A DNA stretch of 64,000 nt. Source: an uncultured Winogradskyella sp. (GTDB lineage Bacteria; Bacteroidota; Bacteroidia; Flavobacteriales; Flavobacteriaceae). The stretch is taken from positions 119,596 to 183,595 of the forward strand of contig NZ_CANMCZ010000001.1 in NCBI RefSeq assembly GCF_947496485.1, written 5' to 3'. The translations under genes and the position numbers were made by a program. Shown piece after piece: positions 1 through 64,000 of this stretch (the first letter of the stretch is position 1; each line of letters starts with the position of its first letter). The notes below the pieces were generated by a model. The model ran no database searches and was not told where the DNA came from. It worked only from the letters and a program-made list of their open reading frames with translations.

Positions 1-1564
1 GATTTCCGAATACTTTGTTATATGTAAACACATTATCAGAAACTATGTGTACTCTTTTGAAGTTTGAAATATCTAATTGGGTAGCTGCGACGCCATTACG
101 ACTTGCTTCCACACCTTGCCATCTATCTCTTCTTGTATGCGAATAGTCTCCACCTAGTGTGGTTTTAAATTTTAAGCCATCAGTAATTTTGTATTCGCCA
201 TAAAAACTTCCAAATAATTTAAACTTATAATCATTTCTATCGCGCTCTAATACTTTAGCCCCTGGGTTGGTATTACTTGTAGTACTAATATCTGTTTCAC
301 CACCATCGCCAAAAAGATCATAATTATCAAAATGTCTTTGAACAGCATAATCGCCGATTTCTACATCTGGATATACATTTCTATCTACAAATCTAATTGT
401 ATTAGCATCATGGTATAAAGGTAACCATGGTGGTTGTCTTAATATATCGTGAGTAGATCCATCAAATCTTCGTCTACCAGAATAAGATGGAGATATATTG
501 GCCCCAACTCTAATATCATCACCAACCTTTGAGTCTACTTTTAACCTCATACTGTAACGTTTAAAATCATCAGTAAGTAAAACACCTTCATCGTGCAAAT
601 AATTTAAAGATGCACTAAATTTAGTCCTCTGACTTCCGCCTCTTGCTGCAAAAGAATGGCTTTCTATTGTACCACCATCAATAATGATATCTTGCCAGCT
701 TTCATCTACACCAATCAATAACTTATACTGAGTTTTATCTGATAATGCACCTGTAGCTGCCAATTCTCGATCTGCCCAATCTCTAACTGAAAAATACATA
801 TCTTCATTTTGCAGGCCTTCTTTAAAACCAGTAAACGTATTATAGGTAAATTTTGTCTTTCCTTCTTTACCATTTTTGGTTGTAATAAGGATAACACCAT
901 TACCACCACGTGCACCATAAATAGCACCAGAAGATGCATCTTTTAGTACGTCAAAAGATTCAACATCATTCATATCTAAATTCCCTAAGAAATCTGAATC
1001 AACAGCAATACCATCAACAACAATTAAAGGTCCTGCCTCACTAGTAATAGAACCTGTACCTCTAATTCTGATAGTAGGTGCTGAACCAGCTTCACCTTCA
1101 GTTGCCTGAATGTTAACACCAGAGATCTGACCAACAAGTGCGTCGTCTATTCTGGCAACAGCTATTTTATCTAGATTCTCATTTTTAACCTTAGAAATTG
1201 CACCTGTAAGATTCTTTCTTTTTTGTGTACCGTAACCAACAACAACAATCTCATCTAAAGCATTAGCATCTTCAACGAGTGTAACGTTAATTGTAGTATT
1301 GTCTCCTACAGTAATCACCTGTGTACCAAATCCTAAATAAGAGAATTGTAAAATATCACCTTGTTTAGCTTGAATTTGATAATTTCCATCAAAATCTGTA
1401 CTGGTTCCTGTAGTAGTACCTACTAGAAGAATGTTCACACCTGGAACAGGCAAACCGTCAGCTTTAGAAACTACTTGCCCTTTAATAGTCTTAGCTTCTT
1501 GAGCGCTTAGTGAAAAGCATATTAAAAGAAATAAGACTAAGGTCGATTTAATTTTTAACTTCAT
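1..1564 (-). CDS. SusC-like TonB-dependent outer-membrane receptor, N-terminal 521 residues (runs off left edge)
   Basis: The reading frame is open from the ATG at 1564 to the window edge. It begins with a signal peptide (MKLKIKSTLVLFLLICFSLSA), followed by a carboxypeptidase-regulatory-like domain (about 25-105, IKGQVVSKADGLPVPGVNI) and a TonB plug (about 115-230) with the typical VVVGYGTQKRKNLTGAIS and GARGGNGVILITTKNGK segments. The beta-barrel starts after that and is cut off. In the family such receptors import oligosaccharides together with a SusD lipoprotein, which would be expected just left of the window. The neighbouring lyases suggest alginate oligomers as the substrate; this is inference. 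It has its own operator and promoter (1694-1745), so it is probably transcribed separately from kdgF. Confidence 0.95.
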   Translation of the reverse strand, partial: MKLKIKSTLVLFLLICFSLSAQEAKTIKGQVVSKADGLPVPGVNILLVGTTTGTSTDFDGNYQIQAKQGDILQFSYLGFGTQVITVGDNTTINVTLVEDANALDEIVVVGYGTQKRKNLTGAISKVKNENLDKIAVARIDDALVGQISGVNIQATEGEAGSAPTIRIRGTGSITSEAGPLIVVDGIAVDSDFLGNLDMNDVESFDVLKDASSGAIYGARGGNGVILITTKNGKEGKTKFTYNTFTGFKEGLQNEDMYFSVRDWADRELAATGALSDKTQYKLLIGVDESWQDIIIDGGTIESHSFAARGGSQRTKFSASLNYLHDEGVLLTDDFKRYSMRLKVDSKVGDDIRVGANISPSYSGRRRFDGSTHDILRQPPWLPLYHDANTIRFVDRNVYPDVEIGDYAVQRHFDNYDLFGDGGETDISTTSNTNPGAKVLERDRNDYKFKLFGSFYGEYKITDGLKFKTTLGGDYSHTRRDRWQGVEASRNGVAATQLDISNFKRVHIVSDNVFTYNKVFGN

Positions 1565-1693
1565 AATAATTAATTAGATTGAATTTAGTTTTTAGGTTAA
1601 TAACCTATAAAGCAATTTCTAGTAAATAAAATAGCAATCCTAATATTATTGTTATTTACGGACTATTTTATACCTAGAATTGAATAAAAAAAA

Positions 1694-1718
1694 TTGGTTG
1701 ACCAGATTGGTCAACCAA
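1694..1718. promoter_or_regulatory. 25-bp palindromic operator upstream of the SusC gene
   Basis: Arms TTGGTTGACCA and TGGTCAACCAA are exact reverse complements around a GAT centre. The same design recurs at 4617-4641 and 16444-16468, always overlapping a promoter of an alginate gene. Each arm contains TTGGTnnACCA, which resembles sites of FCD-type GntR regulators such as UxuR/ExuR. No regulator gene lies in the window. The position over and just after the -7 box suggests repression. I see nothing else recognisable in the 301-bp gap 1565-1865 apart from the promoter listed next. Confidence 0.8.
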
Positions 1719-1745
1719 ATATAATTAAAATTTTGTTAATTTCAA
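1716..1745 (-). promoter_or_regulatory. Bacteroidota-type promoter for the SusC gene
   Basis: Read on the minus strand, TTG (1743-1745) is followed after 19 bp by TATATTTG (1716-1723), an exact match to the TAnnTTTG -7 consensus of this phylum. The TTTG end of the -7 box overlaps the outer edge of the operator at 1694-1718. Confidence 0.7.
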
Positions 1746-1865
1746 GCGTTTTAGAGTTTAATATGTTAAAAAAATAAATGTTTAAGTTAAATAGCAAATA
1801 TTCATTTTACATATTAGTGTCGTACTATTCTATAAAATCTTTAGGTATAGGCTAGCTAAACTTTC

Positions 1866-2243
1866 TCATGACTGTTTATCTCCAAAATAAGATACCTCAC
1901 CACCGCTCAAGAAATCTTCTCTAACAGGACTAAACGTATCAATTAACTCGCCTTCTTCTAAGCAAACTGCACTATGCAATAAATTAGGTTCGATATATAC
2001 TCCATCACCTGCTTCTACAATTTTCTTTTCTCCATCAATTTCGAATTCAAATTTACCTGAAACACAATAGGTAGCTTGTGTATGAAAATGTTGATGTGGA
2101 GCACCTAATGCTCCTTTCTCAAATTTCACTCTTACCATCATAATTTGGTTATCGTAACCTAAAAATTTTCTTGATACTCCTCCACCAAGTACTTCCCAAT
2201 CCATATCTTTTGTGATGATATACTTTTCACTAAATCGTTTCAT
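1866..2243 (-). CDS. kdgF: KdgF-type cupin, unsaturated uronate ring opening
   Basis: A 125-residue single-domain cupin. Family members convert the 4,5-unsaturated monouronate released by exolytic lyases into the linear ketone DEH. The metal-site motif HQHFHTQ lies at residues 50-56 and the second cupin histidine is H90 in EPNLLHS. H50, H52, H54 or Q56, and H90 are the likely ligands. The C-terminal segment FSPVREDFL is characteristic of KdgF. There is no signal peptide, so it should be cytoplasmic. It lies 20 bp after the PL17 gene, and the two probably share the transcript starting near 4630. Confidence 0.9.
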   Translation of the reverse strand: MKRFSEKYIITKDMDWEVLGGGVSRKFLGYDNQIMMVRVKFEKGALGAPHQHFHTQATYCVSGKFEFEIDGEKKIVEAGDGVYIEPNLLHSAVCLEEGELIDTFSPVREDFLSGGEVSYFGDKQS

Positions 2244-2263
2244 AATTTTTAATTTATTTGTTT

Positions 2264-4531
2264 TTATTTAAAATAATAAGAACCTGACCATTCATAATTC
2301 TTATCATTAATTTTTAAATTGTGTGAAGCTTCTTTTGAAGCATTTTTGTTTACTGTTATAAATAGTTTTGTATTGCCATTTACATTAGTTATTGATATTG
2401 CAGTATAGTCATCAGTATCTAAAACCACTTTTAATGTTGTAATACTACTTTTTGAATTTTGTGCTGATTCTGAAACCGGACTATAACTTCCATGTGATTC
2501 AATGGTTGAAACAAAAATTGTATTCTTCGCATTTTTTCGTCTTAATAGTAATGCTGGATCTCTTCTTAAATTAAATTCAGGGTCGTTAGCTCCTATTCTA
2601 GTGAACATTAATTCGTCATTACTTTTAGTTGCGGTTGTTAAGGTATAAAACTTATAGTTGTTCATCCAAGAGAACTTCGTGTTGTCTTCTTTGGCTTTTC
2701 CAGAACCTTCAACAAACAGATGTTGATACCCATTTTTGCTTCCTAAGGGTTTTAAGATTTGTGATATTTTGTAATCAAAATTAGTTTGCAATACTTGACC
2801 AAAATAATAGTAAGGAAAGTCATATTGATTAGTTTTCTCTGAAGTTATCTTCATAATATCTAACAAATATGGCTTTTCAAAATCTTCGTCTTTGATAATT
2901 ACCATAGTACGCAGCATTTCTGTTCCTGGATATGCATTGCTCTCTTTTGCACTTACTATTTTTATGCCTTCGTCTTCTGCTGCAAAGTAATGTAAGTCTG
3001 AATGATGTTGACTCCCAACTTCATACTTTCCATTAAAATGAGAGATTTCATTTTGAGTAACTGTATTATGAGCAATGGTTTGTTTTGCCCAGGTTTTGTT
3101 TTCTTTAAGGTAATTTCCGCCACCTTTTTGTTCAATATTTACAAATCTTGCTAATCCATAATCCTGAATGATTTCTTCTCCATTTTCATATAACGAATAG
3201 GATAGCTTGTCATAATGCCCATGACTAGATCCTTGAGCAGCATATTTAAACACAAGCTCTAAATCTTCATTTCGCAAAATACCAACTCCACCTTGCTTAC
3301 CGTCTGGTCCATCAGACAAGTTTATAGATTTTCTGGTAAATGGCTGAGTTTTTCCATTTTTTATTCCAAGCGCTACAGCCAAACCAGAATCGTCTAATAA
3401 GACTTCGTTTTGCTTTTCTGCAATGCTTAATAAACCAGGAGCTTGATCTCCATAATGATAAGAAATATCAACAGCAGTTACCAAGGCACTATTGTAATAC
3501 GACATCCCTTTTTGACCATCATTAAGTGGAAAGAAATCACCATCAGCATCAGATAAATTTAAAAGTGCATTTATAGATTTTAAAAGCACACCATTTTTAT
3601 ATTCAAAAATCTTTAAATCTGGTTTTACATTATGTAACCCTTCAGCAAAAATCAAGAAAGGATATCCTGCATAACGTTGGTAATAAGGTCCTTCGTTATA
3701 ATATCCGTCTGGTGAAAAAGGTTCTTCTATATTCGCCAAAAAACCAGCTTTTCCATCCTTATTTAATAATCCGCCATCATCATCTTTAGCCTTGGTATCT
3801 AACTGTAAATCTTTAATACCATATAATGCACGATTAACTAATTCTTCGTCATCCATTACCAAACCAATCATACCTACGGCAGCATTTCCCCAAGTACTAT
3901 GATTGTGAACGCGTTGGTAAAACTGAGGACTATCTACCGAAATATGATCTGCAAATGGCCTAAAGAGATTAGTTTCTAATTTGTTGCGTTCTTCTGCTGT
4001 TAAATAATTATAGACACAATCATAAGCCTGACTTACATATACCAACCAATTGGAATCGTTTAAACATTGCCAAAATAACTTACCTCTTGCATACGATCTT
4101 GTTTTTGGGTGTAGCGGTAAGGTTTTGTAAAGTGCTTCATATTGCATCAGCATGTCTTTTACGTACTTAGCATATTTCTCGTCATCCAATATTTGATATA
4201 AAACACCTGCTTTTTGTAACGCGAACCAATTTTGTTTGTGTCTTGAATGTGTATAACCGCCTGAATAATCTTTTGGAATTGGAACTTCAATTCCTGACGC
4301 AATTTCAGCATCAATTTCTTCCTTTACTTTTTGTAACGTATTATCAAAAATTGGAATACTACCTAATTGTGCTCTAATATCCTTTACTCCTTGAGCTGTT
4401 AAAATTAATTTCGGATGCTCTTCTGTTGTTGTTTGTGACGTATTATTAGAATTAGTATCGCTTTCATTTTTACATGAAAAGACAATAAATAAAACAGTTA
4501 ATAGTGTTATGATTGAAATTTTATTCTTCAA
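2264..4531 (-). CDS. PL17-family exolytic oligoalginate lyase, lipoprotein
   Basis: A 755-residue protein with a lipoprotein leader (cleavage before Cys in LFIVFSCKN), an N-terminal alpha/alpha toroid and a C-terminal heparinase II/III-like beta domain. PL17 enzymes remove unsaturated monomers from alginate oligomers. The visible active-site candidates match the family: the Asn-His pair in RVHNHSTWGN, the tyrosines in YNEGPYYQRYAGY and the histidines in GSSHGHYDKLSY. The lipoprotein leader lacks evidence for surface export, so a periplasmic location is equally possible. It is the first gene of a two-gene unit with kdgF and has its own operator 86 bp upstream. Confidence 0.92.
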   Translation of the reverse strand: MKNKISIITLLTVLFIVFSCKNESDTNSNNTSQTTTEEHPKLILTAQGVKDIRAQLGSIPIFDNTLQKVKEEIDAEIASGIEVPIPKDYSGGYTHSRHKQNWFALQKAGVLYQILDDEKYAKYVKDMLMQYEALYKTLPLHPKTRSYARGKLFWQCLNDSNWLVYVSQAYDCVYNYLTAEERNKLETNLFRPFADHISVDSPQFYQRVHNHSTWGNAAVGMIGLVMDDEELVNRALYGIKDLQLDTKAKDDDGGLLNKDGKAGFLANIEEPFSPDGYYNEGPYYQRYAGYPFLIFAEGLHNVKPDLKIFEYKNGVLLKSINALLNLSDADGDFFPLNDGQKGMSYYNSALVTAVDISYHYGDQAPGLLSIAEKQNEVLLDDSGLAVALGIKNGKTQPFTRKSINLSDGPDGKQGGVGILRNEDLELVFKYAAQGSSHGHYDKLSYSLYENGEEIIQDYGLARFVNIEQKGGGNYLKENKTWAKQTIAHNTVTQNEISHFNGKYEVGSQHHSDLHYFAAEDEGIKIVSAKESNAYPGTEMLRTMVIIKDEDFEKPYLLDIMKITSEKTNQYDFPYYYFGQVLQTNFDYKISQILKPLGSKNGYQHLFVEGSGKAKEDNTKFSWMNNYKFYTLTTATKSNDELMFTRIGANDPEFNLRRDPALLLRRKNAKNTIFVSTIESHGSYSPVSESAQNSKSSITTLKVVLDTDDYTAISITNVNGNTKLFITVNKNASKEASHNLKINDKNYEWSGSYYFK

Positions 4532-4616
4532 ACTCTTTTGAATTAATTATATTAAAAATATGATTTTAAGCAATATCTAAATCTAATCAGATTTAGCAAT
4601 AAATGTATCTTTAAAA

Positions 4617-4641
4617 TTGGTTTACCAATCTGGTTTACCAA
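4617..4641. promoter_or_regulatory. Palindromic operator upstream of the PL17 gene
   Basis: Arms TTGGTTTACCA and TGGTTTACCAA around ATC are a 25-bp inverted repeat with two mismatched arm positions. It matches the operators at 1694 and 16444. It overlaps the -7 box of the promoter at 4638-4667 and lies in the 177-bp gap between the SDR and PL17 genes. Confidence 0.75.
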
Positions 4642-4667
4642 TATACGATAATTTTTCATCTTAGCAA
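4638..4667 (-). promoter_or_regulatory. Promoter for the PL17-kdgF unit
   Basis: Minus-strand TTG (4665-4667), a 19-bp spacer and TATATTGG (4638-4645). The -7 box has one mismatch to TAnnTTTG. Spacing and overlap with the operator are the same as at the SusC promoter, which is the main support. Confidence 0.55.
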
Positions 4668-4708
4668 TGGAAGTATTTATCAAAATAATAAATCTAAAAT
4701 CATTAAAA

Positions 4709-5479
4709 TCACATGTTATAGACACCACCATTAATATCTAAAGTAGCTCCATTAATAAAACCATCGTATTCGGATGCTAAATACAATACTGCACGAGCAA
4801 CATCATCTGCATTACCTGCACGTTGAATCGGAATGCCAGCTATCGTCTCAGAGGCAGATTCTTTCGTGGTATGTGTGTTATGAAACGAAGTACCGAGAAT
4901 AAGTCCAGGCGCCACAGCATTAACTCTTGTCCCTTGAGCTCCAAATTCAGTTGCAAGTGCTCGAGTGTAGGTTAATATAGCCCCTTTACTCGTAGCATAA
5001 GCCAATGAACCTGGATGACCACCTTTCCGTCCAGCGAGTGATGCCAAATTAACAATACTACTGGTGTCATTTTTTGCTAAATATGGTGCTGCTGCTCTAG
5101 TCACCAACATCATAGATGTAAGGTTGATGTCCATCACTTTATTCCAAAAATCAGTTTCCATTTCACTTAGTAGCTTGCGCGCCACAAGTGAGCCAGCATT
5201 ATTAATTAGAATATCTAAGCCACCCAAAGCTTTTACCGTTTTTTCAACTAAGTCATTTGCATCCTCTTCTTTTGTTAAGTCACCACTTATAGCTATAGCT
5301 TTTAATCCTTTATCTTTTGCGTAATTGGTTAAACGGTGCGCATTATCTGCGCTAGAAAAAAAATGGATTGCCACATTGGATCCGCTTTCAATAAAATGTT
5401 TGGTTATCGACTCACCAATACCTTGAGCACCAGCTGTGATGAGTATGTTTTTTCCAGTTAATTTATTATTGTTTTTCAT
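4709..5479 (-). CDS. SDR-family oxidoreductase, probable DEH reductase
   Basis: A 256-residue classical short-chain dehydrogenase. The nucleotide motif TAGAQGIG is near residue 16, NNAG is near 93, and the catalytic Ser-Tyr-Lys lie in NLASLAGRKGGHPGSLAYAT followed by SKG. Alginate loci usually contain an NAD(P)H-dependent SDR that reduces DEH to 2-keto-3-deoxygluconate (KDG). Its position between lyases, KdgF and KDG kinase fits that role. The exact substrate is inferred from context, and other uronate or ketone reductases of the same fold cannot be excluded. It starts 12 bp after the upstream PL7 gene, so it is co-transcribed with it. Confidence 0.85.
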   Translation of the reverse strand: MKNNNKLTGKNILITAGAQGIGESITKHFIESGSNVAIHFFSSADNAHRLTNYAKDKGLKAIAISGDLTKEEDANDLVEKTVKALGGLDILINNAGSLVARKLLSEMETDFWNKVMDINLTSMMLVTRAAAPYLAKNDTSSIVNLASLAGRKGGHPGSLAYATSKGAILTYTRALATEFGAQGTRVNAVAPGLILGTSFHNTHTTKESASETIAGIPIQRAGNADDVARAVLYLASEYDGFINGATLDINGGVYNM

Positions 5480-5491
5480 GATTGTTATGAA

Positions 5492-6586
5492 TTAATCATT
5501 TTTTGCAAAATAGCCTTCATTAGACACAGCAGAATCACTCACCTGTATACTTGCTTTTTTAAACCATACCTCTGCATAGTTTCCGTCTGCATATTGTTTT
5601 TGAATATCCCCTCCATGAGTTTCAGCACCAGAACACCAGTTTTTATTAACTTTTGGTGACTTACCATTGGTTTGATTGTAAGAACCAAGTTTAAAAAAAC
5701 AGCCCTCACCTGCATAAGCATTTGTACGTTCTACTCCATCTTGACCAATTGGCACAAACAAATCTTGAGTTTGCTTAGGAAAATCTGAACTTGTTGAGTA
5801 CTGAGACTCAATTAAATTTTTTGTAAATGTTTTTGTTTCGTGTTCTCCGCTTGTAAATTTTAGATGCATAATACCATTCTTAACCTGTATTTCATAGCTA
5901 AATTCTTCACCTAAAGCAATACCATCTTTAGACTCTTTTGGATATGAATTTTTATCACGACCCACCACTGAAAAATCATGTCCCCAAACTGCTGTCGAAT
6001 AATCCCATCTTCTAGAATTATCATCACCTTCAGTATTGATTTCGTAATGCCAAAACACCGAACCCTTGTTATGACCAGGGAACTTTTTGTAAAATATTTT
6101 TAGCGGTTCATTCTCGTGTCCATCAGCGCTATGTATTTGCCCTACAACCACAGAATATGATGCTGCTACACGAGCATCACCCGTTAATGATACGTTCATT
6201 ACTTTTAATGTGGCAGATAACTTATCATCAGCACTAGCTGGATACCATTTTTTGATTTGCGCTAATTCAGTTCTTGTATTATTGGAAGTGCCATGTGTAT
6301 CACCGCCATTTGGTGCTTTAAAAACCACCCAATTACCTGAATCGTCATTTGCAGTATATAAGAAATCTTTGTGCAGAAAATTCTTAGCAATACCAGCATT
6401 TGATCCATCACCCAATATTAATTTCCAATGATTAAAAAATGGAATAACGTCACTTGCGTAAACTGTGTTTCCCTCTTCCTTTTCATCTATTGTTTTTTCT
6501 TCATCCTTACAACTACCGAGTATTAGAAAAATACTAAGAATTAGTAGCCTTGATCCTATTTTTATTAGTTTTTGCTCATTCCCCAT
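5492..6586 (-). CDS. PL7-family alginate lyase, lipoprotein (copy c)
   Basis: A 364-residue protein with a lipoprotein leader ending LILGSC and a PL7 (alginate lyase 2) beta-jelly-roll domain. The PL7 signature strands are visible: RTELAQI, VVGQIHS and FFKLGSYNQ, carrying the usual Arg, Gln, His, Lys and Tyr of the active cleft. It closely resembles the PL7 gene at 11052-12089, including the region around HENEPLKI and KKFPGH. The two look like paralogues from a duplication inside the locus. Probably surface-exposed and endolytic, by family analogy. It lies in a tight run with the transporter upstream (12 bp) and the SDR downstream (12 bp). Confidence 0.92.
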   Translation of the reverse strand: MGNEQKLIKIGSRLLILSIFLILGSCKDEEKTIDEKEEGNTVYASDVIPFFNHWKLILGDGSNAGIAKNFLHKDFLYTANDDSGNWVVFKAPNGGDTHGTSNNTRTELAQIKKWYPASADDKLSATLKVMNVSLTGDARVAASYSVVVGQIHSADGHENEPLKIFYKKFPGHNKGSVFWHYEINTEGDDNSRRWDYSTAVWGHDFSVVGRDKNSYPKESKDGIALGEEFSYEIQVKNGIMHLKFTSGEHETKTFTKNLIESQYSTSSDFPKQTQDLFVPIGQDGVERTNAYAGEGCFFKLGSYNQTNGKSPKVNKNWCSGAETHGGDIQKQYADGNYAEVWFKKASIQVSDSAVSNEGYFAKND

Positions 6587-6598
6587 GGTTAAATTTCG

Positions 6599-7873
6599 TT
6601 AAAAATATTCGGTTAATGCTATAATTCCATTATAAGAAATAATACAAGCAAATAGTAATGAAGCAAACAAACCAACATTAATAAATAGACTTGTTTTATA
6701 GCCTTTCATAATCTTTTTGTTGTTTACTAGTAGTATGATTCCTAGAATAACAATCGGTAATACAAACACATTAAATACTTGAGATAGAATTTGAATTTCA
6801 ATAGGGTTAGCACCAAAAGCAGGGCCAATTAAAGCAACTAAGCAGGCTATAAAAGTTATAATTCTAAATTGTCTGGAATTGGTATCTAATTCTCCAGATT
6901 GATAATCTGCAATTAGTAATGGTGCAATTAATAAACATGGAAAAATAGAAGATAGGCCTGCACTTAAAGCACCAAAAAAAAATATAGTGACAGCCCATTT
7001 TCCTGCAACTGGCTCCAATGTATTTGCCATATCTAATACTTTGGCCACTTCTTTACCCTCCGAAAACAGTGCTCCAGCAGCAACAGCCATTATAATGCCA
7101 CTAATAACAAATATTAAAATAGCTGCTGTAATTGCATCTCTTTTTTGTTGACTTAAATTTTTAATCGTCCATCCCTTTCCTTTTACAAATAGTGGACGTG
7201 ATAAAAAAGTTGCAGCTGCCATAGTAGTGCCAACAAATGCCGCAACTAACATTTTTCCACCAGGCACATCAGGAATTGTTGGAATTAATCCTTTAACAAC
7301 ATCTACTGGAAGTGGTTGTACAAAAAATAATGAGAGCAAAAATGAAGAACCCATCAAGGTTACAAAAATGATAAGTATTTTTTCAAAAAAAGTATACTTA
7401 CCAACCAGCATCAATAAATAAAAGGTAATTATAATTATGATGGCTATAACTAAAACTGTTTCGTATTTAAATTCACCTAAACTTTCAAAATTCAATGCTA
7501 ATATTTCAAAAATAATATTAGATGAAATTCCTAAAATTCCCATTAAGGAATTCCATTGTCCAAAAGTGATACCTACTATAACTAATATCGCTAAGACTTT
7601 ACCGAATTTCAAATGTTTCTTAAATCCATAAAGGGCAGTTTCACTAGTTATTAATCCATAATTACCATAAGCAAACATTAAAATTCCAGAAAAAAAACAA
7701 CTTAATAATAATACCCATAATAATTGCATATTGAATTTACTACCAGCAACAATCATAGAAGTTACGCTACCCGTACCGATCGTATAACCAATAGCAAAAA
7801 TACCTGGTCCGAAACCTAATATTATGGCAACAATCTTTTTTAGTAATGATTTGTTTTGTGTTGTAGATTCCAT
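6599..7873 (-). CDS. Divergent Nramp-family-like membrane transporter
   Basis: A 424-residue protein with about eleven hydrophobic segments. The N-terminal GFGPGIFAIGYTIGTGSVTS aligns with the first Nramp helix (GPG...DPGN), but the metal-binding Asp-Pro-Gly-Asn is replaced by TIGTGS. In the helix-6 region I see GTTMAAATFLSRP instead of the usual Met-Pro-His. Loss of both canonical metal motifs makes simple Mn/Fe transport doubtful. Its place inside an alginate operon suggests transport of an organic acid, sugar acid or another ion across the inner membrane, which is inference. It lies 39 bp after the gluconokinase fusion and 12 bp before a PL7 gene. Confidence 0.7.
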   Translation of the reverse strand: MESTTQNKSLLKKIVAIILGFGPGIFAIGYTIGTGSVTSMIVAGSKFNMQLLWVLLLSCFFSGILMFAYGNYGLITSETALYGFKKHLKFGKVLAILVIVGITFGQWNSLMGILGISSNIIFEILALNFESLGEFKYETVLVIAIIIIITFYLLMLVGKYTFFEKILIIFVTLMGSSFLLSLFFVQPLPVDVVKGLIPTIPDVPGGKMLVAAFVGTTMAAATFLSRPLFVKGKGWTIKNLSQQKRDAITAAILIFVISGIIMAVAAGALFSEGKEVAKVLDMANTLEPVAGKWAVTIFFFGALSAGLSSIFPCLLIAPLLIADYQSGELDTNSRQFRIITFIACLVALIGPAFGANPIEIQILSQVFNVFVLPIVILGIILLVNNKKIMKGYKTSLFINVGLFASLLFACIISYNGIIALTEYF

Positions 7874-7912
7874 AGCATTAGTGGTTGGATTTTTAGTTTT
7901 GGTTACTAGCTT

Positions 7913-9799
7913 TTAATTCCAGTGGGTGTGATAGTTTTTCCCAGAATCATCATCTAACCTTTGATAAGTATGCGCCCCAAAATAATCGCGTTGTGCTTGA
8001 ATGATATTTGCAGAAGTATATGCTGTCGTAATTCCGTTTAGAAATTGAATCGCTTCTGCAAAAGCAGGTATTGCTAAGTCATTTAACACACATTGCGACA
8101 CCACTTTTTTTGCCGAAGTTTTATATAAATTTATAAGAGTTATAATCTCTGGATTGGTTAAAATGTTAGTTGTGTTTTTAAAGACTTCAACCAATTTTTC
8201 CATTAAAGAAGATCTAATAATACAGCCATTGGTCCATATTCTTGCTATTTCACTTAAGTTTAGGCTCCAATTGAATCTGTTAGATGCTTCATTTATCAAT
8301 TTAAAACCTTGATAATGATTAATAATTCTCGCGAATTGATAGGCTTCTAACAGGTCATTTGAAGTTATACCTAATTCCGTAGTAATTACTTTTTTAAAAT
8401 TCTTACTTAGCTGAATACGTTCTTCCTTATAAAACGAAATATAACGAGAAAACAAAGCGGAAGCAATTAAAGTATTTGGTACACCAAGCTCTGCTGAAGC
8501 AATGGTTGTCCAGTTTCCTGTGCCTTTATTTCCTGCTTTGTCTAATACTTTATTTACCAAAAATTCGCCACCTTCTTTCTTTCCAAAAATAGTAGTAGTT
8601 ATTTCTAACAAGTAACTGTTCGACCTGTCTTTCCAAGACTCTAAGGTATTAGCAATGTCATCAGGATTCTGACCTAAAGCTTTTAGAATTGTAGCTACTT
8701 CAGCCAATAATTGCATTTCTACATACTCAATTCCATTGTGCACCATTTTTATAAAATGACCACTTCCTTCTGGTCCAACATAAGTACAGCATGGCAATCC
8801 ATTTTGGTCTTTAGCAGAAATAGTTTCTAGAAATGGTTGCACTTGTTTATAAGCATCTAAATCACCACTTGGCATAATGGATGGCCCTTTTAAAGCACCT
8901 TCTTCGCCTCCTGAAACTCCTGCTCCAATAAGGTGTATACCTTTCGTTTTTAAGTAATCGTTACGCTTCTTTGTTTTTTTATAGTTAGAGTTTCCGCCAT
9001 CAATTAAAATGTCGTTTTTAGATAAATGAGGTAATAAATCTTCAATTACATAATCAATAGTTTTTCCAGCATTGACCATAAGCATGATGCGTCGTGGTTG
9101 GTGCAAAGAATTCACGAAAGCTGAAATATCATCAAAAGTAGACGCATTAGATAGTTCTGGAAATTCAGCTCTAAAGTTTTTAGCAATATCGACTTCAACA
9201 TCTTCAACATGTCTATTAAACATTGAAATTTTAAACCCATTATTTGCTAAGTTTCTGCATAGGCTCTTACCCATAACACCTAAACCAAATAATCCAAATT
9301 CTGATTTATCCTCTAAATGATTTTTTACTTCGACTATAATTTCTTTTAGCTCAAGGGTTATATCTATTGTAATTGCGCTTTTTGGCTGTTCTAGCGTCTC
9401 AAACTGGGATTTTAGTAATTCTGAAGGCATAAAATGACCTTTTCTAATTCGTAATCTTTCTAAAATTTGTTCAAAAGAACCAGATAAATGCACCCATTTT
9501 GTTTGACTTTCAATAGTTGAACTTAAAGTATCACGATACTTTTGTTTTAGTGCTGAACACGCAATAACACAACTGTTTTTTGTAAGTTGTTGTTTAGCTA
9601 GATTATTTAAAGTCTCTAACCAAACTTTTCTATCATCATCATTTAACGGGTTTCCACTAGACATTTTCACAACGTTACCTTCGGGATGAAAGTCATCACC
9701 ATCAAAAAAAGGAATCTTAAAGTCTTGTGCTAGCAATTTTCCAATGGTACTTTTTCCACTTCCAGAAACACCCATTATGAAAATTACTCTATTATTCAT
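7913..9799 (-). CDS. Gluconokinase / 6-phosphogluconate dehydrogenase fusion protein
   Basis: A single 628-residue reading frame joining two complete enzymes. Residues about 1-160 are a GntK-type gluconokinase with the P-loop GVSGSGKST (10-18) and DGDDFHPEGN. Residues about 165-628 are 6-phosphogluconate dehydrogenase with the Rossmann motif GLGVMGKSL, SGGEEGALKGPSIMPSG, the catalytic-lysine segment HFIKMVHNGIEY and KGTGNWT. Together they would turn gluconate into ribulose 5-phosphate, CO2 and NADPH. NADPH could feed the SDR of the same operon; that is inference. No frameshift or stop separates the halves. It lies 42 bp after the outer-membrane barrel gene. Confidence 0.93.
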   Translation of the reverse strand: MNNRVIFIMGVSGSGKSTIGKLLAQDFKIPFFDGDDFHPEGNVVKMSSGNPLNDDDRKVWLETLNNLAKQQLTKNSCVIACSALKQKYRDTLSSTIESQTKWVHLSGSFEQILERLRIRKGHFMPSELLKSQFETLEQPKSAITIDITLELKEIIVEVKNHLEDKSEFGLFGLGVMGKSLCRNLANNGFKISMFNRHVEDVEVDIAKNFRAEFPELSNASTFDDISAFVNSLHQPRRIMLMVNAGKTIDYVIEDLLPHLSKNDILIDGGNSNYKKTKKRNDYLKTKGIHLIGAGVSGGEEGALKGPSIMPSGDLDAYKQVQPFLETISAKDQNGLPCCTYVGPEGSGHFIKMVHNGIEYVEMQLLAEVATILKALGQNPDDIANTLESWKDRSNSYLLEITTTIFGKKEGGEFLVNKVLDKAGNKGTGNWTTIASAELGVPNTLIASALFSRYISFYKEERIQLSKNFKKVITTELGITSNDLLEAYQFARIINHYQGFKLINEASNRFNWSLNLSEIARIWTNGCIIRSSLMEKLVEVFKNTTNILTNPEIITLINLYKTSAKKVVSQCVLNDLAIPAFAEAIQFLNGITTAYTSANIIQAQRDYFGAHTYQRLDDDSGKNYHTHWN

Positions 9800-9841
9800 G
9801 ATTTAAAAACAACCGATATATTAACCTACCTATTAATCATT

Positions 9842-11044
9842 TTAAAATATTTGATATCCAAAAATTAAAGCAACTTGATTAAAATCAGCATTGACATTGG
9901 GATAATCATTTAACATTTCTCTTGGACTATCGTATCTAAATTCTACACTGAATTGCTTAAACATATATCCAGCACCTATCGAAAAAGCAGCTCCGTTCTC
10001 AATATTATAATCTAATACAGTCCCATAGTGAACCCGAGAATCTATAGGAAATATTAAAGAATAAAAACCATTTAAGAATATTTTGGAGTTATCATTAAGA
10101 AAAAAATAATGTCTTAGACCTATTGGTAATTCGATAGTTTTATAATAAACTTCCGCGTTATCATCAGTAAAATTAATAGGATTTAGTACCGTTGTCTTAG
10201 CTTGATAATTCTGATAGCTTGGTTCTAAAATAAATGCCCACTTGTCGTTATTAAAAGGTAGTAATAATTCTACCTCAGCACCCAATCTAAAAATAAGTTT
10301 GTTTTCAAAATCTGCATCTCTACTATCTCTATTAGCACCTCTAATTGAAACTGAACTTGAAGCGATTCCGGCTTTTACTCTTAAATTAAATAAATCTTTT
10401 TTATTATTTTTTTGATAATTAACAGTCTGAATAGATTTATCGCATTCGTTAAATCTCTCAAATAAAGATGATAAATCTTGGGTATTATAGTCCAAGTTGC
10501 CTAGTTGGTTTTCATTAATTTCATCACACTTTATACTATTTAACAATTGCTGTCTGTAATAATTGTTTTGACCTATTACACTTCCCTTTATTTTATATCT
10601 CTTATATACGAGTTGCTTAATAGGATTATTATTAATTTTATAAAAAAAGCGGTTAAGCAAACCATCTTCATACTTATATAAATTACCTTTACCCTCTACA
10701 ACAAGTCTCAAAAACAATTCTTCAATCTTAAAGATTGGGTTTCTATTTACTGATAAATCGTCTATATTATCACTAGATCTATCTATTTCTACTTTAGCCC
10801 TGATATATTTTGAACTACCATAAATCTCGAAAACCTTTATTTCTTTAATTGTATGAGTTTTAACATAACCAGATTCAGATAATTTATATTTGAAATCGAT
10901 TGGATTATCTTTCCAATCGATGTTTTTAATTAAGCATTCTATTTTTTCATTAGAATTAGTTATAAACGATCCTTTTTCAAAATTAGTTTGAGCAAAAAAA
11001 GAACTACTCACAATTAAAAAAATAACTAAAAAATTATATCTCAT
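9842..11044 (-). CDS. Outer-membrane beta-barrel protein of unknown function
   Basis: A 400-residue protein with a signal peptide (MRYNFLVIFLIVSSSFFAQ). A globular N-terminal part (about 20-210) has alternating charged and aromatic residues. The C-terminal part (about 220-400) shows alternating strand patterns and ends in Phe (FGYQIF), as expected for a porin-like barrel inserted by BAM. Proteins of this type are sometimes labelled tRNA-modification GTPase in databases, but no P-loop or other G motif is present. It lies 7 bp after a PL7 gene, inside the alginate transcript. A role in sugar passage or surface anchoring is possible but not shown. Confidence 0.7.
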   Translation of the reverse strand: MRYNFLVIFLIVSSSFFAQTNFEKGSFITNSNEKIECLIKNIDWKDNPIDFKYKLSESGYVKTHTIKEIKVFEIYGSSKYIRAKVEIDRSSDNIDDLSVNRNPIFKIEELFLRLVVEGKGNLYKYEDGLLNRFFYKINNNPIKQLVYKRYKIKGSVIGQNNYYRQQLLNSIKCDEINENQLGNLDYNTQDLSSLFERFNECDKSIQTVNYQKNNKKDLFNLRVKAGIASSSVSIRGANRDSRDADFENKLIFRLGAEVELLLPFNNDKWAFILEPSYQNYQAKTTVLNPINFTDDNAEVYYKTIELPIGLRHYFFLNDNSKIFLNGFYSLIFPIDSRVHYGTVLDYNIENGAAFSIGAGYMFKQFSVEFRYDSPREMLNDYPNVNADFNQVALIFGYQIF

Positions 11045-11051
11045 TCAAAAA

Positions 11052-12089
11052 TTATTTATTAGGTGTTATTCCTTCTCCCAAAGTCGCCTCTCTAAACCAA
11101 ACCTCTGCATAGCTTCCATTTTCATATTGTTTGGCTATATCACCTCCATAGGTTTCAGATTTGGTGCTACCTGGATTAGCTTGATTATAACAACCTTGTT
11201 TGAAGTAATTTTTTTCGCCAGCATAGGCCATTTCGCGTTCAACTCCACCACCTTTTTCTCTGTTAGCATACACCTTTTTAACCTGTTCTGGCACGTCTTC
11301 TCTAGTCGCAAATTCTGATTTAATTAGACTTTTGATATGTTTTACCGTTTTATGACCTTCACTTTTAAAAGTCAAATACATAACACCTTTATACACGTTA
11401 ACTTCGTAACTAAATTCTTCCCCTAAAGCAATACCATTTTCTGGTTCTTTTGGATAATCTGTTGGACTTGAACCCACAACAGAAAAATCATGTCCCCAAA
11501 CAGCAGTAGAATAATCAAATCTTCCAATATTATCACCTTTTGTATTGATTTCATAATTCCAAAATACAGAGCCTTTTGTATGACCAGGGAATTTTTTATA
11601 ATAGATTTTTAAAGGTTCGTTTTCATGACCTTCATCACTATGAATTTGACCGATGACGACTGAATAGGAAGACGCTTTTGTGGCATGACCAGTAGTGGAG
11701 ACATGTTGCACTTTTAAGGTACCTGTTAGTTTTCCGCCAGTTTCTGGAATCCAGTGTGCTTTTTCACCTAATTCTGTACGTGTATTTTTTGATGTTCTTG
11801 AGGTGATACCAGCATTAGGCGTTTTATAAACTACCCAATTTGTACCATTTTCTTTTTCAACATAGAAAAAATCATCTTTTTGGTAATTTACTAAATCATC
11901 AACATGAGTTCCATCACCTAAAAGGATTTTCCACTTGTCCATAAACGGAATGACATCACTCGGGTAAATCTTTGCTTTTGAAACTTCCTCATTGGATTTC
12001 TTAGTGTCATCACCACAACTATTCATTAATATTGTAATACTAATCAATAAAAGAAGCTTAAATACTGTTTTATTATTCTGAGAATCCAT
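11052..12089 (-). CDS. PL7-family alginate lyase, lipoprotein (copy b)
   Basis: A 345-residue protein with a lipoprotein leader (ILMNSC) and one PL7 domain. Active-cleft motifs are NTRTELGEK, VIGQIHSDEG and YFKQGCYNQ. The layout and many segments match the PL7 gene at 5492-6586, such as SDVIPFMDKWKILLGDG against SDVIPFFNHWKLILGDG. They are close paralogues and may differ in preference for M- or G-rich blocks. A 75-bp gap separates it from kdgK upstream. I found no operator copy there, so it is probably on the long transcript starting near 16460. Confidence 0.92.
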   Translation of the reverse strand: MDSQNNKTVFKLLLLISITILMNSCGDDTKKSNEEVSKAKIYPSDVIPFMDKWKILLGDGTHVDDLVNYQKDDFFYVEKENGTNWVVYKTPNAGITSRTSKNTRTELGEKAHWIPETGGKLTGTLKVQHVSTTGHATKASSYSVVIGQIHSDEGHENEPLKIYYKKFPGHTKGSVFWNYEINTKGDNIGRFDYSTAVWGHDFSVVGSSPTDYPKEPENGIALGEEFSYEVNVYKGVMYLTFKSEGHKTVKHIKSLIKSEFATREDVPEQVKKVYANREKGGGVEREMAYAGEKNYFKQGCYNQANPGSTKSETYGGDIAKQYENGSYAEVWFREATLGEGITPNK

Positions 12090-12164
12090 AATTAGTTCAT
12101 TTATTGAATTATCGTGAAATGAAATACTTGCTTCAACTATTTATCAATAGTATTTCTTCTTAAA

Positions 12165-13166
12165 CTACCTCTTTATTGCTCCAGCAGTATCACTTTGCAA
12201 TAAGGTTTCTACGTTCTCAAGAGACACCGTATTTACATCACCCGGAACAGTATGTTTCAATGCACAAGCTGCCGAAGCAAATTCTATAGCCTGTTTATTA
12301 TCATAATGTAGTAACCCATAGATTAAACCAGCGGCAAATGCATCACCAGTACCAACTCGATCTATAATGTGAGTTATGTTTAGCATATCGGATTTAATGT
12401 AATCTTGCCCATTCCACATTTTTCCTTGAATTTGATGGTGTGATGCACTAATGATCCTTCTTGTTTTTTTGACTACTTTCTTTATGTTAGGAAAAAGGTC
12501 TATTAGTTCTATAGCTAAATCCTGGAATTTATCGTCTAATTTACCTAAGGAAAACATTTCGCGAATACCACTACTACTGGTTATTACAACATCAGTATTA
12601 CGCACTAAATCAGGAATGACTTCCTGCATTGTTTTTCCGTATTTCCACATATTATTCCGCGAATTAATATCTCCTGAAACTGTTATTCCTAATTTGTTCG
12701 CTGTTTTAATAGCATCTAAACAAGAATTTGCAGCTCCTTTTGAAATAGCAGGTGTTATACCTGTCCAATGGAACCAATCGGCATCCTTGAGGACATCTTC
12801 CCAATCTATCATTGATGGTTCTATCAAGGAAAATGCAGAACCTTCTCTTTCATAAATGACTTCACTAGATCTATGTACGGCACCTTTTTCGAGAAAATAC
12901 TTGCCCATCATCTCATCACCATAAATAACATGCTCTGTGCTTAACCAATGTTTTCGTAAAAATTGAGTAGCAGCTTTTCCAAGGGCATTATCAGGAAAAC
13001 GTGTGACGTGAGCTGCTTTCATCCCCAAGTAAGCACATGAAATACCTACATTTGCTTCGCCTCCACCGTAAACAAGCTCGAATGAAGAAGCCTGTGAAAA
13101 TTTTTCATAACCAGGTGGCGACAATCGCATCATAACCTCACCGAATGTTATTACTTTTTTGGCCAT
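12165..13166 (-). CDS. kdgK: 2-keto-3-deoxygluconate kinase (PfkB family)
   Basis: A 333-residue ribokinase-fold sugar kinase. The N-terminal substrate motif GGGEANVGISCAYLG is near 34-48. The C-terminal ATP and catalytic motif DRVGTGDAFAAGLIYG is near residues 270-285 and contains the general-base Asp. KdgK phosphorylates KDG from the SDR step to KDPG. The KDPG aldolase needed next is not in the window. It lies 5 bp after the PL6 stop, so translation is probably coupled. PfkB members can also take fructose or other sugars; the locus makes KDG the best assignment. Confidence 0.88.
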   Translation of the reverse strand: MAKKVITFGEVMMRLSPPGYEKFSQASSFELVYGGGEANVGISCAYLGMKAAHVTRFPDNALGKAATQFLRKHWLSTEHVIYGDEMMGKYFLEKGAVHRSSEVIYEREGSAFSLIEPSMIDWEDVLKDADWFHWTGITPAISKGAANSCLDAIKTANKLGITVSGDINSRNNMWKYGKTMQEVIPDLVRNTDVVITSSSGIREMFSLGKLDDKFQDLAIELIDLFPNIKKVVKKTRRIISASHHQIQGKMWNGQDYIKSDMLNITHIIDRVGTGDAFAAGLIYGLLHYDNKQAIEFASAACALKHTVPGDVNTVSLENVETLLQSDTAGAIKR

Positions 13167-13171
13167 AACTT

Positions 13172-15496
13172 CTAATACATCAACTTCATTACTAAATTTT
13201 CTTCTGTTTTTATTTTTCCAGAATTAGTTAAGCTGTTTTCAGACTCTACATTATTCTTTGCTCCCCATAAAATAGACACAAATTGAACTGGGTTATTTTT
13301 AAATGTGTTTTTAGTAATATTTACATTTACAATACCATTATGATTTAATAACCTTTTGTTTTTCTCTTTTACTCCACAATTGGTAAATGTGCTATTGGTT
13401 ACTAAAAGGTTTCCACCAATGGTAGACTCATCATATCCGCCTCTGTAATAATCTATAACATTAGCTTTAACATTATTGAAATTACAGTTATTAATAGTTA
13501 AATATTCTGTGTTATAATCTCCTTTGTCGTTTGTTTCTTCAGATAATTCGATTCCGTTTTCACAATTTGAAATTGATGTGTTTTCAAAAGTAACACGTTC
13601 TGCAAACGATTCTTTATAGGCTTTTAAGACGTAATTAAAATCCTTTATTGTTGAATTTAAAACTGTTAATCCAAAGTGATTAGACATGTTTTCTTTTAAA
13701 CTTGCAAACGCGTAGTTGGTATTGTTTCCTTTTAAGTTTAGAAAATTAACTGTTAGTTTTCCTTTAGGTTGCAATGAAAACAATGGTGTATTTGATGCTC
13801 CTGAAAACACAACTTCAGCTTTTCCTTCAGATTGAATAGTCAATGTTTTATTAATTACTAAAGAATTATTCACATTATAAATACCTTCTGCCAAAGCGAT
13901 AATATCTCCATTTTCTGCCTCATTAATTTTAACTTGTAATTCTTCTGTTTTAGTTACAGAATGCGTTACAGGTTCTTTAGCTTCAATTTCATTTGAAAAC
14001 CAAGTGGTTCCATATTTAGATTTATCTAAAATATTTGGGTCCGATACGTCTTTGCCTATTACTGCACCAATACTCTTACTGTCTTTTCTAGAAACACCAA
14101 ATAAATCGGTTTCGATAGTATTAAAATCGAAGCCATTATATGCTTCAAAATCATTTGGTATTCCTGTTGGAATATAAATGTTGTCAGTTAGTATTTTTGG
14201 GTCTAAAGGAGCTTCAACAATTCCACCATTAAAATCTTTGAATTTTACACCTTTATTATCTACAATATTGTTTTTGAACATAACGCCATCTGCTTTATCG
14301 TTTTCAACAACAATGTTTTCTAATCCTTTTTCATTATAAATAATATTATTAGCAACCGTAGTTCTAATAGCTCTTGCCGAGCGAATTTCGGATGGTGGCA
14401 ATACATCAGCTTGTGCAATATTTGTCCCCACACCAAATTGCCAAGGTGAACTACAATTCACATAGGTATTATAAGCCACGACAACATCTGTAACTTGATT
14501 ATAACGGTTTAACGGCGATTTTGGAATACCATTCATTACTGCTAATGGGCTTCTAAAACTTTTACCTTTTAGTCCATAAAAATAGTTATTAACTACCCAA
14601 TGTCCTGTATTAATAATTCTGATTCCTCCATAGTTTTCGTTTACACCATCTCCTATAAAATAGTTTCCGTCAATCGTTACATAATTTCCATGACGTGTTA
14701 CTAAAGAGCCTTCACTCTTATAGAATACATTATTTTTAAATACATTAAAATTTGTCTTACTAGAAATAACCTCAACCTCACCATTACATTCTTCAAATAA
14801 GTTATTAGCAACATATGTATGACTCGGTGACATCGACGTATAACTATCTCCCAGTTGAATTGTTTCACCACTTGGACCTCCTTTTACTGGTCTTGGCCCA
14901 AAATGGTTGTTTACAATTTGATGGTAATTATTAATACTTTCTACACCAGCAATACTGACTCTTACAGTTGGACCTCTATTTGTTTTTCCTGCGATATAAC
15001 AATTACTTAACTCATTATGTCTTCCCCAAAATTGAACCCATAAATCGCTTTTATCGCGTTTTGGTTTATTAAAATCTTCAATAACGCTATTGGTAAATTT
15101 GCAATTGTTCGCTATCTCGTCTAATGTATCTTTATGACTTATTTTAAAGTCTACTACAGCATTTGATGGAGAAAAACCATTTTTAAAATGTAAACCATCA
15201 ACTACTAAATACTCTCCACCAAATTTTAAATAGGATTGACCTTCAATACTAACTTTACCAGGTGTTTCTGCTTTTAGAGTTATAGGTTTATCTTTAGTTC
15301 CTTTGCCTCTGAATTTAATTTTAACATCTTTCCAAACACCATTTTTTAGAATTATATTATCACCTGGTTCAGCACTTGATATCGCTTTATTTAGTTCATC
15401 TGCACTAGAAATTACTTGATTGGAATTTGATTCAGATATCTCATCACAAGATAAAAACAAGGCCAGTAAGCCGACAGCTAATAAATATTTCTTCAT
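13172..15496 (-). CDS. PL6-family alginate lyase, lipoprotein
   Basis: A 774-residue protein with a lipoprotein leader (LLALFLSCDE) and a right-handed parallel beta-helix built of many N/V/G-rich coils. The catalytic Lys and Arg of the chondroitinase B/PL6 fold are recognisable in EVISSKTNFN and LVTRHGNY. Residues after about 520 form a second, shorter beta-helix-like domain, as in the two-domain members of PL6. These enzymes usually cut MG or G-rich blocks. It starts 18 bp after PL7 copy a and is the second gene of the long alginate transcript. Confidence 0.92.
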   Translation of the reverse strand: MKKYLLAVGLLALFLSCDEISESNSNQVISSADELNKAISSAEPGDNIILKNGVWKDVKIKFRGKGTKDKPITLKAETPGKVSIEGQSYLKFGGEYLVVDGLHFKNGFSPSNAVVDFKISHKDTLDEIANNCKFTNSVIEDFNKPKRDKSDLWVQFWGRHNELSNCYIAGKTNRGPTVRVSIAGVESINNYHQIVNNHFGPRPVKGGPSGETIQLGDSYTSMSPSHTYVANNLFEECNGEVEVISSKTNFNVFKNNVFYKSEGSLVTRHGNYVTIDGNYFIGDGVNENYGGIRIINTGHWVVNNYFYGLKGKSFRSPLAVMNGIPKSPLNRYNQVTDVVVAYNTYVNCSSPWQFGVGTNIAQADVLPPSEIRSARAIRTTVANNIIYNEKGLENIVVENDKADGVMFKNNIVDNKGVKFKDFNGGIVEAPLDPKILTDNIYIPTGIPNDFEAYNGFDFNTIETDLFGVSRKDSKSIGAVIGKDVSDPNILDKSKYGTTWFSNEIEAKEPVTHSVTKTEELQVKINEAENGDIIALAEGIYNVNNSLVINKTLTIQSEGKAEVVFSGASNTPLFSLQPKGKLTVNFLNLKGNNTNYAFASLKENMSNHFGLTVLNSTIKDFNYVLKAYKESFAERVTFENTSISNCENGIELSEETNDKGDYNTEYLTINNCNFNNVKANVIDYYRGGYDESTIGGNLLVTNSTFTNCGVKEKNKRLLNHNGIVNVNITKNTFKNNPVQFVSILWGAKNNVESENSLTNSGKIKTEENLVMKLMY

Positions 15497-15514
15497 TTAT
15501 ATATTTTTTAGTAC

Positions 15515-16426
15515 TTAATGAGATACTTCTAATTCAAAAAATTTTACTTTAGAAAATGCTCCTTCAGCAGTAGAACCTAGATAATTTCCTGCTTTATAAT
15601 AATTTTGAAAAGGCCATTTTTCTAAACTTACATCTTCATAAACTAAAGGTTCATTTTCATTGAGTTGTAATTCTAATCTGGCATCTGAAGCTGTAATTCT
15701 AAAATCAAAAGCCTCAAAACCAACATAGCCCATATTATCTTTTATATCATACCAAGTAGAACTTGATGTATCTAAAAGGTCATCACCAGAAGTAGTCTCA
15801 TCCACAAGTGATTTTTTATGAGACCATATGTAGCCATCTTTCCAGTAAATTTTTATTAATGGTGGGCCATTATTAGATGAAAATCCATGGATTGCCATAT
15901 CATTTTCAGAAATAATTCCATGAATTTGCATTACTATAGTTCTATGATATTGACTACTACTTTGAGAATCTTCAGATATGTCTACCAGCTTTAATCGACC
16001 TGTCATATTACCTCCTTGAGCTAATGACCAATTACTTCGAGCATTAGATGGATTAATTAATTCACGTAGCTCAGTTCTAGAATATGAACTATTTGTTGTT
16101 GTTGACGCTGGAAATGTATAAAATTCTATAGAAGAATCTTCAGTATCATCATACATATAAGGTTGTATCGCTGTATTAGTTCTATAACCACCATTGACTA
16201 ATTCATTTGGTTGATACTCATCTGGACTACCATTGTTGTTTTCATCAACTGGCAATGTTACTTTCCAATTTGAAAAATTAATATCTGCGTAAGTAACATC
16301 ATTAACATCATCTGGGTTATCAATAGTGGTAGGCCCTAAACTGTCGTCATCGTTACCATAATTATTAGAACAACTTGATAATAGTATAACAAGAATAGTG
16401 AAGAAAAAAGATGCTCTTAAAGTCAT
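15515..16426 (-). CDS. PL7-family alginate lyase, lipoprotein (copy a), first gene of the long operon
   Basis: Starting at the ATG at 16426 the product has 303 residues: a lipoprotein leader (TILVILLSSC), an Asp-rich linker and a PL7 domain with SRTELREL, IVMQIHGI and YYKAGNYLG. An in-frame TTG at 16468 would give 317 residues, but it lies inside the operator and close to the predicted transcription start, and would place a charged stretch before the leader, so I reject it. This copy is clearly more divergent than the b and c copies and probably represents another PL7 subgroup. Confidence 0.92.
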   Translation of the reverse strand: MTLRASFFFTILVILLSSCSNNYGNDDDSLGPTTIDNPDDVNDVTYADINFSNWKVTLPVDENNNGSPDEYQPNELVNGGYRTNTAIQPYMYDDTEDSSIEFYTFPASTTTNSSYSRTELRELINPSNARSNWSLAQGGNMTGRLKLVDISEDSQSSSQYHRTIVMQIHGIISENDMAIHGFSSNNGPPLIKIYWKDGYIWSHKKSLVDETTSGDDLLDTSSSTWYDIKDNMGYVGFEAFDFRITASDARLELQLNENEPLVYEDVSLEKWPFQNYYKAGNYLGSTAEGAFSKVKFFELEVSH

Positions 16427-16443
16427 ATATTCTTTAATTATAA

Positions 16444-16468
16444 TTGGTTTACCAGATTGGTTAACCAA
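16444..16468. promoter_or_regulatory. Palindromic operator upstream of the PL7a-led operon
   Basis: Arms TTGGTTTACCA and TGGTTAACCAA around GAT, with one mismatch between arms. Third copy of the alginate operator; it begins 18 bp before the PL7a start codon and overlaps the -7 box. The remainder of the 341-bp divergent gap (to 16809) shows only the promoter candidates listed. Confidence 0.8.
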
Positions 16469-16495
16469 ATGTAAGATATTTTTTCTATTTATCAG
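16466..16495 (-). promoter_or_regulatory. Promoter of the long alginate operon
   Basis: Minus-strand TACATTTG (16466-16473) matches TAnnTTTG exactly. A CTG at 16493-16495 occupies the -33 position at the same 19-bp spacing as the other two alginate promoters, in place of TTG. Confidence 0.6.
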
Positions 16496-16735
16496 AAAAT
16501 ATAAAGATAATTATGTAAACAATATACTAATTACCTAAACAAATATAATTAATTGAAAACTAAAGGATACAATAAACGTCCTTCTGATAATCCTATAAAA
16601 TAATCTCAAAAACATATAATTTCCATCTCAAAGTCGTATCAATTATATCAATATTAAAAACTTTGTAAAAATAAATTACCACAGTTTATTTGAACAAATC
16701 ATTAGCGCATTTTGTTTTTAAAGTGTGTAAGAAAG

Positions 16736-16767
16736 TTGTAATTTATACGACTATATTAATATCTTTA
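16736..16767 (+). promoter_or_regulatory. Candidate promoter for the msr operon
   Basis: TTG (16736-16738), a 21-bp spacer and TATCTTTA (16760-16767), one base off TAnnTTTG. The transcript would have a leader of about 35 nt before the msrB ATG at 16810. Weak on its own. Confidence 0.35.
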
Positions 16768-16809
16768 TAAAAAGCATATTATTAACTAGAAAAGAAAGGA
16801 ACCCATATT

Positions 16810-17262
16810 ATGCTAACTTGGAAAGATGTTATCAATTTCTCCGTAAACGGAAACCCAACACCAGATAAACGTGTTGAAAAAACAGAAGCTGAGTGGAGAG
16901 CTCAATTAACTCCAGAACAATTCAGAATTACGAGACAAAAAGGTACAGAACGCGCTCATAGCGGCGCACTTTGTAGCATCTACGATGAAGGTAAATACAA
17001 CTGTATATGTTGTGATACTCCTCTGTTTGATTCTACAATTAAATTTAGTTCTGGTACAGGTTGGCCAAGTTTTACGCAACCTATTAAAGAAAACGCCATT
17101 AAATATGATAAGGATTCATCTTTTGGTATGGTGCGCGTTGAAGTAATGTGTAACACTTGTGATGCCCATTTAGGACATATTTTCCCTGATGGACCAGAAC
17201 CAAGCGGATTACGATACTGTATTAATTCAGAGTCCATGACTTTAGATAAGGAGACTGCTTAA
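16810..17262 (+). CDS. msrB: Peptide-methionine (R)-S-oxide reductase MsrB
   Basis: A 150-residue MsrB. Four zinc ligands come from NCICCD and VMCNTCDAH. The catalytic Cys is in GLRYCINS near the C-terminus, and a resolving-Cys candidate is in GALCSIYDEG. GTGWPSFTQP is the substrate-pocket motif. There is no signal peptide, so it acts in the cytoplasm on methionine-R-sulfoxide. It is the first gene of a seven-gene redox operon. Its TAA overlaps the msrA ATG by one base. Confidence 0.96.
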   Translation: MLTWKDVINFSVNGNPTPDKRVEKTEAEWRAQLTPEQFRITRQKGTERAHSGALCSIYDEGKYNCICCDTPLFDSTIKFSSGTGWPSFTQPIKENAIKYDKDSSFGMVRVEVMCNTCDAHLGHIFPDGPEPSGLRYCINSESMTLDKETA

Positions 17263-17804
17263 TGACTACTAATTTAAAAATCGCCACATTTGGCGGAGGT
17301 TGCTTTTGGTGTACAGAAGCCGTATTTCAAGAAGTAAAAGGTGTAGAAAAAGTGGTTTCTGGGTATACTGGAGGCAATGCACCAGGAAGACCAACCTACA
17401 GAGAAGTTTGCTCTGGCTTAACTGGTCATGCCGAAGTCATCCAAGTTACTTTTAATGCAAACGTGATTACTTACGAAGATATTCTTATCATTTTTATGAC
17501 GACTCACGATCCTACTACATTAAATAGACAAGGTGCAGATCGTGGCACACAATATCGATCGGTAATTTATTATCATGATAAGTCTCAAAAAGAAATCGCA
17601 GAAGTTGTCATTAAAGAACTGGCTCAGTACTATGAAGACCCAATAGTTACTGAAGTATCAGAAGCTGTTAAGTTCTACGAAGCTGAGAAGGAGCATCAAG
17701 ATTATTACAGAAATAATCAGACTCAGGGCTATTGTAGTTTTGTGATTACACCAAAACTGATGAAGTTACGTAAACTACATGCTGATAAGCTAAAGAGCGC
17801 TTAA
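17262..17804 (+). CDS. msrA: Peptide-methionine (S)-S-oxide reductase MsrA
   Basis: A 180-residue MsrA with the canonical GGGCFWCTEAVFQ motif (catalytic Cys near residue 14), GYTGG, the HDPTTLNRQGADRGTQYRS segment and the C-terminal QGYCSF with a resolving Cys. It complements MsrB by reducing the S epimer. Translationally coupled to msrB by a TAATG overlap. A strong hairpin follows it. Confidence 0.96.
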   Translation: MTTNLKIATFGGGCFWCTEAVFQEVKGVEKVVSGYTGGNAPGRPTYREVCSGLTGHAEVIQVTFNANVITYEDILIIFMTTHDPTTLNRQGADRGTQYRSVIYYHDKSQKEIAEVVIKELAQYYEDPIVTEVSEAVKFYEAEKEHQDYYRNNQTQGYCSFVITPKLMKLRKLHADKLKSA

Positions 17805-17822
17805 TTAAACTGCACTTATTAA

Positions 17823-17862
17823 AAACTCTAAGGCAATTCAGAAAATGAATTGTCTAGAGTTT
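17823..17862 (+). terminator. Hairpin after msrA, possible partial terminator
   Basis: Complementary arms 17823-17840 and 17846-17862 (AAACTCTA..GGCAATTCA / TGAATTG..TAGAGTTT) with one bulge and a GAAAA loop, followed by a T/A-rich tail. It lies in the 94-bp gap before the thioredoxin-like gene, which has the same orientation, so it may end or attenuate the msrBA message. Confidence 0.6.
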
Positions 17863-17898
17863 ATTATTAAATAATTTTAAAAAGAGAGGGACATAATT

Positions 17899-18384
17899 AT
17901 GTCAAATCAAACAGAAAAACCAATTTTGAAAGCACCAGAATTTGATGTTAATTCTTGGATAGATGCTAAGGGTAACAAAACTGAACCTATTAAATTATCA
18001 GATTTTAAAGGAAAATTTAAAATCGTTTATTGTTTTCAAAGTTGGTGTCCGGGTTGTCACAGCAAAGGCCTACCAGATCTACAAAAAATGGTCGAAGCTT
18101 TAAAGCATAATGATAATATAGAATTTATGGCTATTCAAACCGTTTTTGAAGGTCATGATTCAAACACTTATGAGAAAATGGTAGAAACTCAAAAACGATA
18201 TATGCTTAAGATTCCTTTTGGACATGATGCCGGTAACGATGGTAAATCACGCTCTAATATTATGACCAATTACAATACTGGAGGTACGCCCTGGTTTATT
18301 TTTATTGATAAGCACGATAATGTGGTGTATAGTGATTTTCATTTAAACCCAGAGGCAGCAATAGAGTTTTTAAAATCTTTATAG
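17899..18384 (+). CDS. Thioredoxin-like (redoxin) protein
   Basis: A 161-residue AhpC/TlpA-fold protein with no signal peptide. The active site is FQSWCPGCHSKGLP (CPGC near residues 50-53), and the cis-proline motif is NTGGTPWFIF. It may act as the electron donor to the Msr proteins around it, or as a peroxidase; context favours the former but does not prove it. It is preceded by a purine-rich GAGAGGG tract 15 bp before the ATG and is followed after one base by the glutaredoxin-like gene. Confidence 0.85.
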   Translation: MSNQTEKPILKAPEFDVNSWIDAKGNKTEPIKLSDFKGKFKIVYCFQSWCPGCHSKGLPDLQKMVEALKHNDNIEFMAIQTVFEGHDSNTYEKMVETQKRYMLKIPFGHDAGNDGKSRSNIMTNYNTGGTPWFIFIDKHDNVVYSDFHLNPEAAIEFLKSL

Positions 18385-18385
18385 C

Positions 18386-18634
18386 ATGGCATTAGAAATT
18401 AAACTTTATGGCACCGAAAGGTGCCATAAAACTCAATACTATAAATCCTTTTTAGGTCAAAAAGGACTCGCTTTTTCGTTTCTAGATGTCGAAATGGATG
18501 ATGTCTTTGCTGAGGAATTAAGAGGTTTGTACGAAAACAAAAAACTTAATTTCCCTACAATAACCATTGATAAAAAGAAATTGCGAAATCCATCCGATAA
18601 TGAATTAAACAAATGGCTAGACAAACTAAAATAG
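18386..18634 (+). CDS. Small glutaredoxin-like protein with a CHKT motif
   Basis: An 82-residue thioredoxin-fold domain. The start LYGTERCHKTQYYKSFL places CHKT where glutaredoxins have CPYC, so only one active-site cysteine remains. The cis-proline segment is NFPTITID, and a conserved Asn-Pro-Ser-Asp follows. Monothiol activity or a binding role is likely. The last 22 bases overlap the start of the second msrA-like gene, showing tight coupling. Confidence 0.75.
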   Translation: MALEIKLYGTERCHKTQYYKSFLGQKGLAFSFLDVEMDDVFAEELRGLYENKKLNFPTITIDKKKLRNPSDNELNKWLDKLK

Positions 18635-19137
18635 CACTAGGAGGTGGCTGTCATTGGTGTACTGAGGCTGTATTTCAATCTTTGAAAGGTGTTGAACAAG
18701 TAGAGCAAGGTTACGTATCTTCAACAAATGAAAACAGTTCATTTTCTGAAGCTGTAATTGTTCACTTTAATCCTGAAATTATATCGCTTCAAACTTTGAT
18801 TGAAATTCACTTATATACACACAAAAGTAACTCAGCACACTCGATGAGAGATAAATATCGTTCAGCGATTTATATCTTTTCAGAAGAACAAGCACAGGAA
18901 GTAAAAAATACATTAAACGAATTTCAAGCTGAATTTGATAATCAACTTATTACTAATGTATATCCATTTTCAGAATTTAAAGCCTCACGAGAAGCGATTC
19001 AAAATTATTATCTAAAAAATCCTAAAAAGCCTTTTTGTGAACGCTTTATAAACCCTAAATTGAAGCTAATACTAGATAAATTCTCAGACCAAATCAATAA
19101 AAACTTTATATCAAACAATTTAAAATTAAAACAATGA
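18613..19137 (+). CDS. Divergent MsrA-like protein (second copy)
   Basis: A 174-residue MsrA-fold protein. GGGCHWCTEAVFQ replaces the canonical GCFWC Phe with His. The segment that in true MsrA reads DPT..NRQG.D.G.QYRS is shortened to KSNSAHSMRDKYRS. The catalytic Cys and a C-terminal Cys (KPFCERF) remain. The Phe lines the methyl pocket in MsrA, so substrate preference may differ. It overlaps the glutaredoxin gene by 22 bp and the next gene by 4 bp (ATGA). Confidence 0.85.
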   Translation: MARQTKIALGGGCHWCTEAVFQSLKGVEQVEQGYVSSTNENSSFSEAVIVHFNPEIISLQTLIEIHLYTHKSNSAHSMRDKYRSAIYIFSEEQAQEVKNTLNEFQAEFDNQLITNVYPFSEFKASREAIQNYYLKNPKKPFCERFINPKLKLILDKFSDQINKNFISNNLKLKQ

Positions 19138-19412
19138 CATTATTTGAATCTATAAAAAGCTACTTCAACAAAAAGAAAAATAATGAATCAACAGGTAATT
19201 CTCCTGAAGGTATTTGTCCAAATTGTTGGGGAAAACAAGAATGGGAAGGTGAATTCTATGAGTTTATGAAAGGAAGTAAAAACGAAAAAAGAGATGAAAC
19301 TTATAATAACTTCATCAATAAAATTGTTGAGAGTAATATTGAAGGTATTGCTATTCAAAAAGACACCTATACCTGTAAAACTTGTACTATTAATTACGCT
19401 CACAACCACTAG
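19134..19412 (+). CDS. Small CxxC-containing protein of unknown function
   Basis: A 92-residue acidic and Asn-rich protein. Two Cys pairs, GICPNCWGKQEW near residues 27-38 and YTCKTCTINY near the C-terminus, could bind zinc or act as a dithiol. The C-terminal HNH adds histidines. I do not recognise a named family. It is coupled to the upstream MsrA-like gene by an ATGA overlap and is followed without a gap by the aldo/keto reductase, so it belongs to the redox operon. Confidence 0.75.
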   Translation: MTLFESIKSYFNKKKNNESTGNSPEGICPNCWGKQEWEGEFYEFMKGSKNEKRDETYNNFINKIVESNIEGIAIQKDTYTCKTCTINYAHNH

Positions 19413-20369
19413 ATGAATCAAACAAAAATTGGATTAGGTATGGCCGCTTTGGGCAGACCAGATTATATCAATATTAGATCAAACACAAATATTGATAAGT
19501 CTGTTGAGGTATTTAAAGCAATTGCTTTTAAGGTTTTAGATGAAAGTTATACGCTTGGTATTAAAGATTTTGATGTAGCACCATCATATGGTTTAGGTGA
19601 ACAATTTTTATTAGAATGGAATAACTCAAGAAATCACAAAGATGTTAATCTCTCAACAAAATTCGGTTATACTTATGTTGCCAATTGGGAAATTGGATTT
19701 TCTGGCAAACACGAAATTAAAGAACATTCCATCTCAAAATTGAATAAGCAATGGGAAGTATCAAAAGCCATGCTTCCTAATCTAAAAATCTATCAAGTAC
19801 ACTCTGCAACACTAGACAGTGGTGTTTTAACCAATGAAGCTGTCTTGTCTAAGCTATACGAATTAAAGCAAGAGCATAATTTAAAAATTGGAATTACGTC
19901 TAGCGGAACTGAACAAGTTAAAATTATTGAAGTAGCACAAAAAATTAATTTTGATGGCGATGATTTATTTGATAGCTATCAAGTAACTTTTAATATTTTT
20001 GAACAGTCATGTTTTCATATCTTGAGAGAATTATTAGCAAAAGGTAAAACTATCATTATCAAAGAAGCTTTAGCTAATGGTCGCGTATTTAAAAATGATA
20101 AATTTTTTCAATACGAATCCGCTTATGACTATTTAGGGCACCTTTCAAGTAAATACTCTGTTGGAACAGATGCTATTGCTTTGCGTTTTATAATTGACCA
20201 CTTAGAACCTAGCGTTATTTTAAGTGGCGCCTCAAACAGCAATCAACTTAAAGAGAATCTAAAAGCTTTAAATTTTGAATTAGATAAAAACGAAGTCTCT
20301 AAACTAAAATTATTTGCAGTAACTCCTCACAATTATTGGAAAGAGCGTAGTCATCTGAAATGGAATTAA
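19413..20369 (+). CDS. Aldo/keto reductase family oxidoreductase
   Basis: A 318-residue TIM-barrel reductase. The catalytic tetrad can be placed as Asp and Tyr in FDVAPSYGLGE, Lys in LSTKFGY and His in YQVHSAT. The NADPH-binding end is recognisable in LSGASNSNQLKENL. Substrate unknown. Last gene of the redox operon, its ATG directly after the previous TAG. It converges on the TolC-like gene with a 4-bp overlap of stop codons, and no terminator is visible there. Confidence 0.88.
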   Translation: MNQTKIGLGMAALGRPDYINIRSNTNIDKSVEVFKAIAFKVLDESYTLGIKDFDVAPSYGLGEQFLLEWNNSRNHKDVNLSTKFGYTYVANWEIGFSGKHEIKEHSISKLNKQWEVSKAMLPNLKIYQVHSATLDSGVLTNEAVLSKLYELKQEHNLKIGITSSGTEQVKIIEVAQKINFDGDDLFDSYQVTFNIFEQSCFHILRELLAKGKTIIIKEALANGRVFKNDKFFQYESAYDYLGHLSSKYSVGTDAIALRFIIDHLEPSVILSGASNSNQLKENLKALNFELDKNEVSKLKLFAVTPHNYWKERSHLKWN

Positions 20370-21790
20370 TCAACTGTAGTACCTCTATAATAATCTAAAA
20401 TTTTTACGCGCAACAAATATTCATACTTGGCATTTGCTAAATTAACCCTTGCGTTATCCAAATTGTTTTTACTAGAGATATAATTCAAGAAATTTGAAAC
20501 CCCATTTTTAAACCTTATGTCATTAATACGATAAGATTCTTCATATGCCTCTACTTGTTTTAATAGGCTTTGGTGTCGCTTATAAGCCGCTTCCATATCA
20601 AAATGAACTTGAGCAATAACATTTTTAATGTCTAAATGTGTTCGCTCTAAGTCTAAAATAGATTCCTTAACTCTAATTTTTTCTAAGGCTACATTATTTT
20701 TAGCCCTAAATCCATTAAAAAGTGGAACATTAACCGCTACTCCAATAACAGTATTTAAATTATTATCCAATTGATCTTCGTAACCAATTCCATTTGAAGC
20801 GAATGACGTCTGCTCTGTCATCACGGGTAAATCTTGGCCATTAACTGTCACAAAATCGCTAGTTTCAACAATACTCGTACCTGTTGACGTAAATATTTCT
20901 GCTGCACTGGAATAATTGCTATTTACTCCACCAAACACAGATATTTCTGGAGTAAACTGAGATTTAGCAACACTGACTCCCTTCTTCGCAGCTTCTACAC
21001 GCAATTCTCTGGCTTTAAATGTTGCTAAATTTTGTAATGCTTGCAAGTAAACCTCATCAGCAGATAAATTGTAGACTTCAAAATCTAGAATAAGATTCTT
21101 AGTGTCTATACCACCACCTTCTTCTAAATTTAATAGTCTCATTAAACTTAATTTTGCATTGTTCAAACTGCTTTCTGAAACCAAAATACTTGTTTCATCA
21201 TTTGCAACTTGTCCTAATATATCAGCATAATCAGCTGGGTTTCCGGATTCATTTTCATAAAATCCTTTTTGTATATTAAGCTGTTTTCTAGTAGCTTCTA
21301 GTCGTGCTTTAGTTAATTCTAAAACATCTCTTGCATTTAGAACTTGAAGATATGCTAATGTTACATTCAGTACTAAGTCTTGTTTAGCAGCTTCAATTTC
21401 GAGATCTGAAGCCTTTTTGTTTAAACGATTCTGCTTAGCTGTATTCAATAATCGAAATCCATTAAAAATAGTAGCGTCTATACTTAGGCCTAAATTAGAA
21501 AATGTTAACTCTTGATTTATAAAATCGTTAGTAAAAGGATCAATACTTCTACCATCATTAACGCCCAAATTAAAATTACCATTAATACTGGGTAACAAGT
21601 TTGCTTTAGATTGCTGGTAATTGACTTTAGCAGAATTAGCTAGTAAATTTGTTGATTTTAAATCGAGATTATTTTGTAATGCTATGGAAATACATTCTTC
21701 TAAGGAATAACGTTTCTCAGATTGATCTTGAGCATATCCAGTTAGACTCATCATAAAAATTATGATGTATATAAGTTGTTTCTGTATCAT
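20366..21790 (-). CDS. TolC-family outer-membrane efflux channel
   Basis: A 474-residue protein with a signal peptide (IIIFMMSLTGYAQ) and the two repeated OEP halves rich in long helices, for example ALQNNLDLKSTNLLANSAK and ARVNLANAKYEYLLRVKILD. It should form the trimeric channel that pairs with the HlyD-type adaptor at 46161-47411. Last gene of the ABC export locus, 10 bp after ATPase B. It is the only TolC-like gene in the window, so it may be shared by all nine permeases. Confidence 0.92.
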   Translation of the reverse strand: MIQKQLIYIIIFMMSLTGYAQDQSEKRYSLEECISIALQNNLDLKSTNLLANSAKVNYQQSKANLLPSINGNFNLGVNDGRSIDPFTNDFINQELTFSNLGLSIDATIFNGFRLLNTAKQNRLNKKASDLEIEAAKQDLVLNVTLAYLQVLNARDVLELTKARLEATRKQLNIQKGFYENESGNPADYADILGQVANDETSILVSESSLNNAKLSLMRLLNLEEGGGIDTKNLILDFEVYNLSADEVYLQALQNLATFKARELRVEAAKKGVSVAKSQFTPEISVFGGVNSNYSSAAEIFTSTGTSIVETSDFVTVNGQDLPVMTEQTSFASNGIGYEDQLDNNLNTVIGVAVNVPLFNGFRAKNNVALEKIRVKESILDLERTHLDIKNVIAQVHFDMEAAYKRHQSLLKQVEAYEESYRINDIRFKNGVSNFLNYISSKNNLDNARVNLANAKYEYLLRVKILDYYRGTTVD

Positions 21791-21800
21791 GATTATTTTG

Positions 21801-22478
21801 TTATTCTGAGACTATTTTACCATCTAGTAAATTAATAATTCGTGACCCATAAGCTGCATTACTTTCTGAGTGCGTAGCCTGGATTATGGTAACGCCACCT
21901 TTGTTTAATTCAGCAAACAACTCCATTATCTCTTCACCTTGTTTAGAATTTAAATTCCCTGTTGGTTCGTCAGCCAAGATCAATTTTGGTTTTCCTATTA
22001 AGGCTCTAGCAATACCAACCAACTGTTGTTGACCACCACTTAATTGAACAGGAAACAAATTCTTTTTACCAACAATATTAAATCGATCTAGCATATCTGC
22101 TACCAATGCTTTCCGTTCAGAGGATTTTACACTTTTGTAAAGCAATGGAGTTTCAATATTTTCCCAAACCGTTAATTCATCAATAAGATGATAGGCCTGA
22201 AATACAAAGCCGATATACTCTTTATAGAGTTTAGATCTACTCCTCTCCTTCATACTATGGACGGGTTCACCTAAAAAAGTATAACCACCTCCTGTAAAAC
22301 TATCTAGCATTCCTATACAATTTAGTAAAGTTGATTTCCCTGAACCAGATGGTCCCATTAATGAAATAAACTCTCCTTCCTTAACTTGTAGATTAATATT
22401 ATCTAACAAAGTAACTTTATTACTTCCAGAATTTACTGTTCTTGTTGCTTCATTTAAACTTAATAATGTATTTCCCAT
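21801..22478 (-). CDS. ABC transporter ATPase of the MacB/LolD type (ATPase B)
   Basis: A 225-residue stand-alone nucleotide-binding domain. Walker A GPSGSGKST, Q-loop FVFQAYHLIDELTV, signature LSGGQQQLVGIARA, Walker B LILADEPTGN and H-loop ATHSES are complete. Two positions differ from ATPase A and most LolD-type proteins: the residue after LSGGQQQ is Leu instead of Arg, and the D-loop reads NLNS instead of NLDS. It may have slower or asymmetric ATPase activity; that is inference. It energises the permeases encoded upstream. Confidence 0.93.
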   Translation of the reverse strand: MGNTLLSLNEATRTVNSGSNKVTLLDNINLQVKEGEFISLMGPSGSGKSTLLNCIGMLDSFTGGGYTFLGEPVHSMKERSRSKLYKEYIGFVFQAYHLIDELTVWENIETPLLYKSVKSSERKALVADMLDRFNIVGKKNLFPVQLSGGQQQLVGIARALIGKPKLILADEPTGNLNSKQGEEIMELFAELNKGGVTIIQATHSESNAAYGSRIINLLDGKIVSE

Positions 22479-22490
22479 TTTTGGTTGTTT

Positions 22491-23234
22491 TTAGTCTATA
22501 TGGTTAATTTGTGAATCCCCAAAACTCAATCCTCTGTTTACTTCTGCTTTACCCTTATAATATAGTTTAGCCTCACCATAAGCAGTGAATTTTATACTTT
22601 CTGAAGCCTGTATTCTAAATTCTGCTTCGCCATAAGCTTTAAGTTTAGACATTTTATTATCAACCTCAACTAAGTTAATTTCACCTTCACCATAAGCAGT
22701 TATATACTGATTTACAGTAGATCCTCCATTTATAGTTAACTGACTTTCACCATAAACATCAACATCAAATTCTACTATGTTAACCTCACTGAATGTAACT
22801 TGAGATTCACCATAAATTTTAAGTTTAAAATTTTCTACTTCAATTAAACTCTCACAAACTGTTATTTGCTCACCTCTTAAAGAAAGGTTATCTATGTTTT
22901 TATAAGTCACTCGAATAGTTAACACTTTGCCTTTGTAAATAGGCACTTTCATCTTGACTCCATTTTTTAAAACCTTTTTGTGTTTAGTTGTTTCTTTGGC
23001 ATCATCCAAATACACTCTAAGGGTATTTCCGTTAACTTGAATATTAATTTTGTCTTCTGGTTCTGTACTATCTAAAATAGTAACGGAATTTTCATCTCCT
23101 TTTACAAAAGTGGTTTCAATATGCGGACTAATAATTACTTTATTAAAATCGCCTACTGTCTGCTTTGTTTGAGCAAGCGTTATTTGTACTAATAATACAA
23201 ATTTAATTACGACTATAAGTTTGAAATTTTTCAT
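22491..23234 (-). CDS. GIN-domain (DUF2807-type) exported protein
   Basis: A 247-residue protein with a signal peptide (VVIKFVLLVQITLAQ). The second half is a right-handed beta-solenoid-like array in which the motif YGE recurs five times (IYGESQ, VYGESQ, AYGEGE, AYGEAE, AYGEAK), spaced about 20 residues. Such GIN domains are widespread in Bacteroidota; their function is unknown. It sits between permease B2 and ATPase B and should be in the periplasm or on the surface. It could bind or fold the exported substrate, which is a guess. Confidence 0.85.
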   Translation of the reverse strand: MKNFKLIVVIKFVLLVQITLAQTKQTVGDFNKVIISPHIETTFVKGDENSVTILDSTEPEDKINIQVNGNTLRVYLDDAKETTKHKKVLKNGVKMKVPIYKGKVLTIRVTYKNIDNLSLRGEQITVCESLIEVENFKLKIYGESQVTFSEVNIVEFDVDVYGESQLTINGGSTVNQYITAYGEGEINLVEVDNKMSKLKAYGEAEFRIQASESIKFTAYGEAKLYYKGKAEVNRGLSFGDSQINHID

Positions 23235-23278
23235 GGTTTATATTAATTTTTGATTAATGATGATTCTTTTTTGATTTA

Positions 23279-25663
23279 TTACTCGGTTCTTAAACTCTTT
23301 ATTGGATTTGCAATAGCGGCTTTGATAGCCTGGTATCCTACGGTTACAAATGTTATTAATAATGCTAATACACCAGCTATCACAAATACTGTCCAGCTAA
23401 TGTTTATTCGATATGCAAAATCTTGTAACCAGTTATTCATAAAGTATAATGCTAAAGGAAAACTTATCACTAATGAAATCAGCACAAGTTTCATAAAATC
23501 TACTGATAATAATTGAACAATTTTAGAAACACTTGCTCCAAATACTTTTCGTATTCCTATTTCTTTATTTCGTTGCTCAGCCATAAATGCTGCTAAACCA
23601 AATAAACCAAGACAAGCCACTATAATTGCTAATATTGAAAACAATAAACCTACATTGGCTGTACGCTTTTCTTTTTCGTAAAGCAACTCTAGTTTTTTAT
23701 CTAAAAAGGTATACTCAAAAGCAGAATTAGGAGCAACATTTTTGAATGCGTTTTCAAAATTTAAAATAGTCTCTGTTAATACTTCATTTGAAAAACGAAC
23801 CAACAGATATGATTTTGGTTCACGAGGTGCATTATGAAAAGCATATCCACCAATTGGACTATGTAATGAAGCAAAATTGAAATTATCAACAACACCATGT
23901 ATATAAGCATTATCGCCAAGCTGCATATTCACTTTTTTACCAATGGCTTCCTCTGGTGTTAGCCCTAAGAAATCTACCGTTTTTTTATTTACAACAACTT
24001 CCACCAAAGTGTCACCTTGTTGCTTGTTCTTTGGTAGTAATTGACCAGCCAAAAGGTTTAGCTGTAATACATCGGAGACTTTATATTCTGAACGGTTGGT
24101 TTGAATACCCATACTCTCCTCGCTATTTGGTTTTTGTATACTTCTGCCACTAACTCCCATACCTGGATAACCTTGTGAACGGGCTACAAAAGAGACATTT
24201 GGCAATTTTTCAAAAGCATCTACTAAAGCTTTATTGGCTTGTCCACCACGTATTCCTGCAGTTGAAATAGCGATAACATTCTCTGGATTATAACCTAGAT
24301 TCTTATTTTGAATATATTCTAACTGCTGATGAATAACAATAACGCTAATGATTAAAACTACTGATGCAGAAAACTGAACGACTACTAATCCTTTTCTTAT
24401 AAAACTGGTCATTCCTCCTCTTCGCGAGGATGGTTTTAGAGCTTCTTTAGGAGAAAAACGGGAAAGATATAATGCAGGGTAAGAACCAGAAATAAAAGTT
24501 GTTACTAGCCAAATCAGTAATAAGAAGCCTAAAATTTTAACCGAAAATAATGCTGAAATATCTAATTGTTTTCCAGCAACTTCGTTAAAAACTGGCAAGG
24601 CTACGATGGTGAAAAGACCACCTAAAATCATTGCAATTGCAGTTATTAGTCCAGTTTCAATATAAAATCTAAATACTACATTTTTTACAGATGCACCAAG
24701 CGTTTTATTTATACCTACGTCAGTAGCGCGTTTTTGAGAGCGTGCGGTAATTAAATTCATGTAATTAATGCAAGCAATAATCAAGATTAAAATAGCGAGA
24801 GCAGTAAGATTTTGAATTTGATTAATATCACCATAATTATCAATATAACTATCAGAATATGCAGAAGAGTATAAGTGAATGTCTCTTAAAGATTGTAATG
24901 AAAAGTTATACCATTGCTCGTCTTTTTTAACATTGACATCTAAAATTCCTTGGATTTTACGCTCTGAAGTTGAAACACTTGGTGTGTCTGAATTAAAAAC
25001 TACAAAAGTTTCAAAACTTGCATTATTCCAAGTTGGATTTTTAGCTGCATTTTGCATCATAAAAGGTGCAACCACATTAAAATTTATAGAACTATTATCA
25101 GCAAAATCTTTATAAACACCCTTAACTTCGAACGTATTTACATTGTCAACTGTCAGTGTTTTTCCTAAAGGATTTTTGTTCCCAAAATAACGTTTGGCTG
25201 TACTTTCTGAAAGTAGAATATTGTTAGGGCTTTTTAGGTTTTCTGCACCAGAACCATTTATAATTTCAACATCAAACATTTCTAAAATTGAAGGGTCAAC
25301 CCAAAACAATTTATCTTCTGCAAACACATCGTTCTCGGATTTTATAAATGCGGTTCCTCCAAAATCATGTCTCAAAAACCGGCCGGATTCTGAGATTTCC
25401 GGAATCTTATCTTTAAGCTCAGGACCTAATGCCGATGGTACATTAGACCAAGTTTCTAAATCATCTTCAGTTGTATTAAGTAAAACTCTGTAAATTCTGT
25501 CCTTTTGTGTATACATAGTATCAAAACTACGCTCATGTAAAACAAATAAGAACAATACTAAAGTCGTAGCAAGACCTATTGACAATCCAACAATATTAAC
25601 AATTGAGAATAAACGATTGGTCTTAAGACTTCTCCATGCAATTTTTATATAACTACGTATCAT
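23279..25663 (-). CDS. MacB/FtsX-type ABC permease B2 (ninth of array)
   Basis: A 794-residue internally duplicated permease. Each half has one helix, a large periplasmic MacB-type domain and three helices. TM1 is about 20-42, periplasmic domain 1 about 50-280, TMs to about 425, the second half from about 440. The ATPase-contacting segment of the second half is KEIGIRKVFGAS; that of the first half is TDVGINKTLGAS, with Asn for the usual Arg. The C-terminus is ANPIKSLRTE. No ATPase domain is fused. It lies 11 bp after permease B1 and is followed by the GIN-domain gene. Confidence 0.92.
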   Translation of the reverse strand: MIRSYIKIAWRSLKTNRLFSIVNIVGLSIGLATTLVLFLFVLHERSFDTMYTQKDRIYRVLLNTTEDDLETWSNVPSALGPELKDKIPEISESGRFLRHDFGGTAFIKSENDVFAEDKLFWVDPSILEMFDVEIINGSGAENLKSPNNILLSESTAKRYFGNKNPLGKTLTVDNVNTFEVKGVYKDFADNSSINFNVVAPFMMQNAAKNPTWNNASFETFVVFNSDTPSVSTSERKIQGILDVNVKKDEQWYNFSLQSLRDIHLYSSAYSDSYIDNYGDINQIQNLTALAILILIIACINYMNLITARSQKRATDVGINKTLGASVKNVVFRFYIETGLITAIAMILGGLFTIVALPVFNEVAGKQLDISALFSVKILGFLLLIWLVTTFISGSYPALYLSRFSPKEALKPSSRRGGMTSFIRKGLVVVQFSASVVLIISVIVIHQQLEYIQNKNLGYNPENVIAISTAGIRGGQANKALVDAFEKLPNVSFVARSQGYPGMGVSGRSIQKPNSEESMGIQTNRSEYKVSDVLQLNLLAGQLLPKNKQQGDTLVEVVVNKKTVDFLGLTPEEAIGKKVNMQLGDNAYIHGVVDNFNFASLHSPIGGYAFHNAPREPKSYLLVRFSNEVLTETILNFENAFKNVAPNSAFEYTFLDKKLELLYEKEKRTANVGLLFSILAIIVACLGLFGLAAFMAEQRNKEIGIRKVFGASVSKIVQLLSVDFMKLVLISLVISFPLALYFMNNWLQDFAYRINISWTVFVIAGVLALLITFVTVGYQAIKAAIANPIKSLRTE

Positions 25664-25674
25664 AACAAATGGAT

Positions 25675-28029
25675 TTATTCGGTTTTTAAACTATCTACTG
25701 GATTTGCAACGGCCGCCTTTACAGCTTGGAAACTTACCGTAGCTAAAGCGATTAAGATGGCAAGTAAACCTGCTATTGCAAAAATCCACCAATTGATTTC
25801 TATACGATAAGCATAATCCTGAAGCCAGTTATACGTAGCATACCAAGCTATAGGAACCGAAATTAAAATTGAAACACCTACAAGCTTTAAGAAGTCTTTT
25901 GACAATAATTTCACTATTCCAGAAACGCTAGCTCCCAAAACTTTACGAACACCTATTTCTTTGCTTCGCTGCTCTGCAGTATAAGCTGCCAAGCCAAATA
26001 ATCCTAAACATGAAATTAGTATTGCAAGAATGGCAAATATTTGAGAAAGTTCACCAACTAGCTGTTCGTTTTTAAACTTTGCATTAAAAGCATCATCTAC
26101 AAATGTATATTCAAAAGGAAAGGCTGGATTATGTTTTTTTAGTACCGTTTCAATATCAGAAAGTGCTTTATCAACAGGCACTCCATCTTTTGTTTTTATA
26201 AACATGTATCTCGCATAATAAGGAAAATGCATAAACAATACTGGGTCACTAGCATCAAACATATCACCATAAACGTAATCTTTTACGACACCTATAATCT
26301 CCATATTATCTTCATCGCGACTGATTAAATTACCTACTGGATTCTCATCACCCATCATTTTAGCCAAGGATTCTGAAACCAAAGCATAAGAACTATCGGC
26401 TTCAAAATTATTGCTAAATCCTCGACCTTCAATAATTTCCATTCCTGTAGTATCAAAAAAGCTTTGAGTTACGTTTCTGAAAGAAATCAAAACATCTTCT
26501 GTATCCGTTCCTCCCTTCCAGCTAAAACCAGAACCATTGTTGCCACCAGATAAAATTTCAGAATTACATAATGTTGCATTGTGCACTGAACCAGTTCTTA
26601 TTAGTTCTTGTTGAATTAAATCAAACTTTGGTATAAAATCATGATCAATTCGCATAGAGAGCAACTGGTCTTTATCATAACCTAATTCTCTATTTTTTGC
26701 ATGTTGGATTTGTTGATATACTAATATTGTAAAAATTATGAATACGATGGAAATGGTGAACTGACCTATGACCAATCCTTTTCTAATAAATGAAGCCGAA
26801 CCTTGCGTAACTTTCAATCCTTTTAAGACTTCAACAGGCTTAAAAGATGACAGATAAAACGCTGGGTATAAACCAGCAAAAATGCCTGAGATAATAGATA
26901 TACTTACTAATACAAGAATATGTATTGGATTTGCTAATCCTAAAACTAAATCTTTTTCTATGATAAGATTGAATTGAGGCAATAAAACAGCAAGCAATAA
27001 AACGCTCAGAGCTGTAGCAATAAATGACAATACTAGCGCCTCAGAAATGAACTGCGTAATTAATCTTGAGCGACTAGAACCCATTGCCTTGCGAACACCA
27101 ACTTCGTTTGCTCGCTTTTCACTTCGAGCAGTAGATAAATTCATGAAGTTAATACATGCAATCAACAAAATTATAAAGGCTATTATGGTAAATAAACGAA
27201 CATAAGTAATTCTCCCCCCAACTACTTTACCATTTTCAAATTTTGAACGCAAGTGCCAATCTTTAATAGAATGTAAAAAGGCATAATCGTCTGTAAATTC
27301 AGCTTTCTTTCCTATAAGTTCTCTAACTTGCGCATCAACGGTTTCAAAATTTGCTTCTGGCGACAACTCTACAAAAGTGTCTGAAAAATTACTTCCGTAT
27401 TCTGTCATCCATTCGGCTCCATCTCTATATCGCTCAAAAGGTGCTACCCAATCAAAAGGAAATGATACATTTTTAGGTAAATTTTCAATAACACCTGTTA
27501 CTAAATAATTGTCTTTATTGCTTACTCTAACAACATTCCCAAGTGCTTTTTCTCCCTTACCGAAAAGTTGCTCTGCGATTTCTTGAGTTAATACAATAGC
27601 CTCAGGATTTTCAAATGCTTCTTCACGATTACCTTCAATAAATTTTAGAGTGAAAATATCTAAAAAGTCCGCATCGGCATAACGGCCTCTCCTATTTATT
27701 GAGTTGTCTCCAACAGTAAATAAACGTTCTTCGAGACTAGACCTTGTGGCTTTTAAAATCCCTGGAATTTCGTTTAACATATCTTGAGCTAACGGTCCTG
27801 GTGTTGAGTAGAATGTTCTCCATTCACCCTCATACTGTTGGTTCGTTGGCACATAATAAACCTGATCTTGTTTAGGAAAAGATTCATTAAAGCTGACCTC
27901 ATCTTCAACCCAAAGAAAGATTAAACTTGCACAAGTAATACCTATAGCTAATCCAAAAATATTTAAAAAACTATAGCCTTTATTTTTCAGTAAACTTCTG
28001 AATGCTATTTTGATATAGTTAAGAATCAT
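25675..28029 (-). CDS. MacB/FtsX-type ABC permease B1 (eighth of array), first gene after the internal promoter
   Basis: A 784-residue duplicated permease, the shortest of the nine. Coupling segments are NEVGVRKAMGSS (first half) and KEIGVRKVLGAS (second half); the end is ANPVDSLKTE. Unlike the others it is preceded by a 154-bp gap that carries an enhancer-like site (28131-28170) and a TGGCAT promoter element (28064-28078). It therefore opens a second transcription unit: B1, B2, GIN protein, ATPase B and TolC. The leader ATCAATCAAAAAACGAACA just before the ATG resembles leaders of several sister genes. Confidence 0.93.
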   Translation of the reverse strand: MILNYIKIAFRSLLKNKGYSFLNIFGLAIGITCASLIFLWVEDEVSFNESFPKQDQVYYVPTNQQYEGEWRTFYSTPGPLAQDMLNEIPGILKATRSSLEERLFTVGDNSINRRGRYADADFLDIFTLKFIEGNREEAFENPEAIVLTQEIAEQLFGKGEKALGNVVRVSNKDNYLVTGVIENLPKNVSFPFDWVAPFERYRDGAEWMTEYGSNFSDTFVELSPEANFETVDAQVRELIGKKAEFTDDYAFLHSIKDWHLRSKFENGKVVGGRITYVRLFTIIAFIILLIACINFMNLSTARSEKRANEVGVRKAMGSSRSRLITQFISEALVLSFIATALSVLLLAVLLPQFNLIIEKDLVLGLANPIHILVLVSISIISGIFAGLYPAFYLSSFKPVEVLKGLKVTQGSASFIRKGLVIGQFTISIVFIIFTILVYQQIQHAKNRELGYDKDQLLSMRIDHDFIPKFDLIQQELIRTGSVHNATLCNSEILSGGNNGSGFSWKGGTDTEDVLISFRNVTQSFFDTTGMEIIEGRGFSNNFEADSSYALVSESLAKMMGDENPVGNLISRDEDNMEIIGVVKDYVYGDMFDASDPVLFMHFPYYARYMFIKTKDGVPVDKALSDIETVLKKHNPAFPFEYTFVDDAFNAKFKNEQLVGELSQIFAILAILISCLGLFGLAAYTAEQRSKEIGVRKVLGASVSGIVKLLSKDFLKLVGVSILISVPIAWYATYNWLQDYAYRIEINWWIFAIAGLLAILIALATVSFQAVKAAVANPVDSLKTE

Positions 28030-28063
28030 AAGTGTTCGTTTTTTGATTGATACTAATTATATA

Positions 28064-28078
28064 GTGAAGATGATGCCA
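28064..28078 (-). promoter_or_regulatory. Sigma-54-like promoter of permease B1
   Basis: Minus-strand TGGCATCATCTTCAC followed by TATATAA. The element is conserved at 47442-47456 and 48854-48868 (consensus TGGCAT-N4-TTnAC-TAT), each with an enhancer-like site exactly 52 bp upstream. TGGCAT fits the -24 box; the -12 part deviates from TTGC. Start of transcription would be about 25 nt before the ATG. Confidence 0.65.
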
Positions 28079-28130
28079 GAAATACAATAACCTGATTTTC
28101 ATTATCTTATAATTAATTTCAAAAACAAAT

Positions 28131-28170
28131 GTGTTCGATTTTGATACACTTCTTGTTCAAAACCGAACAC
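28131..28170 (-). promoter_or_regulatory. Enhancer-like 40-bp inverted repeat upstream of permease B1
   Basis: Ends GTGTTCGATTTTGA and TCAAAACCGAACAC pair at 13 of 14 positions. Each half also reads as GTGT-N11-ACAC/ACAA, as expected for two adjacent dimer sites of an NtrC-type regulator. Same site at 47509-47548 and 48921-48960. Confidence 0.75.
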
Positions 28171-28183
28171 TTAAAATTTTGTT

Positions 28184-30592
28184 CTATTCAGACCGCAAAG
28201 AATTTACTGGGTTTGCAAATGCCATTTTTATAGATTGAAAACTACAGGTTGTTAATGCAATTAAAAGCGTTATTAATCCACCAAACAGAAACATCCATAT
28301 TGATAACTCAATTTTATAAGTAAAGTCTTGAAGCCATAAATCCACAGCATAGTAAGCCAATGGTGCTGCTATGAAAAAAGCTATTATTATTAATATTACA
28401 AACTCTTTTGATAAAAGTGTTGCTATCTGTGTTACAGTAGAACCTAAAACTTTACGTATGGCAATCTCTTTAGATTTAGTCATAAGAATAAATGCCATTA
28501 ATCCTAAAAGACCTAAACACCCAAGACTTATTGCTAAAATTGAGAGTATAGAAAACCCATTGAAAATAAGACGTTCTACAGCATATTCTTTGGCAATGGC
28601 ATCATCTAAAAATCCATAATCATAGACAGAGGATTTAAAACTATCTTTCCAAGCAGTTTCTATAGAAGATAGTGTTGAGACATTAGTTTGTTTTATTTTG
28701 ATAAAAGCGCTGTTCTGTAATATATTCCAGTTGATTATTATTGAAGGCGTAATCTCATATTGTAATGCATTATTATGATAATCTTTTACAACACCAACTA
28801 TTGTGGCTTCTCCTTCATTTATAGTAAGCTTTTTTCCTATAGCCTCTTCAGGTGTCCAATTGTATGATTCCAGTAGTGCTTCATTCACTATAAATTGGTC
28901 AAATTTATCCTTTGTTGAAGTAAAGTTCTTCCCAGCTAATAATTTTAAATCGTAAAACTTAAGATAATTAGCATCACCTATTTTCATTTCGGAATAAACA
29001 CCGTCATCATTGATGGCGTTTGGCAAGCGAAAAGATGTACCTAGAGACAAACCATTTATTCCCATAGGTGGACCTGATCCAAATGATACTTCTTCAACAT
29101 TACTATTACTCAAGAGTGAACTCCTAAATACGTCTATTTTATCAAATTCTGGTGCTGGAGTAATGACAACTGTGTCTGTAGAAAATCCAACATCTTTCAT
29201 TTTAAAGAACCGCATTTGCAACGTTATGACAACAACAGCAACAACGAAAATTTGCACAATAACAAACTGAAAAACAATTAATGACTTTCTCAATGTTAAT
29301 CCTTTAGAACTCTTTACAATAGCTCTATTTTTAAGCGCTTTTATAGGATTAAATGATGATAGTACAATTGCTGGATATAGCGTAGCTAATAGAATTGTTA
29401 CTACGCTAATTCCCAAAATTAAATATATATGACTTGAGTTTAGCTTTAAGTCTAAATTAATTATTGACAATGTATCGTTCAATTGCTCTAACGACATATA
29501 GACAATAATAATTGAAAGACCAAGTGCTATAATAATTAACAAGCTATTTTCAATAACAAATCTAAAAATTAAGCCTAGTCTGTTACTACCTAATACTTTT
29601 AACACACCGACTTCCTTTGATCTTAGAGCAGACTGTGCTGTTACAAGATTTATAAAGTTTACAATGGCAATAAGCAAAATAAAGAAGGCAACAATAAAAG
29701 CAATAGTAATAATCTTTACTGGCATAACATAACCGCCAGGACCACTTCCGTATAATGTATTTGTATGTATTTCACTTAATGGTTGTAATCTATAATTTGT
29801 CAGTTTATCATCTTTAGGCTTTAAATATTTTTTCTTCCAAAGTGCAATTTTTGATTCAATCTCTGCTTTTTGGTTTTTATTATTTAAAACTACAAACGTA
29901 GTGCCTTGATGATTACCAGACCAATCATTAGCATAGTACTCATTATTCTTTTTATATATAGCATAAGGAATTAATATTCCGAATTGGTAATTACTATTTC
30001 CTAATGGATTTTCTACCACTCCTTTAACTAAAAGAGGTTCTTTGTTATTTAGTGATATAACTCTATTAATAATAGATTGATAATTTTGTGCTTCAATATT
30101 AAAATATTTCTTTGCAATATCTTTTGTAAGAATTATAGAATTACTCTGATTAAAAGCAGTAGCCTTATGACCTGCCAACCAAGTGATATTATCAAAAACT
30201 TTAGGGTAAAAAGAATCCACAAAAAGAACATTAGTCTCTTCAAAAAGAGATTGAGAACCTTGATTATTTTTAATACCAAAGGTTTGTGTTGTTAATCCAA
30301 CAATTTGTGTTACGGTATTTAATTCTGGTAAATCATTTCTTAAAGCTTCGGCTAATGGATATGGTGTTGTATTAAAATAGAACGTTTCTTCAGGAAATTC
30401 TTTGTGCTGAACTATTCTGTACGTCAACTCAGCTTTTGAGTGACCATCGTCAAAACTTGATTCATACTTAACAAATAATAATAGGACTAAACAGGAACTT
30501 ATTCCAAGAGCTAAACCAAAAATATTTATAGCAGCACTTAATTTGTACTTAAAAATATTTCTCCATGCTATTTTAAAATAATTCCTAATCAT
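28184..30592 (-). CDS. MacB/FtsX-type ABC permease A7 (seventh of array)
   Basis: An 802-residue duplicated permease. The first coupling segment is KEVGVLKVLGSN with Leu where Arg is usual; the second is KEIAIRKVLGST, the most divergent C-terminal one of the set. The end is FANPVNSLRSE, like A6. Its periplasmic domains are rich in Asn/Lys and contain little recognisable sequence beyond VVENPLGNSNYQFGI, a variant of the NSHF motif of the family. It is the last gene of the first transcription unit; the enhancer site for the second unit starts 14 bp after its stop and no terminator intervenes. Confidence 0.92.
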   Translation of the reverse strand: MIRNYFKIAWRNIFKYKLSAAINIFGLALGISSCLVLLLFVKYESSFDDGHSKAELTYRIVQHKEFPEETFYFNTTPYPLAEALRNDLPELNTVTQIVGLTTQTFGIKNNQGSQSLFEETNVLFVDSFYPKVFDNITWLAGHKATAFNQSNSIILTKDIAKKYFNIEAQNYQSIINRVISLNNKEPLLVKGVVENPLGNSNYQFGILIPYAIYKKNNEYYANDWSGNHQGTTFVVLNNKNQKAEIESKIALWKKKYLKPKDDKLTNYRLQPLSEIHTNTLYGSGPGGYVMPVKIITIAFIVAFFILLIAIVNFINLVTAQSALRSKEVGVLKVLGSNRLGLIFRFVIENSLLIIIALGLSIIIVYMSLEQLNDTLSIINLDLKLNSSHIYLILGISVVTILLATLYPAIVLSSFNPIKALKNRAIVKSSKGLTLRKSLIVFQFVIVQIFVVAVVVITLQMRFFKMKDVGFSTDTVVITPAPEFDKIDVFRSSLLSNSNVEEVSFGSGPPMGINGLSLGTSFRLPNAINDDGVYSEMKIGDANYLKFYDLKLLAGKNFTSTKDKFDQFIVNEALLESYNWTPEEAIGKKLTINEGEATIVGVVKDYHNNALQYEITPSIIINWNILQNSAFIKIKQTNVSTLSSIETAWKDSFKSSVYDYGFLDDAIAKEYAVERLIFNGFSILSILAISLGCLGLLGLMAFILMTKSKEIAIRKVLGSTVTQIATLLSKEFVILIIIAFFIAAPLAYYAVDLWLQDFTYKIELSIWMFLFGGLITLLIALTTCSFQSIKMAFANPVNSLRSE

Positions 30593-30619
30593 GATTTCTT
30601 TTATTTTGTTATAATGAAT

Positions 30620-33067
30620 TTACTCTGACCGCAAAGAATTTACAGGGTTAGCATTAGCCGCTTGTAAAGTTTTTACACTAATCACTAATAAAGCAAAGAA
30701 GATCATAGCACAGCCACTTAATAAGAAAACCCAAAAGCTAATGCTTGTTTTGTACACAAAATCTTGTAACCAATCATTAATACCATACCAAGCAATTGGT
30801 GCAGCAACAATAAATGCGATAGCTACAAGAATTAAAAACTCTTTACATAAAAGCGTATTAATCTGCAGTAATGAAGCACCAAGTACTTTACGAACACCAA
30901 TTTCTTTAACACGACGATTTGTTGTGTAAATAACTAAACCCAAAAGACCTAAGCAGCTTATTAAAATAGATAAGCCCGTTGCCCAATTTAGAAGCTTAGA
31001 TATTTTTTGTTCACGATTATAAAATTTTTGAATGGTTTCATCCATAAATTTAACCTCATAGTCATCTATTTCTGAATACACAGATTTATAAGCATTTTTA
31101 ATTTCTGAAAGCGTTCCTTTTAAACCCTCAGAGGATTTATTTTGGAAAGCGATATGCACTTCTTGGAACTGACTAAACCATGATCGATTCCAATCTCCTC
31201 TTAATGCCATAGGTTTAATTTCACTTTTTAAAGACCTTTGATGAAAATCAGCCATAACACCAACAATTGCAATATTTTCTTCATTTAATTCAACGGTATT
31301 TCCTATTGCAGCTTCAGGATTTTTAAAACCAAGCCTTTTTCTGCAGGTTTCATTTATCACCAATTCTTTTATGGTGTCATTTCTAATTGATCTTCCTGCT
31401 AAGATTTCTAATTCAAATAATTTTGAATAATTAGCATCACCAAAAATAAATTGTAGCTCTGACTTAACTTCCTTCTCTCCATCCATGTAAGTTATATCTG
31501 TGCTATTAGAGGAAAATGATGCTGGTGGTGCACCACCAAGACTGACCTGTTTAATTTGCGATATAGTTCTTAATTTTTCTGCATACAATTCTTTTTTAGA
31601 AAGCTCACTTTCGCTTCTTGGACTGCGTATAGAAACAATAGCATCGGTGTTAAAGCCCATATCCTTATTTAACAAATAATTTATCTGTTTACCAACCAAT
31701 AAAGTCGCTATTATAAAAACCTGAGCAATAGCAAATTGAAACACAGTTAAGAACTTTCTAAGCTTTACTTTTTTGTCCCCAACTGCTAAATGATTTTTTA
31801 ATATGGAAACAGTATTAAACTTTGATAATACCAATGCTGGATAAAAACCAGATAAAAATGTTACTACAAGCAATAAAACAACTATTCCAATCAATACTAA
31901 TGGTGTTTTAAAGAGCTCAAAACTCAAACCTTCTGGAACAAAATCTGAAAACACATTAATTAGCCATTTTGATAATGCTAATGATAATAAAGCCGATACC
32001 AAAACCAGTAAAAATGTCTCGCCCATAAACTGACCTATAATCTGTTTTCTAGAACTACCTAAAGTTTTTCTAATCCCAATTTCCTTAGCACGTTGAGATG
32101 CTTGAGCTGTATTTAGATTAATAAAATTAATACAGCCTAAAACCAAAAGAAATAAAGCAACCAAAGCTAAATTTGTGAGTAAGGTCTTGCTTGCTTGACC
32201 TTTAGACCAATCATAAATACCATAGTCTTGATTAAAATGAATATCTGCCAAAGGTTGTAATGTAAATAATTGCTCATATCCATATTTTTTAGCCTCTTCA
32301 TCTTGATGTTCTTTAGCTAAATCCCCTAAATGATTTTCAACAGCGGCCATACTAGAAGATGCTTTTAGCTTTATAAAAAGTTGAGAATTTGAATTGGTAT
32401 TATTCCACTGTTTATTGAGGAAATTCTCCCTTAACCGTGTTTGAAAAAGTGTAGGATGCGAGATAAATTCTTCAAAAACAATATCTGTTCGTTCTTTAAA
32501 ATTCTCTACAATTCCTGTTACAGTAATATTTAGTGAATCATTATAAACTAAAGTTTTTCCTATGATATCATTAGGAGCTGTATTTGGAAAATAGTCCGCA
32601 GCTCTTTTTTCTGTTAAAATGACATTATTTGGACTAGATAACACATTAATATCATCTCCAGCTAAAAACTTATAATCGAAGATTTTAAAATAATTAGCAT
32701 CTGCATAAATGACGAAATTTGGCCATTTAAATTCCGACCCTAATTCCTTATTTTCAACTTTAGAAGGACGTTCAATATAAAACCCACTTACAACTTCCAA
32801 ATTTGAATTATCCTTAATAGCATCCTCTAATGCCAATGTAATACCAGGGTTGTAATTTTTTTCTTCTGGACTACTAAAATCCGTTACTACCCTATAGATT
32901 AGATCACCATCTTTATGAAAATCATCAAAAGTAGAATCATAAAAAATCATAAGACCAATTACAAAAGAAGCACTTAAACCTATTGTAAGGCCAATAACAT
33001 TGATTAGAGAAAACACTTTGTGCTTCATTATGTTTCTCCATGCTATTTTGAAATAATTTTTAATCAT
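30620..33067 (-). CDS. MacB/FtsX-type ABC permease A6
   Basis: An 815-residue duplicated permease, the longest of the nine. N-terminal amphipathic segment MIKNYFKIAWRNIMKHK, then TM1. Coupling segments KEIGIRKTLGSS and KEIGVRKVLGAS; C-terminus NANPVNSLRSE. The second periplasmic domain contains INETCRKRLGFKNPEAAIGN, the usual position of the conserved NPxGK-like turn, with a cysteine not seen in the sister proteins. It follows A5 after 11 bp. Specific substrate not evident. Confidence 0.92.
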   Translation of the reverse strand: MIKNYFKIAWRNIMKHKVFSLINVIGLTIGLSASFVIGLMIFYDSTFDDFHKDGDLIYRVVTDFSSPEEKNYNPGITLALEDAIKDNSNLEVVSGFYIERPSKVENKELGSEFKWPNFVIYADANYFKIFDYKFLAGDDINVLSSPNNVILTEKRAADYFPNTAPNDIIGKTLVYNDSLNITVTGIVENFKERTDIVFEEFISHPTLFQTRLRENFLNKQWNNTNSNSQLFIKLKASSSMAAVENHLGDLAKEHQDEEAKKYGYEQLFTLQPLADIHFNQDYGIYDWSKGQASKTLLTNLALVALFLLVLGCINFINLNTAQASQRAKEIGIRKTLGSSRKQIIGQFMGETFLLVLVSALLSLALSKWLINVFSDFVPEGLSFELFKTPLVLIGIVVLLLVVTFLSGFYPALVLSKFNTVSILKNHLAVGDKKVKLRKFLTVFQFAIAQVFIIATLLVGKQINYLLNKDMGFNTDAIVSIRSPRSESELSKKELYAEKLRTISQIKQVSLGGAPPASFSSNSTDITYMDGEKEVKSELQFIFGDANYSKLFELEILAGRSIRNDTIKELVINETCRKRLGFKNPEAAIGNTVELNEENIAIVGVMADFHQRSLKSEIKPMALRGDWNRSWFSQFQEVHIAFQNKSSEGLKGTLSEIKNAYKSVYSEIDDYEVKFMDETIQKFYNREQKISKLLNWATGLSILISCLGLLGLVIYTTNRRVKEIGVRKVLGASLLQINTLLCKEFLILVAIAFIVAAPIAWYGINDWLQDFVYKTSISFWVFLLSGCAMIFFALLVISVKTLQAANANPVNSLRSE

Positions 33068-33078
33068 GATTAATTGAT

Positions 33079-35511
33079 TTATTCAGTTTTTAAACTCTCA
33101 ACTGGATTGGCTATTGCAGCTCTAATTGCCTGAAAACTCAGTGTTATTAAGGCAATTAATAAAGCTATAATTCCTGTTACCATAAAAATCCACCAATTGA
33201 GTTCAATTCTAAATGCAAAATCTTCGAGCCATTTGCTCATAAACCACCACGCAATAGGAGCTGCAATGATGAAGGCAAGCATAACTAATTTTACAAAATC
33301 TGTAGATAGCATTCTAACTATATTAGTTACTGAAGCTCCTAATACTTTACGGATGCCTATTTCTTTAGTGCGTTGTTCAGCAATGTAGGTTGCCAACCCA
33401 AATAACCCGAGACAAGCAATAATTATAGCCAATAATGCAAAAGCAAGGGCAACTTTACCAACACGCCTTTCTTGACGATACATATTATCAAACGCTTCAT
33501 CTAAAAATTCATATTTAAATGGCATTCCTGGAGCGGCAGCTTTGTATTTATTTTCAATTGTAGATATTAAACCACTAACATCAGTAGTATTGAAACGGTA
33601 TGCTGTTTCCCAACTGTTATTTCCTAATTGGAAACACAAGGCTCCAACATTTTCGCGTAGAGATGCAAAATTGAAATTTTTTACCACACCAATGATAGTA
33701 TATCCTTCAAGGCTATTGTCACCATTTGTTGTATATAGTTTTTTTCCTATTGGGTTTGTAAATCCTGCCAATTTAACAGCTGTTTCATTCAATATTATAC
33801 CTGTTGAATCTGAACCAAAATCACGAGAAAAATTTCGACCAGATTTCATTTCCATACCTATGGTTTCCAAATAATCATAATCTACATTCCAATATTGCAT
33901 ATTAAATCCATTGGATTCTGTCATGACAGTTTCCGTGGAAAATGTGTTATCTGAGCGTGAAGAGCTACCTACAGGTAAATAACCAGCAAATGAAGCTGAT
34001 TTTACTTCAGTTAATTGCTCAATATCATTTTTTAAAAACTCTCTAGTTTCACGTGGCAATCCAGAATTACTAACTACTAATACTTGATCTTTATTAAATC
34101 CTAAATTAGAGTTTTGAATATGGTTGAGTTGCTTGTAAATAACCACTGTACCTACAATTAGAATAATAGATGTTGCAAACTGAAATACTACTAAAAAATT
34201 ACGTAACGTATTTTTCTTATTACCTGTTGATAATTTCCCTTTTAATACTTTAATAGGTTTAAATGAAGACAAGAAGAATGCTGGATATGTTCCTGCTAAT
34301 CCACCTACTATAAATGGTAATACAAAAATAAAAATTAGAAATTTTGGGCTCAACAAGGAACTCATAAGCATTTCTTTTCCTGAAATATCATTAAACCAGC
34401 CTAACGAAATCCATACAAATAATAAACCTACAAAAAGTGCTAGAACAGCAATTAAAGTTGATTCTGTTAGAAATTGCCTAATAAGTGCTTTCTTTTCAGA
34501 ACCTAAAACTTTACGAATTCCAACTTCTTTTGCTCTACCAGAAGATCTTGCAGTAGTAAGATTCATAAAATTAATACAGGCAATCAATAATATAAATAGT
34601 GCGGCAGCAGAAAAAATATAAACATATTGAATGTTGCCGTTGGCACTTATTTCAGCATATCTAGAAGAATGTAAGTGCACATCTGTAAGTGGCATTAAAG
34701 AATATTCTAATTTATTGCCACCTGCCTCAAAATCATCTATGCTTTCAATTTGCATAAATTGAGCTGCCTGCGGAACTATATACTTGTCAATAATTTCTGT
34801 AAAATTCTTATTAAAATCCTTATAATCAATACCCGCTTTTAACAGTACATAAGTATGAAAATTATGACTTAAATAATTTCCGAAATCATAATTTACATTA
34901 TCCATTGAGAAAAAGAAGCCGAAATTGAAATGCGAGTTTCTTGGCATATCCTCAATAACTGAAGTTACTTTGTATAACGTACTTTCGTTATCATCGGTTT
35001 CTAATAGTTGTCCTATTGCTAATTGAGGACTTCCAAAATAACGCTTAGCAACGGTTTCTGTTATAACTACTGTATTTGGATCGTTAAGTGCCGTATGTGT
35101 ATCACCTAGTATAGCAGGAAGTGTGAAAACCTTAAATAATGTAGAATCGGCATGTGCTACTGCTGATTCGCTAATATATTCGTTTCCTTTTTTAATTAAC
35201 TTAGAACCTTGGGAGGCATAAAGTCTCACATACTCTTCAACCTCCGGATAGTCGCTTTTTAAAGCTTCACCCATAGGATCTGAACTTAATGCCATACTCA
35301 ATTCAGTTCCTCCAAAAATAATATCAGAATTTACTCTGTATATGCGATTCGCATTTTCATGATAGCGATCGTAACTCAGTTCATCTATGACGAACATAGA
35401 AATCACAATAAAACAACCGATACCCAATGATAAACCTACAATGTTAATCGCTGTAAAGCCTTTGTTCTTTAAAAGGTTTCTCCATGCTATTTTGAAATAA
35501 TTTTTAATCAT
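33079..35511 (-). CDS. MacB/FtsX-type ABC permease A5
   Basis: An 810-residue duplicated permease and one of the most canonical copies. TM1 about 20-42; family motif DMPRNSHFNFGFF in periplasmic domain 1; coupling segments KEVGIRKVLGSE and KEIGIRKVLGAS; C-terminus ANPVESLKTE. It is close in sequence style to A1, for example SYDRYHENANRIYRVNSD and FNPIxVLKGKLS-like linker, which suggests a shared recent origin. The preceding gap is 29 bp and carries the repeated leader ATCAATCAAAAAACAAGCA. Confidence 0.93.
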   Translation of the reverse strand: MIKNYFKIAWRNLLKNKGFTAINIVGLSLGIGCFIVISMFVIDELSYDRYHENANRIYRVNSDIIFGGTELSMALSSDPMGEALKSDYPEVEEYVRLYASQGSKLIKKGNEYISESAVAHADSTLFKVFTLPAILGDTHTALNDPNTVVITETVAKRYFGSPQLAIGQLLETDDNESTLYKVTSVIEDMPRNSHFNFGFFFSMDNVNYDFGNYLSHNFHTYVLLKAGIDYKDFNKNFTEIIDKYIVPQAAQFMQIESIDDFEAGGNKLEYSLMPLTDVHLHSSRYAEISANGNIQYVYIFSAAALFILLIACINFMNLTTARSSGRAKEVGIRKVLGSEKKALIRQFLTESTLIAVLALFVGLLFVWISLGWFNDISGKEMLMSSLLSPKFLIFIFVLPFIVGGLAGTYPAFFLSSFKPIKVLKGKLSTGNKKNTLRNFLVVFQFATSIILIVGTVVIYKQLNHIQNSNLGFNKDQVLVVSNSGLPRETREFLKNDIEQLTEVKSASFAGYLPVGSSSRSDNTFSTETVMTESNGFNMQYWNVDYDYLETIGMEMKSGRNFSRDFGSDSTGIILNETAVKLAGFTNPIGKKLYTTNGDNSLEGYTIIGVVKNFNFASLRENVGALCFQLGNNSWETAYRFNTTDVSGLISTIENKYKAAAPGMPFKYEFLDEAFDNMYRQERRVGKVALAFALLAIIIACLGLFGLATYIAEQRTKEIGIRKVLGASVTNIVRMLSTDFVKLVMLAFIIAAPIAWWFMSKWLEDFAFRIELNWWIFMVTGIIALLIALITLSFQAIRAAIANPVESLKTE

Positions 35512-35540
35512 GATTGCTTGTTTTTTGATTGATGATATAA

Positions 35541-37958
35541 TTACTCGGTCCGCAATGATTTTACAGGGTTAGCAGTTGCTGCTTTTATGGTTTTCGCTGC
35601 TATTGTAGCTATAGCAATTAACAAAGCAATTCCACCAGCCATAAGAAATATCAAAATATTAAGATCAATGCGATAAGCATAATTTTGTAACCATTGACTC
35701 ATTGCCCACCATGATATAGGAGTTGCTAAGACAAAAGCGACAGCCACTAATTTTAAAAAATCCTTTGTCAAAAGCACTGTAATTGCTGAAACACTAGCAC
35801 CCACTATTTTGCGAACCCCTATTTCCTTACGGCGTTGAGCAACAATAAGTAATGACATCGCAAACAAACCTATACAACTTAGAGTAATAGCCAAAATAGA
35901 GCCACTACCAATCATCGTTATCATATTACGTTCGCTACGTAAAGTCCTGTCTATATTTTCATTTAAAAATGAGCCTTGGAATTCTGCATTTGGCTCTACA
36001 TTTGCCCAAGCTTCTTTTACACTTATATAAGATGCTTCTAAATTTTGCGGTGCAACTTTTACGTAGACGTTACGCAAATTCCAGTTGGGTAAGGCAAAAA
36101 GGGACATAGGTGCGATATTCCGATCAAGTTCTTGAAAATTAAAATCTTCAATAATGCCAACAATAGAAAATAACTTATCGTCAATGTTAATTTTAGAATT
36201 CAGTAATTCTTGTTCATTTAGTTGTTTTGCCATTGACTCATTAATGATAACAGATAAACTATCGCTAGCTAAGTTTTTTCTAAAAGATCTACCTTCAACT
36301 AAATTTAAATCTAGAGTTTCAATATAGTCTGAATCTACAACCAGCATGTGAGTTTCTACTCCCCTACCTTTGTAATCAAAACCCAATATACTTGTAGATC
36401 GAGATCCATCTTTGCCAAGACCCAAAATATTGTTTGATGCTGTGACACTCAAAATATTCGGTTTATCTTGAAGCGCATCTCTTACTAATTGCAAGGCTTG
36501 TTGGTCATTGCGTTTTCCGTTAAGCGGAAAAGCAATCACCTGCTCTTTATTGAAACCTAAATCTTTGGTTTTCATAAACTCTACTTGATCCTGAAGTACT
36601 AGCGTTCCACTTATAAGTAATATGGCTATTCCAAACTGCAATACCATTAGGCTATTACGCAAGTAGTTTTTTCCATTACTATCTAGTTTACCTTTAAGAC
36701 TTTGTAATGTCCCAAGACGACTCATTAATATTGCAGGATAGCCGCCAGCTATTAACGTAATACCTATGACACTAAATATGAGTAATGTTATTAAAGAAGG
36801 ATTAAAAAAGGTTTCGAACGAGGCCCTTGTACTAAACAATATCTGAAAATGAGGTAATAAAAGCATTGCTAGCAAAACTCCTAAGCCTGCAGAGAGCATA
36901 AATACTAATATACTTTCACCCCAAAACTGGAAGAATAATTGTTTCTTATTTGCTCCTAAAGTTTTGCGCATTCCGACCTCTCGAAGTCTTCTATCACTTT
37001 TGGCAATACTCATGTTTATGAAGTTAACACAAGCGATAAACAAAATTAAGATAGCAATGCCTAATACTAAATATGGCATTGTACGATTTACAGTTACTGG
37101 ACCTTGATTAAAATTAGCAAATCGAATATCTGCCAAAGGCAATAACTTTATTTGCCTGTAATTACCATCAGCATTAGGTTGAGCACCATCTCGCTTAGCG
37201 TTTTCGATTTCATCTTTGTAGTGAAGCTGAGTAAAATCCTTTGTGCTACTTTCAAACTGAATAGGTGTTATTTCCTTAGAAAGTTGCATGTAAACCTCGT
37301 GATTTTCCACATCCCAACGTCCTACTCCTCGCTCATAAGCATGATACCCTTGACTTTTAAAATTCAATATGACATCAAAACCCACAGAACTAGTTTCTGG
37401 AAAATCTTCTACAATTGCTGTAATAGTAAATGGCACCTCCTGCTCATCTCTTAAAATTGTAACTGTTTGTCCAATCGCATTTTCATCGCCAAATATTCGC
37501 TTTGCTGCAAATTCAGAAATAACGACAGAAGATTCTGAATTTATAGGGTTTTGTCTATCTCCCTTAATTATCGGAAAGCTAAACATGTCAAAAAAATCAG
37601 GGTCAACATAAGCACCGCTCATACCTAATTGCTTGTCTTGATAACTCAACAACACACTCCCACCGTTGTAGCGTGTAATCTTTTCAACTCCTGATACTTC
37701 ATCGCGTAGTGCAGCTGAAAAGGGTTCTGATTTAGAGATATTGGCTTCGATACCGTTTGGTGCACTATCTTCGGAGTACACCATATATAAACTGTCACCA
37801 TGTTCATGAAAACGATCATAAGAAAGTTCGTATGTGGCATACATAGCTAACAATAGAGCTACACCAAATGCAGCCGTAAGACCTACAACATTTAATGCTG
37901 TAAACGTTCTATTTTTCCATAAACTTCTAATTGCTATTTTAAAATAATTCCTAATCAT
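35541..37958 (-). CDS. MacB/FtsX-type ABC permease A4
   Basis: An 805-residue duplicated permease. Coupling segments REVGMRKTLGAN and KEIGVRKIVGAS; the end is ANPVKSLRTE, identical to A2 and A3. The first periplasmic domain has the variant DFPETSSVGFDV where most copies show N-S-H-F. The 27-bp gap before it carries the leader ATCAATCAAAAAACAAATA that is repeated before A5 and B1. No catalytic domain is present, so it depends on a separate ATPase. Confidence 0.92.
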   Translation of the reverse strand: MIRNYFKIAIRSLWKNRTFTALNVVGLTAAFGVALLLAMYATYELSYDRFHEHGDSLYMVYSEDSAPNGIEANISKSEPFSAALRDEVSGVEKITRYNGGSVLLSYQDKQLGMSGAYVDPDFFDMFSFPIIKGDRQNPINSESSVVISEFAAKRIFGDENAIGQTVTILRDEQEVPFTITAIVEDFPETSSVGFDVILNFKSQGYHAYERGVGRWDVENHEVYMQLSKEITPIQFESSTKDFTQLHYKDEIENAKRDGAQPNADGNYRQIKLLPLADIRFANFNQGPVTVNRTMPYLVLGIAILILFIACVNFINMSIAKSDRRLREVGMRKTLGANKKQLFFQFWGESILVFMLSAGLGVLLAMLLLPHFQILFSTRASFETFFNPSLITLLIFSVIGITLIAGGYPAILMSRLGTLQSLKGKLDSNGKNYLRNSLMVLQFGIAILLISGTLVLQDQVEFMKTKDLGFNKEQVIAFPLNGKRNDQQALQLVRDALQDKPNILSVTASNNILGLGKDGSRSTSILGFDYKGRGVETHMLVVDSDYIETLDLNLVEGRSFRKNLASDSLSVIINESMAKQLNEQELLNSKINIDDKLFSIVGIIEDFNFQELDRNIAPMSLFALPNWNLRNVYVKVAPQNLEASYISVKEAWANVEPNAEFQGSFLNENIDRTLRSERNMITMIGSGSILAITLSCIGLFAMSLLIVAQRRKEIGVRKIVGASVSAITVLLTKDFLKLVAVAFVLATPISWWAMSQWLQNYAYRIDLNILIFLMAGGIALLIAIATIAAKTIKAATANPVKSLRTE

Positions 37959-37985
37959 GAATATTTGTTTTTTGATTGATGATAA

Positions 37986-40406
37986 TTACTCAGTACGCAA
38001 TGATTTTACAGGGTTAGCTGTTGCTGCTTTTAATGATACCAACCCTACAATAAAAATCGTCACTACCAATACAGAAGCTGAAATGGCCAGTATAGTAAAG
38101 TGATTAATACTTATCCTATATGCAAAATTTGAGAGCCAGTTTTTAATAACCATAAAAGCTATTGGCCAAGCTATAATAGTTGCTAAAGCAATAAATAAAA
38201 CATACTCTTTAACTGAAATCTTAAGGATTGATGTCACAGAAGCACCTAACACTTTACGTATTCCTATTTCTTTGGTTCTACCCACAATTAATAATAGTGT
38301 GATACCGATAACGCCTAATAATGAGAGGAAAACCGCAATAAAGTTTAAAAGAAAAACTAACTTCCCTATCTGCTTATCTTGAGCATGAAGTTGTTGATAA
38401 TTAGCATCTAAAAATTGTAATTCTAATGGGTATGGTTCATTAAGTTCATCATAAGCGCTATAAATTTTTTCTAAACCTGATTCAGTACTTTCAGAATTTA
38501 TAGCTATAATGCTCATACCATTCATGCGCACACGATTTGAAAGCGTAACAAAATATGGCTGAATTTTCTCTCTCAAGGAAAACAAATTAATGTCCTCAAA
38601 TATGCCATCTATTGTAAATGGAAAGCCAACATTACCATCTTCATCTGTGTATCCTGGTTCTGTAATGATTGTTAAACCAATAAGCTCTTCTTGAGTTATA
38701 TTCTTTATTTCTGCAATCTTTTTTGCTGCAGTACGATTTATAATTGTTCGTCTTTGCTGGTTTTCGATATTATTAATTATGGATCCTGACAAAGTTGTTT
38801 TTATTCCATAAGCATCAAGCGCAGCATAGTCCATATAAAGTTGATTAGCATCATCGTAAACTGTTTCTATCCCGTCAATTTTATAATTCAATTGATTGAA
38901 TGTTCCAATAGCCAGTGAAGACCCGTTTGCAACAGTTTCAACTTCTGGAATTTGCTTTAACTTTTGTTGAAACACGTCAAGGTTTTCAGGCGATGTACTA
39001 GCGTAAACAATATTGTTTTTATTAAATCCCAAATCTTTATTAACAATATAATCTACTTGACCTTGAATGAAATATGAAATAGCCGTAATACCAATGATGA
39101 TAACAAACTGACTAATAACTAAATATTTTCTAACTGAAAAATCCTGATAAGCTTTTTCCTTTAACTTATCTTGAAATAGACTTTTAGCACTCTTTCCTGA
39201 CAAACTCAATGCTGGTAAAACACTAGATATCAAACCTATAAGTATAGCTAAAATTAAAACTGAGATATAAACTTGATAACCTTGTATTAAACCAGTTTGT
39301 AGCTCAACACCCATTAAAATATTAAAACTTGGCACTACAATCGGTAATAATAATGCAGCCAAAAGAAATGAAATAACTGATAACAAAATACCTTCAAAAA
39401 TAAATTGCCTAACTACTGAACTCCTCGAAGCACCTATTACTTTTTTAATACCAATTGTCTTGGACTGTTTAGTTTTTATAGCTAGTGTAAAATTGGAATA
39501 GTTAAAAACACAAATCCCCAAAATAAATAGTGCAAAAAAGCCAATTAAATACACATAATTAATATTTCCAGGTGACTTTAATTCATAAAGAATATTAGAT
39601 TTTAAATGAATATCCTTTATCGGTTGTAAAAAATGTGATATGTATGTTGAATTGTCTACAAGACTAGGATTTATTGAAGCCACATTATCGCTAATTCGTG
39701 CTTCTATATCGCTTTTAGCTGCGCCTTTTTCAGCTTTCAAATACACATGACTTCCCCAATAATTCAGACGTTCTTTATACAATGCCACAGAAAAATCGAA
39801 ATGGGAATTTTTAGGAATATCTTTTATAATTCCTGCCACCGAGTAATCTTCACCAGCAATGGTTACCGTTTTATTTATCAGCTCATTGTTGTTGACATTT
39901 GACATAAGTCTATTTGCAACTGATTCTGTTAACAAAACTGTATTCTTATTTTCGTAAAAGTTTTCAAAGGTCCCAGAATTTAAATTCCAAGTAAATATCT
40001 CGCAAAACGATTTTGGTGTATTCGTAGACAATACATCCTTTATAGTGATTTCTTTATCCTCAAAACGTATATAATCTAAACTTGGTGTTGTTATAAAATG
40101 TGTTGCAGATTTGGTGCCAGGCAAATCAGATAATCTCGTTATTTGATCTACTTGACTTTTTCCATCTGAATCATTCCAATTACTAAAACCGATCACGCTG
40201 TAATCCTGTGATCTCAAAGTTATGCCTAAACGATATATAGAATCTGAATCTTTATGGAAGTTATCATAGCTCGTTTCAAATTTTAAATAGGCAAAAGCTA
40301 CATAAATAACCATTATACTAACTACTAAACTTACTAGATTAAAAGTTGTAAAAAGTGCATGGGATTTAAAACCTCTAAATGCTATTTTCAGACTATTTCT
40401 TAACAT
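37986..40406 (-). CDS. MacB/FtsX-type ABC permease A3
   Basis: An 806-residue duplicated permease and the most divergent N-terminus of the set (MLRNSLKIAFRGFKSHALF). The first coupling segment, SKTIGIKKVIGAS, lacks the Lys/Arg-Glu pair and has Lys for the conserved Arg. The second, KEIGIRKVLGAS, is canonical. Periplasmic motif DIPKNSHFDFSVAL; C-terminus ANPVKSLRTE. The weak first coupling helix suggests that this half binds the ATPase differently. Confidence 0.92.
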   Translation of the reverse strand: MLRNSLKIAFRGFKSHALFTTFNLVSLVVSIMVIYVAFAYLKFETSYDNFHKDSDSIYRLGITLRSQDYSVIGFSNWNDSDGKSQVDQITRLSDLPGTKSATHFITTPSLDYIRFEDKEITIKDVLSTNTPKSFCEIFTWNLNSGTFENFYENKNTVLLTESVANRLMSNVNNNELINKTVTIAGEDYSVAGIIKDIPKNSHFDFSVALYKERLNYWGSHVYLKAEKGAAKSDIEARISDNVASINPSLVDNSTYISHFLQPIKDIHLKSNILYELKSPGNINYVYLIGFFALFILGICVFNYSNFTLAIKTKQSKTIGIKKVIGASRSSVVRQFIFEGILLSVISFLLAALLLPIVVPSFNILMGVELQTGLIQGYQVYISVLILAILIGLISSVLPALSLSGKSAKSLFQDKLKEKAYQDFSVRKYLVISQFVIIIGITAISYFIQGQVDYIVNKDLGFNKNNIVYASTSPENLDVFQQKLKQIPEVETVANGSSLAIGTFNQLNYKIDGIETVYDDANQLYMDYAALDAYGIKTTLSGSIINNIENQQRRTIINRTAAKKIAEIKNITQEELIGLTIITEPGYTDEDGNVGFPFTIDGIFEDINLFSLREKIQPYFVTLSNRVRMNGMSIIAINSESTESGLEKIYSAYDELNEPYPLELQFLDANYQQLHAQDKQIGKLVFLLNFIAVFLSLLGVIGITLLLIVGRTKEIGIRKVLGASVTSILKISVKEYVLFIALATIIAWPIAFMVIKNWLSNFAYRISINHFTILAISASVLVVTIFIVGLVSLKAATANPVKSLRTE

Positions 40407-40428
40407 ATTTTCTTTTTAAAATCTTTTT

Positions 40429-42834
40429 TTACTCAGTACGCAATGATTTTACAGGGTTAGCTGTTGCTGCTTTGATAGCTTGAAAACTGACAGTAATTAA
40501 TGTAATTATCAAAGCTCCAAAACATGCAATTGCAAAAACATCCCAACCAACTGTGGTACGATAACTAAACTTCTGCAACCACTGTCCCATAACATAATAT
40601 GCCAAAGGAGACGCTACTAAAAGTGAGACTACTACAAGAGTTATGAAGTCTTTTGATAGTAATAACCATAACTGGCTAATTGATGCTCCCAATACTTTTC
40701 TAACACCTATTTCTTTGGTACGCTGTTCCGCAACAAAAGATGCTAATCCAAATAAACCTAAACAGCTAATAAAAATAGCTAGTGCTGTAAATACCCTTGC
40801 CAAGCTAGCAATTCGCTCTTCTGATCTGAATTTCTTTCCATACTCCTCATCCACAAATTGATAATCAAAAGGTGTGTTTGGAAAGTTCTTTTTAAACACT
40901 CCTTCAATAAGTGCCAAGTTTTCACTAGTACTCTTTTCAGGATTTAATCTCAAATTATAAAATGCTATGTTCCCATACTTTTCAAAAACATACATAGCTT
41001 GTTTTACAGGACTATAAGGTGATTGTACGACCATATCCTCAACTACACCAACAATTTTCAGAGGTGGTTCTGGGTCAGGATCATCTATATCTGAATCTCT
41101 AATGAATTTACCTATTGGGTTTGTCAAATTCATATACTTAACTGCTGTTTCATTAAGAATTACAGCGTTGGAATCTGTAGCAAATTCTCTAGAAAATCCA
41201 CGTCCTTCTTTTATTTTTAAACCTAAGGTTTTAACGAAATCGTAATTAACAGACGTATGTGCTAAATCTTCTTGAAAACCAACGGGCTTGCCTTCCCATG
41301 CATAACCACTTCGGTTTGACCATACATTTGTAGTTGGACTGCTCATCGTAGTCATGCTCATCGCGCCACCTGAAGCAACAAACTGAGTTCGCATAGTTTC
41401 GTGTTTTCCAACAAATTCAGAACTCATTACAGGAATTTGTATTAAGCCTTCTCTATCGTAACCTACAGGTCGATCTTTACTGAACTGAATTTGGTTCATT
41501 ACGACGAGTGTGCCAATAATCAGTGCAACTGAAACTGTAAACTGTGCTACAACCAATACTTTTCTTGGTAATGAAGAATAACGACCAGCTTTAAAAGTTC
41601 CTTTTAAAACTGATACAGGATTAAAAGATGATAGGTATAAAGCTGGATAACTACCAGCCAAGAATGCTGTGATAACTATAAAAAGTAACGATAACAACCA
41701 GAACATAGGATTTGTCCATGGAAAAACTATGGCTTTACTTGCCAAGTTATTAAAACCATTTAAAAACAGTAATACTATACCTACTGCTAAAACAAATGAT
41801 AATACTACAATTAAAAAAGACTCTGTTAAAAATTGAAAAATAAGTTGACCACGCTGTGAACCAATAGACTTACGAATACCAACTTCTGTTGCTCGTTTTT
41901 CCGAACGTGCTGTGCTTAAGTTTACAAAATTGATACAAGCCAATAACAATACAAATAAACCGATGATACCAAATAACCAAACATTCTCAATTCTGCCACC
42001 AGTTTGCACTCCATTCTCAAAATCAGCCCTTAAATACCAATCCTTCATAGGAAATAAGAAGATTTGAGGATTAAACTCAGCCTCACCTGCCGATGCATTC
42101 TTTTTTATATCAAGGATTTTTGCTGTAACAGCTTCCATAGTTGTATTCTCATTAATTTGGGCAAACATCTGAAACGAATTATTTCCCCAATGATCTTTTG
42201 CATTCTCTAACCATGGTTGTGTAGTAATGTAGTACTTCCAAGGAATTAAATATTCCATATCGCTAAACGAATTACTTTCTGGAATATCCTGATAAACCGC
42301 AGTAACCACTAAATCATCTTCATTATTTATTTTTATGGTTTTACCAATAGCTGTCGACTCCCCAAATAGCGACTGTGCTGTTGACTTAGAAATCATAATA
42401 GCGTTTACTTCTTTTAAACCATCTCTAACACCTTCCAAAATTTCTAAATTCAGCATTTCTGTTGCGCCTTCTTGCATAGCATTTCCTGTCCTATAAATAT
42501 TGGTCTCACCAAACTTAAGGTAACGCGGTTGCTCCCAAGATGACATAATAATATGCTCAAAATTATCCGCTTGTTGTTCTCTCATAGCAAACTCTAAAGG
42601 CCTTGGTATCGCTGGGCCAGTATCAACAATATCATTTGCTGATTCATGTTGAAAAACCTGAGCAATAGTTGCTTTGTCTTTAAAGTAACTATTGAAGTTC
42701 AGCTCATCATAAATCCAAAGTCCAATTAACATTGTTGCGGCCATTCCAATAGCTAGCCCTGAAATATTAATCAATGAATACACTTTGTTTTTAAGTAAAT
42801 TTCTAAACGCTATTTTGAAATAATTTCGGATCAT
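40429..42834 (-). CDS. MacB/FtsX-type ABC permease A2
   Basis: An 801-residue duplicated permease. TM1 about 20-42, first TM bundle about 285-425, second bundle about 685-795. Coupling segments TEVGIRKSIGSQ and KEIGVRKVLGAS; C-terminus ANPVKSLRTE. The linker between halves, LSSFNPVSVLKGTFKAG, is typical of the family. It shares the SEKRATEVG/SEKRANEVG pattern with B1, pointing to a paralogous pair across the two transcription units. A 60-bp gap separates it from A1. Confidence 0.93.
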   Translation of the reverse strand: MIRNYFKIAFRNLLKNKVYSLINISGLAIGMAATMLIGLWIYDELNFNSYFKDKATIAQVFQHESANDIVDTGPAIPRPLEFAMREQQADNFEHIIMSSWEQPRYLKFGETNIYRTGNAMQEGATEMLNLEILEGVRDGLKEVNAIMISKSTAQSLFGESTAIGKTIKINNEDDLVVTAVYQDIPESNSFSDMEYLIPWKYYITTQPWLENAKDHWGNNSFQMFAQINENTTMEAVTAKILDIKKNASAGEAEFNPQIFLFPMKDWYLRADFENGVQTGGRIENVWLFGIIGLFVLLLACINFVNLSTARSEKRATEVGIRKSIGSQRGQLIFQFLTESFLIVVLSFVLAVGIVLLFLNGFNNLASKAIVFPWTNPMFWLLSLLFIVITAFLAGSYPALYLSSFNPVSVLKGTFKAGRYSSLPRKVLVVAQFTVSVALIIGTLVVMNQIQFSKDRPVGYDREGLIQIPVMSSEFVGKHETMRTQFVASGGAMSMTTMSSPTTNVWSNRSGYAWEGKPVGFQEDLAHTSVNYDFVKTLGLKIKEGRGFSREFATDSNAVILNETAVKYMNLTNPIGKFIRDSDIDDPDPEPPLKIVGVVEDMVVQSPYSPVKQAMYVFEKYGNIAFYNLRLNPEKSTSENLALIEGVFKKNFPNTPFDYQFVDEEYGKKFRSEERIASLARVFTALAIFISCLGLFGLASFVAEQRTKEIGVRKVLGASISQLWLLLSKDFITLVVVSLLVASPLAYYVMGQWLQKFSYRTTVGWDVFAIACFGALIITLITVSFQAIKAATANPVKSLRTE

Positions 42835-42894
42835 GATTGTTCGTTTTAACTGTTCGTTTTTTATACTGAAACAAATTCAGCACGAGTTGATGAT

Positions 42895-45330
42895 TTATTC
42901 TGATCTTAGAACCTTTGCTGGGTTTACTAAAGCCGATTTAATGGCATGATAGCTAATAGTTAATAGCGCGATTACTAAAACCATAATTCCAGCAAATAGA
43001 AATACAGTCCAAGACATCTCGATTCTATATTCGTAATCTTGTAACCAAGTATACATTAAATAATAGGCTATAGGAATAGCAACAACTAGAGCTAACAAGA
43101 TTAAGGTTAAAAAATTTCCTGTTAATAATTTAAAAATAGTTTGCATTGAAGCCCCTAAAACTTTTCTAACGCTCATTTCTTTATTCCGTTGCTCAACCAT
43201 ATAAGCGGAGAGTGCTAATAAGCCCAAACAAGCAACTAATATTGCTAAAATGGCAAAAGCCGTAAATATGACTTTTATTCTACTAACGCTATCGTACATT
43301 TTCGCAAAAGAAGCATCCATAAACTCGTAACGAAAAGCCATATTAGGAACAAATTCCGTCCATTTGTTTTCCATTGATGCCAGTACTGATGAAACATCAC
43401 TAGTATTCATTTTAACTGATGTAATTGAAGAACTAATACCACTAAAAAAACAAAGTGGTCTCACTGTTGTTTTCATCGTATCGAAATTGAAATCTTCCAC
43501 GACTCCAATGATTTCGTAGAGCTGACCACCTCGGGAAACTCGTTTACCTACGGGTTCCTTTAGTCGTAATTCTTTGACCATAGCTTGGTTCATTATAACG
43601 GCTTGTTCATCTGAGGCTCTGCCTTTAATAAAATTACGTCCGCTTACCAAATTCATACCCATAGTTTCAATATAGTCTTCATCTATAACCCATGCTTGTC
43701 CTGGAGTTGTTTCATCAATACCATCTTTTCCTTCGTTTACAAAACTATTTCCGTTTCGTTTTGTTCCTTCAATAGGTAAATAATCACTTATAGTAACACT
43801 GCTAATTCCAGATAATTTTTTAAGCTCCTCTTTAAATGTTTCAACCTGTTCGTTTAAGGCATTAGTGCTATAGATTTGAACGACCTGATCTTTCTCAAAA
43901 CCAACTTTTGAGTTTAAGATATAATTCATTTGCTGGTTTACTATGAGTGTACCAACTATTAAAATAATTGAAACCGCAAATTGAAATACCACCAAGCTAC
44001 TCCTTAATCCACCAGATTTGCTTTTTGAACTAAGCTTACCCTTAAGAACATTTATAGGATTAAAGCTTGAGAGGTAAAAAGAAGGATATAAACCAGCAAG
44101 AATACCAACAATTATTGATGCTGCTAAAACCGTAGGTATAAAACCAATACTTGTCCATGGTATAATTAGATCTATGCCAGACATCGTTCTGAAAAGAGGC
44201 ATTAATAGTGCTGATAATAATATTCCAATAATAAAGGCTGATAATGCTATCAATATAGACTCTACCAAAAACTGACCAATAAGCTGCGAACGCGAAGAAC
44301 CAACGACTTTTCTCAATCCAACTTCTTTAGCGCGACTAGTGGATTTTGCTGTTGAAAGATTTACAAAATTAATACTGGCAATAATGAGAATGAATAATGC
44401 TACGATACCAAAAATCCAAATTATCCTTACATCATTTCGAGAGCTTGATTCATAATTTACATGAGTGGAATAGAGATTAATATCTGTTAAAGGTTGTAAA
44501 TACATTTTCTCTCTTTCATGTGCTTTTTCCCATCCAGCAAATCCTGCCAACTTATAAGAGGGCTTTATATATTTTTCCATTAACGTACTATCCATCTTAG
44601 TCTCAAAAGCTGAAACATCTATCTCAGATTTTAGACTCAAATATGTAAAATAATTGTTTTGAAACCATCGTGTTTGTTCCCCTCCTCCAAACTCGACATC
44701 TTTTAGCGTTATGAAAAAATTGTAATCTAAATGAGAATTACTTTTAAAATCCTCCATGACACCCGTAATTTTAAATGGCCTTTCATTGTTACCATTTAAA
44801 TACATGCTACGCCCAATAGGGTTTTGATTTTTAAAATACTTTTTTGCGATGGTTTCAGAAATAACAATGGTATTTGGTTTTGAAAGTACCGTTTTACCTT
44901 CTCCATAAACCATTTTAACATCCATAATATCAATTATCGACTGGTCTGCATACGTAAACCCTTCTTCATAATGTTGAGCATCTTCGCCGTCAAAACGTAT
45001 TTCATTACTTCCGGCTCCCCAAAACAAACCATTAGACATTAGTCTTCCTGAATTTTTTACTTCTTCAAAATCGGTTAAGAGTGTTGGTGCTGTATTTGCT
45101 GAAAAATGTATACCTGCGTCTACACGTTCGCCATCTATATAATCGCGATTTAATCTGTATACATTTTCAGAATTAGCAACGTGCTTATCGTAGCTACTTT
45201 CATGAAAAATATAAATTGAAATTAAAATACAGGCAGCTACACCTATGCTTAATCCAAAAATATTGATAAATGAGAAACCCTTGTTCTTTAAAAGGTTTCT
45301 GAGCGCTATCTTGAAATAATTTTTAAGCAT
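42895..45330 (-). CDS. MacB/FtsX-type ABC permease A1 (first of array)
   Basis: An 811-residue duplicated permease. Coupling segments KEVGLRKVVGSS and KEMSVRKVLGAS. The C-terminus VNPAKVLRSE differs from the NPV-S-LR form of all eight others. Periplasmic motif DFKSNSHLDYNFF. It follows ATPase A after a 125-bp gap that contains a strong inverted repeat (45375-45420), so its expression may be partly uncoupled from the ATPase and adaptor. Confidence 0.93.
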   Translation of the reverse strand: MLKNYFKIALRNLLKNKGFSFINIFGLSIGVAACILISIYIFHESSYDKHVANSENVYRLNRDYIDGERVDAGIHFSANTAPTLLTDFEEVKNSGRLMSNGLFWGAGSNEIRFDGEDAQHYEEGFTYADQSIIDIMDVKMVYGEGKTVLSKPNTIVISETIAKKYFKNQNPIGRSMYLNGNNERPFKITGVMEDFKSNSHLDYNFFITLKDVEFGGGEQTRWFQNNYFTYLSLKSEIDVSAFETKMDSTLMEKYIKPSYKLAGFAGWEKAHEREKMYLQPLTDINLYSTHVNYESSSRNDVRIIWIFGIVALFILIIASINFVNLSTAKSTSRAKEVGLRKVVGSSRSQLIGQFLVESILIALSAFIIGILLSALLMPLFRTMSGIDLIIPWTSIGFIPTVLAASIIVGILAGLYPSFYLSSFNPINVLKGKLSSKSKSGGLRSSLVVFQFAVSIILIVGTLIVNQQMNYILNSKVGFEKDQVVQIYSTNALNEQVETFKEELKKLSGISSVTISDYLPIEGTKRNGNSFVNEGKDGIDETTPGQAWVIDEDYIETMGMNLVSGRNFIKGRASDEQAVIMNQAMVKELRLKEPVGKRVSRGGQLYEIIGVVEDFNFDTMKTTVRPLCFFSGISSSITSVKMNTSDVSSVLASMENKWTEFVPNMAFRYEFMDASFAKMYDSVSRIKVIFTAFAILAILVACLGLLALSAYMVEQRNKEMSVRKVLGASMQTIFKLLTGNFLTLILLALVVAIPIAYYLMYTWLQDYEYRIEMSWTVFLFAGIMVLVIALLTISYHAIKSALVNPAKVLRSE

Positions 45331-45374
45331 AACTTCTGAGAATTACTGTTAGTTTTTTGATTGATTTGGCTTCT

Positions 45375-45420
45375 ACACTTCAGTATATTTTTATGGTTGA
45401 TTAGTCTTATACTGAAGTGT
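45375..45420. terminator. Perfect 13-bp inverted repeat between ATPase A and permease A1
   Basis: Arms ACACTTCAGTATA (45375-45387) and TATACTGAAGTGT (45408-45420) are exact reverse complements around a 20-nt loop. There is no T-run directly after the stem on the minus strand. It may be a partial terminator, an mRNA processing or stability hairpin, or a protein site. It is the only long gap inside the first unit. Confidence 0.5.
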
Positions 45421-45455
45421 TTTCACCAGGTTGATTGATTTTGATTGATGATTTT

Positions 45456-46133
45456 TTAAGCCAAAATGTTTTCGGTTACTTTTTGTCCATCTAACATTCT
45501 GATAATTCTATGACTATACTTTGCATCGTGCTCACTGTGAGTCACCATTACTATAGTAGTTCCTGCTTCATTAAGATCAATTAATAAATCCATAACTTCA
45601 TTACCATTAGTACTATCTAAGTTTCCTGTTGGCTCATCTGCTAAAATTAACTTTGGATTATTAACTACGGCTCTTGCAACTGCAACTCTTTGTTGTTGAC
45701 CACCAGACAATTGTTGTGGAAAATGATTTCTACGATGCATTATTTGCATTTTCTCCAAAACTTCTTCTACTCTTTTCTTTCTCTCAGCTGGTTTTACACC
45801 TGTATAGATTAAAGGCAACTCTACGTTTTCAAAAACAGTGAGTTCATCAATTAGATTAAAACTCTGAAAAACAAAACCGACATTATGCTTACGTAATTCT
45901 GAACGCTTACGCTCGTTGTAACCAGCAACTTCCTCACCATTAAATTTGAAACTTCCACCATCTGGATCATCCAGTAATCCTATTATATTTAATAACGTGG
46001 ACTTTCCACATCCTGATGGTCCCATTATAGCAACAAACTCACCTTGTTTTACTTCAAAGGATAATTTATTTAATGCGATAGTTTGTACCTCTTCGGTTCT
46101 ATAAAACTTCTCTAAATCAGTAATCTGTATCAT
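45456..46133 (-). CDS. ABC transporter ATPase of the MacB/LolD type (ATPase A)
   Basis: A 225-residue stand-alone nucleotide-binding domain with fully canonical motifs: Walker A GPSGCGKST (about 38-46), Q-loop FVFQSFNLIDELTV, signature LSGGQQQRVAVARA, Walker B LILADEPTGNLDS and H-loop VTHSEHD. It is encoded between the adaptor and the permease array and is probably the main motor for the A1-A7 permeases. Each permease has two coupling helices, so one complex would need two ATPase chains. Confidence 0.95.
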   Translation of the reverse strand: MIQITDLEKFYRTEEVQTIALNKLSFEVKQGEFVAIMGPSGCGKSTLLNIIGLLDDPDGGSFKFNGEEVAGYNERKRSELRKHNVGFVFQSFNLIDELTVFENVELPLIYTGVKPAERKKRVEEVLEKMQIMHRRNHFPQQLSGGQQQRVAVARAVVNNPKLILADEPTGNLDSTNGNEVMDLLIDLNEAGTTIVMVTHSEHDAKYSHRIIRMLDGQKVTENILA

Positions 46134-46160
46134 TGTATTTTATGTTTTATTGATTGACTC

Positions 46161-47411
46161 TTATTTTAATATTAATTCTTCTGTATCTCCGTAGGAATCA
46201 TAACTCGATGTAATGACTTTATCACCTACATTTAATCCTTCTACGACTTCGTAGTATTCTGTGTTTTGACTTCCTAATCTTATATTTACTTTGTAAGCAG
46301 TACTTCCATCTTCACTGACTTTAAAAATCCAGTTACCGCCAGTTTTCTGAAAGAAACCTCCTTTTGGCACTAGCAGTGCTTGCTTCTCTGCACTCAGAGC
46401 AACTCTAATTTGTAAGTTTTGTCCACGACGAATACCTTCTGGCACATCTCCTTCAAACTTCATATCAACTTGAAAACGACCATTAGTTACCTGAGTAAAT
46501 ACTTTCTTAATGACTAAAGTGTAAGTCTTTCCGTTGAGTGAAAAGGTTCCGGTTTGCCCATTATAAATTCTAGAGATGTAATGTTCATCGATATCAACTC
46601 TTACTTTATAACCACTAGTCACATCAACTTGTCCTAATCGTGTACCTTTAGTTATTGACTGACCGATTTCAGCATCAAGCGACGTTAATTGTCCGTCAAT
46701 TGGTGCTCTTACCACTAAATCTCCTACTTTTTTGCGCATTAATTCTAAAGCACTTTGTGTTCTGGCATAAGAGCTTTTAGCTTGGTTAATTTCGAGTTTT
46801 GAAGAGATAGAATCTTCAGATAATACTTGCTCAGACAACTTCATACGTTGTTTTTGATATTCGAAATTATTTTTAGAAGACTCATAATCCATTCTTCCAA
46901 TAGCGCCCTTATCGTACAAACGTTTGTTTAAAGCATAAACACGTTCAGCTTCAATAAGGCTATTCTCTACATCTGTAAATTGATTTTGTCTATTGATTGT
47001 ATTCTGACGCGCTGCATTTTGAGAAATCTGCATTTGTGTCAATAAATTATAAACCGAAGTTTCTTGATTTACTAGACTTAACTCTAAATCTGTATTAGAC
47101 AATCTTAAAATTGGTTCACCTTTTTTCATCATTGCACCATCTTCAACAAATTTTTCTTCTACGCGCCCTCCTTCTAAAGCATCTAAGTAAATCGTAGTTA
47201 TTGGTAATACAATTCCGTTTACTGGAATATTTTCTTGGAATACATCATTAGTAATTGTATTTATTGAAATACGTTCTTTTTCAACATTCAATTTAGAGCC
47301 ACCAGAAGTGTTCATAATTACAAAGGCAATTAAAGCTAAGATTGCTATACCTCCGCCGATTACCAGTAATCGTGATTGTGAAAATTTTTTCTTTTTAATT
47401 GGAACGTCCAT
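46161..47411 (-). CDS. HlyD/MacA-type periplasmic adaptor protein
   Basis: From the ATG at 47411 the product has 416 residues: a short Lys-rich cytoplasmic start (MDVPIKKKKFSQSR), one membrane helix (about 14-33), a lipoyl/barrel-sandwich domain split by a coiled-coil hairpin (about 100-205, rich in Q/N/R heptads), and beta-barrel and membrane-proximal domains (VRAPIDGQLTSLDAEIGQSI). A longer frame from 47480 exists but would begin upstream of the predicted promoter at 47442-47456, so I chose 47411. It should bridge the permeases and the TolC-like channel. It is the first gene of the first export unit. Confidence 0.92.
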   Translation of the reverse strand: MDVPIKKKKFSQSRLLVIGGGIAILALIAFVIMNTSGGSKLNVEKERISINTITNDVFQENIPVNGIVLPITTIYLDALEGGRVEEKFVEDGAMMKKGEPILRLSNTDLELSLVNQETSVYNLLTQMQISQNAARQNTINRQNQFTDVENSLIEAERVYALNKRLYDKGAIGRMDYESSKNNFEYQKQRMKLSEQVLSEDSISSKLEINQAKSSYARTQSALELMRKKVGDLVVRAPIDGQLTSLDAEIGQSITKGTRLGQVDVTSGYKVRVDIDEHYISRIYNGQTGTFSLNGKTYTLVIKKVFTQVTNGRFQVDMKFEGDVPEGIRRGQNLQIRVALSAEKQALLVPKGGFFQKTGGNWIFKVSEDGSTAYKVNIRLGSQNTEYYEVVEGLNVGDKVITSSYDSYGDTEELILK

Positions 47412-47441
47412 TTTTGGTTTTTTAATTATGTTATTTATATA

Positions 47442-47456
47442 GTTAAGATTATGCCA
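47442..47456 (-). promoter_or_regulatory. Sigma-54-like promoter of the adaptor gene
   Basis: Minus-strand TGGCATAATCTTAAC followed by TATATAA. Same element as at 28064 and 48854. It lies about 30 bp before the ATG at 47411 and supports that start. Confidence 0.65.
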
Positions 47457-47508
47457 AACACTTAAATAATTAAAAATCAAATACTTAAAGTTTGTGATAA
47501 AAATAGAA

Positions 47509-47548
47509 GTGTTCGATTTTGATACACTTTTTGTTCATAATCGAACAC
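47509..47548 (-). promoter_or_regulatory. Enhancer-like 40-bp inverted repeat upstream of the adaptor gene
   Basis: Ends GTGTTCGATTTTGA and TCATAATCGAACAC. It is 52 bp upstream of the TGGCAT element and directly abuts the stop codon of the serine hydrolase gene. Confidence 0.75.
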
Positions 47549-48790
47549 CTATTTTTTTAATTTATTTTCAAATTCTAGTATAGATTTCCACACCGCTTTT
47601 ATGTAAGGCACTACTATTTCCTCTTTATAGTCAATATCTGTGTTAATCATTAACAACTTTCCGATTTTAGTTTCGGGATTAAAATATAGCATTGCTAACG
47701 AGCCTAAATCTGAACCATTATGACCAATCAATAAATCTGAAGAACCAATGAAATTATTATTGTACTCAACAAAAATTCCTACATTTATTCTACCGCTTTC
47801 ATTTATATTGTTTTCGAAACGTTTTTCAAAAAACATCTCGTAACTATTTTTTGTTAACAATGTCCCTTTTCCATCATAACCCTTCATCAATTCCGCTAAA
47901 TATTTACTCAAATCTTCACTAGAAGTAAGTAAGCCTCCATTTGGATAGGAAATACATTCGTAATCTGCAATTTTTTGACCTTTAAAAAGGTAAAATTTTG
48001 ACCGTCTTAATGAATCAACTTCTTTAAGTGACCATGCCGAATCCCTCATATTTAATGGGTCGAAAATATGTTTTTTAGTAAATTCCTTAAATGACATACC
48101 TGATGCTTGAGCGATTATCAACGCACACAAATCTGCCCCATAATTTGTATATTCAAATGTTGATCCTGGTTTGTTATCTGAAAATGCTTCTTCAGTATAC
48201 CATTTCCCTTCTTTTGATAATGAAGCTTCTAGAAAATCTATAAAAGAAATTCTTTTATCAGGTTTTTGAAAATGTGTAAAAGGTACCTCATCGTCTTCAA
48301 CTTTCTCATTTTCTAGAATAAATCCTTTTAAATAATTCTCTTCATAATCTACTATTGAAGAAGAATGTGTTGCTAATTGTAAAATGGTAATTGGAATCTC
48401 AGGATGATTGGGATTCACAACTTCAAAAGGTAAATAATTATTGATTGGGTCATTCAAATTTAGTTTACCCAATTCTTGCGCTTTTAATAAAGCAATTCCA
48501 ATGAATGTTTTAGAAACAGATCCTACGTTTTGAATGGTATTGGTTTTATAAAGTTTTTTGTTTTTTGAATCTGCATATCCAAAGCCTTCATTGTAAAGTA
48601 CCTTGTCCTGATCTATTACAGCTACTGAAAAACCGACGAGCTCATCATCACTATTTGCAGCTACAAGACTATGTGTTAAGGAATCTTTGAGTTTTATCTG
48701 GTTATGATCTTGTTTATCATTTTGTCCATTTCCTTGTTTAGATGAAAACAGTGAAGCGATTAAAAGTAAAATTAGTACTGGATTGTTCAT
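47549..48790 (-). CDS. Exported serine hydrolase (class C beta-lactamase / PBP-like)
   Basis: A 413-residue protein with a signal peptide (LILLLIASLFSSKQGNGQ). The SxxK motif is SVSKTF, the YxN motif is in FEYTNYGADL, and the third motif is HNG in GHNGSDLG. These enzymes include D-amino-acid or peptide hydrolases, esterases and beta-lactamases; the substrate cannot be told from sequence. It has the same enhancer and promoter arrangement as the permease units, so it probably belongs to the same regulon and may process the exported or sensed compound (inference). Confidence 0.88.
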   Translation of the reverse strand: MNNPVLILLLIASLFSSKQGNGQNDKQDHNQIKLKDSLTHSLVAANSDDELVGFSVAVIDQDKVLYNEGFGYADSKNKKLYKTNTIQNVGSVSKTFIGIALLKAQELGKLNLNDPINNYLPFEVVNPNHPEIPITILQLATHSSSIVDYEENYLKGFILENEKVEDDEVPFTHFQKPDKRISFIDFLEASLSKEGKWYTEEAFSDNKPGSTFEYTNYGADLCALIIAQASGMSFKEFTKKHIFDPLNMRDSAWSLKEVDSLRRSKFYLFKGQKIADYECISYPNGGLLTSSEDLSKYLAELMKGYDGKGTLLTKNSYEMFFEKRFENNINESGRINVGIFVEYNNNFIGSSDLLIGHNGSDLGSLAMLYFNPETKIGKLLMINTDIDYKEEIVVPYIKAVWKSILEFENKLKK

Positions 48791-48853
48791 TGTATTATTT
48801 TTTTATGTTTTAGAAAGACTAAACCTTTTAGTTCATATCCTACTCATTCAATA

Positions 48854-48868
48854 GTCAATACAATGCCA
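48854..48868 (-). promoter_or_regulatory. Sigma-54-like promoter of the serine hydrolase gene
   Basis: Minus-strand TGGCATTGTATTGAC followed by TAT. The third copy of the element; here the downstream part reads TTGAC. A leader of about 50 nt would precede the ATG at 48790. Confidence 0.6.
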
Positions 48869-48920
48869 TAAAAACAAATAACTGATAATCAGATATTTAA
48901 TATTAAAAACTAAAAATAAA

Positions 48921-48960
48921 GTGTTCGCTTTTAAGACACTCTATGTCCGAAAATGCACAC
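48921..48960. promoter_or_regulatory. Enhancer-like 40-bp site between serine hydrolase and response regulator genes
   Basis: Begins GTGTTCGCTTTTAAGACAC and ends TCCGAAAATGCACAC. It is 52 bp from the TGGCAT element of the hydrolase promoter. It is also 70 bp upstream of the regulator ATG, so it could serve autoregulation in the other direction, but I see no TGGCAT element on the plus strand. Confidence 0.7.
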
Positions 48961-49030
48961 TTTTATATACTGTAAAAATTTTGGTTTTCTAATTTTTATT
49001 AGCTGAATATAATATCGTAATATTGTATTG

Positions 49031-50380
49031 ATGGTATTAAAAAACGCAACGATATTAGTTATTGATGATGATGTTGATGTGCTTACTGCACTTCGACTTC
49101 TATTAAAGCCACTTGTTAAAGATGTTGTTACGGAAAAGAATCCTAGTAATATTACTTCTCAAATTGAAAGCAAAGCGTTCGACATTATCATACTAGACAT
49201 GAATTTCAGTGGTCTAGTAAATACTGGTAATGAAGGTATATTTTGGCTTAATAAAATCCGAAAACAAAAACCAGAGACTTCTGTGATTTTGATGACTGCC
49301 TACGCAGATATTGACTTAGCCATTAGAGGACTTAAAGAAGGAGCTTCGGACTTTTTAGTAAAGCCTTGGAAGAATGAAAAAATAATCAATACAATAACTT
49401 CAATATTAGAATCTAAGAAATCCAATTCTAGTAAGAAAGCCAGTCTAAACTCTAGTAGTATAGAGATTATTGGAGAAAGTGACGTCATGAAAGATGTCTT
49501 TGTAAAGCTTAAAAAAGTAGCACCAACAGATGCCAATGTTTTAGTACTTGGTGAAAATGGTACAGGTAAAGATTTAATTGCGAGAGCGCTACATGATAAT
49601 TCAAATAGACGAGATAAACCATTTGTAAAAGTAGATGTTGGAGCTTTAACAGCTTCGCTTTTTGAAAGTGAATTGTTTGGTTATAAAAAAGGAGCTTTTA
49701 CAGATGCTCGCGAAGATCGCGAAGGCCGATTTGAAGCTGCTAACGGCGGAACTTTATTTCTGGATGAAATAGGGAATATTACACTTGGTCAGCAAGTACG
49801 TCTTTTAACAGCTTTACAAAACAGACAGGTAACCCCTTTAGGCTCTAACCAAGCCATTGATATTGATATTCGGTTAGTTTGTGCTACTAATGTTGACCCA
49901 AAAACGTTAGCAGATGAAAGTAAATTCAGAAAAGATTTAATTTATAGAATTAATACCGTAGATATTATTGTTCCACCTTTAAGAGATCGCGGAACTGATA
50001 TCACAGAACTGTCTAAGCATTTTGTTTCAGTCTATGCTGAAAAATATAATAAGAATGGATTTTCTTTTGATCCTGGATTTATTTCAAAATTAAAAAAGCA
50101 CGATTTTCCTGGTAATGTAAGAGAACTTCAATATGTTTTAGAGCGTGCAGTAATAATGACAGATGGTAACACTTTAAAACCTGAAGATTTAGTCTTCTCT
50201 TCTATTGAGCGTTCAACAAATTCTAGTTCTCAAAGTACTACGATGAATTTAGACGATATTGAAAAAAATGCTATACTCACTGTCCTAGAAAAAAATAAAG
50301 GAAATGTTTCTAAATCTGCAAAAGAACTAGGAATCACCAGAGCTGCCTTATATAGACGATTAGACAAATATGAACTTTAA
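49031..50380 (+). CDS. NtrC-type response regulator (sigma-54 activator)
   Basis: A 449-residue protein from the ATG at 49031; an in-frame TTG three bases earlier is unlikely. The receiver domain has the acidic pocket D12-D14, phosphoacceptor D56, T89 and K111. The AAA+ domain has Walker A GENGTGKD (174-181) and Walker B GGTLFLDEIGN. The sigma-54 contact loop reads GAFTDA (221-226) instead of GAFTGA. A Fis-type HTH (KNKGNVSKSAKELGITRAAL) ends the protein. Its last 11 bases overlap the kinase gene. It is the obvious candidate to bind the three GTGTTCG sites. Confidence 0.95.
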   Translation: MVLKNATILVIDDDVDVLTALRLLLKPLVKDVVTEKNPSNITSQIESKAFDIIILDMNFSGLVNTGNEGIFWLNKIRKQKPETSVILMTAYADIDLAIRGLKEGASDFLVKPWKNEKIINTITSILESKKSNSSKKASLNSSSIEIIGESDVMKDVFVKLKKVAPTDANVLVLGENGTGKDLIARALHDNSNRRDKPFVKVDVGALTASLFESELFGYKKGAFTDAREDREGRFEAANGGTLFLDEIGNITLGQQVRLLTALQNRQVTPLGSNQAIDIDIRLVCATNVDPKTLADESKFRKDLIYRINTVDIIVPPLRDRGTDITELSKHFVSVYAEKYNKNGFSFDPGFISKLKKHDFPGNVRELQYVLERAVIMTDGNTLKPEDLVFSSIERSTNSSSQSTTMNLDDIEKNAILTVLEKNKGNVSKSAKELGITRAALYRRLDKYEL

Positions 50381-51713
50381 AGGCTACATTTTTAGACTCT
50401 TTTTAAGAATATTACTTTTAGTAGCTCTTATACTAACTTTAGGCTATACTATTTATATAAAGCAAAGTGTTTATGTGGCGCTTACAAGCTTAGCACTACT
50501 CTATCTCATCATTAATACTTACAGTTTTGTAAAGCGTCGTTTTGTAGCGATGGATGATTTTTTTGAAGCTGTAAAATATCGTGATTTTTCTAGGTGGTTT
50601 CCAGAAGATAGAGGCCCAAAAGACATTCGATTTTTATATACTGGTTTTAATGAAATTAATAGAACCATAAAGGAAATCAATTCGCAGAACGAGGCACAAT
50701 ACGTCTATCTTCAGAAGATTTTAGAAATGGTAGATATAGGAATTATTGCCTATAATCTAGAAAGTGGTGATGTACTTTGGAGCAATGATTATTTTGGAGA
50801 AACATTGGGTATGCCCTCTTTTAAAAATATTCGATTTGTTGAAAACAGAAAACCAGAGTTATTCAATACCATTTTTGAAACCTACCATAGAGAACCAGAT
50901 TCTATTTCAGTAGCACTTCAAAATGAAAAAATAAAAGTATTGATTTCTGATACTGTTTTTCAAGTTGATGATGATGCTTTTAAATTAATTGTCATTCAGA
51001 ATATAGATGATACTTTAAATAAAAATGAATCTGAAGCCTGGAAGAAATTATTAAGTGTTATGACACACGAAATAATGAATTCTATTGCACCTATTTCGTC
51101 ATTAGCAGATACACTTCAAAGAAATGTACAGCTAAATTTAGATGATCCAAGTGAGCATCAACTTGAGCTTGAAGACTTAAATTCTGGTATAAAAACTATT
51201 AAAAACAGAAGTGAAGGTTTATTGAAATTTGCAAAAACATATCGCAGTTTAAATAAGGTTACGCATTTAAATTTGCAAAGAATAAAAGTTTTAGAGCTTT
51301 TTAAGAACATTCAATTATTAATGGAGCCATCCATTAAAGCTAAAAATATTGCAGTTGATTTCAAAATTTCATCTCCTAAACTAGAACTAGATATAGATAC
51401 ACACCTCATAGAGCAAGTTTTAATAAACCTCATATTAAACGCGGTAGATGCTTGCAAAAATAAAGCGGACGCACAAATAAAAATACAAGCATCACAGTCA
51501 CCAACACGAGATATTATGATTAAGGTTTATGATAATGGCTCTGGTATTCCACAAGATATTTTAGAAAACATTTTTGTGCCATTTTTTACTAGTAAAGCCA
51601 CAGGTAGTGGTATAGGATTAAGCCTTTGTAAACAAATTATGCTACTTCACAAAGGGCGAATTGTAGTCAATAGTATTGAAAATGAAGGCACAGTTTTTAG
51701 CTTGGTTTTTTAA
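50370..51713 (+). CDS. NtrY-like sensor histidine kinase
   Basis: A 447-residue protein with two adjacent membrane helices (about 8-29 and 35-52) and almost no periplasmic loop, which suggests sensing within the membrane or through partner proteins. A HAMP-like linker and a PAS-like domain (about 110-215) follow. The phospho-accepting His is H233 in [11 protein letters not shown]. The ATPase domain has the N-box [17 protein letters not shown] and GSGIGLSL. It pairs with the overlapping NtrC-type regulator. A permease of the array could pass the signal, as in BceS-BceAB systems; that is speculation. Confidence 0.93.
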
Positions 51714-51738
51714 TTTGCAGGACAGATAATTCATAACT

Positions 51739-52467
51739 ATGGAAAAAACAGTTTCAGAAGCTATTGCTTATAGACGTTCAACACGAGTTTATAAAAATGA
51801 ACCTATTGATTCAGAAAAAGTAAAACAATGTTTGGTCAATGCTTCGCTAGCACCAACGAGTAGTAATTTACAGCTTTGGGAATTTTATCATGTAACCTCA
51901 AAAGATAAACTTGAAGCACTTTCTAAAGCCTGTTTTGATCAAAATGCAGCGAAAACAGCTCAACAATTGGTTGTCGTTGTAACTCGCAAAGATTTGTGGC
52001 GAAAACGTGCCAAAGCCAATATTCAATTTCTAAATAAAGTCTATAACAAAGAAGGTCTAAGCGAACGCGATTTGAAACGCAAAAAAATGGCTACCAATTA
52101 TTATGGTAAGTTAATACCAACTATCTATACAGATTTTCTTGGAATTTTAGGTTATGTAAAGTTTTTTATATTCCAAATTGTAGGATTATTTAAGCCCATA
52201 TATAGACAAACACGTCAAAGTGATATGCGCATTGTTGCTCATAAAAGTGCTGGTTTAGCGGCGCAAAACTTTATGATCAGTATGGCAGCCATTGGTTATG
52301 ATACATGCCCAATGGAAGGTAGCGATACACTCAGAGTAAAACAAATACTTAACTTACCAGGAGGTGCAGAAATTAATATGGTTATTGGTTGTGGAATACG
52401 AGAGGACGTTGGTATTTACGGTCCTCGTTTTAGGATTCCTTTTGAAGATGTTTATTTTGAGGTCTAA
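51739..52467 (+). CDS. Nitroreductase-family flavoprotein
   Basis: A 242-residue protein. The FMN-binding start RRSTRVYKNEPI and the following LAPTSSNLQLWEF are typical, and the glycine-rich C-terminal part (VIGCGIREDVGIYGPRFRIP) closes the fold. An insertion of about 40 residues with an aromatic hydrophobic stretch (YVKFFIFQIVGLFKPIYR) may touch the membrane. It lies 25 bp after the kinase gene and may share its transcript. It ends one base before the convergent DsbD gene. Substrate unknown. Confidence 0.87.
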   Translation: MEKTVSEAIAYRRSTRVYKNEPIDSEKVKQCLVNASLAPTSSNLQLWEFYHVTSKDKLEALSKACFDQNAAKTAQQLVVVVTRKDLWRKRAKANIQFLNKVYNKEGLSERDLKRKKMATNYYGKLIPTIYTDFLGILGYVKFFIFQIVGLFKPIYRQTRQSDMRIVAHKSAGLAAQNFMISMAAIGYDTCPMEGSDTLRVKQILNLPGGAEINMVIGCGIREDVGIYGPRFRIPFEDVYFEV

Positions 52468-54438
52468 TTACTTCTTAAAATTATCCAATCCAGTTTTAAG
52501 CCATTCCAAATATACATCAGCATTAGGCTCGTAGGCATTAGTAACGTTTAATAGCTCCATATTATGATTTACTAATACATAGTAGGGTTGAGAGTTGTTT
52601 TGGAAATTTATGGTTTGTAATGTTCCCCATTTATCACCAACAGTCTCAATATCCTTTACTGTACCATTAGCTCTTAAATACTGAAATTGTTCATCCTCAG
52701 ATAATTCCTTCTTATCGTCCACGTAAAGGGAAATAATAATATAATTGTCTTGAAGCATATCATATACCTCAGAAGTGCTCCACACTTGCTCTTCCATCTT
52801 TCTGCAATTGACGCAAGCCCAACCTGTGAAATCCAATAAAATAGGTTTGTTCTCAAACTTAGCCGCAGCAATACCTTGTTCTAAATCTTTATTACAGTTT
52901 AAATCGAGAGGACATTCAGATGCTTTATCGTATAAACTATAAAACATAGGTGGTGGAAAACCACTCAACAGTTTCAAATTGGTATGTTTTGTATTTGTCA
53001 ATCCAGGTATTAAATAAATGACAAATGCAATCACTAAAATACCAGTGGTAATTCTTCCTTTACTCAATTTTTGAAGTGGACCATCGTGTGGAAACTTAAT
53101 TTTTCCGAAAAGATATAACACCAATCCTATTCCGATTATAATCCAAAGACCAATAAATACTTCACGCTTTAAAAGTCCCCAATGTTCTACTAAATCTGCA
53201 TTAGATAGGAATTTAAGTGCTAAACCTAATTCAATAAAACCTAAAACAACCTTTACTGTATTTAACCATCCACCAGACTTTGGTAACGAATTTAACCATT
53301 TTGGGAACATGGCAAACAAAGTAAATGGTAAAGCCAATGCTAAACCAAAGCCACTCATACCCATAGTTAATTGTGTTGCTCCTCCATCTGCTGTTAACGA
53401 ACTACCTAAGAGTGTTCCTAAAATTGGTCCTGTACAGGAAAAGGATACAATAGCTAAAGTTAGAGCCATAAAGAAGACACCAATAAAACCACCAATTTTA
53501 TTGGCTTTACTATCCATTGCAGCACTCCAAGATTGTGGTAAGGTTAATTCATAATAACCAAAAAATGAAAATGCAAAAGCTATAAATATGACAAAGAATA
53601 TAATATTCAATGTCACATTAGTTGAAATATTATTTAAAATTCCTGGATCTAACGAATCCATTAAATGGAAAGGCAAACTTAATAATGCATAAATTAGAAA
53701 GATAAAGAAGCCATATAATACAGAATTAAATATCCCTGTTTTAGAATCGCCTGCACTCTTAGTGAAAAAAGATACAGTTAAAGGAATCATAGGGAACACA
53801 CAAGGTGTTAATAAGGCTATAAGACCGCCTAAAAAACCAAGAAAAAATATACTTAGATTACTTTGCTCCTCTACGGTTTGTTTTTCGTATTTATCCCAAC
53901 CTGTAACATTTAGATTGAGTGACTCAGATAATTGTTTGCTTCTATCATCTATAGAAATTTCTTTTTTCGCTATTTCTGAACCATCTAATGATAAGTTAAA
54001 TGTATTCTCTCCAAGAATACATTTTGAGTCATCACAGGTTTGATAATCAACAGAAACTTCAATCTGTTTAAGATTACCGTTTAATAGTTTTATCTTTTGT
54101 GTAAAAACAGCTTTGTCCTTAAATTTCACTACATCCTCTTCAAAGATCTTATCAAAAATAGGAGCTACGTTAGGCTCAGAAGTTTCACCTATTAACTCAT
54201 AGTTATTCTCTTGATTTTTAAAATCGAAAAATGTAGTTGGTGCAAATCCGCCATTAGATTTTTGAGAATAAATAGACCAACCACTATCTATATTGGCCTT
54301 AAAAATAAGATTGTATTCAGTATCGGAAACTTTCTCAACAGAAGATTCCCATTTAGTAGGTTCTAATTCTTGAGAATATAAATTGAATGAAAAACATAAC
54401 GCCAAAAGGCTAAGTAGAAGTACTTTTTTTAAGCTCAT
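52468..54438 (-). CDS. dsbD: Thiol:disulfide interchange protein DsbD
   Basis: From the ATG at 54438 the protein has 656 residues: a signal peptide (LLLSLLALCFSFNLYSQ), a periplasmic alpha domain with Cys pair CDDSKC, a membrane domain with redox cysteines in TPCVFPMIP and SFSCTGPILG, and a C-terminal thioredoxin domain with ACVNCRKME. It moves electrons from cytoplasmic thioredoxin to periplasmic thiols. A start at 54459 would lie inside the TACATTTG -7 box (54457-54464), so it was rejected. The nearby thioredoxin-fold lipoprotein at 56088 is a plausible partner. Confidence 0.93.
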   Translation of the reverse strand: MSLKKVLLLSLLALCFSFNLYSQELEPTKWESSVEKVSDTEYNLIFKANIDSGWSIYSQKSNGGFAPTTFFDFKNQENNYELIGETSEPNVAPIFDKIFEEDVVKFKDKAVFTQKIKLLNGNLKQIEVSVDYQTCDDSKCILGENTFNLSLDGSEIAKKEISIDDRSKQLSESLNLNVTGWDKYEKQTVEEQSNLSIFFLGFLGGLIALLTPCVFPMIPLTVSFFTKSAGDSKTGIFNSVLYGFFIFLIYALLSLPFHLMDSLDPGILNNISTNVTLNIIFFVIFIAFAFSFFGYYELTLPQSWSAAMDSKANKIGGFIGVFFMALTLAIVSFSCTGPILGTLLGSSLTADGGATQLTMGMSGFGLALALPFTLFAMFPKWLNSLPKSGGWLNTVKVVLGFIELGLALKFLSNADLVEHWGLLKREVFIGLWIIIGIGLVLYLFGKIKFPHDGPLQKLSKGRITTGILVIAFVIYLIPGLTNTKHTNLKLLSGFPPPMFYSLYDKASECPLDLNCNKDLEQGIAAAKFENKPILLDFTGWACVNCRKMEEQVWSTSEVYDMLQDNYIIISLYVDDKKELSEDEQFQYLRANGTVKDIETVGDKWGTLQTINFQNNSQPYYVLVNHNMELLNVTNAYEPNADVYLEWLKTGLDNFKK

Positions 54439-54456
54439 ATACAAAATGTTAATGCA

Positions 54457-54464
54457 CAAATGTA
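54457..54464 (-). promoter_or_regulatory. -7 box of the dsbD promoter
   Basis: Minus-strand TACATTTG is an exact TAnnTTTG match 18 bp before the ATG at 54438. No clear TTG was found at the -33 position. Confidence 0.5.
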
Positions 54465-54547
54465 AGAGATGTGTTTTTATTAATGGTTAACAGTCGTCTA
54501 ATTTATAAAAACCTTAGGAATTAAGGTTATTTTATTTAGGCATAAAA

Positions 54548-54569
54548 AAACCGAACATTTGTTCGGTTT
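54548..54569 (-). terminator. Terminator after the rhodanese lipoprotein gene
   Basis: AAACCGAAC / GTTCGGTTT stem with a 4-nt loop, followed on the minus strand by a seven-T run. It lies 6 bp after the stop codon of the gene at 54576. Confidence 0.85.
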
Positions 54570-54575
54570 ATATAT

Positions 54576-54986
54576 TTAAGATTTTACTTCAATCTTTATT
54601 TTATCGGAATGTTTCCATTTAGAGATTCCGCCTTCGAGATCATATATTTTTTCAAAACCAGCGTCTTTAAGTTTTTTAGCACACTTAGCACTTCTATTAC
54701 CACCTTTGCAGTAAAGTATTACTGGCTTTGCTTTATCTAATTTTGTTATATCCTCATCAAAAGTTGGTGATTGAAAATCTATATTCTGGGAATTAGCAAT
54801 ACGCACTTCTTCGTGCTCCTTTGGAGTTCTAACATCTACCAACTGTGCATCTTCTAACTCTAATATGGATTGCATTTCTTCAGCTGTAACTAATTTTACT
54901 TCTGTATTTTCTAGTTTAGAGTCAATACAGCTTACACTAAAGCTTATTGCTCCTAAAAGACAACAAATGATTATTAATTTTTTCAT
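54576..54986 (-). CDS. Rhodanese-like lipoprotein
   Basis: A 136-residue protein with a lipoprotein leader (AISFSVSC) and one rhodanese domain. The active-site loop is CKGGNRS and the CH2-type motif LVDVRTPKEHEEVRI is intact. Sulfurtransferase or persulfide handling in the periplasm is likely. It lies 10 bp after a cytoplasmic rhodanese gene, so the pair is an operon spanning both sides of the inner membrane. Confidence 0.9.
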   Translation of the reverse strand: MKKLIIICCLLGAISFSVSCIDSKLENTEVKLVTAEEMQSILELEDAQLVDVRTPKEHEEVRIANSQNIDFQSPTFDEDITKLDKAKPVILYCKGGNRSAKCAKKLKDAGFEKIYDLEGGISKWKHSDKIKIEVKS

Positions 54987-54996
54987 GATTTTTTTA

Positions 54997-55311
54997 TTAT
55001 TGATTGACTACTTCTCCTCTCCACTCATTAAAACCTCCGATTAGGTTATAAGCGCTATCAAAACCTAATTGGTTCATTATTGCACAAGCCTGTCCACTTC
55101 GGTTTCCAGATCTGCAATACACATAATAGCTCTTAGTCTTATCTAATTTTTGTATTTCTTCAATAAAACCTTGACCTCTATAAATATCTATATGAATTGA
55201 ATTAGGTATAACACCTTCATCAACTTCGTCTTGGGTTCTAACATCTAAAACAACCGAATTATTGTCTTCTTCTAGTTGTTTTGTCCAATCTTTTTGCGAT
55301 AAATCCGCCAT
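54997..55311 (-). CDS. Cytoplasmic rhodanese-like protein
   Basis: A 104-residue single rhodanese domain without a signal peptide. Active-site loop CRSGNRSG, CH2-like motif VVLDVRTQDEVDEGVIPNS. It is related to GlpE/PspE-type proteins. First gene of a two-gene unit with the rhodanese lipoprotein. Confidence 0.9.
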   Translation of the reverse strand: MADLSQKDWTKQLEEDNNSVVLDVRTQDEVDEGVIPNSIHIDIYRGQGFIEEIQKLDKTKSYYVYCRSGNRSGQACAIMNQLGFDSAYNLIGGFNEWRGEVVNQ

Positions 55312-55368
55312 ATTCAGCTTTTTTCTTCGACAAAATTAACATTTCCTTATGATATAGACGTAAAAAAA

Positions 55369-55390
55369 TCCGAAGTGTTACACTTCGGAT
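55369..55390 (-). terminator. Terminator after the redoxin gene
   Basis: ATCCGAAGTG / CACTTCGGAT perfect stem with a TTA loop and a seven-T run on the minus strand. It is 27 bp after the stop at 55418. Confidence 0.88.
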
Positions 55391-55417
55391 TACATATTTA
55401 ACATTTAGGTAACTTAC

Positions 55418-56080
55418 TTATACTTTAATAGAACATCCTATAGCTTTTGTTTCTTTAGTTTTAACTTCTTTATTTTTCAATAAGGCATTAACCGCATCTT
55501 CTGCATAAGTTTCAGTAACTGCTTCTGCATCTTTGTAATTATTATCAATAGCACCAATGTACTTAACTACATTTCCTTTTTTTGTTTTTTCAAGAATGTA
55601 AACATGTGGCGTTTTAGTTGCTCCATATTGAGGATAAATTTTTTGCCCTTTGTCCATTAAATATGGAAAAGTAAACCCTTTTTCTTTGGCTCTAGCTTTC
55701 ATCGCCTCCATGTTATCACCTGGTTTTACGTCTGTATTGTTAGGCATTATTGCAATAACAGGATAGCCTTTGCCTGCATACTTTTTGTTTAGCGCTTCCA
55801 CTCTATCTTCATAGGCTACAGCATAAGGACAAGTATTGCATGTAAAAATTACAATAAAGCCTTTTGCATCTTTATAATCTGCTAGAGACACTTTATTTCC
55901 GTCTATGTTTTCTAAACTAAAGTCAGTAGCAATATCGCCTACTTTGTAGCCATCACCATCAGTATTAATTGTAAAAGCAGAAAGTGTAAGCACTAACACC
56001 ATAACTGCAAGTAATTTTAAAGTTTTACTCACCACACTTCTATTGTTAAAGTGTTGGTGATTTTTTTTAGTAAAATTCAT
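55418..56080 (-). CDS. Exported AhpC/TSA-type thioredoxin-fold protein
   Basis: A 220-residue protein with an N-terminal hydrophobic signal or anchor (LKLLAVMVLVLTLSAFT, after about 20 polar residues). The redox motif is FTCNTCPYAVAYEDRV, as in the peroxiredoxin-like group often found beside thioredoxin-fold lipoproteins in Bacteroidota. The cis-proline motif is TKTPHVYIL. A C-terminal Cys (IGCSIKV) is unusual. The start may be internal. It lies 7 bp after the TlpA-like gene. Confidence 0.88.
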   Translation of the reverse strand: MNFTKKNHQHFNNRSVVSKTLKLLAVMVLVLTLSAFTINTDGDGYKVGDIATDFSLENIDGNKVSLADYKDAKGFIVIFTCNTCPYAVAYEDRVEALNKKYAGKGYPVIAIMPNNTDVKPGDNMEAMKARAKEKGFTFPYLMDKGQKIYPQYGATKTPHVYILEKTKKGNVVKYIGAIDNNYKDAEAVTETYAEDAVNALLKNKEVKTKETKAIGCSIKV

Positions 56081-56087
56081 AATTTAT

Positions 56088-56636
56088 TTATTTTAAAAAT
56101 TGTTTTAGTTCGGTTTCTAATTCTTCTTGTGTGAATGATTTTTCGTAAAACTGTCGTTTATCGCCTTTATATATAATAGTTGCAGGCAATGCACCTGACC
56201 AGTCTTTATCAACCATAGCAACCCATCGATTCATATCTGTATCATCCAAAGCTACGATTTCAGATTTTAAATCTTTTATTTTAATAAAGGGCTTTAATTT
56301 CTTTTCGTAATCTTTAGGAAAATCTAAGCTTACTAAAAGCACTTCCACATTTTGGTCTTTATAGTTTTCGTTTATATGTTCAAAAAAAGGTAATTCTTTT
56401 ACACAAGGTGCGCACCATGTTGCCCAAAAATTAACCACATGCACCTTATCATCTTTAATATTTATAAATGGCTCTAAGCCATCATAATCGTAAATATTAA
56501 AATCTATATCAGATACATCAATAACTTCTTCTATTTTCTCAGTAACAGCATCTTTTGATTCAACTGTTTCAGAACCAGAAGTCTCATTTTTACATGATAA
56601 TATTGAAAGTAGAAGTACAAATAATATGTGTTTCAT
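56088..56636 (-). CDS. TlpA-like thioredoxin-fold lipoprotein
   Basis: A 182-residue protein with a lipoprotein leader (LLLSILSC) and a thioredoxin domain with active site FWATWCAPCVKELP and cis-proline ALPATIIY. Probably a periplasmic reductase supplied by DsbD. It is transcribed away from the trp operon and probably starts a two-gene unit with the redoxin. Confidence 0.92.
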   Translation of the reverse strand: MKHILFVLLLSILSCKNETSGSETVESKDAVTEKIEEVIDVSDIDFNIYDYDGLEPFINIKDDKVHVVNFWATWCAPCVKELPFFEHINENYKDQNVEVLLVSLDFPKDYEKKLKPFIKIKDLKSEIVALDDTDMNRWVAMVDKDWSGALPATIIYKGDKRQFYEKSFTQEELETELKQFLK

Positions 56637-56789
56637 GCCTTAAAGTTATTAATCCATTTGTTTCGCTCTTACATAATTAACAAAAAATTAAATCAAACAT
56701 CTAATTCGAAACTTCATTAAATCACTAATCATATATTAAGGATGTTCTATCTGACATTCCAAAAAATTAAATATTTACAGATAAAATGT

Positions 56790-56820
56790 TTGAAAAAGCG
56801 AATTATCATTTCTATATTTG
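56790..56820 (+). promoter_or_regulatory. Promoter of the trp operon
   Basis: TTG (56790-56792), a 20-bp spacer and TATATTTG (56813-56820), a perfect -7 box. The predicted transcription start is within a few bases of the leader ATG at 56830, so the leader peptide mRNA would be leaderless or nearly so. It lies in the 344-bp gap 56637-56980. Confidence 0.8.
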
Positions 56821-56829
56821 ACTTTCAAA

Positions 56830-56886
56830 ATGAAAACAATAACAAATCATATTTGGTGGTGGAATTTCTCAAACTCATGTTCGTGA
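56830..56886 (+). CDS. trpL: trp leader peptide with three consecutive Trp codons
   Basis: An 18-codon frame encodes MKTITNHIWWWNFSNSCS and ends TGA. Three adjacent TGG codons at 56854-56862 make it a sensor of charged tRNA-Trp. It is followed 28 bp later by a perfect terminator and then trpE, the classic arrangement for attenuation by ribosome stalling. A candidate antiterminator pairs CCTT (56894-56897) and TATGT with ACATA and AAGG (56920-56923), taking the base of the terminator stem. Too short for automatic gene finding. Confidence 0.88.
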   Translation: MKTITNHIWWWNFSNSCS

Positions 56887-56914
56887 AATAACCCCTTGGT
56901 ATGTAAAAACATAT

Positions 56915-56950
56915 AAAAAAAGGCTTGTCATTCACGACAAGCCTTTTTTT
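56915..56950 (+). terminator. Attenuator terminator before trpE
   Basis: Perfect 15-bp stem: AAAAAAAGGCTTGTC (56915-56929) pairs with GACAAGCCTTTTTTT (56936-56950), loop ATTCAC, ending in seven T. It lies between the leader peptide and trpE, so it must be read through for expression. Confidence 0.92.
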
Positions 56951-56980
56951 AATTTAACTAAATACTGAATTTAGCATAAA

Positions 56981-58381
56981 ATGAAAACATTTAGTCTATA
57001 CACACATTATAAGAAGATATTGGCAGATACCATTACTCCTGTTAGCATTTATCTAAAAATTAGAGATAAGTTTCCTAATAGTATTTTATTAGAGAGTAGT
57101 GATTATCATGCCAATGATAATAGCTTTTCTTATATATGCTGTAATCCAATTGCCTCAATTAAGGTTGAAGGTGGAAATATTTCTCAAACGTATCCAGATG
57201 GAAGTTCAAAATCTAATTTTGTGGATACCGTTGGTGTCGTTGAAGAAATTCACAAATTCACACAGCGTTTTAAAGTTGATTCTAATGATAAATTTAAGTT
57301 TATCAATAATGGCATTTTTGGTTATACATCTTACGATGCCGTAAAATACTTTGAGGATGTTGAAATTTCTGAGAAAGAAAATTCTATAAAAATTCCTGAA
57401 ATATATTACGCAGTTTATCAAAATATTATCGCTATAAATCACTTTAAAAATGAAGCTTATATTTTTGCACATTGCTTTGATACTGAAAATAATATTGATG
57501 AGATTCTTCAGTTAATCCAAACCAGACAATATGCTTCTTACGATTTTAATCCTAAAGGAGAGATTGAATCTAACCTTACTGATGACGAATACAAGCAGCA
57601 TGTCGAATTAGCAAGAAAGCATTGCGCAAGAGGTGATGTATTTCAATTAGTACTATCAAAACAATTTTCTCAAGAATTTAGCGGAGATGAATTCAATGTG
57701 TATAGAGCACTTAGAAGTATTAATCCTTCTCCTTACCTATTTTATTTCGATTATGGCAATTTTAAAATCTTTGGTAGTTCACCAGAAGCGCAACTTATAG
57801 TTAGTGATGGCAAAGCTGAAATTCATCCAATTGCAGGTACTTTTAAACGCTCTGGTAACGACTTAAAAGATGCAGAATTAGCAGAAAAACTAATTGCTGA
57901 TGACAAAGAGAATAGTGAACATGTAATGTTAGTTGATTTAGCCAGAAACGACCTAAGCAGGCATGGAGGTAATGTTACTGTAGAAAATTATAGAGAAGTG
58001 CAGTTCTTCTCTCATGTTATTCATTTGGTAAGTAAAGTGACAGGAACCATACATAAAGGTACAGACACCATGCAAGTAGTTGCAGATACTTTTCCTGCAG
58101 GAACTTTAAGTGGTGCACCAAAGCATATGGCAATGCAGCTCATTGAAAAATATGAAAAAACAAGCAGAGGTTATTATGGCGGAGCCATTGGATTTATGGA
58201 TTTTGAAGGCAACTTTAATCATGCGATTATGATTAGAACCTTTTTGAGTAAAAATCATAAACTATTCTGGCAAGCTGGTGCAGGATTAGTTGCTAAATCC
58301 AATCCAGAAAGTGAATTACAAGAGGTTTATAATAAACTTGGTGCATTAACCAACGCCATAGAGCAAGCTAAAGACATTTAA
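56981..58381 (+). CDS. trpE: Anthranilate synthase component I
   Basis: A 466-residue chorismate-using enzyme. The tryptophan feedback site motif LLESS is near residue 35. The active-site blocks PIAGTFKRSG, ENSEHVMLVDLARNDL and TFPAGTLSGAPKHMAM are present. It makes anthranilate from chorismate with ammonia from TrpG. It lies 30 bp after the attenuator and one base before trpG. Confidence 0.96.
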   Translation: MKTFSLYTHYKKILADTITPVSIYLKIRDKFPNSILLESSDYHANDNSFSYICCNPIASIKVEGGNISQTYPDGSSKSNFVDTVGVVEEIHKFTQRFKVDSNDKFKFINNGIFGYTSYDAVKYFEDVEISEKENSIKIPEIYYAVYQNIIAINHFKNEAYIFAHCFDTENNIDEILQLIQTRQYASYDFNPKGEIESNLTDDEYKQHVELARKHCARGDVFQLVLSKQFSQEFSGDEFNVYRALRSINPSPYLFYFDYGNFKIFGSSPEAQLIVSDGKAEIHPIAGTFKRSGNDLKDAELAEKLIADDKENSEHVMLVDLARNDLSRHGGNVTVENYREVQFFSHVIHLVSKVTGTIHKGTDTMQVVADTFPAGTLSGAPKHMAMQLIEKYEKTSRGYYGGAIGFMDFEGNFNHAIMIRTFLSKNHKLFWQAGAGLVAKSNPESELQEVYNKLGALTNAIEQAKDI

Positions 58382-58382
58382 T

Positions 58383-58949
58383 ATGAAAAAAGTATTAGTA
58401 ATAGACAATTACGACAGTTTTACATACAACTTAGTGCACTATTTAGAAGATTTAGATTGCGAGGTCACTGTGAAAAGAAACGATAAGTTAACGATTGAAG
58501 AAGTAGAAAATTTTGAAAAAATTGTATTGTCTCCTGGACCAGGAATTCCAGAAGAAGCGGGTTTATTAAAAGAAATAATAGCAACTTATGCTCCTACCAA
58601 AAGTATACTTGGCGTTTGTTTAGGACAACAAGCAATAGGAGAAGTCTTTGGAGGCACTTTAGAGAACTTAGATACGGTTTACCATGGTGTGTCAACAAAT
58701 GTTACACTTTCCGTTGATGACGAAACTCTTTTTAATGGTTTGGGTAATACCTTTGAGGTAGGTCGCTATCATTCTTGGGTAGTAAATACAAACTTACCAG
58801 ATAGTTTAGAAGCTACTTCATTTGATGAAAACGGACAAATTATGTCGCTTAGGCACAAAACTTATGATGTAAAAGGAGTACAATATCATCCTGAATCTGT
58901 TTTGACACCGAATGGAAAAGCTATTCTTAAAAATTGGGTTAATAATTAA
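58383..58949 (+). CDS. trpG: Anthranilate synthase component II, glutamine amidotransferase
   Basis: A 188-residue class I amidotransferase. The catalytic triad is Cys in GVCLGQQAIGE and His/Glu in VQYHPESVLT; LSPGPGIPEEAG forms the oxyanion region. In this phylum the same protein often also serves p-aminobenzoate synthesis. It is followed after two bases by trpD. Confidence 0.96.
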   Translation: MKKVLVIDNYDSFTYNLVHYLEDLDCEVTVKRNDKLTIEEVENFEKIVLSPGPGIPEEAGLLKEIIATYAPTKSILGVCLGQQAIGEVFGGTLENLDTVYHGVSTNVTLSVDDETLFNGLGNTFEVGRYHSWVVNTNLPDSLEATSFDENGQIMSLRHKTYDVKGVQYHPESVLTPNGKAILKNWVNN

Positions 58950-58951
58950 TT

Positions 58952-59944
58952 ATGAAAGCACTTTTAAACAGACTTATAAATCAAGAAAGTATCTCAGCAG
59001 AAGAAGCTAAGAACGTTTTAGTAAATATTTCTTTAGGAAAATACAACCAAAGTCAAATTGCATCATTTCTAACCGTTTATATGATGCGAAGTATAACTCT
59101 TGAAGAACTTAGAGGCTTTAGAGACGCACTTTTAGAGTTGTGTATTCCTGTAGAATTAGACGATTACAATACTATAGATTTATGTGGTACAGGAGGTGAT
59201 GGTAAAGATACTTTCAATATTTCGACCTTATCCTCTTTTGTAACCGCAGGTGCTGGTGTTAAAGTTACAAAACATGGCAATTACGGAGTGTCTTCAGCTT
59301 GTGGTTCATCTAATGTAATGGAATATTTAGGCATTAAATTTACTAACGATATAGACTTTCTTAAACGCAGTATTGACGAAACTGGCATTTGTGTTTTACA
59401 TGCACCATTATTTCATCCTGCGATGAAAAATGTGGCGCCAATCCGAAAAGAATTAGGAGTAAAAACCTTTTTTAATATGCTTGGACCTATGGTGAATCCT
59501 GCATTTCCAAAAAACCAAATGGTTGGTGTTTTTAATCTCGAATTATTAAGACTTTACGGCTATTTATACCAAGAAACAGATAAAAATTATGCTGTTGTAC
59601 ATGCTTTAGATGGCTATGATGAAATTTCATTAACAGGAAAAACTAAAGTCATATCAAACGCCACAGAAACGTTGTTTGAACCTAATGACTTAGGTGTCCT
59701 ACAAATTAATGAAGCTGAGATATTTGGAGGTAAAACTATAAAAGGAGCTGCCGCAATTTTTAGAAGCATCATTGACGGAAAAGGTACTGAAGCGCAAAAT
59801 AATGTCGTTTGTGCTAATGCAGGTTTAGCCATTGCTACGGCAAAACAAATTTCTCACAAAGAAGGTTTTGAATTAGCGAAACAATCATTAGATAGCGGAA
59901 AAGCTAAAGCCAGTTTAGAGAAACTTATAGAATTGAGTAAGTAG
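58952..59944 (+). CDS. trpD: Anthranilate phosphoribosyltransferase
   Basis: A 330-residue protein. The PRPP/Mg site CGTGGDGKDTFNIST is near residue 75, and the anthranilate site includes KHGNYGVSSACGSSNVMEYLG. Full length and canonical. A 278-bp gap with one copy of the interspersed repeat separates it from trpC, unusual within a trp operon. Confidence 0.96.
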   Translation: MKALLNRLINQESISAEEAKNVLVNISLGKYNQSQIASFLTVYMMRSITLEELRGFRDALLELCIPVELDDYNTIDLCGTGGDGKDTFNISTLSSFVTAGAGVKVTKHGNYGVSSACGSSNVMEYLGIKFTNDIDFLKRSIDETGICVLHAPLFHPAMKNVAPIRKELGVKTFFNMLGPMVNPAFPKNQMVGVFNLELLRLYGYLYQETDKNYAVVHALDGYDEISLTGKTKVISNATETLFEPNDLGVLQINEAEIFGGKTIKGAAAIFRSIIDGKGTEAQNNVVCANAGLAIATAKQISHKEGFELAKQSLDSGKAKASLEKLIELSK

Positions 59945-59985
59945 TAGGCAAATAAAGATATATTAGGGTTGAAAACAAAAGTGAC

Positions 59986-60180
59986 TAAATATGAAAGTCC
60001 TAAATTTCGACACAGTCGGAATCAACGATTTTCAGAAATAATGAGCGAAAAAGCGGAACTGCGAAGCGCAGCTTCAAGCATGAAGCTTTGAAAGCGAATG
60101 GTGCTTTAGCAATTTCCTAACAAATCGTTTTGAATTTTTGGTTCGTTTTGTTTCAAGACAAAATGAACAGAAGAAAAATA
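59986..60180 (+). repeat. Interspersed repeat of about 190 bp, copy A
   Basis: It shares blocks with the copies at 61735 and 62681: TGAAAGTCCT, TTTCGACA..GTCGGAATCA, GCGAAGCGCAGCTTCAAGCA, GCTTTAGCAATTTCCTAA, and GGTTCGTTTTGT..CAAGACAAAATGAAC. It is the most diverged copy. Several internal hairpins are visible (GAAGC-GCA-GCTTC; GTTCGTTTTGT..ACAAAATGAAC). No coding frame. Confidence 0.88.
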
Positions 60181-60198
60181 AAAGTATAATTAATTAGA

Positions 60199-60216
60199 TT
60201 CCTGCCTACGCAGGAA
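60199..60216. repeat. Short palindrome just before trpC
   Basis: TTCCTGC-CTAC-GCAGGAA, a perfect 7-bp stem ending six bases before the trpC ATG. The same palindrome type occurs at 61969-62025 before the second trpF. In RNA it could affect initiation of trpC. Confidence 0.7.
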
Positions 60217-60222
60217 ATAAAT

Positions 60223-61008
60223 ATGAACATTTTAGACAAAATAGTAATAGACAAACGAAAGGAGGTCGATTTAAGAAAGTCCTTAATTCCGATGCGTCAA
60301 TTAGAACACTCTGTTTTATTTGAGCGTGAAACCAATTCTATGGCTCAGAACTTAAGAGCAAGCAGTTCTGGAATTATTGCAGAGCATAAAAGACGATCAC
60401 CATCTAAGTCTGTAATCAACCAAGGTTTAAATGTACAAGATGTGGCTAGTGGTTATGAAACCGCAGGAGTTTGTGGTATGTCTGTATTAACCGATGTCAA
60501 ATATTTTGGTGGAGCTTTAGATGATTTATTACTGGCTCGAGCAAGTTGCAATCTTCCACTTTTAAGAAAAGAATTTATAATTGATGCCTACCAAATTATA
60601 GAAGCTAAGGCTTATGGAGCAGATGTTATTTTATTAATTGCTGCGATATTAACTAAAGATGAGATTAAGCAATTTTCTGAGTTAGCGAAAAGCCTAAATC
60701 TCGAAGTTTTACTCGAAGTTCATAACGAACATGAATTACAAAAATCTATCATGCCTTCTCTAGACATGTTGGGTGTAAACAACCGAAATCTTAAAACTTT
60801 TGAAGTCAGTTTAGAAACTTCAAAATTATTAAGTGCACAAATACCTAACGACTTTGTAAAAGTTTCGGAAAGCGGTATCAGTTCAGTAGAAGCTATCAAA
60901 GAATTAAAGCCTTATGGCTATAAAGGTTTCTTAATAGGAGAAAACTTTATGAAAACAGAGCATCCTGGACAAAGTGCAGCTAACTTTATTAAGACTTTAG
61001 AATCATGA
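60223..61008 (+). CDS. trpC: Indole-3-glycerol-phosphate synthase
   Basis: A 261-residue TIM barrel. EHKRRSPSKS carries the catalytic Lys, followed by LTDVKYFGG, LLRKEFIIDAYQIIEAKAYGAD, VLLEVHNEHEL, GVNNRNLKTFEV and VSESGISS, the full set of family motifs. It ends with an ATGA overlap into the first trpF. Confidence 0.96.
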   Translation: MNILDKIVIDKRKEVDLRKSLIPMRQLEHSVLFERETNSMAQNLRASSSGIIAEHKRRSPSKSVINQGLNVQDVASGYETAGVCGMSVLTDVKYFGGALDDLLLARASCNLPLLRKEFIIDAYQIIEAKAYGADVILLIAAILTKDEIKQFSELAKSLNLEVLLEVHNEHELQKSIMPSLDMLGVNNRNLKTFEVSLETSKLLSAQIPNDFVKVSESGISSVEAIKELKPYGYKGFLIGENFMKTEHPGQSAANFIKTLES

Positions 61009-61700
61009 AACTAAAAGTCTGTGGCATGAAATATAACATTGCTGAAGTTGCAGAACTGCATCCAGACTATCTTGGTTTTATATTTTACAAAAAGTCTCCT
61101 AGAAATTTTGAAGATACAATTCCAGAGTTGCCAAAGGACATTAAAAAAGTTGGTGTTTTTGTGGATGAAAACATAGAAGTTCTTGTAGCCAAAATTGATA
61201 CCTGTAAACTTGATGCTATTCAATTACATGGCCATGAGTCACCCGAGTATTGCCTTAAGTTAAAACGTCATTACGAGGAACATAGTGACTTAGTAATCTC
61301 TTCAAAAGAAACAGATTACCACGACTTTTCAAAAAAGTCTCGCAATGACAATGTTTTAGAGATTATCAAAGTCTTTTCTATAAAGGATGAATTTGATTTT
61401 TCTGTATTAAGTAACTATAAAGATGTCTGCGACTATTTTCTATTCGATACCAAAGGTAAATTACCTGGTGGTAATGGCTATACTTTTAATTGGGATGTCC
61501 TCAAAGATTATCCATTCACCAAGCCTTACTTTTTAAGTGGTGGTATTGGATTGAATGAGATTAAAAAAATTAAAACGTTTAAAGAAAGTCCTGCTTCAAA
61601 ATACTGCTATGCGTTAGATGTAAACAGTAAATTTGAAATAGAACCTGGATTAAAGGATATTGAGTTATTAGAGAACTTTAAGAGTCAACTTTTTACATAG
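61005..61700 (+). CDS. trpF: Phosphoribosylanthranilate isomerase, copy 1, with REP-derived insertion
   Basis: A 231-residue TrpF. Catalytic Cys in LKVCGMKY, QLHGHE, phosphate-site motifs FDTKGKLPGGNGYTF and LSGGIG are intact. Compared with copy 2 it has 27 extra residues between LHGHESPE and IIKVFSIK. This insertion (RHYEEHSDLVISS...KSRNDN) is the translation of an 84-bp palindromic repeat at 61266-61349. The insertion lies in a surface loop before a barrel strand, so folding may survive but activity is uncertain. It occupies the original operon position, overlapping trpC by 4 bp. Confidence 0.9.
   Translation: MKLKVCGMKYNIAEVAELHPDYLGFIFYKKSPRNFEDTIPELPKDIKKVGVFVDENIEVLVAKIDTCKLDAIQLHGHESPEYCLKLKRHYEEHSDLVISSKETDYHDFSKKSRNDNVLEIIKVFSIKDEFDFSVLSNYKDVCDYFLFDTKGKLPGGNGYTFNWDVLKDYPFTKPYFLSGGIGLNEIKKIKTFKESPASKYCYALDVNSKFEIEPGLKDIELLENFKSQLFT
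61266..61349. repeat. REP-like palindromic repeat inserted in trpF copy 1
   Basis: An 84-bp imperfect palindrome: outer arms GTCATTACGAG and CTCGCAATGAC, inner arms AGTAATCTCTT and AACAGATTACCA. It is in frame in the trpF reading frame and absent from copy 2. A related half element occurs at 62890-62917. Confidence 0.85.
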
Positions 61701-61734
61701 TTTTAGTTAGCAGTTAGATTAAAACAAAAGATAG

Positions 61735-61928
61735 TAAATATGAAAGTCCTGATTTTCGACAACGTCGGAATCATCAAAATTCAGAAATAAAGAGCGAAGG
61801 AATGTAGATGCGAAGCGCAGCTTCAAGCACGGAATTCCGAAAGCGAATGTTGCTTTAGCAATTTCCTAATTTTGATCGTGATCTTTTGGTTCGTTTTGTA
61901 TCAAGACAAAGTGAACAGAAGAAAAAAT
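61735..61928 (+). repeat. Interspersed repeat of about 190 bp, copy B
   Basis: Nearly identical to copy C (62681-62872), and each follows a trpF copy at the same distance, so the two were duplicated together with trpF. Internal hairpins GAAGC-GCA-GCTTC, GGAATTCC and GTTCGTTTTGT..ACAAAGTGAAC. It is the main content of the 331-bp gap 61701-62031. Confidence 0.9.
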
Positions 61929-61968
61929 AATTAAAAATAGATTAGCTGGGCTGAACCTAAAGGTTTGT

Positions 61969-62025
61969 CTGCCTACGCAGGAATGACAAAATTAAGGAGC
62001 ATGGTGAGATTCCTGCTTTCGCTAG
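61969..62025. repeat. Two short palindromes before trpF copy 2
   Basis: CTGCCTACGCAG at 61969-61980 and a decayed TTCCTGCTTTCGCTAGAA near 62010-62027, both of the TTCCTGC..GCAGGAA type seen before trpC. The trpF copy 2 ATG follows within a few bases. Confidence 0.6.
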
Positions 62026-62031
62026 AATGAG

Positions 62032-62646
62032 ATGAAACTAAAAGTTTGTGGTATGAAATATAACATTACTGAAGTTGCAGAACTGCAACCAGACTATCTT
62101 GGTTTTATATTTTATGAAAAGTCACCCAGAAATTTTGAAGATACAATTCCAGAGTTGCCAAAGGACATTAAAAAAGTTGGAGTTTTTGTGGATGAGAAAA
62201 TAGAAGTTATTGTAGCCAAAATTGATACCTATAAACTTGATGCTATTCAATTACATGGCCATGAATCTCCGGAAATATGTAGATTATTAAAATCCACAAA
62301 AAAAGAAATCATCAAAGTCTTTTCTATAAAGGATGAATTTGATTTTTCTGTATTAAGTAACTATAAAGATGTCTGCGACTATTTTCTATTCGATACCAAA
62401 GGTAAATTACCAGGTGGTAATGGCTATACTTTTAATTGGGATGTCCTCAAAGATTATCCATTCACCAAGCCTTACTTTTTAAGTGGTGGGATTGGACTGA
62501 ATGAAATTGAAAAAATTAAAACGTTTAAAGAAAGTCCTGCGTCAAAATATTGCTATGCACTAGATGTAAACAGTAAATTTGAAATAGAACCTGGATTAAA
62601 GGATATTGAATTATTAGAGAACTTTAAGAGTCAACTTTTTACATAG
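62032..62646 (+). CDS. trpF: Phosphoribosylanthranilate isomerase, copy 2 (uninterrupted)
   Basis: A 204-residue TrpF of normal length with LKVCGMKY, QLHGHE, FDTKGKLPGGNGYTF and LSGGIG. The last 110 codons are almost identical at the DNA level to copy 1, while the first 80 codons carry more silent and missense differences (for example IAEV/ITEV, LHPDYL/LQPDYL). This fits a tandem duplication with later gene conversion at the 3' end. It lies 331 bp after copy 1 and may provide the working enzyme. Confidence 0.94.
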   Translation: MKLKVCGMKYNITEVAELQPDYLGFIFYEKSPRNFEDTIPELPKDIKKVGVFVDEKIEVIVAKIDTYKLDAIQLHGHESPEICRLLKSTKKEIIKVFSIKDEFDFSVLSNYKDVCDYFLFDTKGKLPGGNGYTFNWDVLKDYPFTKPYFLSGGIGLNEIEKIKTFKESPASKYCYALDVNSKFEIEPGLKDIELLENFKSQLFT

Positions 62647-62680
62647 TTTTAGTTAGCAGTTAGATTAAAACAAAAGATAG

Positions 62681-62872
62681 TAAATATGAAAGTCCTGATT
62701 TTCGACAACGTCGGAATCATCAAAATTCAGAAATAAAGAGCGAAGGAATGTAGATGCGAAGCGCAGCTTCAAGCACGGAATTCCGAAAGCGAATGTTGCT
62801 TTAGCAATTTCCTAATTTTGATCGTGATCTTTTGGTTCGTTTTGCATCAAGGCAAAATGAACAAAGAAAAAA
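62681..62872 (+). repeat. Interspersed repeat of about 190 bp, copy C
   Basis: Third copy, nearly identical to copy B up to GGTTCGTTTTG, then diverging slightly (CATCAAGGCAAAATGAAC). It fills most of the 363-bp gap 62647-63009. Confidence 0.9.
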
Positions 62873-62889
62873 GCTTCACCTAAACAAAC

Positions 62890-62917
62890 AGATTGCTTCG
62901 TTGCACTCGCAATGACG
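62890..62917. repeat. REP-like half element
   Basis: AGATTGCTTCGTTG followed by CACTCGCAATGACG, matching one arm of the palindrome that interrupts trpF copy 1. Confidence 0.6.
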
Positions 62918-63009
62918 ATACCAGGCAATTAGTTTGCTCAAACGTTAAATCCTAATTAAAATTTATAAGCTCCGTTATTCCCTTTCGTATCTTTACATAA
63001 AAAGGGAGA

Positions 63010-63915
63010 ATGACCGTTTTAATAACAGGAGCAACAGGATTAATTGGGCAGGAAATTGTAAAACAATGTCATGCAGAAGGTATAAATGTACATTACCTCA
63101 CCACTTCAAAATCTAAATTAAGTACAGAAGCTAACTACAAAGGCTTTTATTGGAATCCTAATAACAACGACATAGATCATAGGTGCTTTGATGGTGTTTC
63201 TGCTATTATTAATTTGGTTGGTGCCTCAATTTCTAAACGCTGGACAGATGACTATAAAAAAGAAATCTTAGAAAGCCGAACCAAAACAGCTCAACTCTTA
63301 CAAGACACGATTAAAACTCATAATTATAAAATTGAGCACGTTGTTTCCGCAAGTGCTATTGGTATTTACCCAACCAGTTTAGTCAATTATTACGAAGAAG
63401 ACAATACTGAAATTTCAGAATCCTTTTTAGGTAAAGTGGTTGTAGAATGGGAAGACGCAGTCGATGGGTTTAAAACTTTGGGCAGTAAGGTTGCCAAAAT
63501 AAGAATTGGTTTAGTGCTCGCCGAAGATGGTGGAGCTTTACCAGAAATTGTAAAACCTATAAAATATGGCGCAGGTGCTGCCTTTGGTAGTGGTAAACAA
63601 TGGCAAAGCTGGATTCATGTTGAAGATTTAGCCGCATTGTTTGTATTTGCTTTACAACATAAATTAGAAGGTATTTATAACGGAGTAGCACCAAATCCGG
63701 TGAGTAATAAAGAATTAACCAAAGCTGCGGCTAGTATTCTAAGCCGACCTTTAATCTTACCTAATATTCCTAAGTTTGCTATGAAACTAGCATTAGGAGA
63801 TATGCATATTTTGTTGTTTGAAAGCCAACGTGTAAGTTCTCAGAAAATTGAAGCTGAAGGATTTAATTTTAAGTATGCTAATTTGAGACCTGCTTTAGAG
63901 GATTTGTTGTTGTAA
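63010..63915 (+). CDS. TIGR01777-type NAD-dependent epimerase/dehydratase
   Basis: A 301-residue extended-SDR protein. Rossmann motif TGATGLIGQEIV near residues 7-18. NLVGASISKRWTDDYKKEI and ESRTKTAQLL are typical of the YfcH/SDR39U1 group, followed by SASAIGIYPTS, GAAFGSGKQWQSWIHVEDLA and NGVAPNPVSNKE. Substrate unknown. A TATCTTTA -7-like box lies about 20 bp before the ATG. It stands where trpB would be expected. Confidence 0.92.
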   Translation: MTVLITGATGLIGQEIVKQCHAEGINVHYLTTSKSKLSTEANYKGFYWNPNNNDIDHRCFDGVSAIINLVGASISKRWTDDYKKEILESRTKTAQLLQDTIKTHNYKIEHVVSASAIGIYPTSLVNYYEEDNTEISESFLGKVVVEWEDAVDGFKTLGSKVAKIRIGLVLAEDGGALPEIVKPIKYGAGAAFGSGKQWQSWIHVEDLAALFVFALQHKLEGIYNGVAPNPVSNKELTKAAASILSRPLILPNIPKFAMKLALGDMHILLFESQRVSSQKIEAEGFNFKYANLRPALEDLLL

Positions 63916-63923
63916 TACGGATT

Positions 63924-64000
63924 TTAATCATCGGTCAATATTTCAACAGCTTTCCAAACATATTCCTTAGTAAACTCTCCAAAGTAACTTATAAAATCAC
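63924..64000 (-). CDS. C-terminal end of a minus-strand gene (partial)
   Basis: The frame from the right edge encodes FISYFGEFTKEYVWKAVEIL followed by TDD and a TAA stop at 63924-63926. Only about 25 residues are visible, so no family can be named. Amphipathic, charged composition typical of real coding sequence. It converges on the epimerase gene. Confidence 0.5.
   Translation of the reverse strand, partial: DFISYFGEFTKEYVWKAVEILTDD

Follow-up and report, generated by a model that had tools for sequence, protein, structure and literature searches.

Descriptions of type VII ABC exporters usually give each pump a single permease. In an uncultured Winogradskyella sp. (GCF_947496485.1), a cluster within the 64,000-nucleotide stretch of contig NZ_CANMCZ010000001.1 analyzed here (the window) encodes nine duplicated permeases next to two ATPases, one adaptor and one outer-membrane channel, and raises the question of how so many permeases could share so few partners and what they would transport. 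The answer that we consider, on balance, somewhat probable is an inducible envelope-defence exporter in which exchangeable permeases allow one MacB-like motor, adaptor and channel to serve many specificities, an estimate that covers anatomy, joint induction, transport mechanism and differing cargo taken together. In a full-text literature search, none of the titles or abstracts listed described this array or clustered duplicated permeases; one listed paper, PMC11573002, mentions a duplicated orphan permease.

Anatomy of the cluster

The HlyD adaptor, the TolC-family channel, ATPases A and B, nine duplicated type VII (MacB-fold) permeases and a two-component system lie in one cluster (Table 1). 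A sequence-only reading had listed nine MacB/FtsX permeases of 784-815 residues, two stand-alone ATPases, one HlyD, one TolC, a GIN-domain (DUF2807) protein, a serine hydrolase and a regulator/kinase pair between positions 20366 and 51713, and open reading frames and Pfam domains confirm all of these parts (OEP, two ABC_tran, DUF2807, HlyD_3, Beta-lactamase, Sigma54_activat with Response_reg and HTH_8, HATPase_c).

Table 1. Features of the array, with positions in the window
Feature	Position	Strand	Basis	Remark
TolC-family outer-membrane channel	20366..21790	-	OEP domain	
ATPase B	21801..22478	-	Pfam, motif counts	51% identical to A
DUF2807 (GIN/'Toastrack') protein	22491..23234	-	Pfam, hydropathy	hydrophobic segment at N-terminus
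Permease P9	23279..25663	-	Pfam, family clustering	family F8
Permease P8	25675..28029	-	Pfam, family clustering	family F3
-24/-12-like promoter ahead of P8	28062..28078	-	predicted	TGGCATCATCTTCACTA
Internal operator (double palindrome) ahead of P8	28129..28172	-	predicted, sequence alignment	
Permease P7	28184..30592	-	Pfam, family clustering	family F22, its sole member among 282
Permease P6	30620..33067	-	Pfam, family clustering	family F1
Permease P5	33079..35511	-	Pfam, family clustering	family F6
Permease P4	35541..37958	-	Pfam, family clustering	family F2
Permease P3	37986..40406	-	Pfam, family clustering	family F13, most divergent of the nine
Permease P2	40429..42834	-	AlphaFold2 model	family F0, 8 TM
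Permease P1	42895..45330	-	Pfam, family clustering	family F9
Stem-loop between ATPase A and first permease	45375..45420	-	kept in near relatives	13-bp arms
ATPase A	45456..46133	-	Pfam, motif counts	canonical motifs
HlyD/MacA-type adaptor	46161..47411	-		single N-terminal TM anchor, start MDVP; listed ORF 46161-47480
-24/-12-like promoter ahead of HlyD	47440..47456	-	predicted	TGGCATAATCTTAACTA
Operator (double palindrome) ahead of HlyD	47507..47550	-	predicted, sequence alignment	
Serine hydrolase (SerH), accessory	47549..48790	-	Pfam	beta-lactamase family PF00144
-24/-12-like promoter ahead of SerH	48852..48868	-	predicted	TGGCATTGTATTGACTA
Operator (double palindrome) ahead of SerH	48919..48962	-	predicted, sequence alignment	
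Response regulator	49031..50380	+		receiver, sigma54-activator AAA+, Fis HTH; GAFTDA loop; listed start TTG 49028
Sensor histidine kinase	50370..51713	+	Pfam, hydropathy	H-box HEIMNSIAP

Each permease (784, 794, 801, 802, 805, 806, 810, 811 and 815 aa) matches MacB_PCD over one or two stretches and FtsX over two, and none has an ATPase domain. Pairwise identities of 22-40% mark the nine as old paralogs and not recent tandem copies. That membrane and coupling regions are conserved while periplasmic domains diverge is borne out in 20-residue bins, where mean pairwise identity reaches 58% at the N-terminus, 44-62% in the coupling helices and 57% at the C-terminus, compared with 11-37% in the periplasmic domains. 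The AlphaFold2 model of P2 has 8 TM segments and two coupling helices, with structural matches to YbbP (the best), MacB and LolCDE chains, and hydropathy gives none of the nine a YbbAP-like set of 10 TM.

The canonical motifs of ATPase A recur in 89-90 of 90 sequences, and ATPase B combines LSGGQQQLV with the D-loop GNLN in 15 of 15. ABC-ATPases occur at 30 places in the genome; among the 20 that could be parsed, the D-loop has D in 18 and N in two, one of them ATPase B. Both proteins score below the LolD equivalog cut-off of 307.75 (A, 225.1; B, 184.6). The altered sequence of ATPase B suggests, short of proof, a heteromeric motor; an obligate A:B heterodimer is held back to a more speculative reading given below, since one relative array (L136) has no ATPase B gene at the locus.

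The adaptor gene stands as first described, except that its listed start (TTG 47480) is less likely than the ATG at 47411; the protein has one hydrophobic TM segment and scores 131.3 against the RND_mfp model (cut-off 94.9) and 31.5 of 342 bits against the MacA equivalog. The channel is assigned to the TolC family by its OEP domain and co-location, with 67.3 of 495 bits for the TolC equivalog. The stem-loop pattern occurs once in the genome. In 35 copies (this one and 34 from relatives; 33 distinct), 94.2% of cells are paired and both-side changes number 13 compared with 3.9 in shuffles, counts biased toward structure by the way the copies were chosen, with a less strict pattern applied to a manually compiled list. 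Both-side pairs (5 vs 2.7 in shuffles, a value that 20 of 500 shuffles reach) are unremarkable, as are further pair types (14 vs 13). Of the 78 gaps that separate ATPase A from the first permease, 29 contain perfect arms of at least 9, a few of which belong to other repeats; the stem-loop was not seen in the Aquimarina and Leeuwenhoekiella gaps examined.

A fixed frame around a variable permease set

Relatives share a frame of kinase, regulator, HlyD and ATPase A at one end and ATPase B and TolC at the other, enclosing a variable set of 2 to 12 permeases. HlyD and ATPase A adjoin the regulator in 79 of the 80 loci found through the regulator, the exception (L103) ending at a contig end, and the 12 genus arrays covered from end to end have an identical order of frame genes, a 13th being cut at its start. 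Hydrolase and DUF2807 genes are not constant members, hydrolases occurring in few arrays. Identity to the proteins of this array is 88-99% for ATPase A (median 96, n=78), 68-91% for the regulator (n=80), 71-90% for HlyD (n=79) and 51-85% for the kinase (n=80). The correlation between permease and regulator identity is uneven, with r from 0.33 to 0.91 over 11 families.

At 50% identity, 282 permeases fall into 33 families (30-47 families at 45-60%), after removal of 22 duplicates and, from the 80 loci, of 38 permease ORFs shorter than 770 or longer than 900 aa, many of them cut at locus ends. Same-family duplicates account for 6 of 74 permeases in the 12 complete arrays, compared with 18.9 expected and a minimum of 9 in 5000 shuffles, and four of the six sit in one array (G016). 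Permease order agrees in 108 of 110 comparisons (shuffled mean 0.69, maximum 0.83). An integron-like model of random cassettes was rejected on this conserved order and rarity of duplicates. No array was seen in 18 of 31 genus genomes (4 of the 18 less than 90% complete), so the array is dispensable. The fixed frame, the near-invariant ATPase A and arrays that mostly hold a single member from each of several families lend support to the earlier proposal that many specificities may share one motor, adaptor and exit. A conserved chassis that takes up to a dozen permeases amounts to a natural swap experiment, which would reveal what is recognized by the periplasmic domains and how a single ATPase can work with so many partners.

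Predicted operator-promoter units and the two-component system

Common regulation, at which the sequence-only reading could only guess, is supported by a repeated unit that it did not report: a predicted 44-bp double palindrome set at constant spacing from a TGGCA promoter box, found in this genome upstream of the hydrolase, HlyD and P8. Thirty such units from 13 arrays align without gaps. The operator profile matches the regulator-HlyD interval in 79 of 79 testable relatives' loci (78 by script, L154 by eye), hits that are not independent, as the 30 sites behind the profile include those of this array and genus and some recur among the 79 loci. Under strict filters the profile has three matches in the genome, all within this locus; elsewhere there are two weak operator-like matches, each with two mismatches, and nine weak promoter-core matches with two or three. 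Upstream palindromes at a fixed promoter distance are what would be expected of a sigma54 activator regulon.

The -24-like TGGCAT is invariant in the 30 units. Standard sigma54 promoters are spaced GG-N10-GC, and the GC is absent at this position in all 30 units (AC 26, TC 3, AA 1). AC also follows GG-N10 in 62 of 77 regulator-HlyD sites parsed among 78 from relatives, at least one of which (L159) was anchored at the wrong GGCA. Units of the type found here do not match the consensus TGGCAC-N5-7-TTGCT given in the available part of PMC12316311. Five relatives (four Leeuwenhoekiella, one Christiangramia) have TTGC as TGGCAC-N4-TTGC, one base short of that consensus, and would fit the alternative wording in the same part of the source, 5-7 bases from TGGCAC to TGC; a fifth Leeuwenhoekiella has TTAC. 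A view of the Leeuwenhoekiella promoters as textbook sigma54 was not borne out by a recount of the spacing. Across the window, TGGCA-N6-TTGCW with one mismatch shows no excess over shuffles (8 vs 9.1 expected), and a looser core (24 vs 16.4 expected) was discounted because its spacing is one base too long for GG-N10-GC. Genome-wide, with one mismatch, TTGGCAC-N5-TTGC occurs 64 times (19 in the backward control) and TTGGCAC-N4-TTGC 50 times (11); both exceed their controls, so the control cannot separate the two spacings.

The genome encodes RpoN, and the regulator has the sigma54-interaction AAA+ domain and Fis HTH of a sigma54 activator. Its loop reads GAFTDA, as in 86 of 92 regulators (GAFTGA in 6 of 92), whereas GAFTGA is described as invariant in sigma54 activators in the part of PMC12316311 available. 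The -24-like box and the regulator domains favour sigma54 while the -12 position and the loop deviate, and the sigma54 status of these predicted promoters is uncertain. The earlier name NtrC/NtrY is loose, the best models being AtoS for the kinase and ZraR for the regulator, both below cut-offs. By hydropathy the kinase has two predicted TM segments (~7-25 and 30/36-54) joined by a loop of ~5-10 residues and so would have no periplasmic sensor domain, a layout that we take to be BceS/LiaS-like.

Proposed function and comparison with known systems

Under the exporter model, the regulator would bind the double palindrome and activate three promoters, probably with sigma54 polymerase, subject to the reservations above, so that the whole set is induced together: promoter 1 would serve the hydrolase, promoter 2 HlyD, ATPase A and P1 to P7, and promoter 3 P8, P9, the GIN protein, ATPase B and TolC. 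By analogy with the family, each permease would act as a fused pseudo-dimer on which two ATPase subunits bind ATP and close the stalk, the mechanotransmission of MacB, and the divergent periplasmic domains would take up a particular amphipathic compound, from either the periplasm or the outer leaflet, and hand it to the shared HlyD-TolC conduit. Cargo would then differ by permease, and one chassis would support a collection of specificities that species acquire and lose. The inducer may perhaps be envelope damage by antimicrobial peptides or lipids. A more elaborate version, to which we assign a low probability, is a modular export defence in which one chassis of adaptor, channel and A+B motor carries many exchangeable, cargo-capturing permeases; ATPase A and the D-loop-altered ATPase B would dock on different halves of the duplicated permease, and the loop-less kinase would read engagement and induce the set through its private operator and unusual activator-dependent promoter. 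If so, species would expel different threats as a result of their different permease sets.

The permeases could instead each export a single peptide or lipid made by the cell itself, as DarBCD does with darobactin; the top-scoring models are DarD for ATPase A and DarC for HlyD, and DarB ranks second for P9 and P8. All these scores are well under the cut-offs, however, and neither a darA precursor, a darE radical SAM enzyme nor any peptide-biosynthesis-like enzyme appears among the neighbouring proteins scanned in the window (small ORFs and relatives' flanks aside), and we consider such self-product export rather improbable. Extraction of lipids or lipopeptides from the inner membrane to periplasmic hydrolases such as SerH, in the manner of YbbAP-TesA and bypassing TolC, appears unlikely: the array permeases have 8 TM and not 10, HlyD is far more constant than the hydrolases, and elsewhere in the genome a better candidate exists, a permease with some ten hydrophobic segments accompanied by an ATPase and a divergent GDSL hydrolase.

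A sensory role, in which the permeases would chiefly inform the kinase of stimuli, as BceAB informs BceS, and transport would come second, would suit the kinase layout and the neighbouring DUF2807 protein, which belongs to the Toastrack group linked in an excerpt of PMC11237479 to Lia-type envelope-stress systems. Yet the TM segments and loop are the least conserved portions of the kinase (0.41-0.65 vs 0.76-0.97 elsewhere, 81 sequences), its cytoplasmic region could do the sensing, and sensors would have no need of a co-regulated HlyD and TolC, which makes this quite unlikely in our view. Redundant copies maintained by neutral duplication and loss would account for the variable array size and the genomes without an array, but we judge this very improbable, as same-family duplicates are rarer than in shuffles, the families are old, the order is conserved and all nine reading frames are intact.

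With the predicted operator-promoter unit the regulon can be located from sequence, and inducers and cargo could be sought in cultured marine flavobacteria; cultured carriers among the relatives include Leeuwenhoekiella blandensis MED217 and Winogradskyella flava. The array also provides a concrete, testable case of activator-controlled FtsX-type permeases in Bacteroidota, with a promoter that deviates from the sigma54 consensus in a conserved manner. A survey of Bacteroidia predicted sigma54 promoters ahead of FtsX-type (COG0577) permeases (PMC12316311); that result is a statistical enrichment, and the part of the source available mentions neither this operator, the arrays nor the regulator.

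Among known systems, PADLOC matches to anti-phage defence were confined to shared ATPase, AAA+ and kinase domains and were discarded. BceAB-BceS likewise places an FtsX-type transporter beside a kinase without a periplasmic domain, but BceB, according to excerpts of PMC12646458 and PMC5985334, spans the membrane with ten helices and is missing the first periplasmic domain, an arrangement not found in the array permeases, and the array adds an adaptor, a channel and an AAA+ regulator. YbbAP-TesA likewise has a separate ATPase and a duplicated type VII permease that bears two periplasmic domains, whereas the array permeases have no linking TM pair and come with HlyD and TolC and no constant GDSL hydrolase, SerH being of another family. 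Full-length or near full-length matches to ADOP (TIGR03434) reach 164-353 bits in the nine permeases, below the 622.3-bit cut-off, and the array permeases are accompanied by ATPases, adaptor and channel. DarBCD also has separate permease, ATPase and adaptor genes, but the array has many permeases and falls below all three equivalog cut-offs: DarB, 135.3 for P9 and 136.9 for P8 of 700 (the two permeases scanned); DarC, 178.6 of 450 for HlyD; DarD, 299.2 for ATPase A and 239.6 for ATPase B of 375. With MacAB-TolC the array shares the MacB periplasmic and FtsX folds (9 of 9 permeases, in agreement with the P2 fold), in one cluster with a putative MacA-type adaptor and a candidate TolC-family partner channel; it differs in its separate ATPase genes, which in MacB are fused to the permease N-terminus, in permeases that are fused pseudo-dimers of 8 TM, in having 2-12 permeases per adaptor and channel, and in its own two-component regulator. 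The array lacks defining features of each of MacB, DarBCD, YbbAP and BceAB, and is probably a variant of the tripartite type VII ABC exporters.

Frame and permease complement among relatives

Comparison of gene order in related genomes, proposed as a check in the sequence-only reading, bore out a common frame: kinase, regulator, HlyD, ATPase A, permeases, DUF2807 protein, ATPase B and TolC follow in identical order in 12/12 arrays read to both ends. These comprise the array of the genome holding the window (4.11 Mb, completeness 99.99%) and those of 11 relatives; the genus comparison set includes a twelfth relative, G008, whose record begins within the array. Among the matches listed, compact runs of full-length duplicated permeases occur in 13 of the 31 genus genomes, our own counted, with 4 to 12 permeases per array, and the remaining 18 (four of them less than 90% complete) have shorter frames or weaker scores only. 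HlyD and ATPase A adjoin the regulator in 79 of 80 loci retrieved by the regulator alone, a set that overlaps in part with the genus set, and the exception (L103) is truncated by a contig end. Arrays with two permeases exist (L102, L104 and L136), and the absence of ATPase B at the L136 locus shows that ATPase A can stand without it at a locus. A DUF2807 gene between a permease and the adjoining ATPase B or TolC was found in 0/7 loci inspected.

Permeases from the genus arrays (79) and from the loci (203 after removal of 22 duplicates) were grouped by identity, with 38 ORFs beyond the length limits excluded; the 282 sequences form 33 groups at 50% identity and 30 to 47 groups at 45-60%. Most of the array content does not look like recent amplification, as same-group duplicates (6 of the 74 permeases in 12 complete arrays) are rarer than in 5000 shuffles (mean 18.9, minimum 9). 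Four permeases of family F0 are held by a single genome, G016, and omitting it leaves two duplicates, a count without shuffle comparison. Random shuffling is ruled against by the order of shared groups, which agrees in 108/110 comparisons (mean 0.69 and maximum 0.83 in 2000 shuffles). Few duplicates together with conserved order suggest that the arrays are collections of distinct permeases passed down in a constant order, with members gained and lost. Correlation of permease with regulator identity is uneven within 11 groups (r 0.33 to 0.91), so that co-inheritance with the regulator is clear for some (P8, r 0.91; P6, r 0.84) and weak for others (P1, r 0.33). Elsewhere in the phylum, duplicated permeases, often several consecutive, were found in 16 of 61 sampled genomes (own counted; E 1e-60 or better). 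G324, a genome of the same class, has at least 13 such matches at this threshold over many contigs (13 of 36 candidates scored), which suggests larger permease expansions elsewhere in the phylum.

The operator-promoter unit and its polymerase

The double palindrome occurs at three places in the window (consensus AAGTGTnCGnTTnnGAACAAnAAGTGTATCAAAATCGnACACTT). A promoter-core scan of the 13 arrays identified 30 units, and 0 in 51 kb from three other stretches of the same genome. The palindrome-to-promoter distance is identical in 30/30 units and the alignment is gap-free; as units were selected by promoter core, this spacing is not built in, although copies known beforehand had served to fit two patterns. 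Units lie upstream of HlyD in 12/12 arrays, within the array in 13/13, and before a P8-family gene in 12/13. R1, a profile built from these 30 sites, matches between regulator and HlyD in 79/79 testable loci (78 positions checked, L154 read off a table), with scores as low as 40 bits in Leeuwenhoekiella; a hydrolase-type gene sits between match and HlyD in L123 and L126. At the family level, R1 matches 41 of 249 genomes at E 1e-4 or better and 19 at 1e-10 or better. Under strict filters the window's genome has three matches, all in the array and all contained in R1 itself. Outside the array, this genome also has two operator-like matches of lower quality. In the G029 array, one unit precedes an S41 peptidase ORF and another overlaps the listed start of a hydrolase ORF (Table).

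The unit is very probably the activator site and promoter of the array regulator. This regulator carries sigma54-interaction AAA+ and Fis HTH domains, RpoN is encoded in the genome, and the TGGCAT box, invariant in the 30 units, resembles a -24 element. Yet at the standard sigma54 spacing, GG-N10-GC, the expected GC is replaced by AC in 26 units, TC in 3 and AA in 1, and the regulator loop reads GAFTDA in 86/92 sequences and GAFTGA in 6/92, the latter motif being invariant in sigma54 activators according to a passage of PMC12316311. Sigma54 as the polymerase form is thus likely but not established. Upstream of HlyD in 4/5 Leeuwenhoekiella loci and one of Christiangramia (L143, L145, L147, L148, L149) stands TGGCAC-N4-TTGC, a sigma54-like element kept over two genera; it is one base shorter than the TGGCAC-N5-7-TTGCT promoter in one statement of that article and satisfies its wording elsewhere, TGGCAC and TGC 5-7 bases apart. 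The same excerpted source reports predicted sigma54 promoters enriched upstream of FtsX-type permeases in Bacteroidia.

Motors, kinase and accessory proteins

Among four frame proteins compared, conservation is highest for ATPase A (identity to our own 88-99%, median 96; medians for HlyD, regulator and kinase 85, 83 and 81). This would fit a single motor constrained by many partners, though ABC ATPases tend to be well conserved as a class. ATPase B shares 51% identity with A, and 15/15 of its sequences have LSGGQQQLV instead of LSGGQQQRV and a D-loop GNLN instead of GNLD; the motifs of ATPase A are canonical in 89-90/90. Across 20 parsed of 30 ABC-ATPase places in the genome, the D-loop residue is D in 18 and N in 2, ATPase B being one. 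The two unlike halves of each permease could be served by an A:B heterodimer, though the L136 locus, with ATPase A but no B, speaks against a strict need for both. A stem-loop kept in Winogradskyella and near kin separates ATPase A from the permease that comes first, present at a single place in the genome and with both-side changes in 5/13 pairs, that possibly sets ATPase-to-permease stoichiometry.

In the kinase, a loop of ~5-10 residues connects two predicted TM segments, and the predicted architecture is therefore without a periplasmic sensor domain. This layout resembles that of BceS or LiaS, kinases with two TM segments, a very short loop and no periplasmic sensor domain. These segments and the loop are the least conserved kinase parts, an argument against specific contacts at these positions. 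Some arrays contain hydrolases (beta-lactamase family, S41 peptidase, esterase), a hint of peptide- or ester-like targets. For the DUF2807 protein, a match among solved structures is 4opw (E 2.7e-4), which in the portion of PMC11237479 consulted exemplifies the Toastrack domain, there linked to envelope-stress systems; that domain is predicted there to be intracellular, whereas the array protein has an N-terminal hydrophobic segment.

Coordinates of features in the window and in related stretches
Feature	Position	Remark
Lyase stretch	window 2264-16468	around SKI fusion gene; three alginate-lyase-2 genes, heparinase/alginate-lyase-like gene, chondroitinase B, Nramp-type transporter
SKI fusion gene	window 7913-9799	shikimate-kinase-type (SKI) domain + 6-phosphogluconate dehydrogenase
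SelR (MsrB), MsrA, AhpC/TSA-family gene, second MsrA-like gene	window 16810-19137	consecutive; between alginate-lyase stretch and array
Stem-loop	window 45375-45420	
Beta-lactamase-family hydrolase and S41 peptidase	L063 (G029): 8149-9408 and 14547-15806	among permeases, each at an operator-promoter unit
YbbAP-TesA-like trio	L065: 8324-12331	own genome C2, about 468-472 kb

Comparison with known export systems

In open-access literature, no description of such arrays was found among the titles and abstracts listed. The array is probably jointly regulated. As its explanation we favour an envelope-defence exporter with many specificities, at slightly better than even odds. The review PMC5985334, in the sections drawn upon, covers MacB-type exporters, LolCDE, FtsEX, YbbAP and BceAB and describes fused permeases with two linking helices, which the array permeases lack. 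A separate trio in the same genome, consisting of an 841-aa permease (~ten hydrophobic segments), a stand-alone ATPase and a divergent GDSL hydrolase, fits YbbAP-TesA as outlined in part of PMC12646458; the array is therefore something else. By profile its nearest named export system is DarBCD, given in an extract of PMC7616364 as the transporter of the darobactin cluster, and the array misses all cut-offs. Set beside these systems, the array, with its ordinary parts in an unusual conserved arrangement, counts as a new variant among tripartite type VII ABC exporters.
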